Of a stretch of DNA of 64,000 bases, positions 1-64,000 are shown in pieces. The translations under genes were made by a program, and so were the position numbers. The first letter of the stretch is position 1. Every line of letters starts with the position of its first letter. The notes under the pieces were generated by a model that saw only the letters and a program-made list of their open reading frames with translations, had not been told where the DNA came from and searched no databases. The DNA comes from Aradus depressus (lineage: Eukaryota > Arthropoda > Insecta > Hemiptera > Aradidae), in contig OY759215.1 of assembly GCA_963662175.1 (NCBI GenBank), positions 13,629,079 to 13,693,078 on the forward strand, read 5' to 3'.

Positions 1-8
1 CAGTAAGT
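1..8 (+). other. Probable splice donor of the preceding GDAP2 exon
   Basis: The window opens with CA followed by GTAAGT, a consensus 5' splice site, so bases 1-2 would be the end of an exon. The next exon at 1131 starts with two bases that complete a codon, so one base must come from upstream; an upstream exon ending in A would give AAG (Lys). This is inference because the exon body is outside the window. Confidence 0.45.
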
Positions 9-3000
9 CTCATTTTTCATGCCTTCAGTTGGATATCAGTTGTTCTTGTTCACCGTTTAAATTCTGCTATTGAATATATTTATTTTTTCGATTCCTTTTT
101 ACTAACAAGTACTGTACTATGATGTACCTCGTTAAAGACGGCCATTATCTAAACCTTGTTTTGTATTTTCTGATTTTTTACTGCCAATATTCCTGACGTT
201 TAATGATTCATTTTAATTATTTTATATTTCACCTCGTTACATTCTAATCAATTCTAAATTATATTTATTTTCCGTTTTAAAAATAAAATAAAACTATTTT
301 TCGAAAATTCGTGCCAAAATGAATGAAATTGAAGAATTTCAATCGCTGCTAAATTCAACGCAGTGTCATCTGAGTGGTAATTTTTCATTTTTTGTCACTT
401 TTTTTCCTTTTAACTTGCACGATAAAATTGAAAAATGTAATCTATAATTCATTTCACGCCAAAAATATCCCTTTGTATCGCCTACAACCTAGTTATTTTG
501 CATTGTTTACTCTCCCTTCGTTTTCGATGGGGAACTAACTTTTCTATTACTCTCCAACATACAAAGCCAAGTTATGGCTCCAGTGAAAGGTATGTTAGGG
601 GTGATTTCCTATCTGTCCTCCGCTATCATGTCAAATTTTGCTTTCAAAATCACTGTTTCAAAATTGTTTTTTTTTTTTTTTTTTTTTTTCGACAAATACT
701 ATGTGAAGGAATATGTAACTTTAGAAGGAAATCGAGGTTCTGTCGTGTAAAAGAAAATGCAAAATTTGGCCAACGTTTCGAAAACTATTTATTTTCTTCT
801 TCAGGGCCTTATAATGACGAGTGGATGTGTGTGGTCCACGTCCATCACCACACACATACACTCAAGTCATTATAAGGACCTGAAGAAGAAAATAAATAGT
901 TTTCGAAACGTTGGCCAAATTTTGCATTTTCTTTTACACGACAGAACCTCGATTTCCTTCTACATTGAAAAGATATTGTCGACTCTATTAATCAATATGC
1001 AACTACATGTATACCTAGTGTGCGCAGTTCACTAACGGGCTTACTATCAATCTTTATTATATTTTACTTATTTTTACATACAACTAAATAACACAATATT
1101 GTTCTAACAGATTTGTTTTGTTGTATACAGAGGATGACTGTTCTGTGATCGACCTGTCCAGTCAGTTTGATGTAATGGGAGACACATCCTTCACCCACAT
1201 GCAAGAGGATCTGGACCAACAGAGGCTACTTGGAGAGAGACACGTTCCAACAATAGACCCCTTCATCGCCAAGGAGATACACAATCGAGAGAGGTATTTA
1301 CCTAGTCATTGTCATAGAATCGAAGGACTTGCTCCAATAGAGTAACAAGTCCATACCTTTGGCGCTAAATGAGTGTTTCGATGTTGATTGAATAATGTTG
1401 CGCATGCATATCAAATCTACGATAGTTCATTAAAAAAATAATAAAATAAAAATATACTTGTATTTTTTTAATGAATGTCAGAAACAAATCAATTTTTTTT
1501 ATTTCATAATTAGGTATTAGTTCATAAAATCCATTTTGAAAAGGCTTCACCCTCATAAGACCACGTTTTTCAAATTATATGTTGTCTGTAAATTGACCAC
1601 TTGAGATAATAAGGCATTTAGTGATGTGTTAAAGCTTATTGATTGGAGAATTTATTGTGAAATTTGACAAGTTATGAGTGTAAATTTAGTGATAAATTTT
1701 TGTCTTGAAAAATGTATGTCGTAACGTAAGAAGTAGCTGTTTTTTTTTTTTTTTTTTTTCATTCTTTCAATAGTTGTTTGGCACACGTTAAGGCTTCAGA
1801 CACTTGAATAAAGAATTTTTATAGGACATTCTACGAGCTTTCGGATGGTGGTATCAAAAATACGTTTAGAGGGAAGGGTAGCTGAGTAAAAGTGATTTAT
1901 TAACCAAAAATCAACCAAAGACCAAAGTCAACCTGAATTCAAAGGCCATGGTTTAGGACATTTTGCTAAATCGGCCAGTGGGAAGGGGGGAGAGGGAGGG
2001 GGATTATGGGAAAGGCTCAACTCAAAAACCTCAATAACTGCCGATGTAATGAACGTATCCACATGAAATTTCATATTTGAAGTCAAAACCCAATGAAGGA
2101 CATAACGTGTCAAATTTCAGCGATTCTGGCCGAAGGGAAGGGGGCTTAATTCAAAAACTCTAATAACTGCCGATGTAAAGAATTTATCGACGCAAAATGT
2201 ATTATGAGGATTATAGGAGCCCCTATGTAAGTAAATTATTGAATATTAGCGCAAACGGTCGACTGGTTCTGAAGCGGGAGCAAAAACATTAATTGATTAA
2301 TTCGTTCTGGGGAAGTAATTCACCGACAACTTAATTTATGGTTTCCAGATTTACTTTGTGAAGCTCCATTCTAGGAATAGATAATTAAAATGCACAATTT
2401 CTTTGTCAAACTCCACTATATATTCTCAAAGACTCAACTTGTTTCGCCGTGTTAAGGCATTATCAAGAGTTTGTAAGTGACTCTTGATAATGCCTTAACA
2501 CGGCGAAACTAGTTGAGTATTTGAGAATATATAGTGGAGTTTGACAAAGAAATTGTGCATTTTAATTATCTATACCGACAACTTATTTTGTTCGTCTTGA
2601 GGGGAACTATTAGCCCTTAAAAATGTTCACACTGACTACCATTCACCCTATAAAAGGCAAACGTCATCTACACACTCACTGATTCAATTCAGAGATCTAT
2701 AATTATGAAATTTCACTGTGCACACAAAATCAAAATTTTGCCGTCATTCCCGATTTTTTAAATTAAAGTGACGAGGATTATTCTGCATAAATTATTCAGT
2801 TCTCCCAACCATGCCTACATATCCGATATACAGCACAATATGTTGTAACAAAGTTATTCACGGGCAACGCCAGGTGAACCTGCTTGTTCTATTTAAAGAG
2901 GTTTTTCGCGCTTATCTGTAGAGTGGTAGGGAGGTTTGTACTTCATTTGTTTAGAAGTTCTTTTTATTGAAGTAGTTCTGGTATTTGCCAATAGATTCCA

Positions 3001-6000
3001 CCACTAGCAAGTATATTGTCTCCCCATACGTGAATATTTTTATTTACTCGCTAGTAAATGTTTTAGGATACATAACTATTTCCTTATATTTATTGTTTTG
3101 TTTTTTAAAATATTTATTGTGAATTTTTTTATATTTTTTTGTTATTCTATAATATATAGTAAAAAAAATATATTATGATGTATTATTCAACTCAGTTCAC
3201 GAATTAGCCAACAGATGCCGCTACCTACTTCAAATACCCCTTTTGTAACTCTCACAAGGACATTTTTGAAATATGCAAAATGTTTTAGGAATACTTTTGA
3301 AACCATTTGACATATTGCATGTTCACTTAATATTTAACCTAAAATAGTTAACAACAGTTCTTGTTTCGTAATTTCGAAGTTAATCCGTTGAATGTTTAAT
3401 TGTCCACTTCTCAAATCATTTTAAGCAAGAGTTTGGAATATTGATTGACATTCTTGGACAGTGATGGAGAACTATGTGTATTTTTAGTTCAACGCCTTAT
3501 TAGATAATAGGTGAACTGTGGTATTACATCGGAAAAGGGATGAAATCACACCCACGAAAAATCATAGCATCGAAAAAAATGTCTTCATGTTCTTAAAACA
3601 TTTCGAAAAATGATTAGTCGTTACGCTGGTCTGGAAATATGTGTGTCATGCTCTTTGTGGCCATTTTCTACTCCCTTTTTAATCATCGAATTTTGTGAAA
3701 CTCAGAATGTAACGTAGAGGGAGTTCTCAGAGTTAGATTATCACTGGAAGCATGGCGTAGTGGTTATGCTCTCCTAAAAGTCTAACATTCATATCCACTT
3801 TTATAGAAAGCATTATCCGATTTGAACAAAGTTTAGTCTCAATGATTTTTTTTGTTATTCTCTAAAAAACTAAAATTAAGTGTTTTCATATTTATATTTT
3901 TAAGGGGTAGTTCACGTAAACTATTGTATTTTCCAAGATTTTCCCCACAAATGTTTTTGAAAAAATCTTGATGGAGGCTTAAGCTACCCCAGTTTGATCT
4001 ATTCACCATGTTAGATTTGTATTGAGACCTTGATATAGAAGTTATGCTCCTCTAAAGGTCCAACATACATATCCAGTTTTCTTGTAGAAAGAATTGTCCG
4101 ATTTGAATGAAATTTAGTATCTGAATTGTTGCCCATTCACTAAAATTCTAGCATTTCCAGAAATTTAATTTTAAGGGGTGGGGTTTACTTTAAAAATTGT
4201 TTCTCCCAAAATTCCGATTTTTGAAATCTTTATACCTCCTATGCACAATGATCGATTTTCATGAAACATAAGATGTTATCAGGCCCTAGAAGGGGATGAT
4301 TATCAATGAAAACAATTTTTCAATTCATATCCAAGTAGAGGATGGATTTTAATAGCGCTGTGCCCCTTCACATGTTTTTCAAAAACTTTTCGAGGGTGGC
4401 TTAAGCTAAGCTATCCTTGAGTGATCCTCTAAACGAATTAGATTTAAAAAATAATGATAAAATTACTTTTTCTTAAATATAGTCTATTTCACAAAATATA
4501 TATATAATAATATTATATGAAAGTATTTTCGGTATTGTAACCAGTATTTGTTAAGTTGCGCCTGAAGATAGTAGAAATACCGAAAGTGTTCCCATATTTT
4601 ATGTATGTTTTGAGAAATAGATTATATTTCTAAAAACATGTGTTTTTCTTTATTTTTTTATGTTTCACAATGCCACTGCAGAAAATGTTTAACTATTATT
4701 AAGAATTAGATTAGTATTGGAACGTTGTTGTAGTAGTTTTCCTTCTGTAAAGGCTAAACATACATATCGTCTTTCTTTGTGCTATTTGTATGAAATTCAA
4801 TATCTCCGAATTTATATTACCTTCATTTGAGAGCCTTGTCTAGGGAATTTTACATGGAAAGTTGTACCATTGAAATTGTAATGTTGTTCACGTATCTGCC
4901 AACAGGTTCCGCCACCTGCTTCCATTTTCGGAAGGTGTGCCCGTGTGGGAATAGGCAAACAGCAACACACAAAGTAGTGACGTACAACCCCATTTTCGGT
5001 TTCCCGCTATTATTTGAGGTTTTCCGCTACTATTGGCAGTTTTACACTAATACACCATACATTATTCACCACCCATTTTTTTTTTTTTTTAACCAACCAT
5101 TTCCTGAGTTTTCTGCAGTACTTAGTTTCGAAGTCGATCGTATAAATGTTGTTTTCGTTATTAGTATTTGATCTGTACGATAATTTTAATAAATTATCGT
5201 CCACTTTACATAATTCACTTTAAAATTTGCGTTAGCTATTAGTTCTAGAAGGACAATAGTTGTTTAAAATGAATGAGTAAAAATTCTCTATTAAAGGTTC
5301 TATTGATGTTTTTGGAGAAAATAACTGTTTGAAATACCAATATGATACTCAGCGCTCGCAACACTGAGATGCACTAGGGTTCGCTATATTGTGACAACTG
5401 TCCAGTATGAGCGGCATAGGAATTAGATATATGTGTGTGTGTGTATGTGACCATGGAATTTTAATCTCATAATCTGTTTCTCAGACTTTCTTTTTTTCAT
5501 GTCATGGACACATGTTGCCATTTGAACAAATGCTCAGTAGTCTATGTAGATGTGAAGGTAATGAGACATTTACTCCTCATGGGTGTTCCTACTTATTAGT
5601 GATGATGGGGTATGAGGGATGGATGACGAGCTAGTTCCTAATATAACTGGAATTGACCCTGACTAGGTCGGTTTGATCAATATTGAAGCTACATGCCTAC
5701 CTGCCTCCGGTCGGTTTTGTCTATTGGAGCCCAATGGCAGACCAATTATTTTTCACTTTCTCATTTCTCATCTACAACTTGAAAACCCAACTATATATAA
5801 TAATATTTAACTGACTAATAACTTGTCTTAGTGTATATCTTCTCTAATTGCCCTCTAAAGAAGAGGATCCCCGAAATAACACATCCCCTGTGTGATAACT
5901 TCTAAACTGACACATATAGAGATATAAAATGAATAAAAACGTATTTTTTTAAATAATATTTTCTATTTCACAAAATATAGGTTAGGTTAGGTTTTATGAC

Positions 6001-9000
6001 TCATGCCCGGGCTTTAACTCATTTATTTTTTTTTGCTTTTAAAAAAATAGGAATTACAAACATCTCGGGAAGCACTCCGAGTGTCTATGATACATCTGTT
6101 CTTTAGGTTAACTATTCCTTCTGTCAATCAAGATCTTGCTTTTATAGAACATATTCATTGAGTTGACTTCTATTTTCAAAACTTGACGTTTTGACTAGTT
6201 TAAATATAGAAGTTGAGTCAATAGATATGTTCTGATTGACAGAAAGAATAGTTAACCTAAAGAACTCATGTATTATAGACACTGATGATGGATGTGCTTT
6301 CCGAAACGTTTGTGATTGCTATTTTTTGGCAAAATATTAATGGGAGAAATAACGTAATAATGTATTGTGTATCATAAAATGTTTAACGAATTTTAATCTG
6401 TACAAGTTATGCTCTCCTTCTAACACAGGTTTTTTTTTGTATCTTTGATCTTATAGAAGTTTTTCTTTTGAATTCGATTTAAAAAAAAAATTTTTTACTA
6501 CTCTTCTTTCGTTCACAAGATAAAATATTGTGACTATCTTCTCGTCATGAAATTTTGCCTCACTCATTTGGTTTAAGAGTGTTTAATACATTTTTATGGA
6601 TGTTTTAGTATCAAGTTGTTTATGAAGAAGAAATGCATTTCCCATTTGTTTCATTTTAGTTTAATATTTTCATTTTTCAAATTTTGTCGTTTAACTGAAG
6701 ATTTTATATAGTTTGTAATACCAGAAAGTCACAAGATTATAAGCAACCCATTGACTTTATGTTACTATTACGAGTTATTGGCAGAATTACTACTCTGAGT
6801 GCAGCCTCGATTGTGCGGAGGCTTTGGTGGTTGTGTAGTTAGTGTTACTATCCTAGAGGAGCTTGACTGGTTGTGTAGTTAGTGTTACTGTCCTAGAGGG
6901 GCTTTACTGGTTGTGTGCTAACTATCCTAGAGAGGCTTTGGTGGTTGTGTGGTTACTATCCTAGAGGGACATTGGTGGCTGTGCGGTTACTATCCTAGAG
7001 GGACTTTTCTTGCGTAGTGGTTGTGTAGTTAGTGTTACTGTCCTAGAGGGACTTTGGTGGCTGTGTGGTTACTATCCTAGAGGGGCTTTGGTGGTTGTAT
7101 TGTTTCAGTTACTATCTTGAAGGGCAATCGAAAAAGGTACCTCAGAGCGAAAGCCAAAATTTCCACTGAAGCTACGGCCAGTCTTATAACAGTATCCTTG
7201 GACACTTGATCCTAGTTATTCTGGCTGCGAATTCATCAATGGACTGGACACTCATCCGGAAGTAACTATAAAATTTTTCCAGATTCTATCTCTAGTCCGT
7301 AAGAGAGGCAAGAAAGCTACCTCTTAGATGATTCAGTCAAAGGATGCACCCAATAATGCCTTCGCCTCTCCAAAATACTTTTGTTTATGATAGTAATAAC
7401 TTTTTCTCTGATACTAGTCCTTCTCAGTTGCCGGAAAGTCATAGAGTGGGGCGCTACATCTGTATGTATTCCTGCGGCACTGCACGTGTGTGCCGGGTCT
7501 GATGTACATATTTTAAATAAATAAAACAAACTTGTTTTTGAAATATTGTCTATTCCACTAAAGATATATATACATATATAACTACCGGTTTCGGCTTTAT
7601 ACCATCGTCAGGTCTAGTTATGAACTAAGTCAGTTTGCAGAGAGCGACCCTTCAAATAAATCTCAGGTCAAAGGGTGCTATTAAAACTTGGGAGTCCCCC
7701 GGCAGTACCGTTAGCTAACTCATGAAATATTTCTTAACAAAACCTAGTTCTAAATTTACATAAAACAATATCACTAGACTAGTAAGGGGAAAATAACAAA
7801 TAAATAAGAACAAATACAAGTAAATAATAAAAATTGAAATAAAATTAATAATAATATTAAGATTTAGATAACTTGAAACATATATGTGGAACCAAATATT
7901 AATAACAGATAATACAAACATATATGTGGAAACAGAACTGGTTTAGGGTGTTAACAAAGGGGAATAGTTGAAATAAATTTGGTCATTCATACAAATGTTC
8001 CTTTTGTTAGCTTTATTTATTTCTAATTGTTCTAAGCTATTAAGTAGCCTGCTTTTTGGGCAATAATGGAGATATTTGATGCCTGTAGAAACCGGTAGTT
8101 ATATATGTATCTATCTTTAGTGGAATAGACAATATTTCAAAAACAAGTTTGTTTTATTTATTTATTACAAGTTTCCACAATATGTCCGCGTTTCTCAACT
8201 TAGAAGTTAGTACATATTTTAGCTTCAGCTTCCCACAGGAACACTGCAGTGCCGCAATTTCAATTAATAGTTTTCCAAATGTTTAGTACATTTTTTTCTT
8301 CTTCGGCGCCGCAGGTACCGCTCACCATTAACTAGAATTGCGGCGCTGCAAAGTACACTTGCCTCTGTTAGGACTGCCCTCACACCTCTTACCTCACGTG
8401 TACATCTCCCTATAAGAGAGCTCATACTTTTTTCACTATAATTATATTTTATCCTTGTTATTTTAATATTTTAACCTTGTACATTATCATATTACCTTCA
8501 TCATGGAAGGCAAATAATTAGAATAATTATTTTTTTATGTGTCTGAGAATATCTGATAATTTGACTTGTTTTCAGGGGGTCGCAACTTTATAAGATCGGT
8601 GGTTTTCCTCTGAAAATATACCTCTAGTCATATTTGTAATGGACGTTCTATTTTTTGCTTCGGAGTCTAGATTTATCATCAAAATATTTTTTCATGAATC
8701 AGACTTAATTCTTAATCTCAATCATCTGGAATTTTTCTCGACGAATTTTGAAACTTGTTTTTCTTTCTCGTAAAAAATGAGCTTTGAACAAGAACAATCC
8801 GTTGAATACTCGCTGAGATATTCATTGTACGAATTTGACAACTAACTAAACTAAACAATTTTCCTGACTATATATACATATATTTTAACCATTCTCTTTC
8901 TGAAATTTTGCTGAGTTTCCAACGAATTAGCGTAACGGAAATGCAATTAATTTGTTGGTGAAAAAAATTTGTCCTAATTAGCTAAGGAAAAAAAGAAAAA

Positions 9001-12000
9001 ATTAGTTTAAAAAAAACATCTAATACCTTGTAAAACTATGACTTAAAAAACGACCTATTTTTACTTAGTTTTTTTTTTTTTTAATCAATAGAACGTACTT
9101 AAGTAATATGACTATGTTCGCCATCTTTTGCCCGGCAATAATAACCGAACACCGCGTTTGTACCCGCTGTAACTTTTAAACAATGATTTCAATTATTTGG
9201 AAGAATTTCTTGTAAGAAGGAAGATCAGATTCGTTAACTAGAAAAACCGGAAAACCGCAAAGGGGGCGCGGGATTGGTAGGGATAAATTTCGAAAAATTC
9301 TTAATTACGCGCTATGCTCTCGAATTCGCCAGTTTCGGTAAGAAATAGAGTATAGAGAGTTTTTGTTTAATTTGCGCCATACGTCTACGTTCATTAGAAG
9401 TCGATATATAGCGTTCGCGCGATTGGACATTAAAAATTACTACACAATTCTTTATTTAGATAGACAATTCTATCGTTATAGTTTTGCTCACTTTGCACAA
9501 AGAACCTGTTCTTGCTTTGAAAAAGATAAAGTTCGTTACCTAAAAACGTCTGACTACCGGAAGAGAGGAGAAATTAAAATTTTAAAAAGTAAGTAATTTC
9601 ATAGAGCAATTTATTTTAATTTTTTTTAATTTTAACATTATTATTATTTTTTACTTCCCCAGTTATACGAAGTATAGGAGTAGTTATGAAATCGGTCAGT
9701 AATTCGATGCAGAATTTTCAACGGAATTTCATGTTTTCCGACCTCCAAACTGAAAACAAAATTGACTATATGTGTGTCTGTGAACACAATAACTCCCGTT
9801 ATAATAAATGTATCGACACGAAATTTTATATGTGTGACCAAAACCCCATAAGGACAACACCTATCGATTTTCAGCCAAATCGGCCGAAGGGAAGGGGGAT
9901 TAGAGGGGGGCTCAACTTGAAAACCCCACTAACTACTGATGTATTGATTGTATCGACATGAAATTTCATATTTAACGTCAAAACCCAATGAGGACATATC
10001 CTGTCAAATTTCAATGATATCGGCCGAAGGTAAGAAGGGGTTCAAGGGAGGAGGGGGGGGGGGGGGGGGGGGGCTTAATTCAAGAACCCTAATTGTAATG
10101 AATTTATCGATACAAAATTCAGTATGAGGATTTGAGAGCTCTTTTGTAAGTCAAGTGTTGAATATTAGCGCAAACGGTTGAGTGGTTTTGAAGAGGAAGC
10201 GAAAATTTAATTGATTAATTCGTTCTGGGGAAGTACATTGAAGGTGATTCACCGACGACTTTTTTTTACTTTCTAATGAGTCTAAAAGAAGAGGTTTACC
10301 AAAAGTAACGAAAGTCTGTTCGGTTTGAACTTGTCGATTGGACATTTTATATGTTCAGGCTAATTCATAAATATTTTAGCCATATAGGTCAAACAGGTTA
10401 GAGGACATACAACATTTCAATAACCCTGTAGTTAAAAGAGCAATTTTTTTCCTCTGTTCCTACTTGCACAAATTATTTACATCCAACAAATGCTATGAAA
10501 TGAAATTTATTTTAATTTAACATTTTTGGCAAATGAAGTAGTAGTTACAACTCTGGCCTGCAAAAAAAAAAAAAATTTCGAGCCCTGACACCATTCCTGC
10601 TGATTCTTATGTAAAATGACCTCCTGAATCCGAATATGACCCCCGTTTTCCCGCATCACCCACCCGTTCCGGGGGAGCCCCCTTCCCCACCTTTTTTTAT
10701 CACTTTTCGATAATTTGATGGCCATGAATATGATGATTTGGAGGGGTGAAAAGATTTTAGCTGTAAATAATACTAAATAAATAAGTACCTTCATTTGGTG
10801 CTTGCTTTCCTTTTGTATCCTGAGGTAGAAGTAAGTTTCTCGTACCAAAAACCAGCAGTACTCTGCCAACATGCTCGCATTCCACTTCCCTGAAAATCTC
10901 CTCTCGAACCTATTGATCTCTTGAAGGAACCGTTCCCCGTGTTCATCCGAAACTGCTCCTAAATTTTCATGGTAGAAGTCCAGGTGTGAGTGAAGGAAAT
11001 GAACTTTAAAAGACATGTTGTTACACCCCATGGCCTTGTACGTTGACAGCAATTCCTCGACATGAGCCACATAATCATCTATTTTCTTGTTACCCAAAAA
11101 ATTCTCACACACATTTTGGAATGCAAGCCAAGCTCGTTTTTCTTTTCGATTTAGGTGTTCAATAAACGTCGAATCTCGGAAAAGTTGTCTAATCTGGGGG
11201 TCCGATTCAGATTATAATCTGTTTTAAATTGAAACAAAAAAAAAAAACACTTATTTCAATACTGTCAAAAATGCTAATTTTATGTATTAAAATGATTAAC
11301 AAGGATTTTTACGTTATTTAGAGAGAACGGAGTGTTTCATTTCCTACATCTTGTTCGATGTAAATATCTTGTTGAATCCCTCTTCTAAGAAAATTAAAAA
11401 CTTATATTACTTACATTAGCAAATTGGCCTCCCGTTGGTCTTATGTTTCATTTACAAAAATACTTTCTGAATTTGAAGAAAAAAACATATGGCACTATTA
11501 AACAAAGTGTAGTTAGATGTCCTGTCTTGCAGCATTTTGGAGATATTTGAGAAGTGATTATTTCACAGGTTGACAAATAACATGTAGTCTGACCTCTCAC
11601 ACATTTTTTATTTGTGAATTTCGAAATTTTTGAAATTAACCTAATTATTTACTAAAATATTTTAATTAGGTTAATTTCAAAAATTTTTATTTATCAGACT
11701 GCCTGAAGATGAGGGCAACTGCTAGCTAATACAAATAAAAAATCTGTGAGAGATCAGACTACATATTATTTGACAACCTGTGAAATATTTGACTGGTTCC
11801 ATTTGGGACGTACTATATCGAGTCAAGTTGAACCAAAGTGAGGAATGGCGATAACGATGGGAGGTGATTAAGAAGCTTTCAAAAGTTGAAAGCAATTAGT
11901 AAGCTAAAGAAGTACAATGGTTCTGTTTCCCTGAACATTTCTTTACTTGCACAGCTTTTCTTTACGAAGTATAGGGGAAGTTATTCAATTGGTCAAAAGT

Positions 12001-15000
12001 TCGATTTAGAGTCTTCAACTTAATTTCATGTTTACCGACCTCCACATTCCAAATATGTAATATATTTCTGTCAACAAAATAACTCCCGATAGAATGAATT
12101 TATTGATACGAAATTTTTTTGTGAATCCAAAATCCTCCTAATGACGACAGCTAATAATTTTCAGCCAAATCGACCAAAGGAAAGGGGGGATTAAGGGGGA
12201 GAGGCTTAACTCAAAAACTCTAATAATTGACAAATATACAAACTATTCATAACTAGACCTGACGATGGTATGAGGCCGAAACCGGTAATTTTATAAATAT
12301 CTTTAGTGGAATAGACAATATTTCAAAAAATAAGTTTGTTTTATTTATTTATTACAAATTCCACAATATGTCCGCGCCGCGTTCCTAAACTTAGAAGTTG
12401 TTAATAATTGACGTTGTAATGAATGTATCGACACAAAATTTCATATGTGGATTCAAAACCCCATAAGGACGACACTTATTAATTTTCAATGGAAAGAAAG
12501 GGGAATCAGAGGGGGGCGGACTCAATTCATAAATTTTAATAATTGTCAATGCCCCTTTATAAATCAACTATTGAATAATAGCGCGCAAATGGTAGACTGG
12601 TTTTGGAGAGGGAGCGAAAAGTAATTGATTAATTCGCTTTGGGGAAGTACATTGCCGGTGATTCACCGACCACTTTTTATTTTTATTTTGTGTTATTTTT
12701 CTTTTATAAAAACATTTAACAAAAACTTCCTCAAATTTTTCCTTAAGACATATTTTCTCATGGAAAGATGGTATCTTCTCTCATCTAAAGCTGTCTTTAA
12801 TTAAAAACCATCCATGAAGTAGTGATTCACTCAGATTGAGTGGGGATCGTGGGAACTGAACACAATTGTCTGTTAATCTTTAAGACTGTGTCGTATTATC
12901 CTAATTTTTTTTAAATAAACTTAATGTAACTTTATATCAGAGCTCGGCAGCCCACACCTCGCGACCCCCATGATCCTCTTATGCGACTCGCGAGGTGTCA
13001 GTTTTTTTTGTTTTTTTGGTTCTAAGCAAGAAATTCGATTTAATTTGCAAAAACAATTAGATATATACAGTCTCTTGTCTAGGGTCCTTCTAACTACTTT
13101 AGCTCACTGCTAGAAACTCTAGTGGATTCATACGACTTGCACTTGAATAGGTATTCACCGTGTAATGCAGTGCAAGAAGGTTGACGTTGTTTTTTTCTCA
13201 TATCAGCCAGTTTTGTGAGGTCATTAGGTCATATGAAATATTCGTGGAGCGGCGGGATCCCAGCACAAGACCCTGGAGGTTCCCTGCCGAGCACAAGGGA
13301 CAAGAGAAACATGGCACAACCCGTCTTTTTTTCTTGTAAAAGATATATCATTGATATTGGCAAGGCCTGATGAGCGACTGTCCACTGCCACTAAAGCTCG
13401 GGACTGATCAGAATTCCTTGAGTTCTGTGTTGTCTGGGGCTTATTTATATAAGCAAATTTAAATTAATGTAAGCCCTCTGCATGAATCTGGAATGCTTTC
13501 AGCTTTCAAATTTGACAATTGTAGTTTGATCTTTACACGACTTCAATGCATGAACGAGAGCTAACCTTTCCAGTGCAAAAATCATTATTCTGCAATATGC
13601 AGCTAGCTCATTAATCCTACACAAGAGAGGTTTTCTACAAGGAAGTTCGAGAAAAGGCTACATGAATTAGACGAAAATTATATATACACTTGATATTCTT
13701 AATACACATACGATACCCTTCATTGTGTGATCTGATCACGTTTGTTGAATATGTTACACTTTTCGTTTATTGCTTTTCATTTACATATGCAGGTGGAACT
13801 CCTTATCTACCTCAAATCGAGCTCCAACTGGTTAACTATGCACTGGTTTTGCGGTACATCTTTAATATTTTTCTTCGATTTGCCTATGGAAAAAATATAT
13901 GTAAATCAGTGGCGGATTTAGCAGGTTAGCCATTAAGCATTGGCTGACCGGTCCCCCCTTAGCAATTGCCCTATGGACCCCTCTCACCAAATGATATTTC
14001 AAATGTTTTAGACTATTTAAACTCAATCGCTGAATACAAGGAATGAGTTCATAGATTTTCGACGTGCTGCAATGACTGGAGAAACACTAGATGATTACAG
14101 TATTCTCTACATAGAACGAAATGTTGCCAACCTAAATTGACTTGAATACCACAATTGAATTATTTGCTGAGCGAAAAGCAAGAAGAGGATTAAAAATTTC
14201 ATAAAGATTCTCATTGCTATTTTGTAGACAAACAAAATGTTAGCTTTGTTTTTTAAATCAATGAAATAAATGTATTTTACAATCAAACATATATTTTTTC
14301 CCATATCATGTATAAAGACTGTGATAAAACAAATTCAAATTGTATGTCCTTTGGACGTACGGGGCCCCGCAGAGCTTTTGCTGACCGGGCCTTTTTCTTT
14401 AAATCCACCATTGATGTTAATGTTATTTGGTCTTGTTCCAGATGTTTGATGCATCCGCTTTGTAAAGTGGAAGCCCGCGTTCAAATCACAACTGTTTATT
14501 TTTAATATATAAATCACTTAGATTGAATATATCGACATGTAATTTTATACAAGGACCCAGTAGTCTTTATCAGTGAGAATGAAGTTATTTATCCCAAAAA
14601 GGTGATTTCCTGTTCTCTGTAAAGCCGATCTCTCCTTCTCTTCAGCCGATCTAGATGAAAATGAATTGTCTTACGTATGGATTACATATAAAGTTTCCGT
14701 TTTCGATTTAGGGGGGCCGGTAGACAAATAATTTCTCTAAAAAATCTACATCGAATTTTGAACCTATTTCATAACTTCTTTTATACTATGGTACTTCTAC
14801 GTATAGCACAGGAAATAGAAGGAATCTAAAGATTTCCAGCTAAAACAGAGATTGGAGGAAAAAGGACGTACTATGAACGTGGATACCTGAAATGATAATA
14901 TTTCCTTCAAAACAAAGGAAAACATGAGCTCTGAACTTGATATAGTTGAGAAATATTTACGTAGAAATGTGTACAATTTCCTCGTTAAGCTGCTGAAGAG

Positions 15001-18000
15001 AGTTGTTTAGTAGAAACACCATGACTCAAAACTCTAAGAAAACAAAATGGCTAAATTGCTTACGTTCACTGAGCTACCGTTATATTGCTGTTCATTTGGG
15101 GAAGTACATTAGCAGTGATCCAAGGACTTTTTTCATTGTTTTCCTTGTATAATCATCGTGAATCATCTCCCCCTACAAACTAGTCCTTAGTTTCCGACAC
15201 CTGGCTGGCATTTATTTTTTACTTCCCCAGCTGACCGAAGTGTACGGGAAGTTATATATTTGGTCAGAAATTCGATGTTGAATTTTCAGGAGAATTTCAT
15301 GTTTAATTAGTCCAAACTTAGTTCCAAAATGAAAAAAGAAATACCTCTGTGTGGGTGTGAACACCATACCTCCCAGTAGATGGAATGTACCGACATTACA
15401 TTTTATTTGTGTATCCAGAGCCCCATTAGGGTGACACCCTCATCTACTGATTGAAAGCAATGAATATATCGACAAGAAATTTACCATGAGGATTCAAGTC
15501 CCTATGTAAGTCGACAATAGATTTTTAGCCAAAACGATGGAATGGTTTTAGAGGGAGTGCGAGTCGTTGATTAATTCGTTCTGGGGTAGTATAAGGCCGA
15601 CGATTCATTGACGCCTTTTTTAACACTTGTTTTCCAAAAAAATACTTTTTTTTAGGGTTTCATAGGTCAATGACTATACGAAACCCTAATAACTTCTGTC
15701 TACATGCCCTTCCCGATGTCTGAGAATCCAGTTTTTTTAATACATTTTTTATAGTTAATAGGTCCTTAATTTAAATGAAAATATGGTTGTGGTGTTATGT
15801 CCTCTTCTTAAATTGAGTTCTAAACTTGAAAATAACTAAAGTTGTATCAAGTAACTTTGAATAACACAATACCTAAAGGATTGACAGAAAAGTTTGTTAT
15901 ACAAAAAATGTAGCTACTTTTATGCTAAAAACAATGTTAGCTCATTAGATTTCGACCTCTAATAAAAGAGATAGAACGATTCTCGCACTGGTTTAAAATT
16001 CACAAAAATATCTTGTTCGGCCTCTGTGTACGCTAAACATGAGTTCTAATAATATACCAAATTTGGTTCCTCAAGATTCTTGTAGTTTGGAAGAAATACA
16101 CGCTACAGGGAAAGTGTAACGAATATACACACTAGGACAAACATCAGTCATGAACATTTGATAAAATCTACATATGATAACATTTTGGTTAGACTCAAGC
16201 CCAGGCTTTAACAACGAGGTCATATTGCCTACTACCAGAGCTCTGTTTCGTCACTCTAGTAGATATGAGCTCGACTCTACAGTAGGAGCCTAGGTTAGGT
16301 GTCTTTAACGAGTACCTGACAATGTACTGGCTCAATCTCTGCTCAATGTTTTTCAGATAAAAAACCTGAGGGTCATTGCCGCTTTTCGAACCCGCGGTCT
16401 TAAGCTCAGTAAAAATTCTGTTAAAAACTTCGCATCGTGTTTCTTCTCTATTACTTTAAATACATTTGTTTAAATCAGTAGATGATTGCGTAACCGTCGT
16501 CTTTATGAGCAATACAACTCCCTGTCGATATACATTCTTTCAGGATTTATCACCGATACACATATTTTTTGAGTTTAGGGGAAATTCCGGTAAAAACTTA
16601 ACTGAAGTTTTGACCAATTAGATCAATCCTCTGCACTACACGTGCTGTTATATTTCCATAATGTTAACGACAATGAGTATGCACTGTAAGGTCAAAACAG
16701 AGATAAACAAATAGTGCAAATTAAATATTGTTTACATTGATGTTTGTTTACATGTTCAATGAAGGAGTTCCGTAATATCTGTCTCTTGTTGTTGGTATTG
16801 TTTGTTTGTTTTCTGGTACTCAGTTCTGACGTTTCTGTTTGATTGCTTTTAAATTGTGATGTAAACCAGTTCTAATCGTATCTCTTAATAGTGTTATTAT
16901 TTTGTTTAACCGTTACTACTGTGACAAAGGATCACCTTCCAAAAAATCAATAAGTAGCATTATAACTAGTTGGTTAACTGGTGTTGCCCGGTTAGTAACT
17001 ATACCAGGGCTTATAACAAGTTTCTAAGAGTAATTGTATGCCCCCCCCTCCCCCCCCCCCCACCCCCCACCGTTCACATGTGTTGATATATGATGTCACA
17101 TTGCCTACATTTGTACCTCCGGGCTTATAGGGATGCTACATCTGAAATTTAATAAAGATCCGATCAATCGTTTAAGAGCAAGAACTCAATTGTATCTGTT
17201 CTTCTGGTTAACTATTCCCCCTGACAATCAGAATCTTTAGAAAACTTTTGACTAGGGGAGAAGTCAACTCGATAAATATATTCTAAAAAAGGAAGATTCT
17301 GATTGACAGAAGGAATAGTTAACCTAAAGAACACATGTATTATAGATATGATGATGGGGGGATTCTCGAAACGTTTATATTTGCAATTTTTTGAGAAAGT
17401 AAAAAATAAATTAAAAAGTTGTTATTATATATTATGTATAGAAACTAATTATTAAATTTTTTGAGTTCCTTATAATAATTTATTAAATAGGCCGATTGTA
17501 ATGATAGATATACTAATAATAAAAGAGAACGATACCATTAACGATTTGCTTTATTTATTTTTTTAAATCTGACTACGGTAAAGGTTTTCTTTGTGTGGAT
17601 TGCCTTAGGTGACGACAGTGTTGAGACAACTCTGAGTCATAGAGCCACGCCTGAATCCTATTGATTATTTTTACTTCTCCACCAGCTATACGAAGTATAG
17701 GGAAGGTTTTTGTAATCAGTTAGAAATTCGATGTTGCATTTTTACCGAAATTTCATGTTTTCCGACCTTTTGATTCCAAAAATGAAATGAAAAATGTCTT
17801 GCCCGTCTGAACACAGCAACTCCCGATAAGAGTGTATTTATGTGCACTAAATTTTATATGTATGTGCATCCAGAACCCCATAAGGATGACACCTATCAAT
17901 TTTCAAAGCCTTGAGAGGGGGGTTGAGATGAGGTTTGTACTAAAAAATACTATTGACTCTACATAGTGACGTATCGACACTACATTTTCACACTAAAGAT

Positions 18001-21000
18001 CCAGGACATAACAACACTTGTAGATTTTCAAGGGAATCAGTGAGTTGACTTCTAAGGGATAACGAAAACTTGATGATTAATTTACCATGGGAGCATTCAC
18101 AGGTTCATTAAGGAAACTGGGAGACTGAGGACTTCATGAAGGGCTTGTTTTAGGCAGTATAAACAAACAGGTAATAAAGTAATGTGGAAGCCCAGCGCTT
18201 TCAGGGAAGGGATTAGAGTATTGGATGCTTAGGTCCATAGGTGTAAAACACCAGTCCACCACCATATATATATATGAAGAGCAAACATTCAAACCGTGTT
18301 TTCTCCAAAAAAAGAAAAAAAATGAGTTAGTGATTTTTCTTTGAACTCAACATTAAATGGTACAAAAATGTACTATTATTTTCAACCAAAACAAGTTTTA
18401 TCCCATTATAAACCTATTTAGAAAATTCAGGTTTCATTCCAAAAGTGTTTCCTCCAGAGCCAGTTTTCAGTCAAACAGTGATTCCTCCAGCCAGCCAATC
18501 AGAGCTTGTTGTTACTGCTCACATGACACAGCTATTACCTGTGTTTCTAGTGTTTCAGAGGATATGTTATTGTTTGTTTGGTGCTATGTTGGTTTGTTTA
18601 TTTTAGGGCGGTGTGCATTTACCTAAGTTTTTATTAGTTATTAATTTAGGAATGGAAGAAATAATAGATGGTGTATTAGTGAGCACTGGAAATTGTGGGA
18701 CGATTTTTCACTTATAAATTTTTTACTTTATTTTATAATTACATAATCAGTTTTGTTCTGTTAATAATTAGTTTTATTCCATTAGGAAATGTTATAGTAA
18801 CAATATGTGAGTTCCAATCTTTTTCATTCATAAAGTGTTTTATCCACATTGGAAACATTCAAAACATGTTTCCTCCTCTGAGTTCGGTCAAAACGTGATT
18901 TCTCCAAATTTCAAATGAATTTTCTTAATTAATTTCAAGTTCATTAGGTAAAGTACGCCTACAAATCTTCCTAGAAACCAGTAATACAACTAAACAAACT
19001 ATAATTAGGGTCTAAAACAAGTTATTTCTTAATTTATTAGTTTTTTTGTGTTTCCTGAAACATTGTATCCGAAGGAGAAAACATGGTTTGAATGTTTGCT
19101 CCTCATATAGCGATTAATTTACACTGTGGAAGTAGGTACATTACCAGTGATTCATCAACGTCTTTTTATGTTTAATTGATGGGAGATATGATAACAGGAT
19201 TTCTTCCAGGAGCGCTAGTAAATACTTGTTACAAACTGGAAGTTCATTGAAAATGACTGATGTTGCATTATTGGATCGAAAGTTAAATGATTTATTATTA
19301 TTTTGACTCCGTGAACTGCGTGAGGTGTAACAGAGGTCTGCCACCTGACAATAGCGTGCCCCTTTTCTGTCGATCACGCAAGACAACAAGGATCACGGTA
19401 GGTACTAAAAGCACGTGTCTTTAAAACATTTTTTTTTTATGTTCGTGCGTCGTTATGTGCGTCTTTTCCGAAAGGATAAAACAAAATCTCAAAGTAACGG
19501 AAGTAGCGTTACGGAGGTAACGCAATATAACATAACGTGACGCTATCTATACTCCCGGAGAGAGAAACAATAACTCATTGAAAAAAAAAGAAAAACATGT
19601 TTTTTTTTTAAATATTGTCCATTTCACAAAATATATATAATATATGGGAGTAGTACGTTCACTTTCTCTTCCATCTTCAGCCACTACTTAACAAATACTA
19701 AGTGCAATTACAACAAGTTCACATTCCGAACTGTCCCTTCTCTGGTTTTTCCCTGTTCCTGCACAGAAAGGACAGTGAAGAAGAGGCGTGAATTGGACCC
19801 GACATCGTCGGAAAAAAGTGGAATATGGAATATTTACGGAAAATATGGAAGATCATGGATTCCAAAGAAGCCTAGCTTAACAGTATGTGTTATATCGTTT
19901 GTTGTTATGATTTAACACCACTTAGTATGCGCAGGACGGACCACTGTGACTTCGTATGAACGTGAATAAAGTTACACATTAACATGCGATTGTTAAAATA
20001 TTTTTGTATGTTTTACTTGACCGGTTTCAATGAAGCAACGTTTATCGTAATTGTCTGGTTGAACAGTTTCGTTGATTACAAACAAGGTCATGAATAACGC
20101 GGATTTATTTACACGTATCTATCACATTAACTCGATAACAATGCAGTTAATTATACGTAAATAAATGTATACTCTCGAATAGCTCGTTTTACTTCAAACA
20201 CAAAAACGATCTTGGGCAAGCCATAGATGCATAGAATTAATTATCTGCCAAGAGAGAGGGCGCCGGTAGCTCAGAGGTAGCCTGCTTGCCTATTGAGCTC
20301 AAGATCGCGGGTTCAAAACCCATTCGAAGCTCTTAGGTTTTTTATCTGGAATGGAAAAAAAAAAACCTTGAGCACTCTGTTCTTCGGATGGGACCTTAAG
20401 CCATGGTCCCGAGCTGATGTCAGGTGCTCGTTAAAATCCCTCGGTGAATAAACCTGGGTAGGTAACATTTTCGACTCCCAGAGTTGAGTCGTGCTCAGTC
20501 CACCAGAGCGACGAAAGAGCGCTCTGGTAGTAGGCGATACGACCTCGTAGTCAAAGCCTGGACATGAGTCGTAATAACTAACTTATTCTACCAAGAGTTC
20601 AATTTTTACACCGAAGTCAAGTGATCTTCATTTTCGTCGTGTTTCGGGCCAAAATCTAATCATATCTAAGTTAGCACCTCTGACATCTCAAATTTCATTA
20701 GTTCAAGTTCATTATTCCGTGTTTAGAGCGCTCACAATGTTTCAATCAAATACTCAGACGTAGAGACTTCACCGCGAAAATAGTCAAAACCTTTTCAGGG
20801 GACCTTAAAATGTAAAATTCCGTTGAAAACTGATCTCATATTTTTGTACAATTACGATACTTCCTTATCCTAAAATTATAAGATAATAAAAATGAAATAT
20901 TCTCAACAAACAAGGAAGAAATTATACAAACAGTGTATTGTAAAGGTAATAAAATGTATAATAGTGTGTTTGGACATGGGTGGTAATGTTGAGATGAGCT

Positions 21001-24000
21001 GTGGTATGGTGTCTCATTCCCAGCTGCTCGGCTTGGGGTGATGATGGTGATCCCCCACTCTGTGACTCCGATAGTTTGAGTCTAGTAGCCAGTCAGTTAG
21101 TTGTCGAGCTCAGTGATTCCGTTGTTCGCTGTTCGCAGCTCCCTCAAGGATATTGACGTACTTTCTCTTTCATTTCGTACGATATTCAGGTTACTTGAGT
21201 CATTCTTCCGCGATACACCACTTTTTGACAAATATCCTCCCAAAAAAAGAAAAAAATAGTTGAAATTGACTACATTTTTTGTCATGGAAGTGTTATCAAC
21301 TATTCAATCGCCGATATCTAGCGATTCATCCCCTATTTTGTCTGAAACAAAGTGAGTCATTTCTCTTTTCATTATTATTTTTATTAATTGTGGTATTTGT
21401 TTGTTATTACAGCTGAAAGTTCTTCGGATTATTTTTCAGAGAATCATATTGAAAGAGCGTAACATAAAGTTCATATTATTTTAAATTTTTCTAGAGTAGA
21501 TTTGACAACGTCTTAAATATTTCAGAAATAAATACTTCCTGAAGTAAATTAGCTACAGTTAGTTATTGTGACTCATGCCGGGCTTTAACTACGAGGTTCT
21601 ATCGCCCACTACCAGAGTGCTCTTTCGTCGCTCTGGTGGACATGAGCCTGACTCTACTAAGTGAGTCCTAAATGTTGCCCTACGCTAAATTGTCATTCAC
21701 CTGGGGTAAGGAGGGGTCTTTAACGAGTACCTGATATCGTACAGGCTTGGGAACATCGCTTAAACATCCCATCCGAAGGATGGCATGCTCAAGTTTATTT
21801 CATCTCCCAGATAAAAAAAACCCAAGAGCCTCAGCCGGATTTCGAACCCGCGATCTTGAGCTCAGTAAGCAAGCGTGCTACCGATGAACTACCGGCGCCT
21901 TACTATTTTACAACCTATAAAATGTATGATTTTTAAAACAAAATAGAATTTGGTATAATAAATAATTATAATTCATACTAGCTATAGTACAAGGCGTTGC
22001 TCTAAGGAGTCTCATGCGTTCACTTTATGCTGCTAGCCACATCTATAATTTTGAGGCCGTAGAAGTGTTGTCAGTACTCGGCCCACTCAGCATAAAGAGA
22101 ACTTCTGTATGGCCTTGTTGGTAATCTATAAAGGTATTTGAAGCGATGCGTATCAGGACATATATCGAGTATCATCACTTCGATACTTTATTATCATTAT
22201 GATTTTTAATGGTATCGATACAAAAGAGGCGGTATGTCCTTTCATTACTTCTGGAAAAATTGTAGAATCTGGCTAGATTCCTATAGAGAACTCCATTCGG
22301 ATATTGAACATGATAGTTGATAACGTTACATGTTTTCTTTACATTGTACTATGTACTATCAGTTAGTTATTTCTTTACGCAGTTGTACATTGGTTTGACG
22401 AGTATGTTGTTCAGTGTAATCTTGTAGAGTGAAAGTGTAGATCGTCTGCCAATTATTGTTTGAAGCCGTCCATATCTTCATTTTAACAATGCCTGTTTTT
22501 CCATCGGTCGCAGACTGTGAACATGTATATGCTGTCTCTCATGTTTGCGCCCCTCCCTGATACCTTGAAGACTATTAAATAATTGGGAAATGAAGTGGTC
22601 GGTGAATCACCCTCTATATACTTCCCCAGCAATAATTAATCAATTACGTGTTCGCTCTCCCTTCAAAGTTAATCGACCGTTTGGTCTAAAACTCAATGAC
22701 GTACACGGTAGCTTCCGAATCCTCATACTAAAATTTGTATCGACACATTCATTACATCGGCAGTTATTAGGGTATTTAAGTCGAGCCCCGCTTCCCTTCG
22801 AACGATTTCGCGGGAAATTAATAGGTGTCATCCTTACGGGGTTTTGAATTTAAATATGTATATGTTGAGCTGATCCCCCTTCCCTCCTTGGATTCCGCTG
22901 AAATTTAATAAGTGTCGTCTTTATAGAACTTTGAATTTACATATGAAATTTCGTGTCAATACATTCATTACAATGGCAGTAATTGGAGTTTTTGAATTAA
23001 TCCTTCGCTCTTATCCCCTCTCCCCTTAGAGGGTACTGGACATATAAAATTTTGTATGGTCGATACATTCATTCTGTCATGTTCACAGAAGCACATACTG
23101 ACATTTTTTTGTTTTTCATTTTTGGAATCAGGAGATCGGAAAACATGAATTCCGTTGAAAACTTCGCATCGAATTTTCGACCGATTACATTACTTCCCCT
23201 ATACTTCTTATAGCCAATATATTCCAAAAAAGTCAGTCTCAAATAACTTATATAGGATTTACTTTATAAGTGACATGCTTCAAGAACAAACATTATTTTC
23301 AATGCGTTTGCAAGACACAAAACAATAAATCAAATGTTACCACAAGATATCCTCCCATAGGATTTCTAGTTTTGAGATTATGTATTAAATATCACTTATT
23401 TTTACCTGACTGCGGATCACAAATGGAGAGGTGTATTGTTTGTCAAAATTTTGTATGTATGAAGAGCCTAAACGGATGGACCGATTTTGATGATTTATAC
23501 GTCATTTGATTCGTCGCAATCTCCCAAGTGACATATGCTATGTGACATTCCGGAAAAAAATAAGATAGCGGATATCTGGCCTCTTTTTCGAAACAAAAAC
23601 AAAACCCATCGGATGAGGTTTCAAATTAAAAGGGTTAGAAAAAAGATTGTTTCAAAACAATATGTATTGTATAGAATTGTTTTTTAAATAACTAGCTAAA
23701 CCCGCCATTCGTTGCAATGTGCGGGTAAGGGTAGGGTAGAAAGAAGTCTCAAACATTTTTAGTGCTATAGAATCCAATACTGAACATGTCATGCCAATTC
23801 GTGCAATGATTTTTGTCCCCTAAGTGAAAGCACGAAATGCGGGGGTGGGTGGGGTAAGGGTGGGATATAACTATGTTCTAAACCTTCTAGATGACTCGAC
23901 GAACATAATTGCTGAACATAAGCACAAAATCGGATCAAAGTTTAGGAGTCTATAAAACACAAACATATAGACATTAGATTTTATCTATAATCTTTTTTTT

Positions 24001-27000
24001 TATATGAGAGATGAAAAACCTGGAGCATGCCATGCTTCGGATAGAACGTTAAGCGATGGTCCCGAGCCTGTACGATAACAGGTATTCGTCAAAGACCCCT
24101 AGGTGAATAAACATTTAGGGTAGACAAAATCACAGTTCCCAAAAACAAAACTTCCATCGGACTGTGTTTCTTCGTTCTCTTCTAGAGTCTAAACGGCTAG
24201 ACCTATTTTCATACACATTCCCTGGTGGATAACTCATTTATCGTGAGGTAGGGTATATAACACTCTCGGCAAGGTTGTATCTGGGGCTGGGTTAGTGGCA
24301 CAATCAAATATTGAACTAATTTTGACCAGATTTTTACTATAGGATAGCTCATTTATCTATGAGTGACATGAGGTATATAACACGTTTGTGCCTGGTGTTA
24401 TTAATAATCAACATTGAGCACGTCGTCTTTCGGATGGGACGTTAAGAGTTGTTCCGGGCCTGTGCGATATCAGGTACTCGTTTTAAGACCCTTACCCTAC
24501 ATAACTAAACCTGGGTTGAAGAAAAATTTAGGACTGCCGCAGTATAGTTGGGCTTATATTCACCAGAGCGATGAAGTAGGCGATACGACCTCGTAGTTAA
24601 GGTACAGACATGAGACACTAAAACAAACAACTAATTGTTGACCTACAGAATCCTTGAGTACGTGACCTAGTCACACTTCTCTGGAATATTTTACTTCTCC
24701 AGCTAGACGAAGTAATCGGTCAGAAATTCGAAGTTGTGTTTTCTCCGGAATTTCATGTTTTCTGACACCTTGATTTCAGAAATTAAAATGTTTGTCTATG
24801 TGTGGGTGTGTCTGTGAACACGTTAACTGTCGATAGAATGTATGTATCGACATGAAATTTTATACGTGTATCCAGAACATCATAACAACGTCATTTATAG
24901 ATGTTTAACCGAATCGGCCAATGGGAAGTCAGGGATTAGGGGAGAGGGTTAACACAACTCTAATAACTGCCGTTATAATGAATGTATTGACAAAAAATTT
25001 CATAAGTAGATTCAAAACTCCATGAGGGCAGTTATTAATTTTCCGAAAAATCGGCTAAGGGAAGGGGAATCGGGGGAGGTGGCTCTACTCAAACCCTAAT
25101 AAATGCCGATGTAACGAATTTATCGACACAACATTTAATATGAGGATTCAGAACCCTTATGTAAGTCAGTTATGGGTTTTTAGCCTAAACAGACAACTGG
25201 TTTTGGAGGGGGAGCGAAAAAATTGATTCACCGAATACTCTTTTGTTGTAAACCAATTTACTGATGGATAAGTTATTAATTATTTTTGTAATAGTTCAGT
25301 TGCTATTGTATCCGTTCACTCTTTTCGGATACTTCATCAAAATACGACATTTCCTTCCCCTTACAATATTTATGGCGAATTCCTGTATGACAGCACGGGG
25401 GTGCTTTTTATCTTACTCTATACATAGTCTTCTTAGTCAGCCCTCCTGATGACCTTAGACGTTTATACATCCTGAAGTTTAAATTAGAACAAATAACTTA
25501 AAACTTACAGTGACCATTACTTATCTCATCAAGATATTTTGGGCTACCCGGGGACACATTTTTTTTATAAGCGCCCCTCCCTCAAGTCGAAAACTATTTT
25601 CTTTTCGTACATTTACTAAAGAAATAAAATTAGTTGGTAACCTGGATGTGGTCACTCCTTCATTATATTATTTAACATAGTAATTCTGCCAGAATTTTAT
25701 ATTTCGTACATCAAAAGTTTAATAAGATATTGTCTTTGTTTTTTACGGTGTTAATAAAAAAAACATTTCGTCATATAGACAATGGGTAATTAATTGTATG
25801 GCAGGCAAAGAACCTACAATTTGAGCTAAAAATCATTAATCCACATACTAAATTTTGAGTCGACAAATTTATTACATCGGCAGTTATTAGGATATTTGAG
25901 TTGAGCCCTCTCTGATCCCTTCCTGCCCTTCGGCAGATCCCGCTGAAAATTAATAAGTGTTCAATTCAAATTAATCAGTGTTTAAGAAATTTTAAATTTA
26001 AATATCAAATATAGTGTCAATACATTCATTACAACAACAATTTTGTACTCCCAAAGTAGAGACGGACTTCATGTCTACCAGTGACGAAAGAGCGTTCTGG
26101 TAGTAGGCGATATGACCTTTTAGTTTAAGTCCGGGCATGAGTCATAATAACTAGGTAACTAACAACAGCAGTTATTAGATTTAATGTTTTGATATTAGAA
26201 ATGTATTTAGATAACTCATATCGCATTGCTCTTGTAACATCACTAACTGGGTGATGTGTTATTCGCTTTAATCTCTTGAACTGGGATTTTTTTTTAGCAG
26301 ATATATAATGGAAATTCGTGTGATGGCTAGGTTGTTTAGTGACTATGGGAACAGCTAAATGGCACCAAAACTACCCAGAATACGAGTTGAGATAACTCCA
26401 TAAAAAATTAATTATCCGTTAAGCTTCCGTTAATTTTCGTTAAATATCAGGATTCAGATGCCTCTATACCTAGCCGCTGATTTACCAACCACTTTTTTAC
26501 TTTTAATACAAAGCTCTGAATTTAGTCCGAATTCTGAGTCAGAAAATTTGTTTACAGCCCTTATCATCTAGCTACGTAGGAAAACAACACTTTCATCTAC
26601 TATTAACTTTCTATTTCATTTTCATCAGTTACATGCACTGATGTATGATAAGAGCCGAACTAACATAACGTCCGCTTTCTGAACATCCTCGTTCGTCTCG
26701 ACTCGGCAGCCGGACCACTCAATGTTTTACAGTTTCTGAACTTTACAATCCTTGACTTATTTTATTTTTGGGTGAGGCAGCAGCCTCAGCTATCGTTTGA
26801 CAGTGTAGTATCGTTCTCGAATAACCGGATAGGAAGAAACTCGGAATAGCTTCATTGCGCCGACTAGAACTTTATACCATACCAGCCCACAGAGGATGAT
26901 TCAAGGCATGTGTAGGGAGGCGGGAAGTGGGGGCTCATTTATGAGAAAAGTTAGTTGAAACTGACTATTCTCTTTTGTGATGCTTAGTACTCCCATATTT

Positions 27001-30000
27001 TATATATATTTTGTGAAAGACACAATATTTTTTTTTTTAACATAGATTTTTTTTTGTATACTCTATTCTCGGAGATGATCTGGGAAATGACACCTCAGAG
27101 AGTACAGGGCCCCGCCTACTCTTAAAAGTTAAATTATTCGCAGTTTGACCTTACTTAGTAAACTCTAAAATTGGTGACCCCAATGTGATTTGAACAGGCA
27201 ACCTTCTTATGTGGTATAAGTTCAAGGACGTAAGTTTGTTTCGGCTCTGTGAGCGACGAGAGTAAGAACCACAGTTCATCATCCGCAAAGGGTTGATATT
27301 GATATAAGGGTGCAATAAAACCCTGAAGACGGCGGTTCGATATCATGATAACCACCCCAGCTGGACCGATTGTACAGTTTTGTTGAAATGGTCTTATGGT
27401 TGGCAAAGAGATTGAATTATAAGCAAGAAATAGTCCAAGAATGCTTCATTCTTGTATTGTAAACATTTTTAGAAAGGTGTGTGACGCGTCAAGTAAACAA
27501 CCAGTACCGAATCTATTTCCAACCGAATCTCTCTAAAATTAGAAGTAAATATATTCGTAAATTTAACCATCATCTTCCCGGCCTTTAAAAATATTGAAAA
27601 AAAAATGTTTATTTTTGGCGCGGGGTGAAATTTTCCTTCGAAGTGATAGCTGGTACTTGAGACAGATTAACCCATAAACATAGTTCCTTCTGTTTACATT
27701 TATTTACGTACATTTCTATTGAGTGATTCATCTCATCTGCTTGGAAAACCTCTAAATTTAGACAATTTTATTTTTGACATATTTTACTTCATAATCTAGG
27801 TGGGGGTGGGGGGGGGGGGGGGGGGGGACTTATACAATGTGTCATAAATTCAATGTTGAGTTTTCAACGTTTCATACTTTTCGACCCCTCTCAAAATGAA
27901 TTAATCAATTATTAACTTTTTGCTCCCCACCCAAAAAGAATAAACACTCCCTATGGAATACATTTTACGAAGCCAAATTTTATATGTGGAATAAATCTCT
28001 GACAGGGACACTTATTGAATTTTAACCAAGTCGACCGAAGAAGCTACTACAGCGAAAAAAGTCGCTTACTATTTATTCGGGCTAGGAAATTGTGTTTTTT
28101 TTAGCGTTGGAACGAAATCCATGAACCAACTTACTTTTTACTGTGTCTAGCTGGTCCCTGATACTCCAACGTGTCCCTTGACCTCTTCTCTAGTAAGATT
28201 CACCACCTGAAGATGGCAAATTGCCGAAACTAGTTGTGGTAAAAATAAAAAAATATGTTGGACTGATAAATCTAATTACTTATTTAACAAGTTAGTCCAC
28301 TACATCTGCTTACCACTAAGTAATATACTTTTTACTCTATCCTACAGAACTCTTCCAAAATACTGTTCAATCACTTGCTGAATTTTTGATGGCAGTAATT
28401 GTGCTTGATCTGGCGCCTCAAAGAGGGGAATCTAATACCCAGCTCTCCAATAAAAAAATAATAATTATAATAAGAAAAATCTTTCCATGTTTTGATGAAC
28501 TTACGAAGCCACTACAAAATAGGAATGTAGAAAAGGTTTGGTAGGAAAGGCGAGAGCAAAACACTGAAGGATTGGTGTCTGGTGGGCGACTAGTTAAGGG
28601 AGGTTCTGCAGGGGGGAGTGCAGACTGCAGAGCCAAATGTTCCAGGAAGTGTGTCTGTGAACAAGGAACTCCTGATAGAATGAATGTATCGGCACGAAAT
28701 TGTATAAGTGTATCTAGAACCCCATAAGAACGACACCTATTGATTTTCAGCGAAATCAACCAAAGAGAAGGAGGTCAGAGGAGGGAGGCTCGACTCAAAA
28801 ACCTTATAACTGCCGCCATAATGAATGTATCGACATGAAATTTAGTATGAGGATTCAGAAGCCACTATGCATGTCAACTATTGATTTTGAGCCTAAACGG
28901 TCCATTGTTTTTTGGAGGGAGAACGAAAGCGTAATTGATTAATTCTTTCTGGGGAAGTACATTGCCGGGAATTCACTAACGATTTTTTTTCATGTAAAAA
29001 ATAAATTGAAAAAAATTGTCCTTAAGTCCGTCCATGAGCATATTGAATATGGATGAGGAGAAAGGGAGGGGGGCATCAGAGAGTAAAAAAACTTTTCATA
29101 ACGTCATACTTTAGGTTACTCTCTATCTCTGACAAAGTATGATGATATGAAAAGTTTTTTTATTCTCTGGTGCCTCCCCCCCCCCCCTCCCCCCCCCCCC
29201 CATCCCTGACCTTGAAATCTATTTTCAGGGGCTCCCCTCTACGCCGCTGAATGCCTAGACAATTTCGACTGGAGGAAGCTTCCAATTTGATCGCCTGCAG
29301 GAACATAGGGGCGGATAATGAATTGAAGTTGATTCTAGCTCAAGGCAAACCTCCTGGTTGAATATGCGCTGTTTGGTCCTGTTCAGTAGAGGTCGCCTGC
29401 CCGCCCTCCTGTCAGCACTCCCTGCCAGTCAGCCATTGTTAGCCAGCCTTATCTACAAACTAGCAGGTTGCCCGGGAGTAACTTTCTACGTTATATTAGT
29501 TTTCCTCAACCTGATTATGTGCCATAACCGGACAAAGAATTCAAACATTATCCTCCGCTATCCCCACTCCTATCTCTCGGCTTCTTCGCTACTCATCGTT
29601 TATCTGAGTTATTTTACTTTCTCAGCTATACGATATATAAGGAGAAGTTATGTAATCGGTCAAAAATTCGATGCGATGTTTTCAACAGAATTTCTCATGT
29701 TTTCCGACCTCCCGATTCCAAATAAGAAAAAAAAAACCTCACAGTCAGTGTCAGTGTTTCCTCGCCAGGGTTTAGTTAGGGTAGGTGTCTTAAAAGCGTG
29801 CCTGACATCACACAGGGACAGCCTTTCAATAACTCCAACGGACGGCGTCCTGAAGGTTTTGGTCAAGTTTGAACCCGGAAGGCTCTCAACCTCTGTGCTA
29901 TCTGCGCATACTGTAAATATCTTGCTATGTCTGAATTGATTGTTTCATCTTGACGAGAAGGGAGGAGGTGGCGATCCGCATGTGGTCCACTATCCATCTT

Positions 30001-33000
30001 GAGACTGACTGAGGTCACTCCACTCCCTGAGATCAGAGGACGGTGAAGGTCTCTTCCCTATTTTTGAATTGTTATCACACTATTTGCCCCTAAGACTTGA
30101 AATTCCACAAAAAGCATCTTCATGGCCCGCACATAGAAAAATGTCCACGTTTTCAACGGAATTTCACGTTTCAAGTTCCTCTGAACAAGTTTTGACTATT
30201 TTCACATCTGTTTGTCTATGTGTATATGATTGGAACCTTGTGAGGGCTGTAACTCAAAAACTATTGTAGTGATGAACTTGAAATTTAGCTAGTTTCGAAC
30301 GAGAATTAAGGTCACTTTACATCGGGTTCTAAGTACATTTTACAAGATACTGCTTATATTTAAGAATTATTTAAAAATCTCTTCCTTAAATGAAATTCCA
30401 AACGCCTAGGTGTGCTCAAATTTGTGACAGGATCAATACTATCAAAGTTATAGCGCCAAGAAAATATATTTCCCTAGGAAATATTTCAAAGTAGTTTAAA
30501 TTGTAACGCATAGCAACGAATTAAAAAAAATCTTTATTAGTAGTCTTGAGGGAGCCGGTACCTCAGTAGTATGCTTGCTTGCCTTCTGAGCTCAAGATCG
30601 TGGGTTCGAAACCCGGTCGAGGCCCTTAGTTTATTTTATCTGGGAGGTAAAATAAACTTAAGCACGCCGTCCTTCGGATGGGACATTAAGCGATGGTCCC
30701 TCGAGCCTGTACGATGTCAGATACTCGTTAAAGACCCCTGGTCTAGGTGAATAAAAATTTAGGGTAGGCAAAATTTAGGACTCCCATAGTAGAGTCGGGC
30801 TCATTGTTCATCAGAGTGACGAAAGAGCGCTCTGGTAGTAGGCGATATGACCTTGTAGTTGAAGCCTGGGCATGAGTCATAATAACTAACTATTAGTAAT
30901 CTTTTTTTAATTTTTTATGACATTCTTATATCAATCACTTTTTTACAGATCGTTCTCCCTCCCTCTCCCCTTCACAAATTAATTTCAAACTGGCATTACT
31001 GGGAATAAATAAATTATTCTCAGAATTACACTGTACATTGTAATAAAGGAAACTACTGACCAGGATACGTTTCTGATTACAGTAACCTCTCGAAAAAACA
31101 GTGAGAATATTATTAAATTTGAGGAACCTTGACCCAGTAGATGAGAACTTGTACTTTTTGGTTATGGTGCAGGTTTATCAAGGTCTTCTGATATGTCAGC
31201 TGTATTTTGTAATATCATATGAACAATGCTGTTAACCTCGTCGTTCTGGTGTTCATTTCTTAATGGAACAAGAAAAAAATCTTATAGAAAAAAAAAAAAA
31301 AAAAAAAAAAGTGGAAAATCAATATGACCAACCTCGAGATATAGCGAAGTGGGACACACCTTATCAAATCAATAATTTGAACCGTGGCACATCCATCATC
31401 TTGAACAAATCAGAATTAAGTTTTAGTTGGTTGAATCTTCCGATTAACTAACCGTTATTTGACTTTATTAAAAAATAATCATCGTTGCTATTTATCTATA
31501 TATTATCCACTTCTAGTTTTCCTTAGCTCCCATAGATTGGTACTTGGCGTAAGGTAATTTAATTTGAGATAAACATCATCTTTTTCAAACAATAAAACTA
31601 TTTTTTTTAAGATTGTCGTTTCTACAAAAATGTAAAAGTTATACAAAAACTACCGGTTTTTCTAAATTTGAGTAGATTTATAATTAAACATGACGATAGT
31701 GTAATACCGAAACTGGTATCTTTTGTATACGATGTTTTTATGGACAATATTTCAAAAAAGAAGTTTGTTTTATTTATTACAAGTTTTCACAATATGACCG
31801 CGTTTCCATTTACACTATGGTAAATGTTGCACTAATAACCAATTATATTATATTTAAAGGCTTTTGAAAACATTAAATAATGATAGGTTAATACATTTTC
31901 GAATTTGTTCAAGTAACAGAACTCAAAAAAAAGGTACGATTGATTTTCCTTACGTCATTTTGAGAGAATCATGTGAAAGTTCTAAAAAGTGAATTTTCAT
32001 AATTTACTCGCTATATCCTTTAAATTGATACTTCCATATGACTACTGTTTCAATGTTGACGCTGCGCGAACGTGAAGAATATTTCGACGATCATGTCAGA
32101 ATAATTTGAAATGTTCAATTTCACTCTTATTTCCTCTCGTTTCTGTTCTGCAAGTTTTGATTGTTTCATTTACTTGGGGCCATTGGAGAAATGTTGTACA
32201 AGTTCGCTGCCGTCTCCCTAGCAACCGATTCGCGCCGCATTGGTCCAAGCTATATTGTTTTTTTTTTTTTTAATTGGCTACAACTTGTTTTTGACCAATT
32301 TTTGATGCTCTTTCATCTGTTAACCTACTCAATTGCCCTTGGTTATCATGTTCCCTAGTGGAAATTTAGACGACTTGTTCAAGGTTAGATTTTGGGTTAG
32401 TTTTCCTTAAAGTTTCGGTACTAATACCATTAGATAAATAATAAAAAGAATTAATAACGAAATAAATAAAAGGGGTCCTATGCAATGACATCCTACGATG
32501 GGGAGGATGCACAGACCGGTTCTAATCAGTTTAGTCCCGCCTGTGTTAATCTGTGTCAGTTTGGTCGGCCATTGTATTGAGTTAAATCCAGATTAGTTCC
32601 GTGCCTACGTCCGCTTACCTCCTGCACCCCCTCAGCGTTCCTTACCCAGGAGACATCGCAGGGAGTATATATAGTCCCATATGAAAATTAATGCTACCTT
32701 TTTTATACTAATTTCAAAAATTCGAACGTTACTTGCTAAAAAACTCAAAAAATAAGTATTTTATTCACAAGATTGTGTTACATTAACTAAATTCAAATTA
32801 TCTCTTAACTCTGAACTCCAGTTTTTCTAAAGTCTGGAAGTTTCGATGAAATGTCGTTAACGTCGGTCAGTTGTTAGAATGACTAAGAGTTCTACTAGTG
32901 ATGAAATGTTATAGAAACTAGTTTTACATCAACAGAAATACTAAAATAATAAGAAACATTGGCAACCCGGCTTCTATGTACAATATTATCAAAATGTGAA

Positions 33001-36000
33001 CAATAACATAGAAAACCCATCCAATAAACGATATTTCGAATAGAAAATATAAGATAAGGTTACAAATGGAACATACTCCGGGTAATAGGCAGGCTATTAG
33101 TGAGTACATGACATAAACTTTTGATAAATGTTCGGTGGAAGGCTCGATGGGGTTGGTCAGTTATTAGATCATCCTAGATAGTTTTCTAATAGTAACAAAG
33201 TTTTAAAAACTACTTTTACATATATAGAAATACTAAAATAACTAAAAACATTGAGAAACCGTCTTCTAAATAATTCTAAAAAGGTAAAAAATATCAACTA
33301 TGAACCTGCCTATAATCGGTATTTCAAATACAAGCAAATAAGACAAACTTACTTCAGGTCATAGATTGATTATCAGTGAATACATGACATAACCTTCTGA
33401 TAAAAATAGAGATCTATTGAGTTTCTAACAATAACATTAGTTGGCAGAAATGGAATGCATTCACCATAAAGATAGCAACAGAGATGTGACATCAAAGATG
33501 GCTCCCATCCCCTCCCCGGAAGCGGCATGCTTCCTCCTTGCTATGCCTTACTTTAAACTGGATTCGAAGGTTTACATTTTTTCACATTATACGCAATATC
33601 CCGATTTCCTTGGAGAATCCCATCATTTATCCAAGTCTCTAAATTCTTCTACGATCCTACCTATTTCTTGACCGCTATTGTTACAATAAAAAAAATTAAA
33701 TTCATCTTAAAATCTTAGGGGTTAGTTCCGCCAGTAAATATGTTATTGTTGTCATACCTTTCGGTGGAAACCGTCATCACTGGCTGCTGATCGAGTACTA
33801 TGGGCGAGCGCTTTCGATGGTGGCTTGAAGATGATGTTTTCACATCGCGAAAGCGCTCGCCCACAGTACTCGACCAGCAGCCAGTGACGACGGTTTCCAC
33901 CGAAAGGTATGACAACGACAACAGCAACTAAAATTGTTTTATGTTAGAGAAAATAATCTCAGGTTCGAAACCCGATCGAGTTCCTTATGTTTTTGTTATC
34001 TGTAGTTGAGTAAGCAAAAGTTAGGACTCCCACAGTGGAATTGGGCTCATGTCCAACAGAGCGATGAAAGAGCTCTCTGACACTACCAGCCTACTAGACG
34101 ATATGATCTCGTAGTTAGAGCCCGGGCATGAACTACAATAACTAACTAGATTGTTTTCTCCCCCTGTTGTGGGGCGAAAATTAATGGGTAACAAAAACAA
34201 TATATTTTGAGTAGGATCACATGAAAGCTTACTGAAAGTAGTATGGAGTATATATTTTTTTCCAAAATTGTAATTACATAAAACGGGTCAAAAAGCAGTT
34301 TCACAATATAGGGTGGTTACAAACAGCATTCTCTACATTTTTTTGTTACTTTCATTCTGTGTCCAATTAAGGCATGTATCATGTTATTAATTTGCTGTGT
34401 AATCTGTCTCCTTTTTTGTCTCTGGGTAGACACTCCCCTTCTATCTAATCTGGAGATCCTGAGTCAGTAGAAAGAGCCATTTCTTTATATAAATTTTATT
34501 ATCTCACATATTGTAAAATTACCATTGCTGTAAAATGATATTAATAAATAATAAGTCAAAAATTGTTGAAAATATTTTTTGCTTTTCGTCGAAAACTGTA
34601 AATGTTAACCGCATTTGTTTGCTTGTTTATCTGTCCCCCCTGATATCTTTGAAACTATTGAAGCTACATATATACCTGAAACTTTTCAAAAAATAGGGGT
34701 GATATTATTTCAGAATGGCATATTTATTAATATGTAGATGAGTGAACATTATTCAGGTAGGGAACTCTACAATATATAACCACATCACGTTGACTATATT
34801 ATGTGACGTTTGTGTTTCAGGTACGACAGACTCCTAAGACGTGCCAAAACTGAAGACCTCTCAGAAGTGTCCGGGATTGGCTGTCTGTATCAGAGTGGTT
34901 ATGATCGTTCTGGTCGTCCTGTTATTGTATTTGTTGGCAAATGGTTCAAGTTTAAAGAAATTAATTTGGACAAAGTAAGTACCATTGTTTGTAAAAAAAA
35001 AAAAAAAAAAATCAGAATGTACCTGCGTAAAACATGTCAAAAAATATATGTGATATGGCCATTAAACAGACATTCTAATACCAATCACACTTACAGGTCT
35101 CTGTCTCTCTCTCTCTCTTCCCCTCTCCTTTCTCAAAATCATTTCATACTGGTATTATACAGTCTGTAAGCGTGGTTGGTGTAAGAAATGAAATCCTATA
35201 ATGACATAAAATATATGTGATAGTGGTCGTGTGATATTTGTTGCTATGCGATACAATTTAAACATTATTTTGAAATATTTCCTGCGGAAAAATATTTTTC
35301 ATCGTCTGCGGCGCTGTAGCATTTGTCATATTGATCCTATCTGAAATCTGAGGACCTATTAGCGAGTGGGAATTTGATTTGGAACATTTTTGGTAAGAAT
35401 ACATATCGAAATAGGACTAACCGTTTTCGGGTAAATCGAGGAAATGTCAAAAAATATGTGGTTCAAAACTACATTTCATGGACGGTTTTCGGCTGTATCT
35501 CGAAAACTGGACGACCAGCGAAAAATCGTATTTAATATGTATTTCAGTTTTCTTTACTATTATCACTTGAAAAGATTTTTGATTTGGTCATAAAAATAAG
35601 TGGTATCATTTAAAATGCAATTAGGTCCCGGGGGAAAGTGGTCTTAATTTTCGTCAGATTTCGGCCTAAACCTAATCAGATCTAAGTTAGCGCATGTGAC
35701 CTCTTCATTCCAAATTTCAAGTTCATAGCTACAATCGTTTTTGTGGTCGAGGACTCACAACTTTCCAATCAAGTATACACACGCACAGTCAGGCGTCATC
35801 GCGAAAATGGTCAAATGGGATCTTGAAACATGAAAATCTTTTGAAACCTCGATCTCGGATTTTCGCAGGATTACAATACTTTCTTATACTATAGGTATAA
35901 TAAAGTGAAAGACGTATAGCATCACCATTTGTTCGAGACTTATAATAAACTATTACTCATTCGTCTGTTCATTATCTTTTTATCAATTTAAAGCTTTGTT

Positions 36001-39000
36001 TGCGTTAACAATAGAATTTATGATAGTGTAAAAGTTTTTTGTTATTCATGTACTGAAATTTACATGAATCAGAATTGTTGGGTCAAAACTAGTAATCTTG
36101 TGAAAGACCCGTTTTTAGGACTAATGACGTATATTGCACTAAAGTTTACTCACTCATTTGTAAAATTTTGTCTAGCGCAAATTTTAGTACACAACAGATC
36201 AAAACATTCCGACGGAACACTTTGCGTCGGGATATTTCATCACACCATTTTTGTTTACCGCTAAAGCAATCACGACGAAGAATAGAGCATGAATCACCCT
36301 CTGGACTGAGTTCTGTTTACACGTTAATTTGTATGTTTTTCTAGATCAGTGCCGTTTTAGTTACAAACTGCAAACTAACTTTTACTTACCACGAAGCATA
36401 GGGGAAGTTATGTAATCGGTCAAAAATTCGATGCGCAGTTTTGAAAGAGTTTCATGTTTTCCAACCTCCAGATTGCAAACATGTAAAAAAAAATTCTGTC
36501 TGTGTCTATGAACTCGTTAACTCCCGATAGAATGAATCAATATGAAATCCAGAATCATGTAACGACGACCGCTATTAATTTTCAGCCAAATCGTCCAAAG
36601 GGAAGGGGGTGATTAGGGAAGAGGCTTAACTCAAAAACTGTAATATCTGCCATTGTAATGATTGTATCGACATGAAATTTCATATTTAAAGTCAAAACCC
36701 AATGAGGACATAACCTGTCAAATTTCAGCAAAGTGTGCTGAATGGAAGGGGAGTTCAGGGGTGGGGGCAATTAAAAAAAACCAATATCTGGCGATGTAAT
36801 GTTATTGACACAAAATTTAATATGAGAATTTAGGAGCCGCTATGTAAGTCACCTGTTGAATATTAGTGCAAACGGTCGACTGATTTTGACGGGGGAAAAC
36901 GTTAATTAATTAATTCTTCTGGGTAAATGCATTGCTAATGATTCACCGATGTCTTTTTTGTATGGTTACCCTAATTCAACGGACTTCCTCTCGTTATTTT
37001 CTCTCTGCCATATGTTCCATCTGGTGATATCTATGAGCTACTCAAGGCATATTTTTATAAAAACTTCCTGGCGGAACAGAACAAAATAAGAAAAACAAAA
37101 TTGTATAAACTTGGGATGGGTAATGCGCCGTTTTCTGTTTCAAGTGCGTTTGATGTTACGGTGCGTGGTGGTCACCGAAATACTAATAACATCAACACAA
37201 CTGAGCCAAAATAAACGTTCCTCGACTTGTTTATCAGCCAATTTATCCCTCTTTCTCTCTCTCTCTCTCTCGTTCATTACTTTGTACGTGGCGTAATTCG
37301 TAAATTTAAAATTTTTGAAAATCCTTAACATTCTTTATTATTCCATAATTAACGCAGTATCAAATATATTTCAGAATCATTGTTGTTAATATTCAACAAT
37401 AACTATAAACAAATAAGAATAATAGTCTATTCATGAATTTCGTTTTTGTATAAATAAATTTAAATTAGTAAAAAAAATTCTTATTGAACGAATTGAACAT
37501 ATCGATGATGGAAAGCCAATACCGTCTATCTGCCTTTTTTTTTTTTCATTATTGAAAGGGATTTTTTTTTTACCTTCTCTAAAAATGTGGCAACACTGAG
37601 TTTGGTAGAAGGTTGTAAAACTGTTGCCTTCCAATACCAACTTTCCAAACTTGTTTATATTTTGTAATAATACCTTCTATCTTTGTGTGAAAATACCAAT
37701 GAAAATACAGATAGAAGGTATTGGCTTTCTACCATCGATATATTAATTTACTGGGAGCTGCAATAAACAGTTGAGGAAAAGTTAGTAGTTTCTATTCAGG
37801 AAAAAAAAAAAAAAAAAAAAAAGTAACAATTTAATGAACTAATTACGTAATTAAAAAGTAGTCGATGAATCACAGCCATGTATTTCCCCAGCTCGAATTA
37901 ATCAATTAGGTTTTTGTTCTCTCTTTAAAATAAATCGAACATTTTGTCTAAACATTTATAGTTGACATACACTAGGACTTCTGAAACGACATACTTAACT
38001 TCGTGTTGATATATTCATTTTATCAGTTAGACGCACACATAACTTCTCTTATACGAAGTATAACTGGGGAAGTAAGTAAAAATGGGTTTCATGAAATAGC
38101 TGAGTACATTCAAACATTTCTTATGAGTTATACACTCCATAACTCGAAAGTTATCGTGGGTAATAATAATAAAAAATTTATTTCCGTTAAAACAATACAT
38201 GGTAATAGGATACGTCAAAAGAATTTATACAATAAGATAGTAAATTAGATTTATAACTATTTGAGTCTAACACATCTATGATTAGTAGTAATAACAAAAC
38301 TATTAAAAAAAGTAAAATGAAATTAATAAAAACTTAACAAATAAATACTTAAAAATATATGAGTACATAAACAAAATTAATACATGATACTTTTATAATA
38401 AGTAGACACATTTTTCAATTTAATAAAAATTAATATAACTATTAAAAAAAAAAAAAACTCTTCGGAAGTTTTTTTATCCCAACGATGTTTCGGGACGTTC
38501 TTACGTCCCATCATCAGGTCCCAATGTTGCGAGATATAGAAAAGAAAGAAAACAATGTAACTATAACAATATATGAAAAAGAATATATATATATATATAG
38601 ATTAATCAATTATAAATGAATTTATATAAAAGTCTAAATAAATAAATACATTATAAATGAATAAATAAAACAATAACGTACATTGGACTCACCTTTAAGA
38701 TGTGGACGAACTTCTGTGGAGGAACTCTGCCCCGGGTATCGTATCTTCAGTAAAAGAAATGAAAAGAGGAATTTATTTTCTTGCAAATAAGTTTTGAAGG
38801 GTTTAGTTTTGTTCAATTTTGTCGTTATTAACTTCAATGTTGATCATACAAGTGCTACAAGCGCAAATAAGTGAAAAATAGAGTATTTGCGCTTTATAGT
38901 ATTTTTTATTTATTTCTTCTTCTATTAGACCAAGGCCCTCATTGCTGAAGTTTTATCAATATATGTTGAGTTGAAATAAACGGATCCGTGTACTTATTAA

Positions 39001-42000
39001 TAGTGACACCTGTACCTCTGTTTAGTATGTAAGTAGTTCACAAGTGGTGGCAATGCTAAAATTAACGTATATGTTTCACTACACATTCTTATATTGTGTA
39101 TTTTATGTTTTAACAACCTCCTCTTTGGAGATCCCATCACTAATCAGTCACTACACTAATCCACAAACGACTTATAGTGTTAATATTGTTGTCAGTGACT
39201 GCTGTATATAATTATTGTATCATTCTCTTTGTTTTGTTTTTTTCAGGCCCTGCTCTATCTAATATACCTGTTAGATCCTCTGGTTAAAGGAGACTACGTG
39301 ATAGCTTATTTCCACACGAACACCTCCAACGCCAACTACCCTTCGTTCACGTGGCTTCGTGAAGTCTATAACATACTTCCTTATAAGTAATCAATGTTTA
39401 AATATTATTCTAGACAAATATTAGTAAGTTTCAGTCTGCCGTCCTCGATCTATTTGACACACCGAATGTCCTGGTTGTTGTGGGCGAGATATATTTAATA
39501 GTTGTTGTCCACCCCACAACTTTATCTGACAGAGCCAGCTTTCAGTCACATTCGACCTGCCTTTAGTGCTAACTCAACAATTGGCAGCTAAAAGTACAGT
39601 AAATAATAGTATGTATATGCATATAAACTTATATAAAACAAATAATATATATTACTTTTTGTGTTGTATCTGGAGATTCTTAATTCATACATAATATATT
39701 ATTACAGCATCACTTCTCCAATTTGTTTTTTGCATTCTCAAAAAATATCCATTACAAACGTTTCTAGAAACATTCCCATCATCAGGATCTTCCTTTTGTA
39801 GAACATATTTATTGTATGTCGACTTCTATATTTATCAAAAGTTTTGACTAGGTGTTTAAATATAGAAGTCGACTCAATAAATATGTCATATAAAAGTAAG
39901 AATAGTTAACCTAAAGAACACAGGTATTATAGATACTGATAATGGGAGTGCTTCCCGAAATGTTTGTAATCGCTATTTTTTGAGAAGACAATGAATGAAT
40001 AAATAGTAGAAGTGATGCTGTCATGATATATTTTAGTTAGTTATTATGACTCATGTCCGGGCTTTAACTGCGTGGTCATATATTATATATAAAGTATAAT
40101 AAAATATTAATTAACAAACATTTGGAATGATATGGTATCAACGCTAAGATCAAAAAAATATCGACAGTCTAAAGGCCAAATAGTATAACCCTCAGAAAAA
40201 GCCAAACCAACTTTTTTTTTCATTTTATTCTATTGGTTACTCTAAAATTGATAATCCAAACTACAAAAAAAAATTTTCATAATACATATTAAGGTGAATA
40301 AAAATAAGCTTCTAGGTAATAACTGCATCCAAAATAAAAGAATAATTTTCTTTAGGCACAGTTCCTTTTTTCTGTAAAATTTATGATTTTATGATTATGC
40401 CACTTAGCCTTTACACCGTTTATTAATATTTACAATATATATTGTAATAATAAATAAAATAAGATAATTTTTAATATATTTTATTATTTGTTAAATGTAT
40501 ATGCATATATTCTTATTTATTGTAATTGTTTACCTGTCAATTGTAAAGTTGGCACTGAAGATGATCCAATGTGACTGAAAGCTGCTGCTAAATAAACTTA
40601 TTGGTGGACTACAACTATGCTATTTGTTTTATATTGAATACAACGAGCCATTAGTATATTTTTCTAAGACAGCGATGACCTGTTTTAAATGTTTTGGTCA
40701 ATAGGCTGTCCCAATCATCTAGTTTTGTTTGATATTGACCAAACTTGTGAGTGACCAAGTCGTTTCCGTTGTGACTCCGATATTCTTCCCATAATGAATC
40801 TCACTTCGTCCAATTTCAGATTATTCTCTATGTTATATATTTTGGTATCTCCTCTGGTTTATAACTTTTTAACAATAATTATGAGTTTTTTTTATTCGTT
40901 TCGTCATCCTCAATTGGGTTGAGTAACTAGGATATACGTGTTAACTACACCGAATATTCTATTGAATTATTAAATAATCTACATGTGGTATATTAGTTCA
41001 TTGCTGACAGAGGCCTTTAAAACCTCTTGGAGAAATAGTTCCTGACTTAATCCATCCCTTGACAAGTATTTTAGTCACTGAGTAAGGGGTATCCCAAGTA
41101 CAAAGAGAAATTTGTGGCAAGATAACAGAATTAAACCATCCGAACAAAATAAACCTATTAAAATTAATTGTTTTCTCTCTTATTTCAATTATAATACACA
41201 GTCGAATTAGTCGTATAATATTTATCTACATTACTTTAATGACATAATATTGAAAGAAAGAACACAAAAAAGACACAGATATTCTATACAATTTTCCACG
41301 TATTCTACAATGTTTGTTTAAAGAGGCAAACTGCGCCCTGAATATATTACACAGTTATCGAACCTTGATGGACTAGGATCATATTTAGATTAGGTAACAA
41401 TAAAATACCTCAACAAAAAAAGGAATATTTTGAATTCGATTTCAGTAGTCTCATCCATATCAAATATTTTTTATTGATGTTATTCAATGTAATAATTATG
41501 GCATTTTTTCTACAGATATAAGAAGAATCTTAAGGCATTTTATATCGTTCATCCCACATTATGGACTAAAGTAAGTGATTTTTATTTTTATTTTTAATGA
41601 TAACCTTTGCCAATGAAATACGTTTTAGTAAGTTTTTGATTTCGGTATATGTAATTCACTTTATGTTAAATTTATGAAATGTCTGTGCGATTGAGTAAAA
41701 GTAGAGGCAAAGCTGTAAAATTATGAAAAATTGTTTTTTTTTTCTTGTTTTTTTTTTCATATTTGTGTTTCGGTCTCTTGTTCCTCATATCTCCGAAACT
41801 ATTGTGTAAATTTCGACAAAATTTGGTATACTGTACTATGGTGTTAATCTCTATTGTGCCATCAACTTGCAAGCAAAACGCTCAGCTTGAAATGAGTCGT
41901 GAAGTCTTGACGATTTAGTTAATTCGTTTTACGCATAATTTGAAAGAAAAAAATTAAAAGTTCAAAACAATTCTTCTCAAATAAGTATCTAAGGAGCTTC

Positions 42001-43634
42001 GTAAGTTTTCTATATATTGAATAGGAAGGTTCCTTATACGGGTCTAGGTCAATTTGTCTAAAATAAATAACTAAAACGAATTTACTGTTAGACAAATTTG
42101 TTTTAATCGATTTCATATGCAACCTCTTTACACACTTTTACCAATTTTGGTTGTAGTCGGTTCACTGGTAGTTGAAAATTGGCCAAAACTCTTTACTCTG
42201 TACGAGTGATAAAAATACATTTTATCTCTCATTTGAATCAAATTCCGCTGTCGTTGGGGGCGATATGTGTTCTGATTTGTTTAGTTGTCTAATTCTTTAC
42301 ATTTCGTACAATTTAGTATATTTTCTTGCAACAGGATGTCAGAGGTGTTAAAACGTATTCATTTATGTCAAACAACCGCATTTTCATGATTTTTTGCGAC
42401 ATACCACGTTGCAACACGTAACGATATGGTTTTGTAAGTGGGTTCTGTATTATTTACCTATTTCAGATGATGACTTGGTGGTTCACGACGTTCATGGCAC
42501 CAGCTATCAAACACAAGGTGCACAGTCTGACTGGTGTGGAGTATCTGTATAGTGTCATACCTCGGATCCACCTCGAAATACCTGCCTTCATCACAGAGTA
42601 CGATATGACTGTAAGTCCACAAGCCAACATTGTAAACTATTATATATGTTTGTGAATACCTAGGGACCTAAGCATTCAATGCTCTTATCCCTTCCCTGTT
42701 AGCTCTATCGTGAGGGTTCTAAATTGGCTTGAGACTAACGCTTAACGTCCCATTCGAAGGACAAGGTTTCTCCACCTCCCAGAGAAAAGAACCTAAGGGC
42801 CTCGACCGGGTTTCGAACCCGCGATCTTGAACTCAGAAGGCTAGCATGCTACCTCTGAGCTGTAGGCTCTTCTTGGAAACTATTAAATATTATATGAAAG
42901 TCTTAAATTGCTGTTGACTCAGCCCCTCAATCTGAAGACCTGAAATGTTTACTTCTAATAATAGTGGTAACACTACAATAAAGATTAAATTTATTATTAA
43001 TTTATACGTGATATGCGTAAAATAATGTTGGTGTTTTTAACAAAACAGTATGCGGCAGTAATCTTTTGTCGGTAGAATGCGGTGGCTGAATTATAATTAA
43101 GAAATAAAGAAAAATTTTTAAAATTGTCTATTTCACAAAATATATATAAAATATGGTAGCAATACCGAAAGTTCTCCCATGTTTTGTGAAATAGACAATA
43201 ATAAAAAAAACATACATTCTTCTTTATTTTTTTTTAGTGTTTCACAATATCTCTGCAGAAAATGTTAAGTATGATTTATTATTTCCTAATCCAAGTGGTG
43301 TCGTTGTAGGTTCACTATTACACGTGAGTTTTCGCATTTATGGAATGCTCTTGACATTTATCCATTTAACTCATTTTGCTGGAAAATCACATTCATTATT
43401 TTCCGCGAAATCAGTCAAAGCGAAGGGGGGGGGATCTTACAAGGAGGCGGCTTGACTGGAATACCCTAATAACTGCCGATGTAATAAATGTACGGACATC
43501 AAATTTAGTATGAGCATTCAGAAGCCACTTTTGGGTTGTTTACTTCCCTTATGTTTAATAAAAAAAAATTCATTGGTTTATTTATTTTTCAGATCAATGG
43601 TCTAAGATACTTCAATCCCAGTTCAACTACTTAA
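1..43634 (+). CDS. GDAP2: GDAP2 homologue, 3' half (CRAL-TRIO domain part)
   Basis: Six exons at 1131-1293, 34821-34974, 39247-39386, 41516-41570, 42467-42610 and 43593-43634 join in phase with GT-AG borders to give about 230 residues ending at TAA. The joined product closely resembles the C-terminal half of ganglioside-induced differentiation-associated protein 2: SGYDRSGRPVIVF, LLDPLVKGDYVIAYFHT, FYIVHPTLWTK, WWFTTFMAPAIKHKV and IPAFITEYDM. In this family an N-terminal macro domain precedes this CRAL-TRIO/Sec14-like lipid-binding fold; the macro half must lie upstream of the window. Cellular role is poorly defined in the family. No stop or frameshift is seen. The first intron here is 33.5 kb, the others 0.9-4.3 kb, and all carry repeats. 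Identification is secure from the domain; the exact symbol is by resemblance to vertebrate GDAP2. Confidence 0.93.
722..962. repeat. Foldback repeat with paired hammerhead-like motifs
   Basis: Two near-perfect inverted arms (722-818 and 866-962, 97 bp each) flank a 47-bp loop. Each arm carries the same motif, at 768-808 on the minus strand and 876-916 on the plus strand: GGCC or GGAC, CUGAAGA, A, helix II (GAAAA with UUUUC), GAAACGUU, GGCC. The GGCC on each side can pair as helix I; ACGU is self-complementary and would form helix III between two copies. A poly-T run (about 22 T, 668-689) lies just upstream. The element sits in the first GDAP2 intron. Confidence 0.8.
1131..1293 (+). CDS. GDAP2: GDAP2 exon a (linker before CRAL-TRIO)
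   Basis: The exon follows the acceptor TTGTATACAG and ends at GAG before GTATTT. It enters in phase 1 and leaves with AG, which joins G of the next exon to make Arg. It encodes an acidic linker (SVIDLSSQFDVMGDTSF, then DQQRLLGERH) and an ER-rich stretch that leads into the next exon's RYDRLLRRAK. An alternative acceptor at 1109-1110 would add seven in-frame residues but has a poorer context. Confidence 0.88.
1930..2333 (+). repeat. ACTTCCCC-family repeat, 5'-truncated
   Basis: It contains the family's internal direct repeats (ATAACTGCCGATGTAATGAA then a TATC(G/C)ACA block) and its 3' part (GCAAACGGTCGAC, then AATTGATTAATTCGTTCTGG, then a CACCGAC end). The 3' end is interrupted by the foldback insertion at 2334-2573. 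Weak open frames inside it on the minus strand are repeat-derived. Confidence 0.75.
2334..2573. mobile_element. 240-bp foldback insertion with 12-bp target duplication
   Basis: The 12-mer ACCGACAACTTA occurs at 2322-2333 and again at 2574-2585, cutting the end of an ACTTCCCC repeat, so the 240 bp between is an insertion. Its last 197 bp are a hairpin: arms 2377-2470 and 2480-2573 (94 bp, almost perfect) with a 9-base loop. Each arm holds a decayed hammerhead-like motif (2432-2470 minus, 2480-2518 plus): ACUC, UUGAUAA, U, helix II GCC/GGC, GAAACUAGUU, GAGU. ACUC and GAGU pair as helix I. Confidence 0.8.
4445..4702 (+). mobile_element. Foldback hammerhead-like insertion, family F, 10-bp target duplication
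   Basis: GAATTAGATT flanks it at 4435-4444 and 4703-4712. Inside are inverted arms built on CTATTTCACAAAATATATAT and a motif at 4562-4600: CUGAAGA, U, helix II (AGUA/UACC around GAAA; one base decayed from GGUA), GAAAGUGUUCCCAU. The 3' part (CTTTATTTTTTTATG, TTTCACAAT, CTGCAGAAAATGTT) is shared with the copy at 43085-43276, so it is a conserved tail. Confidence 0.75.
5981..6026 (-). repeat. Fragment of tRNA-derived SINE A (3' end)
   Basis: Matches the SINE A 3' end in reverse (GACTCATGCCCGGGCTTTAACT), preceded by GGTTAGGTTAGGTTTT, which is the SINE tail. The tail resembles the insect telomere repeat but belongs to the SINE, as the complete copy at 53117-53441 shows. Confidence 0.65.
6045..6330. 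repeat. Foldback repeat with hammerhead-like motif, family A
   Basis: Palindromic element: the left arm (ACAAACATCTCGGGAAGCAC and GGTTAACTATTCCTTCTGTC) is the reverse complement of the right arm up to the centre at about 6190. The motif at 6275-6322 (+) reads AUAG..ACA, CUGAUGA, U, helix II (GGA..UCC type), GAAACGUU, UGU..CUAU. ACA/UGU and AUAG/CUAU can pair across an internal loop as helix I. The same family recurs at 17185-17400 and 39704-40021. Confidence 0.75.
6815..7125. repeat. Minisatellite, about eight imperfect units
   Basis: A GT-rich tandem array built on TGGTTGTGTAGTTAGTGTTAC and the word TATCCTAGAGGG(G)CTTTGGTGG. Unit length alternates between about 40 and 60 bp because the TTAGTGT segment is present in some units and missing in others. 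Flanked by nonrepetitive sequence; no coding potential seen. Confidence 0.8.
7516..8209 (+). mobile_element. 694-bp element with inverted hammerhead-like ends, family D
   Basis: GTACATATTTTA at 7504-7515 and 8210-8221 is a 12-bp target duplication around the whole segment. The left end (about 7516-7640) is an inverted copy of the right end (about 8060-8166). The minus-strand motif at 7575-7625 reads CAUA..GAC, CUGACGA, U, helix II GGU/GCC, GAAACCGGUA, GUU..UAUG; GAC/GUU and CAUA/UAUG pair as helix I and ACCGGU is self-complementary. The right-hand motif has lost CUGACGA. The central 420 bp is AT-rich with no recognisable protein. The right tail (TTTTATTTATTTATTACAAG, then CCACAATATGTCCGCG) equals that at 12335-12385. 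Confidence 0.8.
8241..8352. repeat. Short inverted repeat with GC-rich arms
   Basis: CACTGCAGTGCCGCAATT at about 8248-8265 is mirrored by AATTGCGGCGCTGC at about 8336-8350. The unit is isolated and I cannot assign it to a family. It is close to the right end of the 694-bp element but outside its target duplication. Confidence 0.4.
9653..10260 (+). repeat. ACTTCCCC-family repeat, near full length (reference copy)
   Basis: It starts ACTTCCCCAG, TTATACGAAGTATAGGAG and ends GGGGAAGTACATT, GGTGATTCACCGACGACT. The 5' end folds on itself (ACTTCCCC with GGGGAAGT in good copies, around TATACGAAGTATA); the 3' end carries CGGTGATTCACCG, also a perfect hairpin. The interior has about three diverged direct repeats of roughly 130 bp, each with GTAATGAATGTATCGACA-type sequence and CGGCCGAAGGGAAGGGGG. 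A 21-base G tract (10053-10073) sits in one such G-rich block. Open frames in it are not conserved between copies, so it looks non-autonomous. Class unknown. Confidence 0.85.
10507..11206 (-). pseudogene. Fragment of a multicopy arthropod gene family (mobile-element related?)
   Basis: Reading right to left, an open frame from about 11206 encodes SDPQIRQLFRDSTFIEHL, KEKRAWLAFQNVCENFLG, FLHSHLDFYHENLGAVSDEH, GERFLQEINRFERRFSGKWN and MLAEYCWFLVRE. I recall near-identical blocks (ENLGAVSDEHGERF, MLADYCW) in many uncharacterised, multicopy arthropod predictions; no biochemical function is known to me. A stop (TAA) lies just upstream, so the N-terminus is missing. After HQMK (10789) the sequence reads GTACTTAT, a possible splice donor, and the frame beyond is low complexity. 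Read as a decayed fragment inside the GDAP2 intron. Confidence 0.7.
11560..11786. repeat. Foldback repeat with nested hairpins
   Basis: Outer arms about 55 bp (ATTTCACAGGTTGACAAATA mirrored at 11766-11786) enclose an inner hairpin (ATTAACCTAATTATTTAC mirrored around 11665). CCTGAAGATGAGGGCAACTG at about 11701 resembles the hammerhead-like motif, but the GAAA half is missing. ATATTTGA flanks both ends and may be a short target duplication. Confidence 0.65.
11944..12675 (+). repeat. ACTTCCCC-family repeat split by a family D insertion
   Basis: The 5' end is decayed but keeps ACGAAGTATAGGGGAAGTTA; the 3' end has GGGGAAGTACATTGCCGG, then TGATTCACCGACCACT. The 170-bp element at 12232-12401 interrupts it and is bounded by an 11-bp duplication. 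Confidence 0.8.
12232..12401 (+). mobile_element. 170-bp hammerhead-like insertion, family D, 11-bp target duplication
   Basis: TAATAATTGAC is present at 12221-12231 and 12402-12412, so 170 bp inserted into an older repeat. The motif at about 12245-12300 reads CAUAACUAGAC, CUGACGA, U, helix II (GGU/GCC around AUGAG), GAAACCGGUA. The tail TTTTATTTATTTATTACAAA, then CCACAATATGTCCGCG, is shared with the right end of the 694-bp element. There is no inverted arm here, so this is the simplest unit of the family, and its size equals that of a short monomer. Confidence 0.8.
15221..15613 (+). repeat. ACTTCCCC-family repeat, internally deleted
   Basis: It starts ACTTCCCCAGCTGACCGAAG and ends in GATTCATTGACGCC. 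It keeps one or two of the internal direct-repeat units. Flanked by T-rich sequence on both sides, as other copies are. Confidence 0.8.
16190..16412 (-). repeat. tRNA-derived SINE A, decayed copy
   Basis: Reverse-strand copy: the 3' domain (CAGGCTTTAACAACGAGGTC, CTACTACCAGAGCTCT), the middle block and the tRNA-like part with TTTTCGAACCCGCGGTCTTA are all recognisable, with internal deletions. Confidence 0.7.
17041..17071. repeat. C tract
   Basis: Thirty-one bases that are almost all C with three interruptions. Similar homopolymer tracts lie at 27808-27827 (20 G), 29176-29201 (C with one T) and 46277-46297. Confidence 0.9.
17185..17400. repeat. Foldback repeat, family A, shortened
   Basis: Arms GGTTAACTATTCCCCCTGAC and its complement near 17305-17335 face each other around a centre at about 17250. 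The right arm continues into a decayed motif at 17347-17395: AUGAUGA (first base of CUGAUGA changed), U, helix II GGGG/CUC-type, GAAACGUUUAU. The left arm lacks the matching motif. Confidence 0.65.
17672..18085 (+). repeat. ACTTCCCC-family repeat, 5' part
   Basis: It begins ACTTCTCCACCAGCTATACG and runs to GATTAATTTAC. Its 3' continuation (GTGGAAGTAGGTACATTACC, then a CAGTGATTCATCAACG end) is found at 19112-19162, about 1 kb further on, so it was split by an insertion. Confidence 0.75.
18086..19111. mobile_element. 1-kb insertion containing a DNA transposon with 36-bp inverted ends
   Basis: GATTAATTTAC flanks the insertion at 18075-18085 and 19112-19122. Within it, TGAAGAGCAAACATTCAAAC at about 18274 and its complement ending at about 19107 form terminal inverted repeats of about 36 bp with four mismatches or fewer, next to TATA on both sides. 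The word (A)TGTTT(T/C)CTCC or a close variant recurs at about 18295, 18440, 18478, 18862, 18888 and, reversed, 19072, which looks like subterminal transposase-binding repeats. No transposase domain is visible, so it is non-autonomous. The 185 bp before the left inverted end belongs to the insertion but is not explained. Confidence 0.65.
19112..19162 (+). repeat. ACTTCCCC-family repeat, 3' remainder of the split copy
   Basis: Continues the copy that begins at 17672 after the 1-kb insertion, ending in the CAGTGATTCATCAACGTC terminus. Confidence 0.7.
19590..19700 (-). repeat. Hammerhead-like repeat, family F
   Basis: On the minus strand: UGG, CUGAAGA, U, GGAA..., GAAAGU...ACU, C, CCAUA, then the family body ATATTTTGTGAAATGGACAA. 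UGG and CCA pair as helix I; AGU and ACU can pair as helix III. Helix II is decayed compared with GGUA/UACC in other copies. Confidence 0.6.
20257..20582 (+). repeat. tRNA-derived SINE A, full length
   Basis: The head starts GGCGCCGGTAGCTCAGAGGT (A box TAGCTCAGAGG) and has GCGGGTTCAAAACCCATTCG (B box). A central domain (CTTCGGATGGGACC, TTAAGCCATGGTCCCGAG) and a 3' domain with the hairpin CCAGAGCG / CGCTCTGG around ACGAAAGAG follow, ending near GAGTCGTAATAACTAACT. CCAAGAG lies near both ends and may be a partial target duplication. Not a tRNA gene, because the acceptor stem does not close and the body is 325 bp. Confidence 0.85.
20605..20895 (+). repeat. Unclassified repeat shared with 35625-35905
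   Basis: Shares order and wording with the later copy: ATTTTCGTC, GGCC.AAA.CTAATCA, ATCTAAGTTAGC, then CAAGTTCAT, CGCGAAAAT and a TTACGATACTT(T)CTTAT block. No coding potential or ends identified. Confidence 0.55.
21284..21351 (+). CDS. Candidate first exon of an unknown small gene (weak)
   Basis: ATG at 21284 opens 22 serine-rich codons (MEVLSTIQSPISSDSSPIL...) that end at AA before a consensus donor GTGAGTC. About 60 bp on, an acceptor (TTGTTATTACAG, 21412) precedes a second open block, ESSSDYFSENHIERA then TAA, but the simple splice gives the wrong phase and a stop. A GC-richer segment with TCAGT lies upstream (21000-21110). It may be a decayed gene, an alternative exon or chance. Confidence 0.22.
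21557..21902 (-). repeat. tRNA-derived SINE A, full length
   Basis: Reverse-strand copy from GTTATTGTGACTCATGCC to CGATGAACTACCGGCGCC, with B box complement GGATTTCGAACCCGCGATC and the 3' hairpin ACCAGAGTGC / GCTCTGGT. Confidence 0.85.
22593..23213 (-). repeat. ACTTCCCC-family repeat, near full length, reversed
   Basis: It begins with the complement of the 3' terminus (GTGGTCGGTGAATCACCCTC), then TACTTCCCCAGC, and ends with the complement of the 5' terminus (ATTACTTCCCCTATACTTC). About 620 bp, the same length as the copy at 9653, which sets the family's full size. Confidence 0.85.
24004..24150 (+). repeat. tRNA-derived SINE A, middle fragment
   Basis: Contains GAGCATGCCATGCTTCGGAT, GTTAAGCGATGGTCCCGAGC and AGGTGAATAAACATTTAGGG. 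The tRNA head and 3' hairpin are missing. Confidence 0.7.
24411..24630 (+). repeat. tRNA-derived SINE A, head-truncated
   Basis: From TTGAGCACGTCGTCTTTCGG through TCACCAGAGCGATGAAGTAG, GCGATACGACCTCGTAGTTA. The hairpin has lost its second arm by deletion. Confidence 0.7.
24692..25240 (+). repeat. ACTTCCCC-family repeat
   Basis: From ACTTCTCCAGCTAGACGAAG to GATTCACCGAATACT with two internal direct-repeat units (CCGTTATAATGAATGT and CCGATGTAACGAATTT). Confidence 0.8.
25825..26240 (-). repeat. ACTTCCCC-family fragment carrying a SINE A fragment (26041-26163)
   Basis: Reverse-strand family body (ATTTATTACATCGGCAGTTA, then TTGAGTTGAGCCCTCTCTGA), interrupted by the 3' half of SINE A in + orientation (GTGACGAAAGAGCGTTCTGG, TAGTAGGCGATATGACC), after which GCAGTTATTAGATTT resumes. 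The near-match ACAACA at the junctions fits a SINE insertion. Confidence 0.65.
27155..27400 (-). repeat. Possible tRNA-related SINE of another family
   Basis: On the minus strand GAAGGTTGCCTGTTCAAATC resembles a B box (GTTCAAATC) followed by CATTGGGGTCACC. No clear A box at the right distance. Weak call. Confidence 0.3.
27780..28045 (+). repeat. Decayed ACTTCCCC-family copy with G20 tract
   Basis: Weak but ordered matches: TTACTTCATAATCTAGG, the G run at 27808-27827, AATTCAATGTTGAGTTTTCA, ACACTTATTGAATTTTAACC and GACCGAAG. Confidence 0.45.
28202..28240 (+). ncRNA. Best-preserved hammerhead-like motif (type I layout)
   Basis: Parts in order: ACCAC (28202-28206), CUGAAGA (28207-28213), one extra U (28214), GGCA-AAU-UGCC (28215-28225), GAA (28226-28228), ACUAGU (28229-28234), U (28235), GUGGU (28236-28240). 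ACCAC pairs fully with GUGGU as helix I; GGCA pairs fully with UGCC as helix II; ACUAGU is self-complementary, so helix III could form in a dimer. Cleavage would fall after the GUU triplet, at 28235/28236. The extra U between CUGAAGA and helix II departs from the textbook core. Followed by an A-rich tail. Confidence 0.6.
28640..28988 (+). repeat. ACTTCCCC-family repeat, 5'-truncated
   Basis: Contains the internal units (CCTGATAGAATGAATGTATC, CCGCCATAATGAATGTATCG) and the 3' end GGGGAAGTACATTGCCGGGA, ATTCACTAACGA. Confidence 0.75.
29064..29184. repeat. Foldback repeat ending in G/C tracts
   Basis: Arms 29064-29112 (AGAGAGTAAAAAAACTTTTC, ATAACGTCATACTTT) and 29136-29184 are reverse complements. 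The outer ends are a G-rich run on the left and a C tract on the right (29176-29201). Confidence 0.7.
29615..29735 (+). repeat. ACTTCCCC-family repeat, 5' terminal fragment
   Basis: ACTTTCTCAGCTATACGATA through TAATCGGTCAAAAATTCGAT to the A-rich stretch. What follows (29745-29945, with TTTGAACCCGGAAGGCTCTC) looks like a reversed tRNA-derived SINE of another type, not certain. Confidence 0.65.
30130..30300 (+). repeat. Decayed ACTTCCCC-like fragment
   Basis: TCCACGTTTTCAACGGAATT, TCTGTTTGTCTATGTGTAT and GGGCTGTAACTCAAAAACTA follow the family's 5' order, but ends are not visible. Confidence 0.4.
30548..30890 (+). repeat. tRNA-derived SINE A, full length with target duplication
   Basis: TATTAGTAGTCTT at 30535-30547 and TATTAGTAATCTT at 30891-30903 flank it (one mismatch). 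The head has CCGGTACCTCAGTAGT and the B box GGGTTCGAAACCC; the middle has CTTCGGATGGGACATTAAGC; the 3' domain has the hairpin around GTGACGAAAGAG and ends GAGTCATAATAACTAAC. Confidence 0.88.
31600..31815. repeat. Foldback hammerhead-like repeat, family D, diverged
   Basis: Left arm (ACAAAAACTACCGGTTTTTC) is inverted against the right arm (ACCGAAACTGGTATCTTTTG). Motif at about 31680-31730: AUGACGA, U, helix II with ACC as its 3' strand, GAAACUGGUAUC. The tail AAGTTTGTTTTATTTATTAC, then CACAATATGACCGCG, is that of family D. Confidence 0.7.
33741..33925. repeat. GC-rich foldback with hammerhead-like motif
   Basis: Arms of about 75 bp (TGTCATACCTTTCGGTGGAA... and its complement ending near 33920) with few mismatches. 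At the centre, 33819-33864 reads GGUGGC, UUGAAGA, U, GAUGU-UUUC-ACAUC, GC, GAA, AGCGCU, C, GCCCAC. Helix II is a perfect 5-bp stem; AGCGCU is self-complementary; three base pairs next to the core pair in helix I (GGC/GCC). The first core base is U instead of C, and two extra bases precede GAA. Confidence 0.75.
33955..34150 (+). repeat. tRNA-derived SINE A, internally deleted
   Basis: Begins at the B box (CAGGTTCGAAACCCGATCGA), skips the middle, and ends with AGAGCCCGGGCATGAACTAC, AATAACTAACTA. Confidence 0.75.
34821..34974 (+). CDS. GDAP2: GDAP2 exon b (start of CRAL-TRIO domain)
   Basis: Acceptor TGTGTTTCAG, donor AAA before GTAAGT. It encodes RYDRLLRRAKTEDLSEV and then the first strand of the lipid-binding fold, GYDRSGRPVIVFVGKWF. 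It ends in phase 0 after INLDK. A run of 18 A follows the donor by about 15 bases inside the intron. Confidence 0.95.
35099..35130. repeat. CT microsatellite
   Basis: TCTCTGTCTCTCTCTCTC followed by CT-rich sequence. Another (TC) tract is at 37250-37271. Confidence 0.9.
35230..35345 (-). repeat. Unclassified repeat, inverted relative to 30414-30520
   Basis: TTGCTATGCGATACAATTTAA, TGAAATATTTCCTGCGG and CATATTGATCCTATCTG are the reverse complement, in order, of words at 30414-30520. Confidence 0.55.
35625..35905 (+). repeat. Unclassified repeat shared with 20605-20895
   Basis: ATTTTCGTCAGATTTCGGCC, CTAATCAGATCTAAGTTAGC and CATCGCGAAAATGGTCAAA, in the same order as the earlier copy. Confidence 0.55.
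36383..36955 (+). repeat. ACTTCCCC-family repeat, near full length
   Basis: From ACTTACCACGAAGCATAGGG to AATGATTCACCGATGTC. Three internal units are visible (ATCTGCCATTGTAATGATTG and ATCTGGCGATGTAATGTTAT among them). Confidence 0.8.
37499..37741. mobile_element. 243-bp MITE-like element with about 34-bp inverted ends
   Basis: ATATCGATGATGGAAAGCCA at the left is mirrored by TGGCTTTCTACCATCGATAT at the right, continuing to ATACC(G/T)TCTATCTG: about 34 bp with three or four mismatches. ACCTTCTATC recurs inside. The interior is T-rich and noncoding. Target duplication not clear (TA or ATAT). Confidence 0.65.
37802..37822. repeat. Poly-A tract
   Basis: Twenty-one A at the boundary before a reversed ACTTCCCC copy. 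Similar tracts occur at 31290-31310 and 34994-35010. Confidence 0.85.
37856..38074 (-). repeat. ACTTCCCC-family repeat, internally deleted, reversed
   Basis: Has both termini: GTAGTCGATGAATCACAGCC then TTTCCCCAGCTCGAATTAAT at one end, TATACGAAGTATAACTGGGG at the other, but only 219 bp between, so most of the interior is gone. Confidence 0.75.
38455..38540 (-). repeat. Hammerhead-like repeat with long helix II
   Basis: Minus strand: GAC, CUGAUGA, U, GGGACG-UAAGAA-CGUCCC, GAAACAUC, GUU. Helix II is a perfect 6-bp stem. GAC pairs with GUU (one wobble) as helix I. ACAU would be ACGU before one CpG-type change, and the triplet would then be GUC. The copy is followed by AT-rich sequence with TATATATATA at 38585-38600. 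Confidence 0.65.
39247..39386 (+). CDS. GDAP2: GDAP2 exon c
   Basis: Acceptor TTTTTTTCAG; the exon ends TAT AA before GTAATC, leaving phase 2. It encodes ALLYLIYLLDPLVKGDYV and NYPSFTWLREVYNILPY, the middle of the CRAL-TRIO fold. Confidence 0.95.
39704..40021. repeat. Foldback repeat, family A, both motifs present
   Basis: Arms run from ACAGCATCACTTCT (39704) to AGAAGTGATGCTGT (40021). Minus-strand motif at 39745-39790: CUGAUGA, U, helix II, GAAACGUUUGUAAU. Plus-strand motif at 39925-39975: CUGAUAA, U, GGGA-GUGC-UUCCC, GAAAUGUUUGUAAUCGCUAU. The element lies in the GDAP2 intron between exons c and d. Confidence 0.75.
40034..40080 (-). repeat. SINE A 3'-end fragment
   Basis: TTAGTTATTATGACTCATGT and CCGGGCTTTAACTGCGTGGT only. 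Confidence 0.65.
41516..41570 (+). CDS. GDAP2: GDAP2 exon d (small, 55 bp)
   Basis: Acceptor TTTTTTCTACAG, donor AAA before GTAAGT. Its first base completes the Lys codon begun in the previous exon. It encodes YKKNLKAFYIVHPTLWTK, the most conserved strand of the domain. It is too short to stand out as an open frame, but phase and homology both fit. Confidence 0.94.
42467..42610 (+). CDS. GDAP2: GDAP2 exon e
   Basis: Acceptor TATTTCAG, donor ACT before GTAAGT; 144 bp, exactly 48 codons. It encodes MMTWWFTTFMAPAIKHKV and then YLYSVIPRIHLEIPAF, the last helices of the CRAL-TRIO fold. The ATG ATG at its start are internal codons, not a start site. Confidence 0.95.
42705..42872 (-). repeat. tRNA-derived SINE A, head and middle
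   Basis: Reverse copy with CTTAACGTCCCATTCGAAGG, GTTTCGAACCCGCGATCTTG and ATGCTACCTCTGAGCT. The 3' domain is missing. In the last GDAP2 intron. Confidence 0.75.
43085..43276. repeat. Foldback repeat, family F, in the last GDAP2 intron
   Basis: Arms on TTGTCTATTTCACAAAATAT and its complement near 43180-43195, with half of the motif (GGUAGCAAUACC, GAAAGUUCUCCCA) but no CUGANGA. The tail CTTTATTTTTTTTTAGTGTTTCACAATATC, with CTGCAGAAAATGTT, matches 4640-4695. Confidence 0.7.
43380..43545 (+). repeat. ACTTCCCC-family fragment just before the GDAP2 terminal exon
   Basis: GAAATCAGTCAAAGCGAAGG, then ATAACTGCCGATGTAATAAA and AATTTAGTATGAGCATTCAG. Its end is about 50 bp from the acceptor tract of the last exon. 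Confidence 0.65.
43593..43634 (+). CDS. GDAP2: GDAP2 terminal exon with stop codon
   Basis: Acceptor TTATTTTTCAG. It encodes INGLRYFNPSSTT and then TAA at 43632-43634. The INGLRYFNP stretch matches the usual C-terminus of GDAP2 proteins, so the protein ends where the family ends. Confidence 0.92.
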   Translation: MNGLRYFNPSSTT

Positions 43635-44979
43635 GAATATTTCACACTACTTCGGTTACTAATTCTACTGAAGCAAGTCTTCTAATGTGAGATAATTAAT
43701 ACAAATATGTCAAAATGAGAAAAAAAACGAAAAGTATATATATATATATTATTATTATTATTATTTTTAAAAAAAAAGTAAAAAAAAAAAACGATCAGTA
43801 TTCGCTTGTGTCAACGATTTAAATATTTTTTAGCCAACACCACATTTATGAATTTCTGAAGAGTGCTGAAACATTAAAGTCTTATTTTAGTATTGTTCTG
43901 CCATGAGCTCTTTGAGGATTTTTATTGTTAAATACATCGACAAAAATAAAAAATAAAAAAGTTCTAAAATATTATATATAATAGTTTATATATTTGCTAA
44001 GTAGTTTAGGTTGTTTATATTTAATGAGTATATAAATATAAAAACTATTAAAATTTAAAATATATATATATATTATGCATGAGTCAAAGATTTAGGTAAA
44101 TAGAGGACAATATTGGTTCAGTTAATTATTTTTCATTTTCAACAATTTTGTTATATTGTCCTATAACAATTTGTTTTGTTTTTTCCTTACATGTAAAATA
44201 CTTTTGCAATCTAAAAAAAAAAAATGTGTGTGCTTTGTTATCTATTGTTATAAGTATCACATTAAATTTGATCCTACATTTAAAATTTGTATAATTTTGT
44301 TATTGATTTGCTAGAAAAAGAAAAAAATACAAAAAAACATGTAAACAAAGAACGCATTTCAAATGCCATTGTTAATATTAGTGTGAAAACAAAGATTTAT
44401 TATTAAAAATATTAACTGTATGCAATATAGTGTAGATTAAGTGACACATTTGTTCTGGATTATATATATTAGACATTTTTTTATACATGTATTGTTATTG
44501 TTATGTAGTGTTTTGTATATTAATTAAATCATTGTTTTTAATTGTTATATATTTGAAGTGATTGAACGAAATGTGAAGCGTTCGGCCGGTTTTTTTATAA
44601 CATGAAAGATGTGAAGCATAGGGAAGAGTAGCGGCAATGTTAAACAAAGAACTTTTTTTTTTTTTTTAATTGAAAAAAGAAAAGCTGTTCCATGTCATTT
44701 CGGCGTTTAGTGTAAAAACTTCCTGGTGGCTCTTGTTGACATCATATTGTATTTAAATTCTCTTGGTTTAGCAGGAAGGGGGAGTTGTAAACAAAATCTG
44801 AAAATATTATTTATAGTAAATAGATTCTGAAAATACTTTTCCTTGGAAAGTAAAGTGAAAAGTGATTCCTCTTGAGATAAAGAGTCTATTTCAGTTTCAT
44901 TATATTTATTAAAAATGATTAGGAACTCAGTGCATCTCCTTGGGTGTATTAATTTATCATTCATGAAGTGGAAATTTTG
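43635..44979. other. Region downstream of the GDAP2 stop, probable 3' UTR
   Basis: Very AT-rich, repeat-poor, with TA and TAA microsatellites at 43735-43765. AATAAA occurs at 43945-43950, about 310 bases after the stop, and elsewhere further on; I cannot tell which is used. No open frame of note. Confidence 0.4.
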
Positions 44980-45376
44980 ACTTCCGCACACCTATACGAA
45001 GTAAGGGGGAAGTTATGTTATCAGTCATGAAATTTCATATTGAGTTTTCACAGAAATTTCATTTTATCCGACAAAATAAAATTGGCAGTGTGTGAATGAA
45101 TACGATTACTTTTAATAAAATGAATGTATCCACACGAAATGCGTATCCAGAACTCTCTAAAGACGACACTGATTGAATTTCAGCCAATTCGGCCGGAAAA
45201 CGGGAAATAAATTCAAAGCCCCATAAGGACGTCACCTATTAATTTTCGGTGAAATCATCCAAAGCGAAGGGGGATCAGAGAAGGAAGATAAAATTTAGTA
45301 TGTGATGATTCAGAAGCCACTGTGTAAGTCAAATATTGAGTTTTAGCCCAAACAGTCGATTGATTCACCGACGACT
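44980..45376 (+). repeat. ACTTCCCC-family repeat, shortened
   Basis: From ACTTCCGCACACCTATACGA to GATTCACCGACGACTT, with one internal unit. Confidence 0.75.
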
Positions 45377-48300
45377 TATTATCACAGTTTTTATCACTAT
45401 GCCAGTTCATTAGTTTAATATCGTTTAATATTTAAAAATGTAGGGGTTTGAATCGGGATCTTAATCCAAGTTCTGCATTGGCAGTGTATGCTAAAGAAAG
45501 TAATGATGTAATCGTTGGTTGAAAGAAAAAAAGTGTACATTTTGGGACAAGCTTGGCCCATCCGTCTAGACTTATAACTGCCCAGCCACTTCTACCGAGA
45601 TTTAAATTTCAGTTTCTAACGGCAAAGTAATTAAAGTTTTTAGTTCGTTAATTATCAATTCATAATTGTTTGCCTCACAATGAAAGAAGGAAGGGATCTT
45701 TGTCAGTCTGTTCGGGAGTGTTTTGTCAGTCTGTTCGGGAGTGTTCGTTCGGTTTGGTCTGTTCTGGTGTCTCTTGTCCATCCTGGAGAGAGCAATGGCT
45801 TGTATCTGGTTGAGTGTGATGTAGCATATGTCTGTCCTCTTCAGCTGAAGCTGAAGAATATATCAATTTATTTATATTAGTTTAAAGTTACTATCCGGGT
45901 AACCTGAGGAAGGCAAAAAAAATTCATCATCTTCATTTTGACGGGTATCTTGTGCTGACACGAACGAACCATTTCTTGCTAAACTAAGTATATATATATT
46001 TTGGATGAAGCCGTTGAAGTGGTGCTTATTTACTCTCCCCCTCGGCACGCGCGATGTCCAGGCCAACAATGAAAAGCTTATAAGGATGCTGCTACTTATG
46101 AAATTTTATCAAAATCTGTTCATTAAACAACCAGTATTCATTTTGTTTTGGAACCCCTCTCCCGTTCCACATTTTGAGATGCCACATAGCATATATTGTA
46201 AGTATATACTGAAATGCCCTGCGTTTCATGAATATACGTTTAACTGTTTGAAGGGCTATCACTCATTTTATGTTTCACCCCCCCTCCCCCCCCCCACAAT
46301 TCCCCCTCCCTTTTGAAATGTTAAAGATACCCCATGGCCTATTTTCTAAGTTGGACGTTCCTAGAAAAGCCCTTCAAATTTCCTCAATATACGTTCAGTC
46401 ATTTTATCGTGAGAAGATCAAACAAACCTACGTACAGACAGAAATTGAACTAAATATAACATGAATGGATTTATGATCAAACAAAAACAAACATTCCGTC
46501 AATGTACAGTCAAAACTTAAATTTTAAACATATAGATTCTATTTAGAGGCCACATTTTTGAAACCAAAACATAAGAGTTGAAACCTTAAAAAAATAGATT
46601 TGTATATTTACAGTTATTATTTAGCTTAATCTACAAATATAATATTGTTTTCTCTCTCCGGAGGGGAGTTGAGAACACCTCTCACAAATTTCGCACCATT
46701 CCACTATCACAATGTTCTTTTTCTTGTGTATTATTTTATAACGCTGTGCATGGAAGTCGTTTCAAAAAAATGAAAGCAGACTATGTTAGAATTTTGTTGA
46801 ATCATTGCTCAAAAAATATAATAAAAACATAAACTTTTGTTTATTCAAAACACTATCAAAGGATATGCATGAGTTAGTTGATTTGACATGGAATGAACTT
46901 GAAGAATAACGTTTATGAATCGCAGGAATTTTAATGTTTTTTTTATATGATCTTTTGCGAAGCTGTGTGTATCAATCTAAGGGTAAAATATTACAATGAT
47001 TCTAAATTAGAGTATGGTTTAATTGATTTAGTCAGTTTACATTAAGTTTTTATTGTTAAAAACTGAATAAAATATTCAATAATTTTGCCGTTACCGTGTA
47101 AATGTTTTCCTTTATTTCCTATGTTCTTTCTGACTTCTGGATGCCATTGGCTGTTTTCCTACCAGTTTTCTTGACGATATTTCGTTGCGATCCCGCTCTC
47201 CTTCTTCAGGGCCCAAAGAAACAGTCAACTGTCTACCTGAAGAAGAAATTTCATTGCCCCAAAATATTGTCAAAAAAAATGTATGTTACCTTTGAGAAAC
47301 TAACCAATGCCATTTAAACAATTTCTTTTTATGGTCATACAATACTTGGACTCAATGTTGGGCACCACAAAGTCAGGGGTAAACTATTGTTTGTTTGGGC
47401 TCTGAAGACTAGGATTAGTCATTTAGCATAAAAAGAAATAATCCTGGTGTAAAAATAATGATTGTCGATAACATTTTCTTTTTATATTTATATTTTTTAT
47501 TTACACTAATACTTACTATTCCTTTTGAATAGTAATACTGCACTTGTTATTCTGTTTTTATATTATTCTTACTTATTATGTTATTACTCTCCTTATTACT
47601 CGTTCGACACTCAACACTTTATTCCTTTTTGAAGTATAGGAAAATCGTTCCTTTTTTTAATTCTCTTTCAAATATTACTCCTTTTTGTCCCTAAGAGATT
47701 TATCTTACTCTTGAGTTGTTAAAACTTTTAAAATAAAATATAATGATTAAAATTGAAAAAAAAAAAACAAAAAAAAACTTCAAATGTATTCTTGTTTTTA
47801 TTGGAGGCCAGTATTTTGTAGAATTAATGTTCCGCAATGTTGTACACCCTCAATCCGTTTTCAGTTGGTAGTACATAAAGTTGCTTTGTCTTTAAATGTT
47901 TACATGACAATGATGATTTTAATAATGAATTTTTGGGAGCAGAAATATCTTTTTTTTTATGAAATAAATTTTCGTAAAAAGTTTTTAAAAAAAAATTAAT
48001 TCAAACATAATAAGAATATTTTTAAAACATGGGCAATAAGAACCAATTTAAAAATTTGTTTCTTTACACGTCTATACTTAGTCTATGCGTAAAGTCAACT
48101 TAAACTGCTTTCGTTATTGTACGTGTTTTAAAAAGGATGTAAGAAGGAGACTTTTGAATAGAGCGGTATTCCAGTCATTAAGATTTTCCATTTTATATTA
48201 TTACTATTTTTTTTTAAATATTTGTCCGTGTGTGGTTATTATTTTTTTAAATTAATTCACTTTGAAATGTTCAGATATTTCTACCCCTGAAATTTTTTTT

Positions 48301-49560
48301 TTTTTTTTTCTCGTATAAGTTTTATTTCTCCACTTTGGAGAACAATAAAATAATAGAATAAACCTTTTTTATTTTTTTTTCTAATTCTCACCGAATTGTT
48401 TAGAATAATTAATCTATTATTTCATTTATATTTAATGAATATTTGGTTGGTTTTCTACCAGAATGGAATAACTCACTAACATTATTTACTATTCTGTCAG
48501 CGACTTGATTTGAGATTCATGAAGATATTATTCACTTTTCCTGCTTCATTACTTGTAATAAGAATCTATCATTTAATTGTTAAAAGTTTTTTTTTTTTTT
48601 ATTATTAATTATTATATACCTTGATTATTAATTCAGCAATATATTTTGCAAATTAATGGATCTACTGTTGAGAAACTAAGTTTCTTGAGTTATGTGATTG
48701 TTCAAAAGGAATGTCATTGTTACCTAATAGATATCAATTTTTTTAAAGTCATTGTTCTTCCTCTGAAGGAAATATTAAGTATTTAGTTTGTGAAAGTTAG
48801 CTTCACGTTTGAAATATGATGATTTAGAAGTGTTTTTTCGATTATAAAAGTTTTATGTACACTTATAAATTTGCCGAAAATAAGGCAATCACCAGTACAA
48901 ATATGAATTAAAAAGCCTTTGTTAATATATTGAAAGACTGTAGTTAATTTTTATTGTTAAAACTATTGAAATAGTGTTTCTTTATTTAAATTTGCACCGT
49001 ACATAATAAAGAATAGTTCAGATAAAATGATGAACTTATTTATGTATAATCATTTTTATTATTTAATTATTTTTATCGGTAATTGGTATGCCTTAACATT
49101 ATTATCCTACCCATAATAATATTGCAGAGAAGAAGTGTGTTTAGGATGGCCAATTTTATTTTATATACGTTGGTTTTGCTTTGTGTGAAATCTTTATCAA
49201 AGCTACCTTAACGCTAGAAAAATTGTTTATTAATAAATAATAAAACCCTCAATAAAATTTGATAATGTTACAGAAAAATGTGGTTTTTATTTACATGTAT
49301 GTACTTTCCCTCAATTGTATGTGAATTATGAAAAGCATAGCCTTGTTACCGTTAGTAATAACACTTAGTTGTTTATTTGTGAAAAATTATATATATATAT
49401 TATCAAAAACCGCAAAGAAAGATTAAACATATGGTTTGTTGATTCTTTGTGGTGTTGCGGTAACAGCCGACATGTCTTGTGTCTTATTACACTAAAAGTA
49501 GAGTAGTAGGTCGCTGGACGAATTCGCGGTAAGTGCCTAATAGTTAATAACAAATCACTA
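45377..49560. other. AT-rich intergenic stretch, mostly featureless
   Basis: No gene recognised. Contents: a 23-bp direct duplication (TGTCAGTCTGTTCGGGAGTG, 45702 and 45725), a C tract at 46277-46297, an old foldback at 47167-47281, and A/T homopolymer runs. Several open frames of 60-100 codons here have no recognisable domain. Confidence 0.5.
47167..47281. repeat. Old foldback with hammerhead-like halves
   Basis: Left arm, minus strand: CCCUGAAGAAGGAGAGCGGG, then GCAACGAAAUAUCGUCAAGA. Right arm, plus strand: CCUGAAGAAGAAAUUUCAUU, then GCCCCAAAAUAUUGUCAAAA. Both keep CUGAAGA, A and a (G/A)AAAUAU.GUC end; helix II is decayed. Confidence 0.5.
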
Positions 49561-49562
49561 TG

Positions 49563-49783
49563 CAGTAACCTTGAGCATGCCGTCCTTTGGATGAGACATT
49601 ACGATGTCAGGATACTCGTTAATGACACCCTTCTCTAGATATAAATCAACTTCATGTGTAGGCACAATTTAGGACTCCCATAGTGGAATCGGACTCATGT
49701 CCACCAGAGTGACTAAAGAGCGCTCTGATAGTAGGCGATGTGACCTCATAGCCCTACTATGAGTCACAATAACTAACTAACGG
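49563..49783 (+). repeat. tRNA-derived SINE A, head-truncated
   Basis: From CCTTGAGCATGCCGTCCTTT to GAGTCACAATAACTAACTAA with the hairpin CCAGAGTGACTAAAGAGCGC, TCTG. Confidence 0.75.
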
Positions 49784-50269
49784 GAAATTGCGCTACTTTT
49801 AAATAACAGTTATAAATAATAGCTACAACTTCTGCTGTCTTATGAAACTGAGAATGGAACGACATTTCCTGGCGGCCAGACTAAAAAATATACCTAGCAG
49901 TTCAAAAGTATTTGGTATTTTATAATATATGTTGTCGGTTTTGAAGACTATTCTATTCCAAGTTATTTGAATAAAGTCTACCTGTTTCATTTTACTTGTT
50001 TCTTCAAGGAAGTTTCAACATTAACTTCCTCTCTAGTTTTATATTTTTTAATATTCCTAATAAATATTTGTGTTTAAATAATTATTATTGTCATTGCTCT
50101 AACGAGTGAACCATTTTGTATTGACAGATTTAAATAAACTGGTAGGTCCTGAGAACCAAAACATTTTGAAAAATTCATGGTTGAGAACGACTATGTAAAG
50201 ATTATACGGGGAAATTTTTGAAGGTACAAAACCCTTATCTCATGAGGACAGATTCCCTCTTGACAAATA

Positions 50270-50693
50270 ACTTCCCCTGCTATACGAAGTATACGGGAAG
50301 ACACGTAATCGTTCAAAAATTCGATGCGGAGTTTTCAACGGAAATTCATGTTTTCCGACCTCTAGTTTCAAAATATATATAAAAAAAAGTCTGAAGACGA
50401 TAACTCCGATAAAATGTATCGACACAAAATTTTGATGTGAATTCAGAACACTTACTGTTTTTCAACCAAATCTATCAAGAAGGGGATTAGGGGGGCGGAT
50501 TATCATAAAGGCTCTAATAACTGCCGATAGAATGAATTTATCGACACAAAATTTAGTATGAGGATTTAGGAGCCCCTATGTAAGTCAACTGTTGAATATT
50601 AGCGCAAATGGTCGACAGGTATTGGAGGGGAAACGAAAAGTTGATTGATTAATTCGTTCTGGAGAATTACATTGCCGGTGATTCACCGACGAA
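50270..50693 (+). repeat. ACTTCCCC-family repeat
   Basis: Good termini: ACTTCCCCTGCTATACGAAG, TATACGGGAAG at the 5' end and CCGGTGATTCACCGACGAAT at the 3' end. Flanked by T-rich DNA. Confidence 0.82.
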
Positions 50694-51751
50694 TTTTTAT
50701 TTTATCTTAAGGAGATTTATTTGAACAAAAAAAAAAAAGAGTGTAACTTAGCAAAAGTATTTTATTTATTTTTGTTATTAACATTTTCTCCCTCTCTGTT
50801 AGCTGAGGGGGCACCTTATTCTCCACTCCTGTTAAGTAGAATTACTAATCAAATAATTTAAAAAAAGTGTTATTTAATCTCGGACTCTCGAACGAAAGGA
50901 CGTATTAAATTACATTTTAAAAATGGATTATAAATTTAAAAAATATATATATATATATTTTTCTTATTCAGTGATATCTTCGTAAATTAAAACATTTTTT
51001 TTTTACTATAGAATAAAATGATTTAGGGGAAAAGAGGGACAGAGAGACACCAGAAAGTGTTGGGCAAATCATAATTTTTTAATGTAGAAGTCAAATTTTA
51101 TTTTATTTGTCAGTTCGGCTTACAAGTACGACGATGTATGACATGAGAAAGTATTTTCGATTACCTAGGAAAATAATTGTTTTTCGTAGTGCCAGGACAG
51201 TGTTGAGTTCCGCCGATGAAAGGACCTACTTACAAGCAGGCACTGAATGCAAAAATTACGAAATTCAACAACCGTTTTTGAATGAAAAACTACATTACTA
51301 TGAAAACTGTTATTATTATTTTTTTTAAAGCGTTTAATCGTAAATATTGTGAACCTTTTAAATCTTTCGTTCTCCTGGCTATGAAGCGTGAAATACTGCT
51401 GAAGTTAATTAAATGAAAAAAAAAAATTATTCCGGGACCGAGGTACCCTAAGAATAAATACATACAAAGTAAAAAATGAAAGGGAACAATGAAGTAAAGT
51501 ATCAATATGACGTACAAAGAAATAAATACAAAAGTAAATAAATTTGCTACAGTGGAGAGAAACTAGACAGTAATGGATATACATAGACAAATAAAAAATT
51601 AACATGAACAGCTTAATTAAATGATGAAATAAAAGTTTCTATAGATATAGAAGTATAAAATAAACTAAATAGAAGAATGTATATAATAAAGAATCTATAA
51701 AATATGAAGGAAATAAAATATATTAATATAAATCGACGGAGAAAGAAAAAA

Positions 51752-51944
51752 AGGGCCATGGTGGTCGTGCGGGCTAGAGCGTAGGGCTTTGGTCGCGTGG
51801 TCTCACCATGGTTTTCGGGATCGAATCCCGTCCGGGAGTGAGTTTTATTTCGTAGATAGAACTCCCTTCCGAGGCCATGGATGTCGTAAACAACTAGATA
51901 ACACAGTGATATGGCTAATATGCATCGCACATAAAGGCCAAAAG

Positions 51945-51995
<51 letters not shown>
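51752..51995 (+). repeat. Second tRNA-derived SINE (SINE B) with a tail of about 50 A
   Basis: Head GGCCATGGTGGTCGTGCGGG, CTAGAGCGTAGGGCTTTGG; B box GGGATCGAATCCC; body TTTTATTTCGTAGATAGAAC to CATCGCACATAAAGGCC, then GAAAA and an almost pure A run to 51995. The A-tail length suggests a recent insertion. Distinct from SINE A in head and body. Target duplication not resolved because both flanks are A-rich. The poly-lysine and poly-phenylalanine frames over this tail are artefacts. Confidence 0.75.
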
Positions 51996-51999
<4 letters not shown>

Positions 52000-52547
52000 G
52001 CGCCCAGAGTAAGACTGAAATAAAAGTAATTTTAGTAAGTAGGGGCTAAACCGAAAAAGTGTAAAGAGAAAGAAGAAGAAAAAAAATAATAAATATTTAT
52101 TACGATAGAATTTAGAAAATATGGGGGAAAAAAAATAATAATAAAAAAAAAACTTAAATAAGGTAGGAGCCGAGAGCACTGGAAAGAGTTGTCAGCGAAG
52201 CTGGGTCACTCACTCAAGCGATTCCCCAAGGGCCCCACTACTTATAAATTAGTCTTGTATTTGAGTTTTCAAATTTATTTTATTCATTATTTATTATTAA
52301 AGATAATATTTGAACATTAATTATTCGTATTTTTTAGGGTAAAGTTTTCAAGTTATCGACCGTTTATTGAAACAAAACTCTGCGTTTATCTTATCTGAAG
52401 AGATTATGAAATACTTAATACCAGTCAGAATTCGCTCTATCGGTGTGGTTTTGTTAGTCAACATTTGTAGACAAAATCTTTTGTCTCATCACGACTTACA
52501 AGGTAGGAACTAACTCAGTACAATGTATGCGTATATTTATTTTTAAA

Positions 52548-52888
52548 AAAGTGCTAGGTGACACACTAGCATTGTACTTCCCCAACACGAATTCATCAAT
52601 TACATTTTCGCTCTCCCTCTGAAACCAGGCAGCCGTTTCGCCTAAGAATTAATAGTTGAATTACGTAGGGATTACTATAAATTTCGCGTCGATACATTGG
52701 CAGTTATTAAGATTTTTTAGTTGAGCTCCCTCTGATCCTCCCCCTTTTTTTTCGGCCAATTTCGTAGACGGCGTCGTCCTTGTACGGTTTAAAACTACAT
52801 ATCGAATTTCATGTCAATAGATTCATATCGGCAGTTATTAGAGTTTGTGTGCTAAGCCTCTCTCTAATTTCCAGCGGGTTTAGCTAGT
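52548..52888 (-). repeat. ACTTCCCC-family repeat, reversed, 5' end missing
   Basis: GTACTTCCCCAACACGAATT, ATTACATTTTCGCTCTCCCT, GGCAGTTATTAAGATTTTTT and TCGGCCAATTTCG, in family order. Confidence 0.75.
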
Positions 52889-53116
52889 ACCTACCATATA
52901 AAAAAAAAAACTTATGGGGCACATCACAAGATAAATCGGGTTGTTATAACTTCTACATGTTTCCTATCCAATTTCCGAGAACTGTTAAGATCTTGTATTC
53001 TTTAGTTGCAGTTCTTTTTCTCACACTTTATTTAAAACTTATCTTTTCTATATATAGATGTTTCGAGCTGGAAGCCCATCCTCACTATTTGTGTTTTGGT
53101 GGTCTATTAATTAATG

Positions 53117-53441
53117 GTTAGGTTAGGTTTTATGACTTATGTCCGGGCTTTAACAACGAGGTCATATCGCCTACTACCAGAGCGCTCTTTCGTCACTCTG
53201 GTGGACATGAGTCCGACTCACTGTGGGAGTCCTAAATTTTTATTCATCTAGGACAGGGCTCTTTAACCAGTACCTGACATCGTACAGGCTCGGGACCATC
53301 GCTTAACGTGCCATCCGAAGGACGGCATGCTTATGTTACTTCTCATATAAAATAAACGGGGGGGGGGGCCTCGGTCGGGTATCGAACCCACGACCTTGAG
53401 CTCAGAAGGCAAGCACACATACCACTGAGCTACCGGTGCCA
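53117..53441 (-). repeat. tRNA-derived SINE A, complete, 14-bp target duplication
   Basis: TCTATTAATTAATG at 53103-53116 and 53442-53455 defines both ends exactly. On the minus strand the SINE starts GCACCGGTAGCTCAGTGGTA, has the B box GGTTCGATACCC with one change, and ends TCATAAAACCTAACCTAACC. This copy shows that the tail is (CCTAA)n or (AACT)n, not A. Confidence 0.9.
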
Positions 53442-53459
53442 TCTATTAATTAATGTATG

Positions 53460-54396
53460 TAAAGTTTCCCGTGTTTTTATCACACTTTCACCTTATTTTT
53501 TTTTTTTTGAATCAACATCTCGTGTATTAATTCTTACGGTCTCGTTAAGAAATAATGAAAAATACGAGGAAAACATTACATACAATAATTAATAGACGAA
53601 CCAAATACAGGAGCCGAAGGGCTTGCATTACCAAAACAGGTTTCTTGGAGAATATGCAACAACGTTCATATATGCGACTAGTTCAAGTCAAAATGACATA
53701 AAACTAATTTAATCTAAACATGTTTTGGTACCCAACACCGCGTTTTATGTTCCTTGCGTGTACATTAGCCTGGTCCAACACTAGAAAATTGAGGTAAATA
53801 TTAATTATTTTTTGGATGGTGTATATATTTTCCCCCTCGAGCATGTTCTAACAATATTTTTGCGCATTGTTTAGCGCGCAGCTTGAAAATAAAAAAAACA
53901 TGTTTATTAAAAATTTTATTCAGAATTACATTTTTTTTTAAATGATTCTAAGTATATACAAACCTCATATTCGAGATGGGACATCTGACATGAGATTTTT
54001 CAGTGAAATTGTGCATTTTGCAAAACTTAGAGCCTCCAGCGGAAAGTTTTAACAATATGCAATAAATTGAATGAAGCAGTCTTTTATATTATGGTACACA
54101 TTGGAGGGGTACTGGCTAAAAACTTAAGTCTATTTTTGCTTGTAGGGAATAATTCCATAGCAACCCATTTGTTGTTTTTCTATTTTTGCAAATGATTTTT
54201 GTTACCTTTGTAAAACAGTTTCTTTATCTCAATAAAGAATGTGTCAACCCAGTAAAGACGTAAATTGCATTCATTTTAACATTACTTCTTAGCTAAGGAC
54301 CACCCTAGTGTACCTGAAAAGTATTATGTACATATACACAACCCAAAAACAATAAAGAAAAGTAGAAAAAAATCAACGCAAAATTAAAAATGTCTC
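53460..54396. other. Intergenic stretch, nothing recognised
   Basis: AT-rich, no family repeat, no domain-bearing frame. It lies downstream of the SET gene on the opposite strand's 3' side. Confidence 0.5.
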
Positions 54397-54397
54397 T

Positions 54398-54403
54398 TTT
54401 ATT
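54398..54403 (-). terminator. Probable polyadenylation signal of the SET gene
   Basis: AATAAA on the minus strand about 97 bases after the SET-domain stop codon, a normal distance for a short 3' UTR. Confidence 0.5.
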
Positions 54404-54499
54404 GTCATTGTTCTTGTGGTGCATATACTAACTATACAATATCTTCGTTTTTTCAAGTAAAGGTATTAATGTGCTTGCAGTTTGTACAAAATAAAGTTC

Positions 54500-55270
54500 T
54501 TACTGACTTAAACTAGTTAAACAATCGTCAAGTGGAAGTAATCCAGTACAATTTTCCTTTCTACAATAACACTTGGTTTTGCTTAGTTCCTTTCCACCAG
54601 GGCAGTAAGAGTATGATATTTCTTCATCCACTTGTACTTCCTTGCAAGCAAAAAGCGCCAGTTTTGGAATCAAACAACCAGTACGAACAGGTATCACAAC
54701 ACAATTAGGTTCACAGGAATGATTAATATACCGTCCAATATTTCCAAAAGTTGAAGCATCAACAAAAGTCTCAGTAATATTATCTGAATAATGTTCTCGC
54801 AATGTTAAAAGATATTTTGAAGTACTCAAATTTTTGGATCGGTTAACTGCTTCAATTTTACCTATTATTTCGCCAGCATATTCGCAAATAAAACTACCTT
54901 TTAATATTAGACGTTTACTGAAAACACCCAAGCCTTTATATTCAGATTTGCGTATATCCAAAAATGGATTCGGGCCTCTCTGAACCACTTTATTAAAGCA
55001 CTTTATACTACATGAACAGAAAGCGCTGCATTCATAGACACTAATTTCACTCAGCAGTTTTTCTTCGACTAAAAGGCCATTTGTATAATTCCTACCAAAT
55101 GTCAGTAAACATTCACAATTATCAATGCATGGTTTCTCGCCTGTACAATGACAAGTGACACCAAACCAAGTACGAAACGCTTCTTTATCACCACCAGCTC
55201 CTATCACTGATTCTTTTATGTACTTAACACCTTTTACAGGATGAGAATAATTGTCTTCTAGAATTAGCAT
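54500..55270 (-). CDS. SETMAR-type SET-domain histone-lysine N-methyltransferase
   Basis: 256 residues, one exon. Pre-SET: nine cysteines (40, 42, 48, 52, 54, 81, 85, 87, 91) in the spacing of the three-zinc cluster. SET: YKGLGVFSKR (111-120), ICEYAGEIIG, FGNIGRYINHSCEPNC (175-190), PKLALFA, and EEISYSY (216-222), where relatives usually have YDY. Post-SET: C234, C236 and C241, with C186. The order and wording match the SET half of SETMAR, whose family methylates histone H3. No mariner transposase follows, as expected outside primates. The start fits because the N-terminus aligns with the short leader of the family. Intronless form may be native or a retrocopy; the frame is intact, so it is probably functional. 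Confidence 0.9.
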   Translation of the reverse strand: MLILEDNYSHPVKGVKYIKESVIGAGGDKEAFRTWFGVTCHCTGEKPCIDNCECLLTFGRNYTNGLLVEEKLLSEISVYECSAFCSCSIKCFNKVVQRGPNPFLDIRKSEYKGLGVFSKRLILKGSFICEYAGEIIGKIEAVNRSKNLSTSKYLLTLREHYSDNITETFVDASTFGNIGRYINHSCEPNCVVIPVRTGCLIPKLALFACKEVQVDEEISYSYCPGGKELSKTKCYCRKENCTGLLPLDDCLTSLSQ

Positions 55271-55981
55271 ATCACGATATAAGACAAAAAAACATAAAAT
55301 TACACCATAGTATTACCTACACTGTGTAATGGTATCATTTATGGAAGTAGCCTAAACGATCCAATACTCACGAGTATACTCGCAAAAAACATGACTATAT
55401 TCAACACAGAATATCAACGTGAGGCAGGTTACAGTGCGGTTTGACCAGTATCGAGTTTTATTTTATTCTAATTCAATTTTTAACACTCGATTTATTTTAC
55501 ATCATAAACTATTATTTTCATAGATAAAAAAATTGTAACTCCATACTTCAAAGGAAATTAATTTTTAGTGTGTCTCTGGGGACACCTTACGTGATTTTTT
55601 TTTTAAAAGTGAATGTGTATCCTCGTACTATTTGTTCATAATCTATGCTATGCAGGTTTTTCTTGCCCAAAATCTTTATAATAAACCAAACTTTTCAACT
55701 AGACGGAAACACAAATCGCTCAAGTATGAATGAAATTATTGAGATTTTAAAATATGTAACTTTATTCAGGTCGGAGAGAAGGACAGGGATGTTAAGCCCG
55801 GTTTACACGCTACGACTTATCGTACTTTTTGTCTGAAACGACAAATCGTATCAAGTAAAACAGAGCGTGTTTCATAGTAATGCTTCAAATATTGCAATAA
55901 CTACCTACTGAAGTAGTGAACGTATCGACACAAAAATTTAGTATGCAGATTCTGAAGCTCCTTTGTAAGTAGTAGAGGGCG

Positions 55982-56122
55982 CCGGTAGACCTCTGCCCTA
56001 GGTGAATAAAAATTTAGGGTAGGCAAAATTTAGGACTCCCACAGTAGAGTCGGGCTCATGTTCACCAGAGAAAAGAGCGCTCTGGTAGTAGGCTATATGA
56101 CCTCGTAGTTAAAGCCAAGGCT
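55982..56122 (+). repeat. SINE A, internally deleted, inside the Harbinger-like element
   Basis: Starts GGGCGCCGGTAGAC and jumps to CTAGGTGAATAAAAATTTAG; the 3' domain keeps ACCAGAG, AAAGAGCGCTCTGGTAGTAG. Confidence 0.75.
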
Positions 56123-56157
56123 ACTATCATGGTTCATAGTAAATATTCAATATATAG

Positions 56158-56375
56158 AAAGTCGTCGGTCAATCACCGGCTATGTACTTCCCCATCAAGA
56201 ATTAATCAATTACGTTTCCACTCTTCCTCCAAAGCCAATCGACATTTGCGTTAAAACTCAATATTTAACTTATATAGTGGCTTATCGAGTCCCTCTTCTC
56301 TGGTTTCCCCTATTACCTTTGACTGAATTCGTGAAAAATTAATAGGTGCCATCCGTATGGGGTTTTGAATTAAAA
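56158..56375 (-). repeat. ACTTCCCC-family fragment, reversed, inside the Harbinger-like element
   Basis: AAGTCGTCGGTCAATCACCG, GCTATGTACTTCCCCATCAA and ATTAATCAATTACGTTTCCA in family order. Confidence 0.75.
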
Positions 56376-56593
56376 TATAATATTTCAATAAGGATGAGAT
56401 CTATTCGTTAAACACAACTGCGATTTGTCGGTCCTTCTTTAGCTGAGTTCTCAACGTTTCTCGACTGTTAACTCATATTTCAACCTCCTTGTTTTTATTA
56501 ATTAATTTATTTTTGTTTATGAATACCAAGATGACGTCTCACCTGCGGCAATGCGCGCATGAATTCTTAAAATTATATAAAAGTTTTCCGTGT

Positions 56594-56886
56594 TTGTGGC
56601 AAGTAAAAAACAAAGACTATTCTAATAGAAATAGACAGACCTAGCTTATGAGGAGTTGATCCGAAAGTTTAAAAAAGTGGATTCATCGGCTAATAAAGAA
56701 ATTGTGACGAAAAGGATAAACTCTTTAAGAACTGTTTATAAAAAGAACTCGCGAAAGTTAAAAATTCAAATGTTTCGGGGAGCGAAGAAGACGAGATTTA
56801 CTAACCGACCTTGTGGTATTTTGACAAGTGAAGGTTTCCTCATTTCAGGTTCGCTAAGGAAGAAAGGAAAAATGAAACTGATGTGA
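56594..56886 (+). pseudogene. MADF-domain gene remnant of the Harbinger-like element
   Basis: A first block LWQVKNKDYSNRNRQT (56594-56641) ends in a stop; after a frame change AYEELIRKFKKVDSSANKEI (from 56644), VTKRINSLRTVYKKNSRK follows. Together they cover the core of a MADF domain (W, KDY, NR, AYEEL, INSLRTVY), a DNA-binding domain common as the second gene of PIF/Harbinger elements. The start and the C-terminal W-Y-F part are missing. Confidence 0.75.
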
Positions 56887-56999
56887 AAAAAGAAAGAGAA
56901 AAAGGAACGTTAAACGCTGGATAAAACGTCCCTTTTTGGTCCGTCTATGTGACCAACAAGACGTACGATAAGCCGTAGCATGTAAACCGGGCTTTAGCA

Positions 57000-58740
57000 C
57001 AATGGGTGTCTGCCATTCTCAACGTACAGTTTGAAACAAAATATGAGGAAAGAATAGAGGAAAAATTGTTTAATGGTGGATCTTTATCGAGACGTTTAAA
57101 TAAATTGGGAATTTTTTTAAAATTTCAATTTCTAAAATTAGAAATAAATTGCAACAAAACCACCTGTTGATTATGTTTACCATTCTTCGAGCGAACTTCT
57201 TAGTTTTTTACGAAAAGTTGTAGACGAGTCCAATAGTAATAGTTAGAATAGTTGGCAAACGATGTATCGATTGAGTTTCATTTTTATAAAAAAAGGTTGT
57301 TTTTAAAGTCAACAACCTTATGGTGGGGGAATGGGTGGTGGCGACGTAACTTGAGATTTGTGGGGTGTGATCTGTGAGTTGTCGATGTCACTGTGACAGT
57401 GAAGTTAGAATAACATTTTTAATTTTTGAATATTTTCCTATGCTTTATTCTGAATCATTCGCTCCTTGAACATTCAAGGTAGAACATTCAAATGGAGAGT
57501 ATATATATTTTTGTAATGCAGAGTAATAAAAAATGAAGTCCTGCTGTTGTCCAATTTTACAGCTCTTGAGTATATTAAAAAGGTAATCCTTATTACATTA
57601 CGCATTCTTTAAATTCAATATTTTAAAATTATTATTGTTTATGTATGGTATTTTAGCTCCTTTAACTTAGTTAGTTCCGTTAATTTTTGTTTATTTTTAA
57701 TCTCCTATTATGTAATATCTACCTATAATACGAGAGGTGGGTGAATCCAGAGCAGGTATTAGCAAAAAGGAAAAAGTCATGTTTACGTATCAAATGGTTC
57801 TCACCATTTGTGATGAAAGTGTGTCCTACTTAACAACGCAAATGTAATTTTAAAAAGTCTGCTCGCAGAAACTGCATGAAGTTAGCGGGTTTCCACGGTA
57901 GGTATTCGAAGCTTTTGCGGAGTTATCAAATCACTGCTATTATTTCTTTATTTAATTTTTTTCTAATATTGAAAATGTTCAGAGCATACCCACTTTTCAA
58001 GCGATCCGAGCGCTAGAGTTTTGTCTGTTTACTACACAGCCCCCTATAACTTTTAAACTGTAATGGAAAATAAAATTCTGTTATTAATCATTATCATATT
58101 ATTAATATACGCATCGAGAATAAACAGTTACTTTCCATCATGACAAGTCATATTGGCTAAATTCGAAGATGGGAAAAGCAAAACAACATTAAATATCTTT
58201 GCTTGATTGGATTTTCAAGCGTAGAACGCATATCAAAATAAAATTAGTTAAATAGAGATTAAGTTGCGTAAAAATGATTACAAAATTGTATGTCGCATCT
58301 ATTAGTTCATATCCAGATTCTTGATTCGATTAGACTGTATATCCTTACATTTTTTGGCAGATTAAATCCATTACTTTGTTTAAAAAAAATAATTGTATAA
58401 ATATCTTGCGGGGGTCCGATCGAGAGGTTTATATGGACATTTCCTCCTCTAAACGAACAGCTTCTGTTAATTGATAAATTTTATTAATTGCAAATAACAT
58501 TTTATTAACAACAATTGTTCGCTTAGAGCTAATGATCTACTGTCCTGAACGGCAGATTTCATCTTCTAATGAATGTAGAGCTTATCTGATTTTTTTGATT
58601 AACGAACTTTATCTTCCTTTCAGGAAGAACGATTTTTGTGTAACATTTGGAAAAAAAATCGAAAGTCCAAGAGCTATCTAGCTAACGTACATGTGGGTAC
58701 ATGGGTTACCCAGACTAGTAAAAAAAAAAACTTAAGTGTA
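57000..58740. other. Repeat-poor intergenic stretch before the ABC transporter
   Basis: No repeat family or domain recognised. It may hold the promoter and the noncoding first exon of the gene at 59093, which must lie upstream because that exon begins at a splice acceptor. Confidence 0.4.
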
Positions 58741-58747
58741 TGTGGAA

Positions 58748-58921
58748 ATGAGTAAATTTACGATTGAAAATGATGAAATTTGCAATTATAAATCACGGGA
58801 TGTCTTGAATTCGAAATCAGATAACTTATATTTTTATTTTAAAATGCATAAGAATTTAAACGACCTCTTCAATCGTCTTCAGGAGAGCTATGTTTCAGAA
58901 GATATGGTGGATTATCTGTAG
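58748..58921 (+). CDS. Small unrecognised open frame
   Basis: 57 codons from ATG 58748 (MSKFTIENDEICNYKSRDVL, later YFYFKMHKNLNDLFNRLQ) to TAG. Amino-acid composition is balanced rather than repeat-like, and the end looks helical. Purine at -3. No domain recognised; could be chance in AT-rich DNA. Confidence 0.2.
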   Translation: MSKFTIENDEICNYKSRDVLNSKSDNLYFYFKMHKNLNDLFNRLQESYVSEDMVDYL

Positions 58922-59092
58922 TTCTTACCAACCGTGTGATTAGATTAGCTTATTTCTTATTGAAATCCTAAAGTAACATCACATATTTCTTTTATATTAG
59001 ACGCAATTTATAATCATAATGATGTTATCAATTTAAGGAGTTGCTGGTTGAAAATGTACGAGTCATATATTATTATTAATTGTCTGTTGTAG

Positions 59093-62000
59093 GTGATGCT
59101 GAGAAAACTGCGAGATGGAGACTCCTGGAGATCATGAAAACCGGGTGGAAGAACCTCAGCTTTGGGAGGATGTTTATAAAGAAGAGGACGAAGATGAAAA
59201 GTAAGCTTATAATTTTACATCTTGATTTTATTTAACAAACGACAGTTGAATCTTTGTTTCCTCGTAAACATTCTGTACTGTGCTTCGAGTGGTAGTTATA
59301 ATGACGGTCTGACGACCATTCTCTGATCAGAAGTATCCGCTATTTACATTATTACGCAGGTATTCATTAATATTGTCCAACAGAAGTTTGGGACGAATAG
59401 GATATGCAAAGATATAACTGACTAAAATAAAAATAATTTATTCTCACTTTTGTAATTTTTCATCTTCATTATACTTTCAATATTCTATTATTCCAATGTT
59501 TTTCTTAAAATATTACACTAATTCGTTACATTGTTCTAATCTGCCGAATATTTTGGTGCCTTCTTTGTCTTTTGAAATATGCTACCGCGGAAACACACAT
59601 GCGCACAAGTAAACATTAGGAAGATCATATAAGTTGAGAGCGCTTTGAAAGTGATGATGTTCTGAGCATGTCCCCACTTTTTGGTTGTTGTTTTCTCAAC
59701 GTCCTCATGTCTTACAAATGAGGATAACAGCTATAAGGTGGCACATGACCCGGTGAAATCCGTTATCTGTCCGTCAAAGTTAATTTTGTTTTAGTCTCTC
59801 TCTTCTTCTAGATTGGGAAAGTGTCAATAATTATAAAGAGAATGAGAGAAGTGTCTTAAACCCAAAGTGCTTTATAAAAAAAATGTTTCTAAGTGCCCTT
59901 AAGGGATTAAAGATTTTTAATACACCCGAAAATAATCAGTACATGTTTTTTTTTTTTTTAAATATTCGTAAAATTAATCATTTATCTTTATAGAAAAGAT
60001 TGGCTGATAGATAACGGTTTCTTCATATTTTTCTAGTTTGTAGCAAAATCGATGTTAAAATTTAAATAAATGGCTCTTTTGGGATTTGATACCTTGGTGT
60101 TTGATTTCTTCATTAAGAGTATTGTTTTCGAAATTACTAGTTGCAGCCCTATCCTCTCTTCCTTCTCCTAAAAATCAGTGGTCCCCAAATTATATCAGTA
60201 CTTTTTTACATTGTTTAAAATGATGCTTGCGAATTTTCTCTATTAATCTCTGCCTTAACAAGTTGAAGAAATGGGATATATTTTCAAGTATACAGCGGAA
60301 ATATTTGTACGCTTAAGTCCCATCTCTCAGCTCGACTGTTATTCGGCATGCTGAAATTTTTAGGTTGGTTACGACGAGGTGTACGATTCGCTAGAAAAAC
60401 ATTATAAATATCTTTCTTTGAAAGCTAGTTAGCTTAGATTTGATGGTTGATCTACATTACTTTGCAAACCGTGTCATATGTTGCAGACTTTCATACCACC
60501 TGTTTAAACACGGTAAAATTTAATATGCTTTCACTATCATGCCGCTATATCGAGTATTGCATTTATTAAACCCCGTTCTTTTTATAAGTGCGGCCAAGTA
60601 TTATATTAACAGTATCATAATTATTAAGCTGTCTTGTGATCCCTATTTATAAGTCTCAACTTATCTTATCAATTCGAGGCCCCCTAGTAGCAGAAATTTA
60701 TCATTAAAAATTAATGTAGTATCATAATTATTTTTCAAACTTTCGTCTCAGCGAACCCTTCAAGCAATATGGGAAAGACAGAGACATACATTCAGTTTTA
60801 TTTATATAGATAATTTATTCTCACTCCTGCCATTTTTCATCGTTATTATGTAATTTATTCTCTCTCCTGCCATCTTTCATCGTTATTATGTATTTTATTG
60901 TCACTGTTGTTTGTTTTTGTGACTCATGTCCGGGCTTTGTATAGCCTGCTATCAGAGGGCTTTTAATTTATGTCCGGAGTACACGAAATTGGCTAAATTT
61001 ATTATAATCACGAAACTTGCAAGTTATTTCAACTTAAGATAAAGTTACTTTGGAATAAGAAATAAAAATTCTTATTCCATTCATTTTATGTGGAAGATTT
61101 GGGCTAAGATAAAATACTCTATAATGGAGCTTATGTTTCCTAAATTATACTATTTGTTTGTTTCAAATTGTTTCCAGTGACACCGTTGCAGCTACATACC
61201 TCCCAGCAGGGCCTCGTGATCGTTGCTATCAGTATATTCCCGGAACAGGTTTTTCAAGGTACAGCACAGCGTTGAAAAACCTCATTCCAGTCCGAAGAAA
61301 AAAAAAGTAAGCGTTTTTTTGCCTACAATTGATTTGCATGCTGTTTTGTTGAAATATTAAAAAAACTTGTATTTAAAAAATGTTTCAGTCCTCACGTATC
61401 GCCGTCAGGTAATCCCGGCGCTTTTAAAATTAATGTTTCGTGAATAGATGGGGGAGGTTTTCTTATTTTCTATTCCCCCTCCACACCCTGTTTAGAAGAA
61501 ATTCTTTATCAATCTTGAGAAAGCTGTTTGAAAAAGACAGCAAAAGTGTGACAATGTCATCCGGACAAAGATGAGAACATAGCAAAACTTTAATTTTCGA
61601 CTACATTCAACAATCAATACAACTTATTATAAGTGGACCGTGAACTAAAATTATTAATCTGTAAATAGCAATCGAAATTAGCTAATGTATAGAATGTTTA
61701 CATTTATTTCTAACTCCAATTATCGCTACCAGTATTTGTGTAAAAGGGAACAATGGAAGTATTTTTTCTTATCTTATTTACAAAGGGTGTTAACTTATTT
61801 ACTAATGGATCAGGGGTATTTCTCGAAAATTAGGATAGATAGAAAAAAAAAATCTGAAATGTACGTTTCCTTTAAATTTTTTATGTACAATAAGAATGCG
61901 AGATCAAACTTCTTTTTGAAGAAATGGGAGTGCACTAGAGACATCAAGGTGGGTTTTGAATTGAAAACGTGTAATCCATGGAAATCAATTCTAATATTTA

Positions 62001-64000
62001 TTAGATGATTTTACTTCAAACATTTTTGTGATGTACTTCTCCAGCACGAATTAATCAACTAAGTATTTGCTCTCCCTCCAAACCCAATCAAGTTTGGGAT
62101 AAAAATCAAACTACATTTTGGGTTTATATATTCATTACATCGGCAGTTATGAGGGGTTTAAACATGAGTTCACCCTCCTCTGTCTCCCCCATTTCCCCAT
62201 TTTTTGGAAAATGAATAGGTGTTATCACAGCTGGCTTATAAATATTACGAGAATTGATTTATGAACCCGAAAGCACTCTTATCCATTTGAAAACCCAAAG
62301 TCGTTGTCTCTTGCGAACTCGTATTACTTCAAAAAACATTTGTTGACCTCACATTCTACAAAAAAAAAAAATAACGGAATAAGTATATTTCAGATTTTGT
62401 TTTTTTGTAGTTTTCGAGAACTATCCCTGAGTTTTTTAGACACTAAGTGCCACTATATTCGTCACCACTTGACCTCTTGGACCGAGTTCAGAGCTGAACT
62501 TCATTATGAGTTAAATATTTAATTGACCGCAATTATAATCATTTACAACATTTTTTAGGATATTCTTCTTACTTTTCTTGTTTTCTTCTCATTAAAATAA
62601 ATATATAACTCCTTATGTAATCTTATGGCTTTAGGAAATGGATAGCTTTAAGGGGATTTATATAGTAATCATCTTCTATGTTCATCTGCTTGGTATTTTT
62701 GTTTCGGGACGCATTGAGATGAAGATTTGTCAATTGGCGATTAGGGTTTATCAACGGCGTTGTACTTCCCCATGTCTAAATGTTTGTTATGAACTAAACT
62801 CTTCCTCTCCTCAAAATTTCATGTCTATTCATTCTTTACATCAGCAGTCTTTATGGTTTTTTTGTCAAGCCTCTTTTGGTCGATTTGATATGATTGCATA
62901 CTTATAGGCTTTTGTTAGTTATTATGACACAAGCGCGGGCATTGACTGTGTGGTCATATCGCCTACTACCAGAGCGCTCTTTCGTCACTTGGTAGACATG
63001 AGCCCGACTCTACTATGGGAGTCATAAGTTTTGCCTACCCTAAATTTTTATTCACCTAGGGTAGGGGTCTCGGAGTATCTGATATTGTACAGGCCCGGGA
63101 CCATCGCTTAACGTTAAAGAAAAGCGTGCTTATGTTTATTTTACTTCCCAGATAAAATAAACTAAGGGCCCCGGTCGGGTTTCGAACCCGCGAACTTGAG
63201 CTCAGTAAGCAAGTAAGCATACCAGTGAGCTACCGGCGCCCTCTAATATGCCCCTGGATTCACTCACAAAATTTCATGTAGATATGCTCATTCAATATCG
63301 GCAGGACAAACACAAAAAGACATTTGGATTTTTTTGTCATTTTAGGATTTAAAGAGGAAATCTTGAAGTTTCGCTCAAAACTCATCATCTGAGTTTGATC
63401 GATGACGTAACTTCCCTATATTAGCTTGGATAGTGAAATTTTGGAACACGCACTCTATAAATGACCCATAGTGCTCTATGATGACCCGGTTTGATCTCAC
63501 TACTTTCGTTGAAGATTATTATTTGCCGGAAACATTTACTATGAAGATTTTTTTTTTTTTGGCAGATTAGGATTTAGAGAAGATTTATGTAAATTAGAAA
63601 AATAATCACCATGCCGATATAGTGAGGAAAGAGGCTCTATTCTCATGAGCGGGGGATATTGCACAACCACACCAGTGAAGATAAGCCTCCGCATTTATTG
63701 GAAACAAAACAAAATTATTACTAACTAAAATTACAATTATTCATTTAAAGTATAACCTTAACATTTAAATCCAGTTGTACCCTATGCTTTTTAATTTCTC
63801 TTCCTCTTTAAATCTTTGTTCCAGTTTCTATGAATATTAGTAGAACTTTTATTATTCGCAATACTTATATGTTTATTCTTTATTATTTATTTCAGGAGTA
63901 ATCGAAGTCTTGGGGTGGACGAGTCAGCACTATGGCCGTACCTTACGTACAGCTGGTTGACCCCGTACATGACCTTGGCCCATAGCAAGGGCCTCTCCGT
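59093..64000 (+). CDS. ABCC5/MRP5-like ABC transporter, 5' end (partial)
   Basis: Three exons: 59093-59200 (start ATG 59115), 61178-61307 and 63896-64000, cut by the window edge. Exon 1 follows an acceptor, so a noncoding exon lies upstream; an in-frame TGA at 59094 supports the start. It encodes an acidic N-terminus (METPGDHENRVEEPQLWEDV). Exon 2 gives YIPGTGFS and, after a one-base shift, YSTALKNLIPVRRKK; exon 3 gives GVDESALWPYLTYSWLTPYM and LAHSKGLS. The YSTALKNLIP and D.SALWPYLTYSWL blocks match the region just before the first membrane domain of ABCC5-type exporters, which move organic anions and nucleotides across the plasma membrane. Other ABCC members are possible. Confidence 0.8.
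59115..59200 (+). CDS. ABC transporter coding exon 1
   Basis: Acceptor TGTCTGTTGTAG, start ATG at 59115, donor AAAA before GTAAGC, leaving phase 2. The GAN-rich codons look coding, unlike the other two frames. Confidence 0.75.
60918..60975 (-). repeat. SINE A fragment in ABC transporter intron 1
   Basis: TTTGTGACTCATGTCCGGGC and CTGCTATCAGAGGGCT only. The same intron has a 50-bp near-duplicate (ATTTATTCTCACTCCTGCCA type) at 60808-60900. Confidence 0.55.
61178..61307 (+). CDS. ABC transporter exon 2 with apparent frameshift
   Basis: Acceptor TTGTTTCCAG, donor after nine A, GTAAGC. From exon 1 the frame reads DTVAATYLPAGPRDRCYQYI, PGTGFSR up to about 61258; the family-like block YSTALKNLIPVRRKK starts at 61261 one base out of that frame. 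Only the second frame gives the phase that exon 3 needs; the first runs into TAA at its second codon. One extra T near 61260 would explain it. Confidence 0.75.
62031..62235 (-). repeat. ACTTCCCC-family fragment, reversed
   Basis: GATGTACTTCTCCAGCACGA, ATTTGCTCTCCCTCCAAACC, ATTACATCGGCAGTTATGAG. Confidence 0.7.
62762..63420 (-). repeat. ACTTCCCC-family copy split by SINE A (62912-63242)
   Basis: The repeat starts TACTTCCCCATGTC and TTTACATCAGCAGTCTTTAT, and resumes after the SINE with ATTCACTCACAAAATTTCAT, ending GATGACGTAACTTCCC. The SINE is a reverse, nearly complete copy: ACCAGAGCGCTCTTTCGTCA in its 3' domain, GGTTTCGAACCCGCGAACTT at the B box and GAGCTACCGGCGCC at the head. Confidence 0.8.
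63896..64000 (+). CDS. ABC transporter exon 3, cut by the window end
   Basis: Acceptor TTATTTATTTCAG. Its first G completes a Lys codon; then SNRSLGVDESALWPYLTY, SWLTPYMTLAHSKGLSV, open to the last base. Confidence 0.85.

Follow-up and report, generated by a model that had tools for sequence, protein, structure and literature searches.

Several families of short, dispersed repeat copies in a 64-kb stretch of DNA (the window) carry a hammerhead ribozyme (HHR)-like motif. These copies are very probably pseudo-LTR (pLTR) remnants of several families of Penelope-like elements (PLEs) that have a minimal, dimer-forming hammerhead and were placed by target-primed insertion, with priming on two strands. 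We infer both the PLE membership, from copies without an ORF in the window, and the two-strand priming. According to the first-pass annotation of this DNA, short retroelement copies contain motifs derived from hammerheads, and pairing is retained from family to family; that description holds. From a copy whose tail, target duplication and arm ends survive in a span of a few hundred bases, the steps of insertion can be read directly.

HHR-like sites exceeded chance in the window; they occur in several families that keep the core, while helices I and II vary yet still pair. The loose pattern CTGANGA..GAAA..TH gave 41 matches in the window, many of them nested, against 10.1 in shuffles. A structural descriptor found 11 sites where random sequences averaged 2.5, although a single random sequence among 60 had 12. 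Restricted to helices II of 3 bp or longer, it found 10 sites against 1.2 in random sequences (maximum 4). When helix III had to be self-complementary and helix I was left free, there were 7 sites against a mean of 0.23 (maximum 3 in 200 random sequences); this filter was picked after inspection of the data, and, as the 7 sites belong to 5 families, they do not count as independent events. Of these 7 sites, 5 had a helix I of 3 bp or longer without its being required, with 0.005 expected. Allowing any A..T helix III gave 17 rows against 1.65 in random sequences (maximum 8), or 8 against 0.075 once helix I was added.

The conserved core CUGANGA ... GAA A ... U H is present in window sites and has decayed in certain copies, reading TTGATAA in family C and CTGATAA at 39936. 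One further base does lie between CUGANGA and helix II, as noted earlier; among the six families typed out, five have U there. Across six families all 18 inner pairs of helix I and all 18 of helix II are kept, a result equalled by 2 of 720 re-pairings for each helix; the families were chosen partly by their pairing, and the 5 of 7 sites with an unrequired helix I are the fairer figure. The compensating change described in the first-pass annotation is one between families. As a negative control we used IMG/VR loci matching an exact pattern (core, GG..CC and GAAACNNGT). None of these 30 loci had helix I of at least 3 bp and three had a self-complementary helix III; in the window the same pattern occurs at three sites, two of them with helix I. 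Rfam, searched without a known PLE ribozyme as control, gave no match to a hammerhead family in the window at gathering cut-offs or up to E=10. Rfam microRNA matches, all below the gathering score, include long palindromes that mimic hairpin precursors.

Helix III, overlooked in the first-pass annotation, is a self-complementary 4–6-mer (ACGT, ACTAGT, ACCGGT) with no space for a loop, so the core could be closed solely between two RNAs or two repeats. Judged from sequence, the motif seems able to act as pairs only, and would then cleave as a dimer. Self-complementarity is exact in five of the six typed families, family F failing, and the window background for GAA A..T H is 83/310 for 4-mers and 34/286 for 6-mers. 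Further self-complementary helices III, found by eye, are AGCGCT in family J and AGTACT in one family G fragment. Computed folding energies do not favour our reading and fail to single out the dimeric hammerhead: another dimer pairing scored below it in all five motifs, and it beat two monomers in only two of the five.

Most copies are head-to-head inverted pairs with their 3′ ends pointing outward. The family B palindrome (722–962; arms 722–835 minus and 847–962 plus) has a motif at 772–804 on the minus strand, with helix I GGCC/GGCC and helix III ACGT, and a second at 880–912 on the plus strand, where one change breaks helix I. Its right arm bears a tail (963–993), and the target duplication AATATGTAACT (710–720) has a partner, AATATGCAACT (994–1004), with one mismatch (10/11). 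In family C (2377–2573, also head-to-head; arms 2377–2470 minus and 2480–2573 plus) the motif with the TTGATAA core lies at 2484–2514 plus, with helix I ACTC/GAGT and helix III ACTAGT; the mirror motif, 2466–2436 minus, has ACAAGT. Here the tail (2334–2376) is on the left arm, and the 12-bp duplication ACCGACAACTTA (2322–2333) has an exact partner at 2574–2585.

Family G includes palindrome P3 (4446–4658; left arm 4446–4536 minus, right arm with a decayed HHR at 4562 plus), with a tail on the right arm (4659–4702) and an exact 10-bp duplication, GAATTAGATT (4435–4444 and 4703–4712). A second palindrome, P9 (43115–43207), is truncated within the HHR and has its tail on the right arm; there is also a minus-strand single copy (19581–19699) with a decayed HHR at 19680 (helix I TGG/CCA), and the AGTACT fragment (26985–27030, plus), which begins at helix III. 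The asymmetric family D palindrome P7 (7514–8164) has its motif at 7611–7583 minus, with helix I GAC/GTT; its right arm starts at 8088, at GAAACCGG, and carries the tail (8165–8209), and an exact 12-bp duplication, GTACATATTTTA, lies at 7504–7515 and 8210–8221. The family D single copy (12221–12412, plus) sits inside a dispersed host repeat, has lost helix I of its motif (12259–12287) and is bounded by the exact 11-bp duplication TAATAATTGAC (12221–12231 and 12402–12412). The tentative, family D-related palindrome D31 (31591–31774), whose arm alignment is weak, has a left arm beginning at AAACCGGT, a decayed HHR at 31690–31718 plus and a tail on the right arm.

Three palindromes belong to family A: P4 (6042–6327; motif 6282–6310 plus, helix III ACGT), in whose left arm most of the CTGATGA core is gone, the decayed P6 (17194–17439) and P5 (39693–40032; motifs 39785–39757 minus and 39936–39964 plus), which has a 3′ extension on both arms. 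The best-kept motif, 28207–28235 with helix I ACCAC/GTGGT, is in the family E single copy (28132–28336, plus), where the 11-bp duplication TACTTTTTACT is exact (28132–28142 and 28326–28336). The family J palindrome J33 (33741–33923) has its motif at 33825–33858 plus, in which helix II, GATGT/ACATC (33833–33846), is followed by two extra bases. Family F is a single motif (38484–38517, minus) with helix II GGGACGT/ACGTCCC and a helix III, ACAT, that is perhaps a decayed ACGT. The tentative, decayed palindrome H47 (47163–47281), also weakly aligned between its arms, has CCTGAAGAA on both arms.

The helix I pairings given here for families B (reported at 768), C (reported at 2480), D (P7), G (19680, a decayed copy) and E had all been named in the first-pass annotation and are present, as are its helix II variants GAAAA/TTTTC, GGCA/TGCC, GGGACG/CGTCCC and GATGT/ACATC. 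Of the dozen copies it counted, several look decayed by eye (4562 plus, 19680 minus, 31690 plus, 39785 minus and the pair near 47.2 kb). The families are only partly "unrelated", as D and G have a recognisable common 3′ tail.

An HHR core was found in at least one outward arm in 7 of 20 inverted-pair rows, and beyond those seven in P6, P9 and H47, which are partly decayed or truncated, and in the weak palindrome D31; the arm alignments of D31, H47 and P9 are short or weak. Other inverted pairs in the window, including those at 1426, 29064, 37491, 40419, 53442 and 61793, showed no credible hammerhead, so palindromes alone are not diagnostic of these elements. A tail of 31–45 nt is confined to one arm in six palindromes, by duplication offset in B and C and by homology in P3, P7, P9 and D31; P5 has it on both arms. 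Tail homology between families D and G was found in 5 of 13 aligned rows, on exactly one arm in each of P3, P7, P9 and D31. Target duplications of 10–12 bp were found for 4 of 11 palindromes (exact in C, P3 and P7, with the mismatch in B) and two single copies, and not for the other seven palindromes or the single copies F and 19680. In the four duplicated palindromes one copy of the duplication lies at most 2 nt from the tailless arm; with this geometry, which was fixed after inspection, 4 of the 11 palindromes pass as against 30 of 1500 random draws. In 4 of the 11 palindromes the start of the shorter arm coincides with the base of stem II, as if reverse transcriptase had halted at the folded ribozyme. 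Pfam searches of 15 translated stretches (including 14 of the 225 ORFs of at least 55 aa) found no reverse transcriptase or GIY-YIG domain; the one match was a SET domain. The earlier label "non-autonomous" is fair for the copies as found, given no PLE protein in these stretches, but they are more simply 5′-truncated PLE insertions than a separate class.

On our reading, several Penelope-like families would have left pLTRs with a tail, mostly 5′-truncated. The minimal PLE hammerhead that many of them carry would consist of helix I of 3–5 bp, CUGANGA plus one base, helix II, GAA, a self-complementary helix III of 4–6 nt and H17; the base that follows CUGANGA is in most cases U, which creates an AUG at stem II. 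Target-primed reverse transcription may have produced the single copies with 10–12-bp duplications. Priming of both target strands, which the head-to-head pairs fit, would yield pairs with outward 3′ ends and a tail on one arm, with independently truncated arms joining in the middle.

Symmetric TA at the arm ends of B, C and P8 prompted a reading of the palindromes as terminal inverted repeats, often TA-ended, of foldback or MITE-like DNA transposons, with the hammerhead core present by chance. Long, near-perfect palindromes would fit such transposons, but this reading was rejected on the duplications and we regard it as scarcely credible. The duplication in B, C, P3 and P7 is found outside the one-sided tail, not at TA or immediately next to symmetric inverted termini; some copies that are single and not palindromic have 11-bp duplications; the arms differ in 5′ length and have the 3′ region in common; and several families carry the same core. 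Also very unlikely is the proposal of the first-pass annotation, that these are non-LTR retrozymes of animals, a class of small circRNA retroelement that carries type I HHRs. The copies are indeed short and non-coding with type I helix order, and co-occurrence of retrozymes with PLEs is published (PMC7761336). They are dispersed, however, with no tandem HHR-bounded units of 150–450 bp among the repeats listed (20 of 45 direct families), and their mostly head-to-head pairing, one-sided tails, 10–12-bp duplications in part of the copies and minimal HHR with loop-free helix III leave the retrozyme assignment unsupported; by dispersed palindromes, one-arm tail, duplications and loop-free helix III they match PLE pLTRs (PMC3846280, PMC11167929, PMC7761336).

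A more serious alternative, possible though in our view doubtful, keeps the PLE insertions and derives the palindromes from self-priming on an antisense template, a mechanism already proposed in print (PMC3846280), in place of both-strand priming. The two arms are nearly identical in each of the B, C and P7 pairs, and in B and in C they also share their starting base, as self-priming would have it. Self-priming copies arm from arm, yet the tail is one-armed in six palindromes and 5′ arm starts differ within P3, P7, P9, D31 and J33, and a PLE protein extends both strands in vitro (PMC11167929); none of these points is decisive. Within two-strand priming we also consider, as an improbable extension, a dual role for helix III: it would complete the ribozyme between RNAs and also pair the template RNAs, coupling insertion on the two strands into head-to-head pairs, and reverse transcriptase would halt at the folded, uncleaved ribozyme, so that the shorter arm often ends at the base of stem II. 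If so, old insertions would record, in readable form, a ribozyme that was folded in vivo on its template. Should the stem II pattern of arm starts hold across the genome, it would bear, as in vivo evidence, on whether the template RNA had been folded and left uncleaved.

Among known systems, animal non-LTR retrozymes, tandem repeats of ∼150–450 bp with type I HHRs, share type I order, low GC and non-coding nature with the window copies; those of invertebrates are tandem with canonical type I HHRs, an arrangement absent among the window repeats seen (PMC7229834). In PAc, the Poseidon element of Anolis carolinensis, the HHR lies at the start of the ORF, which begins at stem II, and two reverse transcriptase start sites bound the tail. 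The PAc protein cleaves both strands and extends them, and HHR mutants still insert in vitro (PMC11167929). PAc differs in being a coding, tandem element, and the available text of that paper does not discuss head-to-head copies. Minimal HHRs without helix III in pLTRs may cleave as dimers (PMC7761336). The same review calls the in vivo role of the PLE ribozyme "still a mystery". The small dimeric HHR variants of PLEs (Lunse, Weinberg and Breaker 2017, cited in PMC7761336 and PMC6466107) have a very short helix III, as in the window. The review describes a tandem arrangement as also needed in eukaryotes, whereas window pairs are inverted, so that a single transcript would contain one motif in sense and the other in antisense. 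In the PLEs described in PMC3846280, pLTRs are inverted, most frequently head-to-head, with a 31-bp tail on one and 8–10-bp duplications. Window copies are far shorter than those of Adineta vaga, with no ORF found, and that paper does not use the word hammerhead. Like them, the Adineta vaga pLTRs are mostly head-to-head, with junction palindromes, a tail on one pLTR, duplications (8–10 bp) in certain copies and AT-rich targets (PMC3846280). The kind of element seen here is already known. The anatomy of PLE pLTRs is published, and PLEs are known to have minimal dimeric HHRs.

The hammerhead-like motif that the first-pass annotation had noted in several unrelated repeat families was present at the positions it named, as read in the window sequence. 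Rfam hammerhead models gave no match in the window at gathering score, nor up to E=10. In order, the motif consists of a helix I strand followed by CUGANGA, a single base, helix II and GAA, then ACGU, ACUAGU or ACCGGU, H17 and a helix I strand; in family J helix III reads AGCGCU, and one family G fragment has AGUACU. Because the self-complementary 4- or 6-nt stretch cannot form a hairpin, the core is predicted to close only when two molecules, or two repeats, come together. Helix III stretches that are not self-complementary, such as ATGT at 39936 and ACAT in family F, look like CpG decay. Folding energies do not prove a dimeric fold: the dimeric hammerhead was better than two monomers in 2/5 motifs and the lowest dimer structure in 0/5.

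A strict descriptor, which required the core, three or more base pairs in helix II and a self-complementary 4- or 6-base A..T stretch, matched seven window sites: 804-, 880+, 2484+, 6282+, 7611-, 12259+ and 28207+. On 200 first-order Markov sequences its mean was 0.23 and its maximum 3, an indicative figure and not a strict test, since the palindrome rule was derived from the same data and the seven sites represent five families. Helix I, which was not asked for, was present at five of the seven, with 0.005 expected. A broader descriptor was weaker, with 11 window sites against 2.5 by chance, and 12 were reached in one of 60 random sequences. As a negative control, 2.9 million viral contigs (the tool's stated size) yielded 30 loci that resemble the motif in core and helix II, none with a helix I of 3 bp.

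The claim that stems differ between families and still pair also held, for 18/18 helix I and 18/18 helix II inner positions in the exact window letters of six families. Only 2 of 720 strand re-pairings equalled the observed pairing for each helix, in a test that is partly circular because sites were chosen partly by their pairing. Eleven of the 30 control loci (L003, L005, L007, L010, L012, L014, L015, L017, L018, L020 and L021) carry the nearly identical gctgtccc-CTGATGA-tggctgttaggcc-GAAA-cgggta. This common stretch is a recurring hammerhead-like motif, and the contigs are probably phage; Rfam gave no match for L003 or L005, the two of the 11 scanned.

In five of the six families the extra base before helix II is U, giving GAUGG, i.e. 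an AUG; GAUGG is a good context for it. Copies of families D and E are non-coding, since a stop soon follows the stem II AUG. In PAc, a Penelope-like element (PLE), the ORF begins at stem II (PMC11167929).

Self-comparison of the window gave 20 inverted-pair rows. In seven of these, B (722..962), C (2377..2573), P3 (4446..4658), P4, P5, P7 (7514..8164) and J33 (33741..33923), an outward arm has a hammerhead core with fitting helix II. P6 and P9 also belong, in truncated or decayed form; P8 has no recognisable hammerhead, and the remaining rows, including 29064, 37491 and 53442, showed no credible one. The same was true of a long inverted repeat between G/C runs at 29052-29195, whose microRNA-precursor matches are weak and under gathering score. 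D31 (31591..31774) and H47 were added apart from the 20 rows, with weak arm alignments. The alignments cover 11 palindromes (B, C, P3, P4, P5, P7, P8, P9, D31, J33 and H47), all with 3' ends outward. Non-palindromic copies include 12259+, 28207+, 38517- and 19680-. A family A arm at 39785-39757 (-) is without ~46 nt directly upstream of the core relative to 39936 (+), perhaps by loss between two CTGAT repeats, which removed its helix I.

Exact duplications flank C (12 bp), P3 (10 bp) and P7 (12 bp), with one copy adjoining one arm and its partner 43-45 nt past the other. That of B is 10/11 identical (AATATGTAACT / AATATGCAACT), at an offset of 31 nt. With this geometry fixed, 4/11 palindromes qualified versus 30/1500 random draws, the geometry having been picked after the four were seen. 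The flank search found no duplication for P4, P5, P8, P9, D31, J33 or H47. The single copies at 12259 and 28207 are each flanked by an exact 11-bp duplication; none was convincing for single copies F and 19680. The 12259 copy sits within a dispersed host repeat, D1 (with D2 and D3), the target of its insertion. D1 is abundant, with 12 copies such as 2033-2118, 9788-9873 and 50516-50601, and the D2 and D3 families overlap.

The stretch from arm end to duplication is the 'tail' of the PLE literature. The tail of families D and G was recognised by its sequence, TTTCACAATATG.., in 5 of 13 aligned rows (12259+, 8088+, 31677+, 4561+ and 43150+). P3, P7, P9 and D31 have a sequence-recognised tail on exactly one arm, and the duplication offset agrees with a one-sided tail in B and C; P5 is an exception, with extension on both arms.

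How such pairs arise has been addressed before: a 2013 account of head-to-head pairs invoked self-priming with an antisense template (PMC3846280). At an AT-rich target, the PLE protein PAc cleaves both strands and extends them, and it begins reverse transcription at two internal positions of the RNA, which set the limits of the tail (PMC11167929). Priming on both target strands could yield a head-to-head pair, and would predict two outward 3' ends, one target duplication, independent arm lengths and different tail ends. It predicts the same layout as self-priming, more simply, and self-priming is perhaps the less likely source of these palindromes. In the section of PMC11167929 consulted we did not see two-strand priming tied to head-to-head pairs; the literature consulted was open-licence, and we claim no priority.

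Arm starts may bear on the state of the ribozyme. The shorter arm starts within about 7 nt of the stem II base, on its 3' side, in four of the 11 palindromes (P7 GAAACC, J33 CGAAAG, P3 AATACCGAAA and, weakly, D31 AAACCG), a small count from a detection that favours arms extending this far. The P9 arm begins close to the cleavage site, that of C at helix I and that of H47 at the core; in B, P4 and P5 the start lies upstream of the hammerhead, and the P8 start cannot be placed relative to one. The four stem II starts would be accounted for if reverse transcriptase stopped on a ribozyme that was folded and uncleaved. For the PAc hammerhead, no cleavage was seen without protein, and its mutation does not stop insertion by PAc (PMC11167929).

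Among 15 translated stretches scanned for domains, a SET domain was the only one; its ORF, 54503-55312 (-), has SETMAR 3bo5 as best solved relative (E=2.9e-47), which points to animal DNA. A 234-aa stop-to-stop ORF at 10510-11211 (-) had no Pfam match (233 aa scanned) and is possibly from a mobile element. A tandem-like array of repeat family D12 occupies 6828-7104, with units TGGTTGTGTAGTTAGTGTTACT..CCTAGAGGGGCTT.

Layout, tail and duplications fit PLE features, and from sequence we infer that the window elements are putative PLE pseudo-LTR (pLTR) remnants with minimal dimeric hammerheads. The first-pass observation is real and well read, and the elements belong to a known kind; what is fresh here is the footprint of insertion, testable on a whole genome. 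A 'double hammerhead' is reported for PLE variants (PMC6466107; PMC7761336), and the window motif with its loop-free helix III is of that form. Adineta vaga Penelope has a tail on one of its inverted pLTRs and, in some copies, 8-10-bp duplications (PMC3846280), matching the window copies in both respects.
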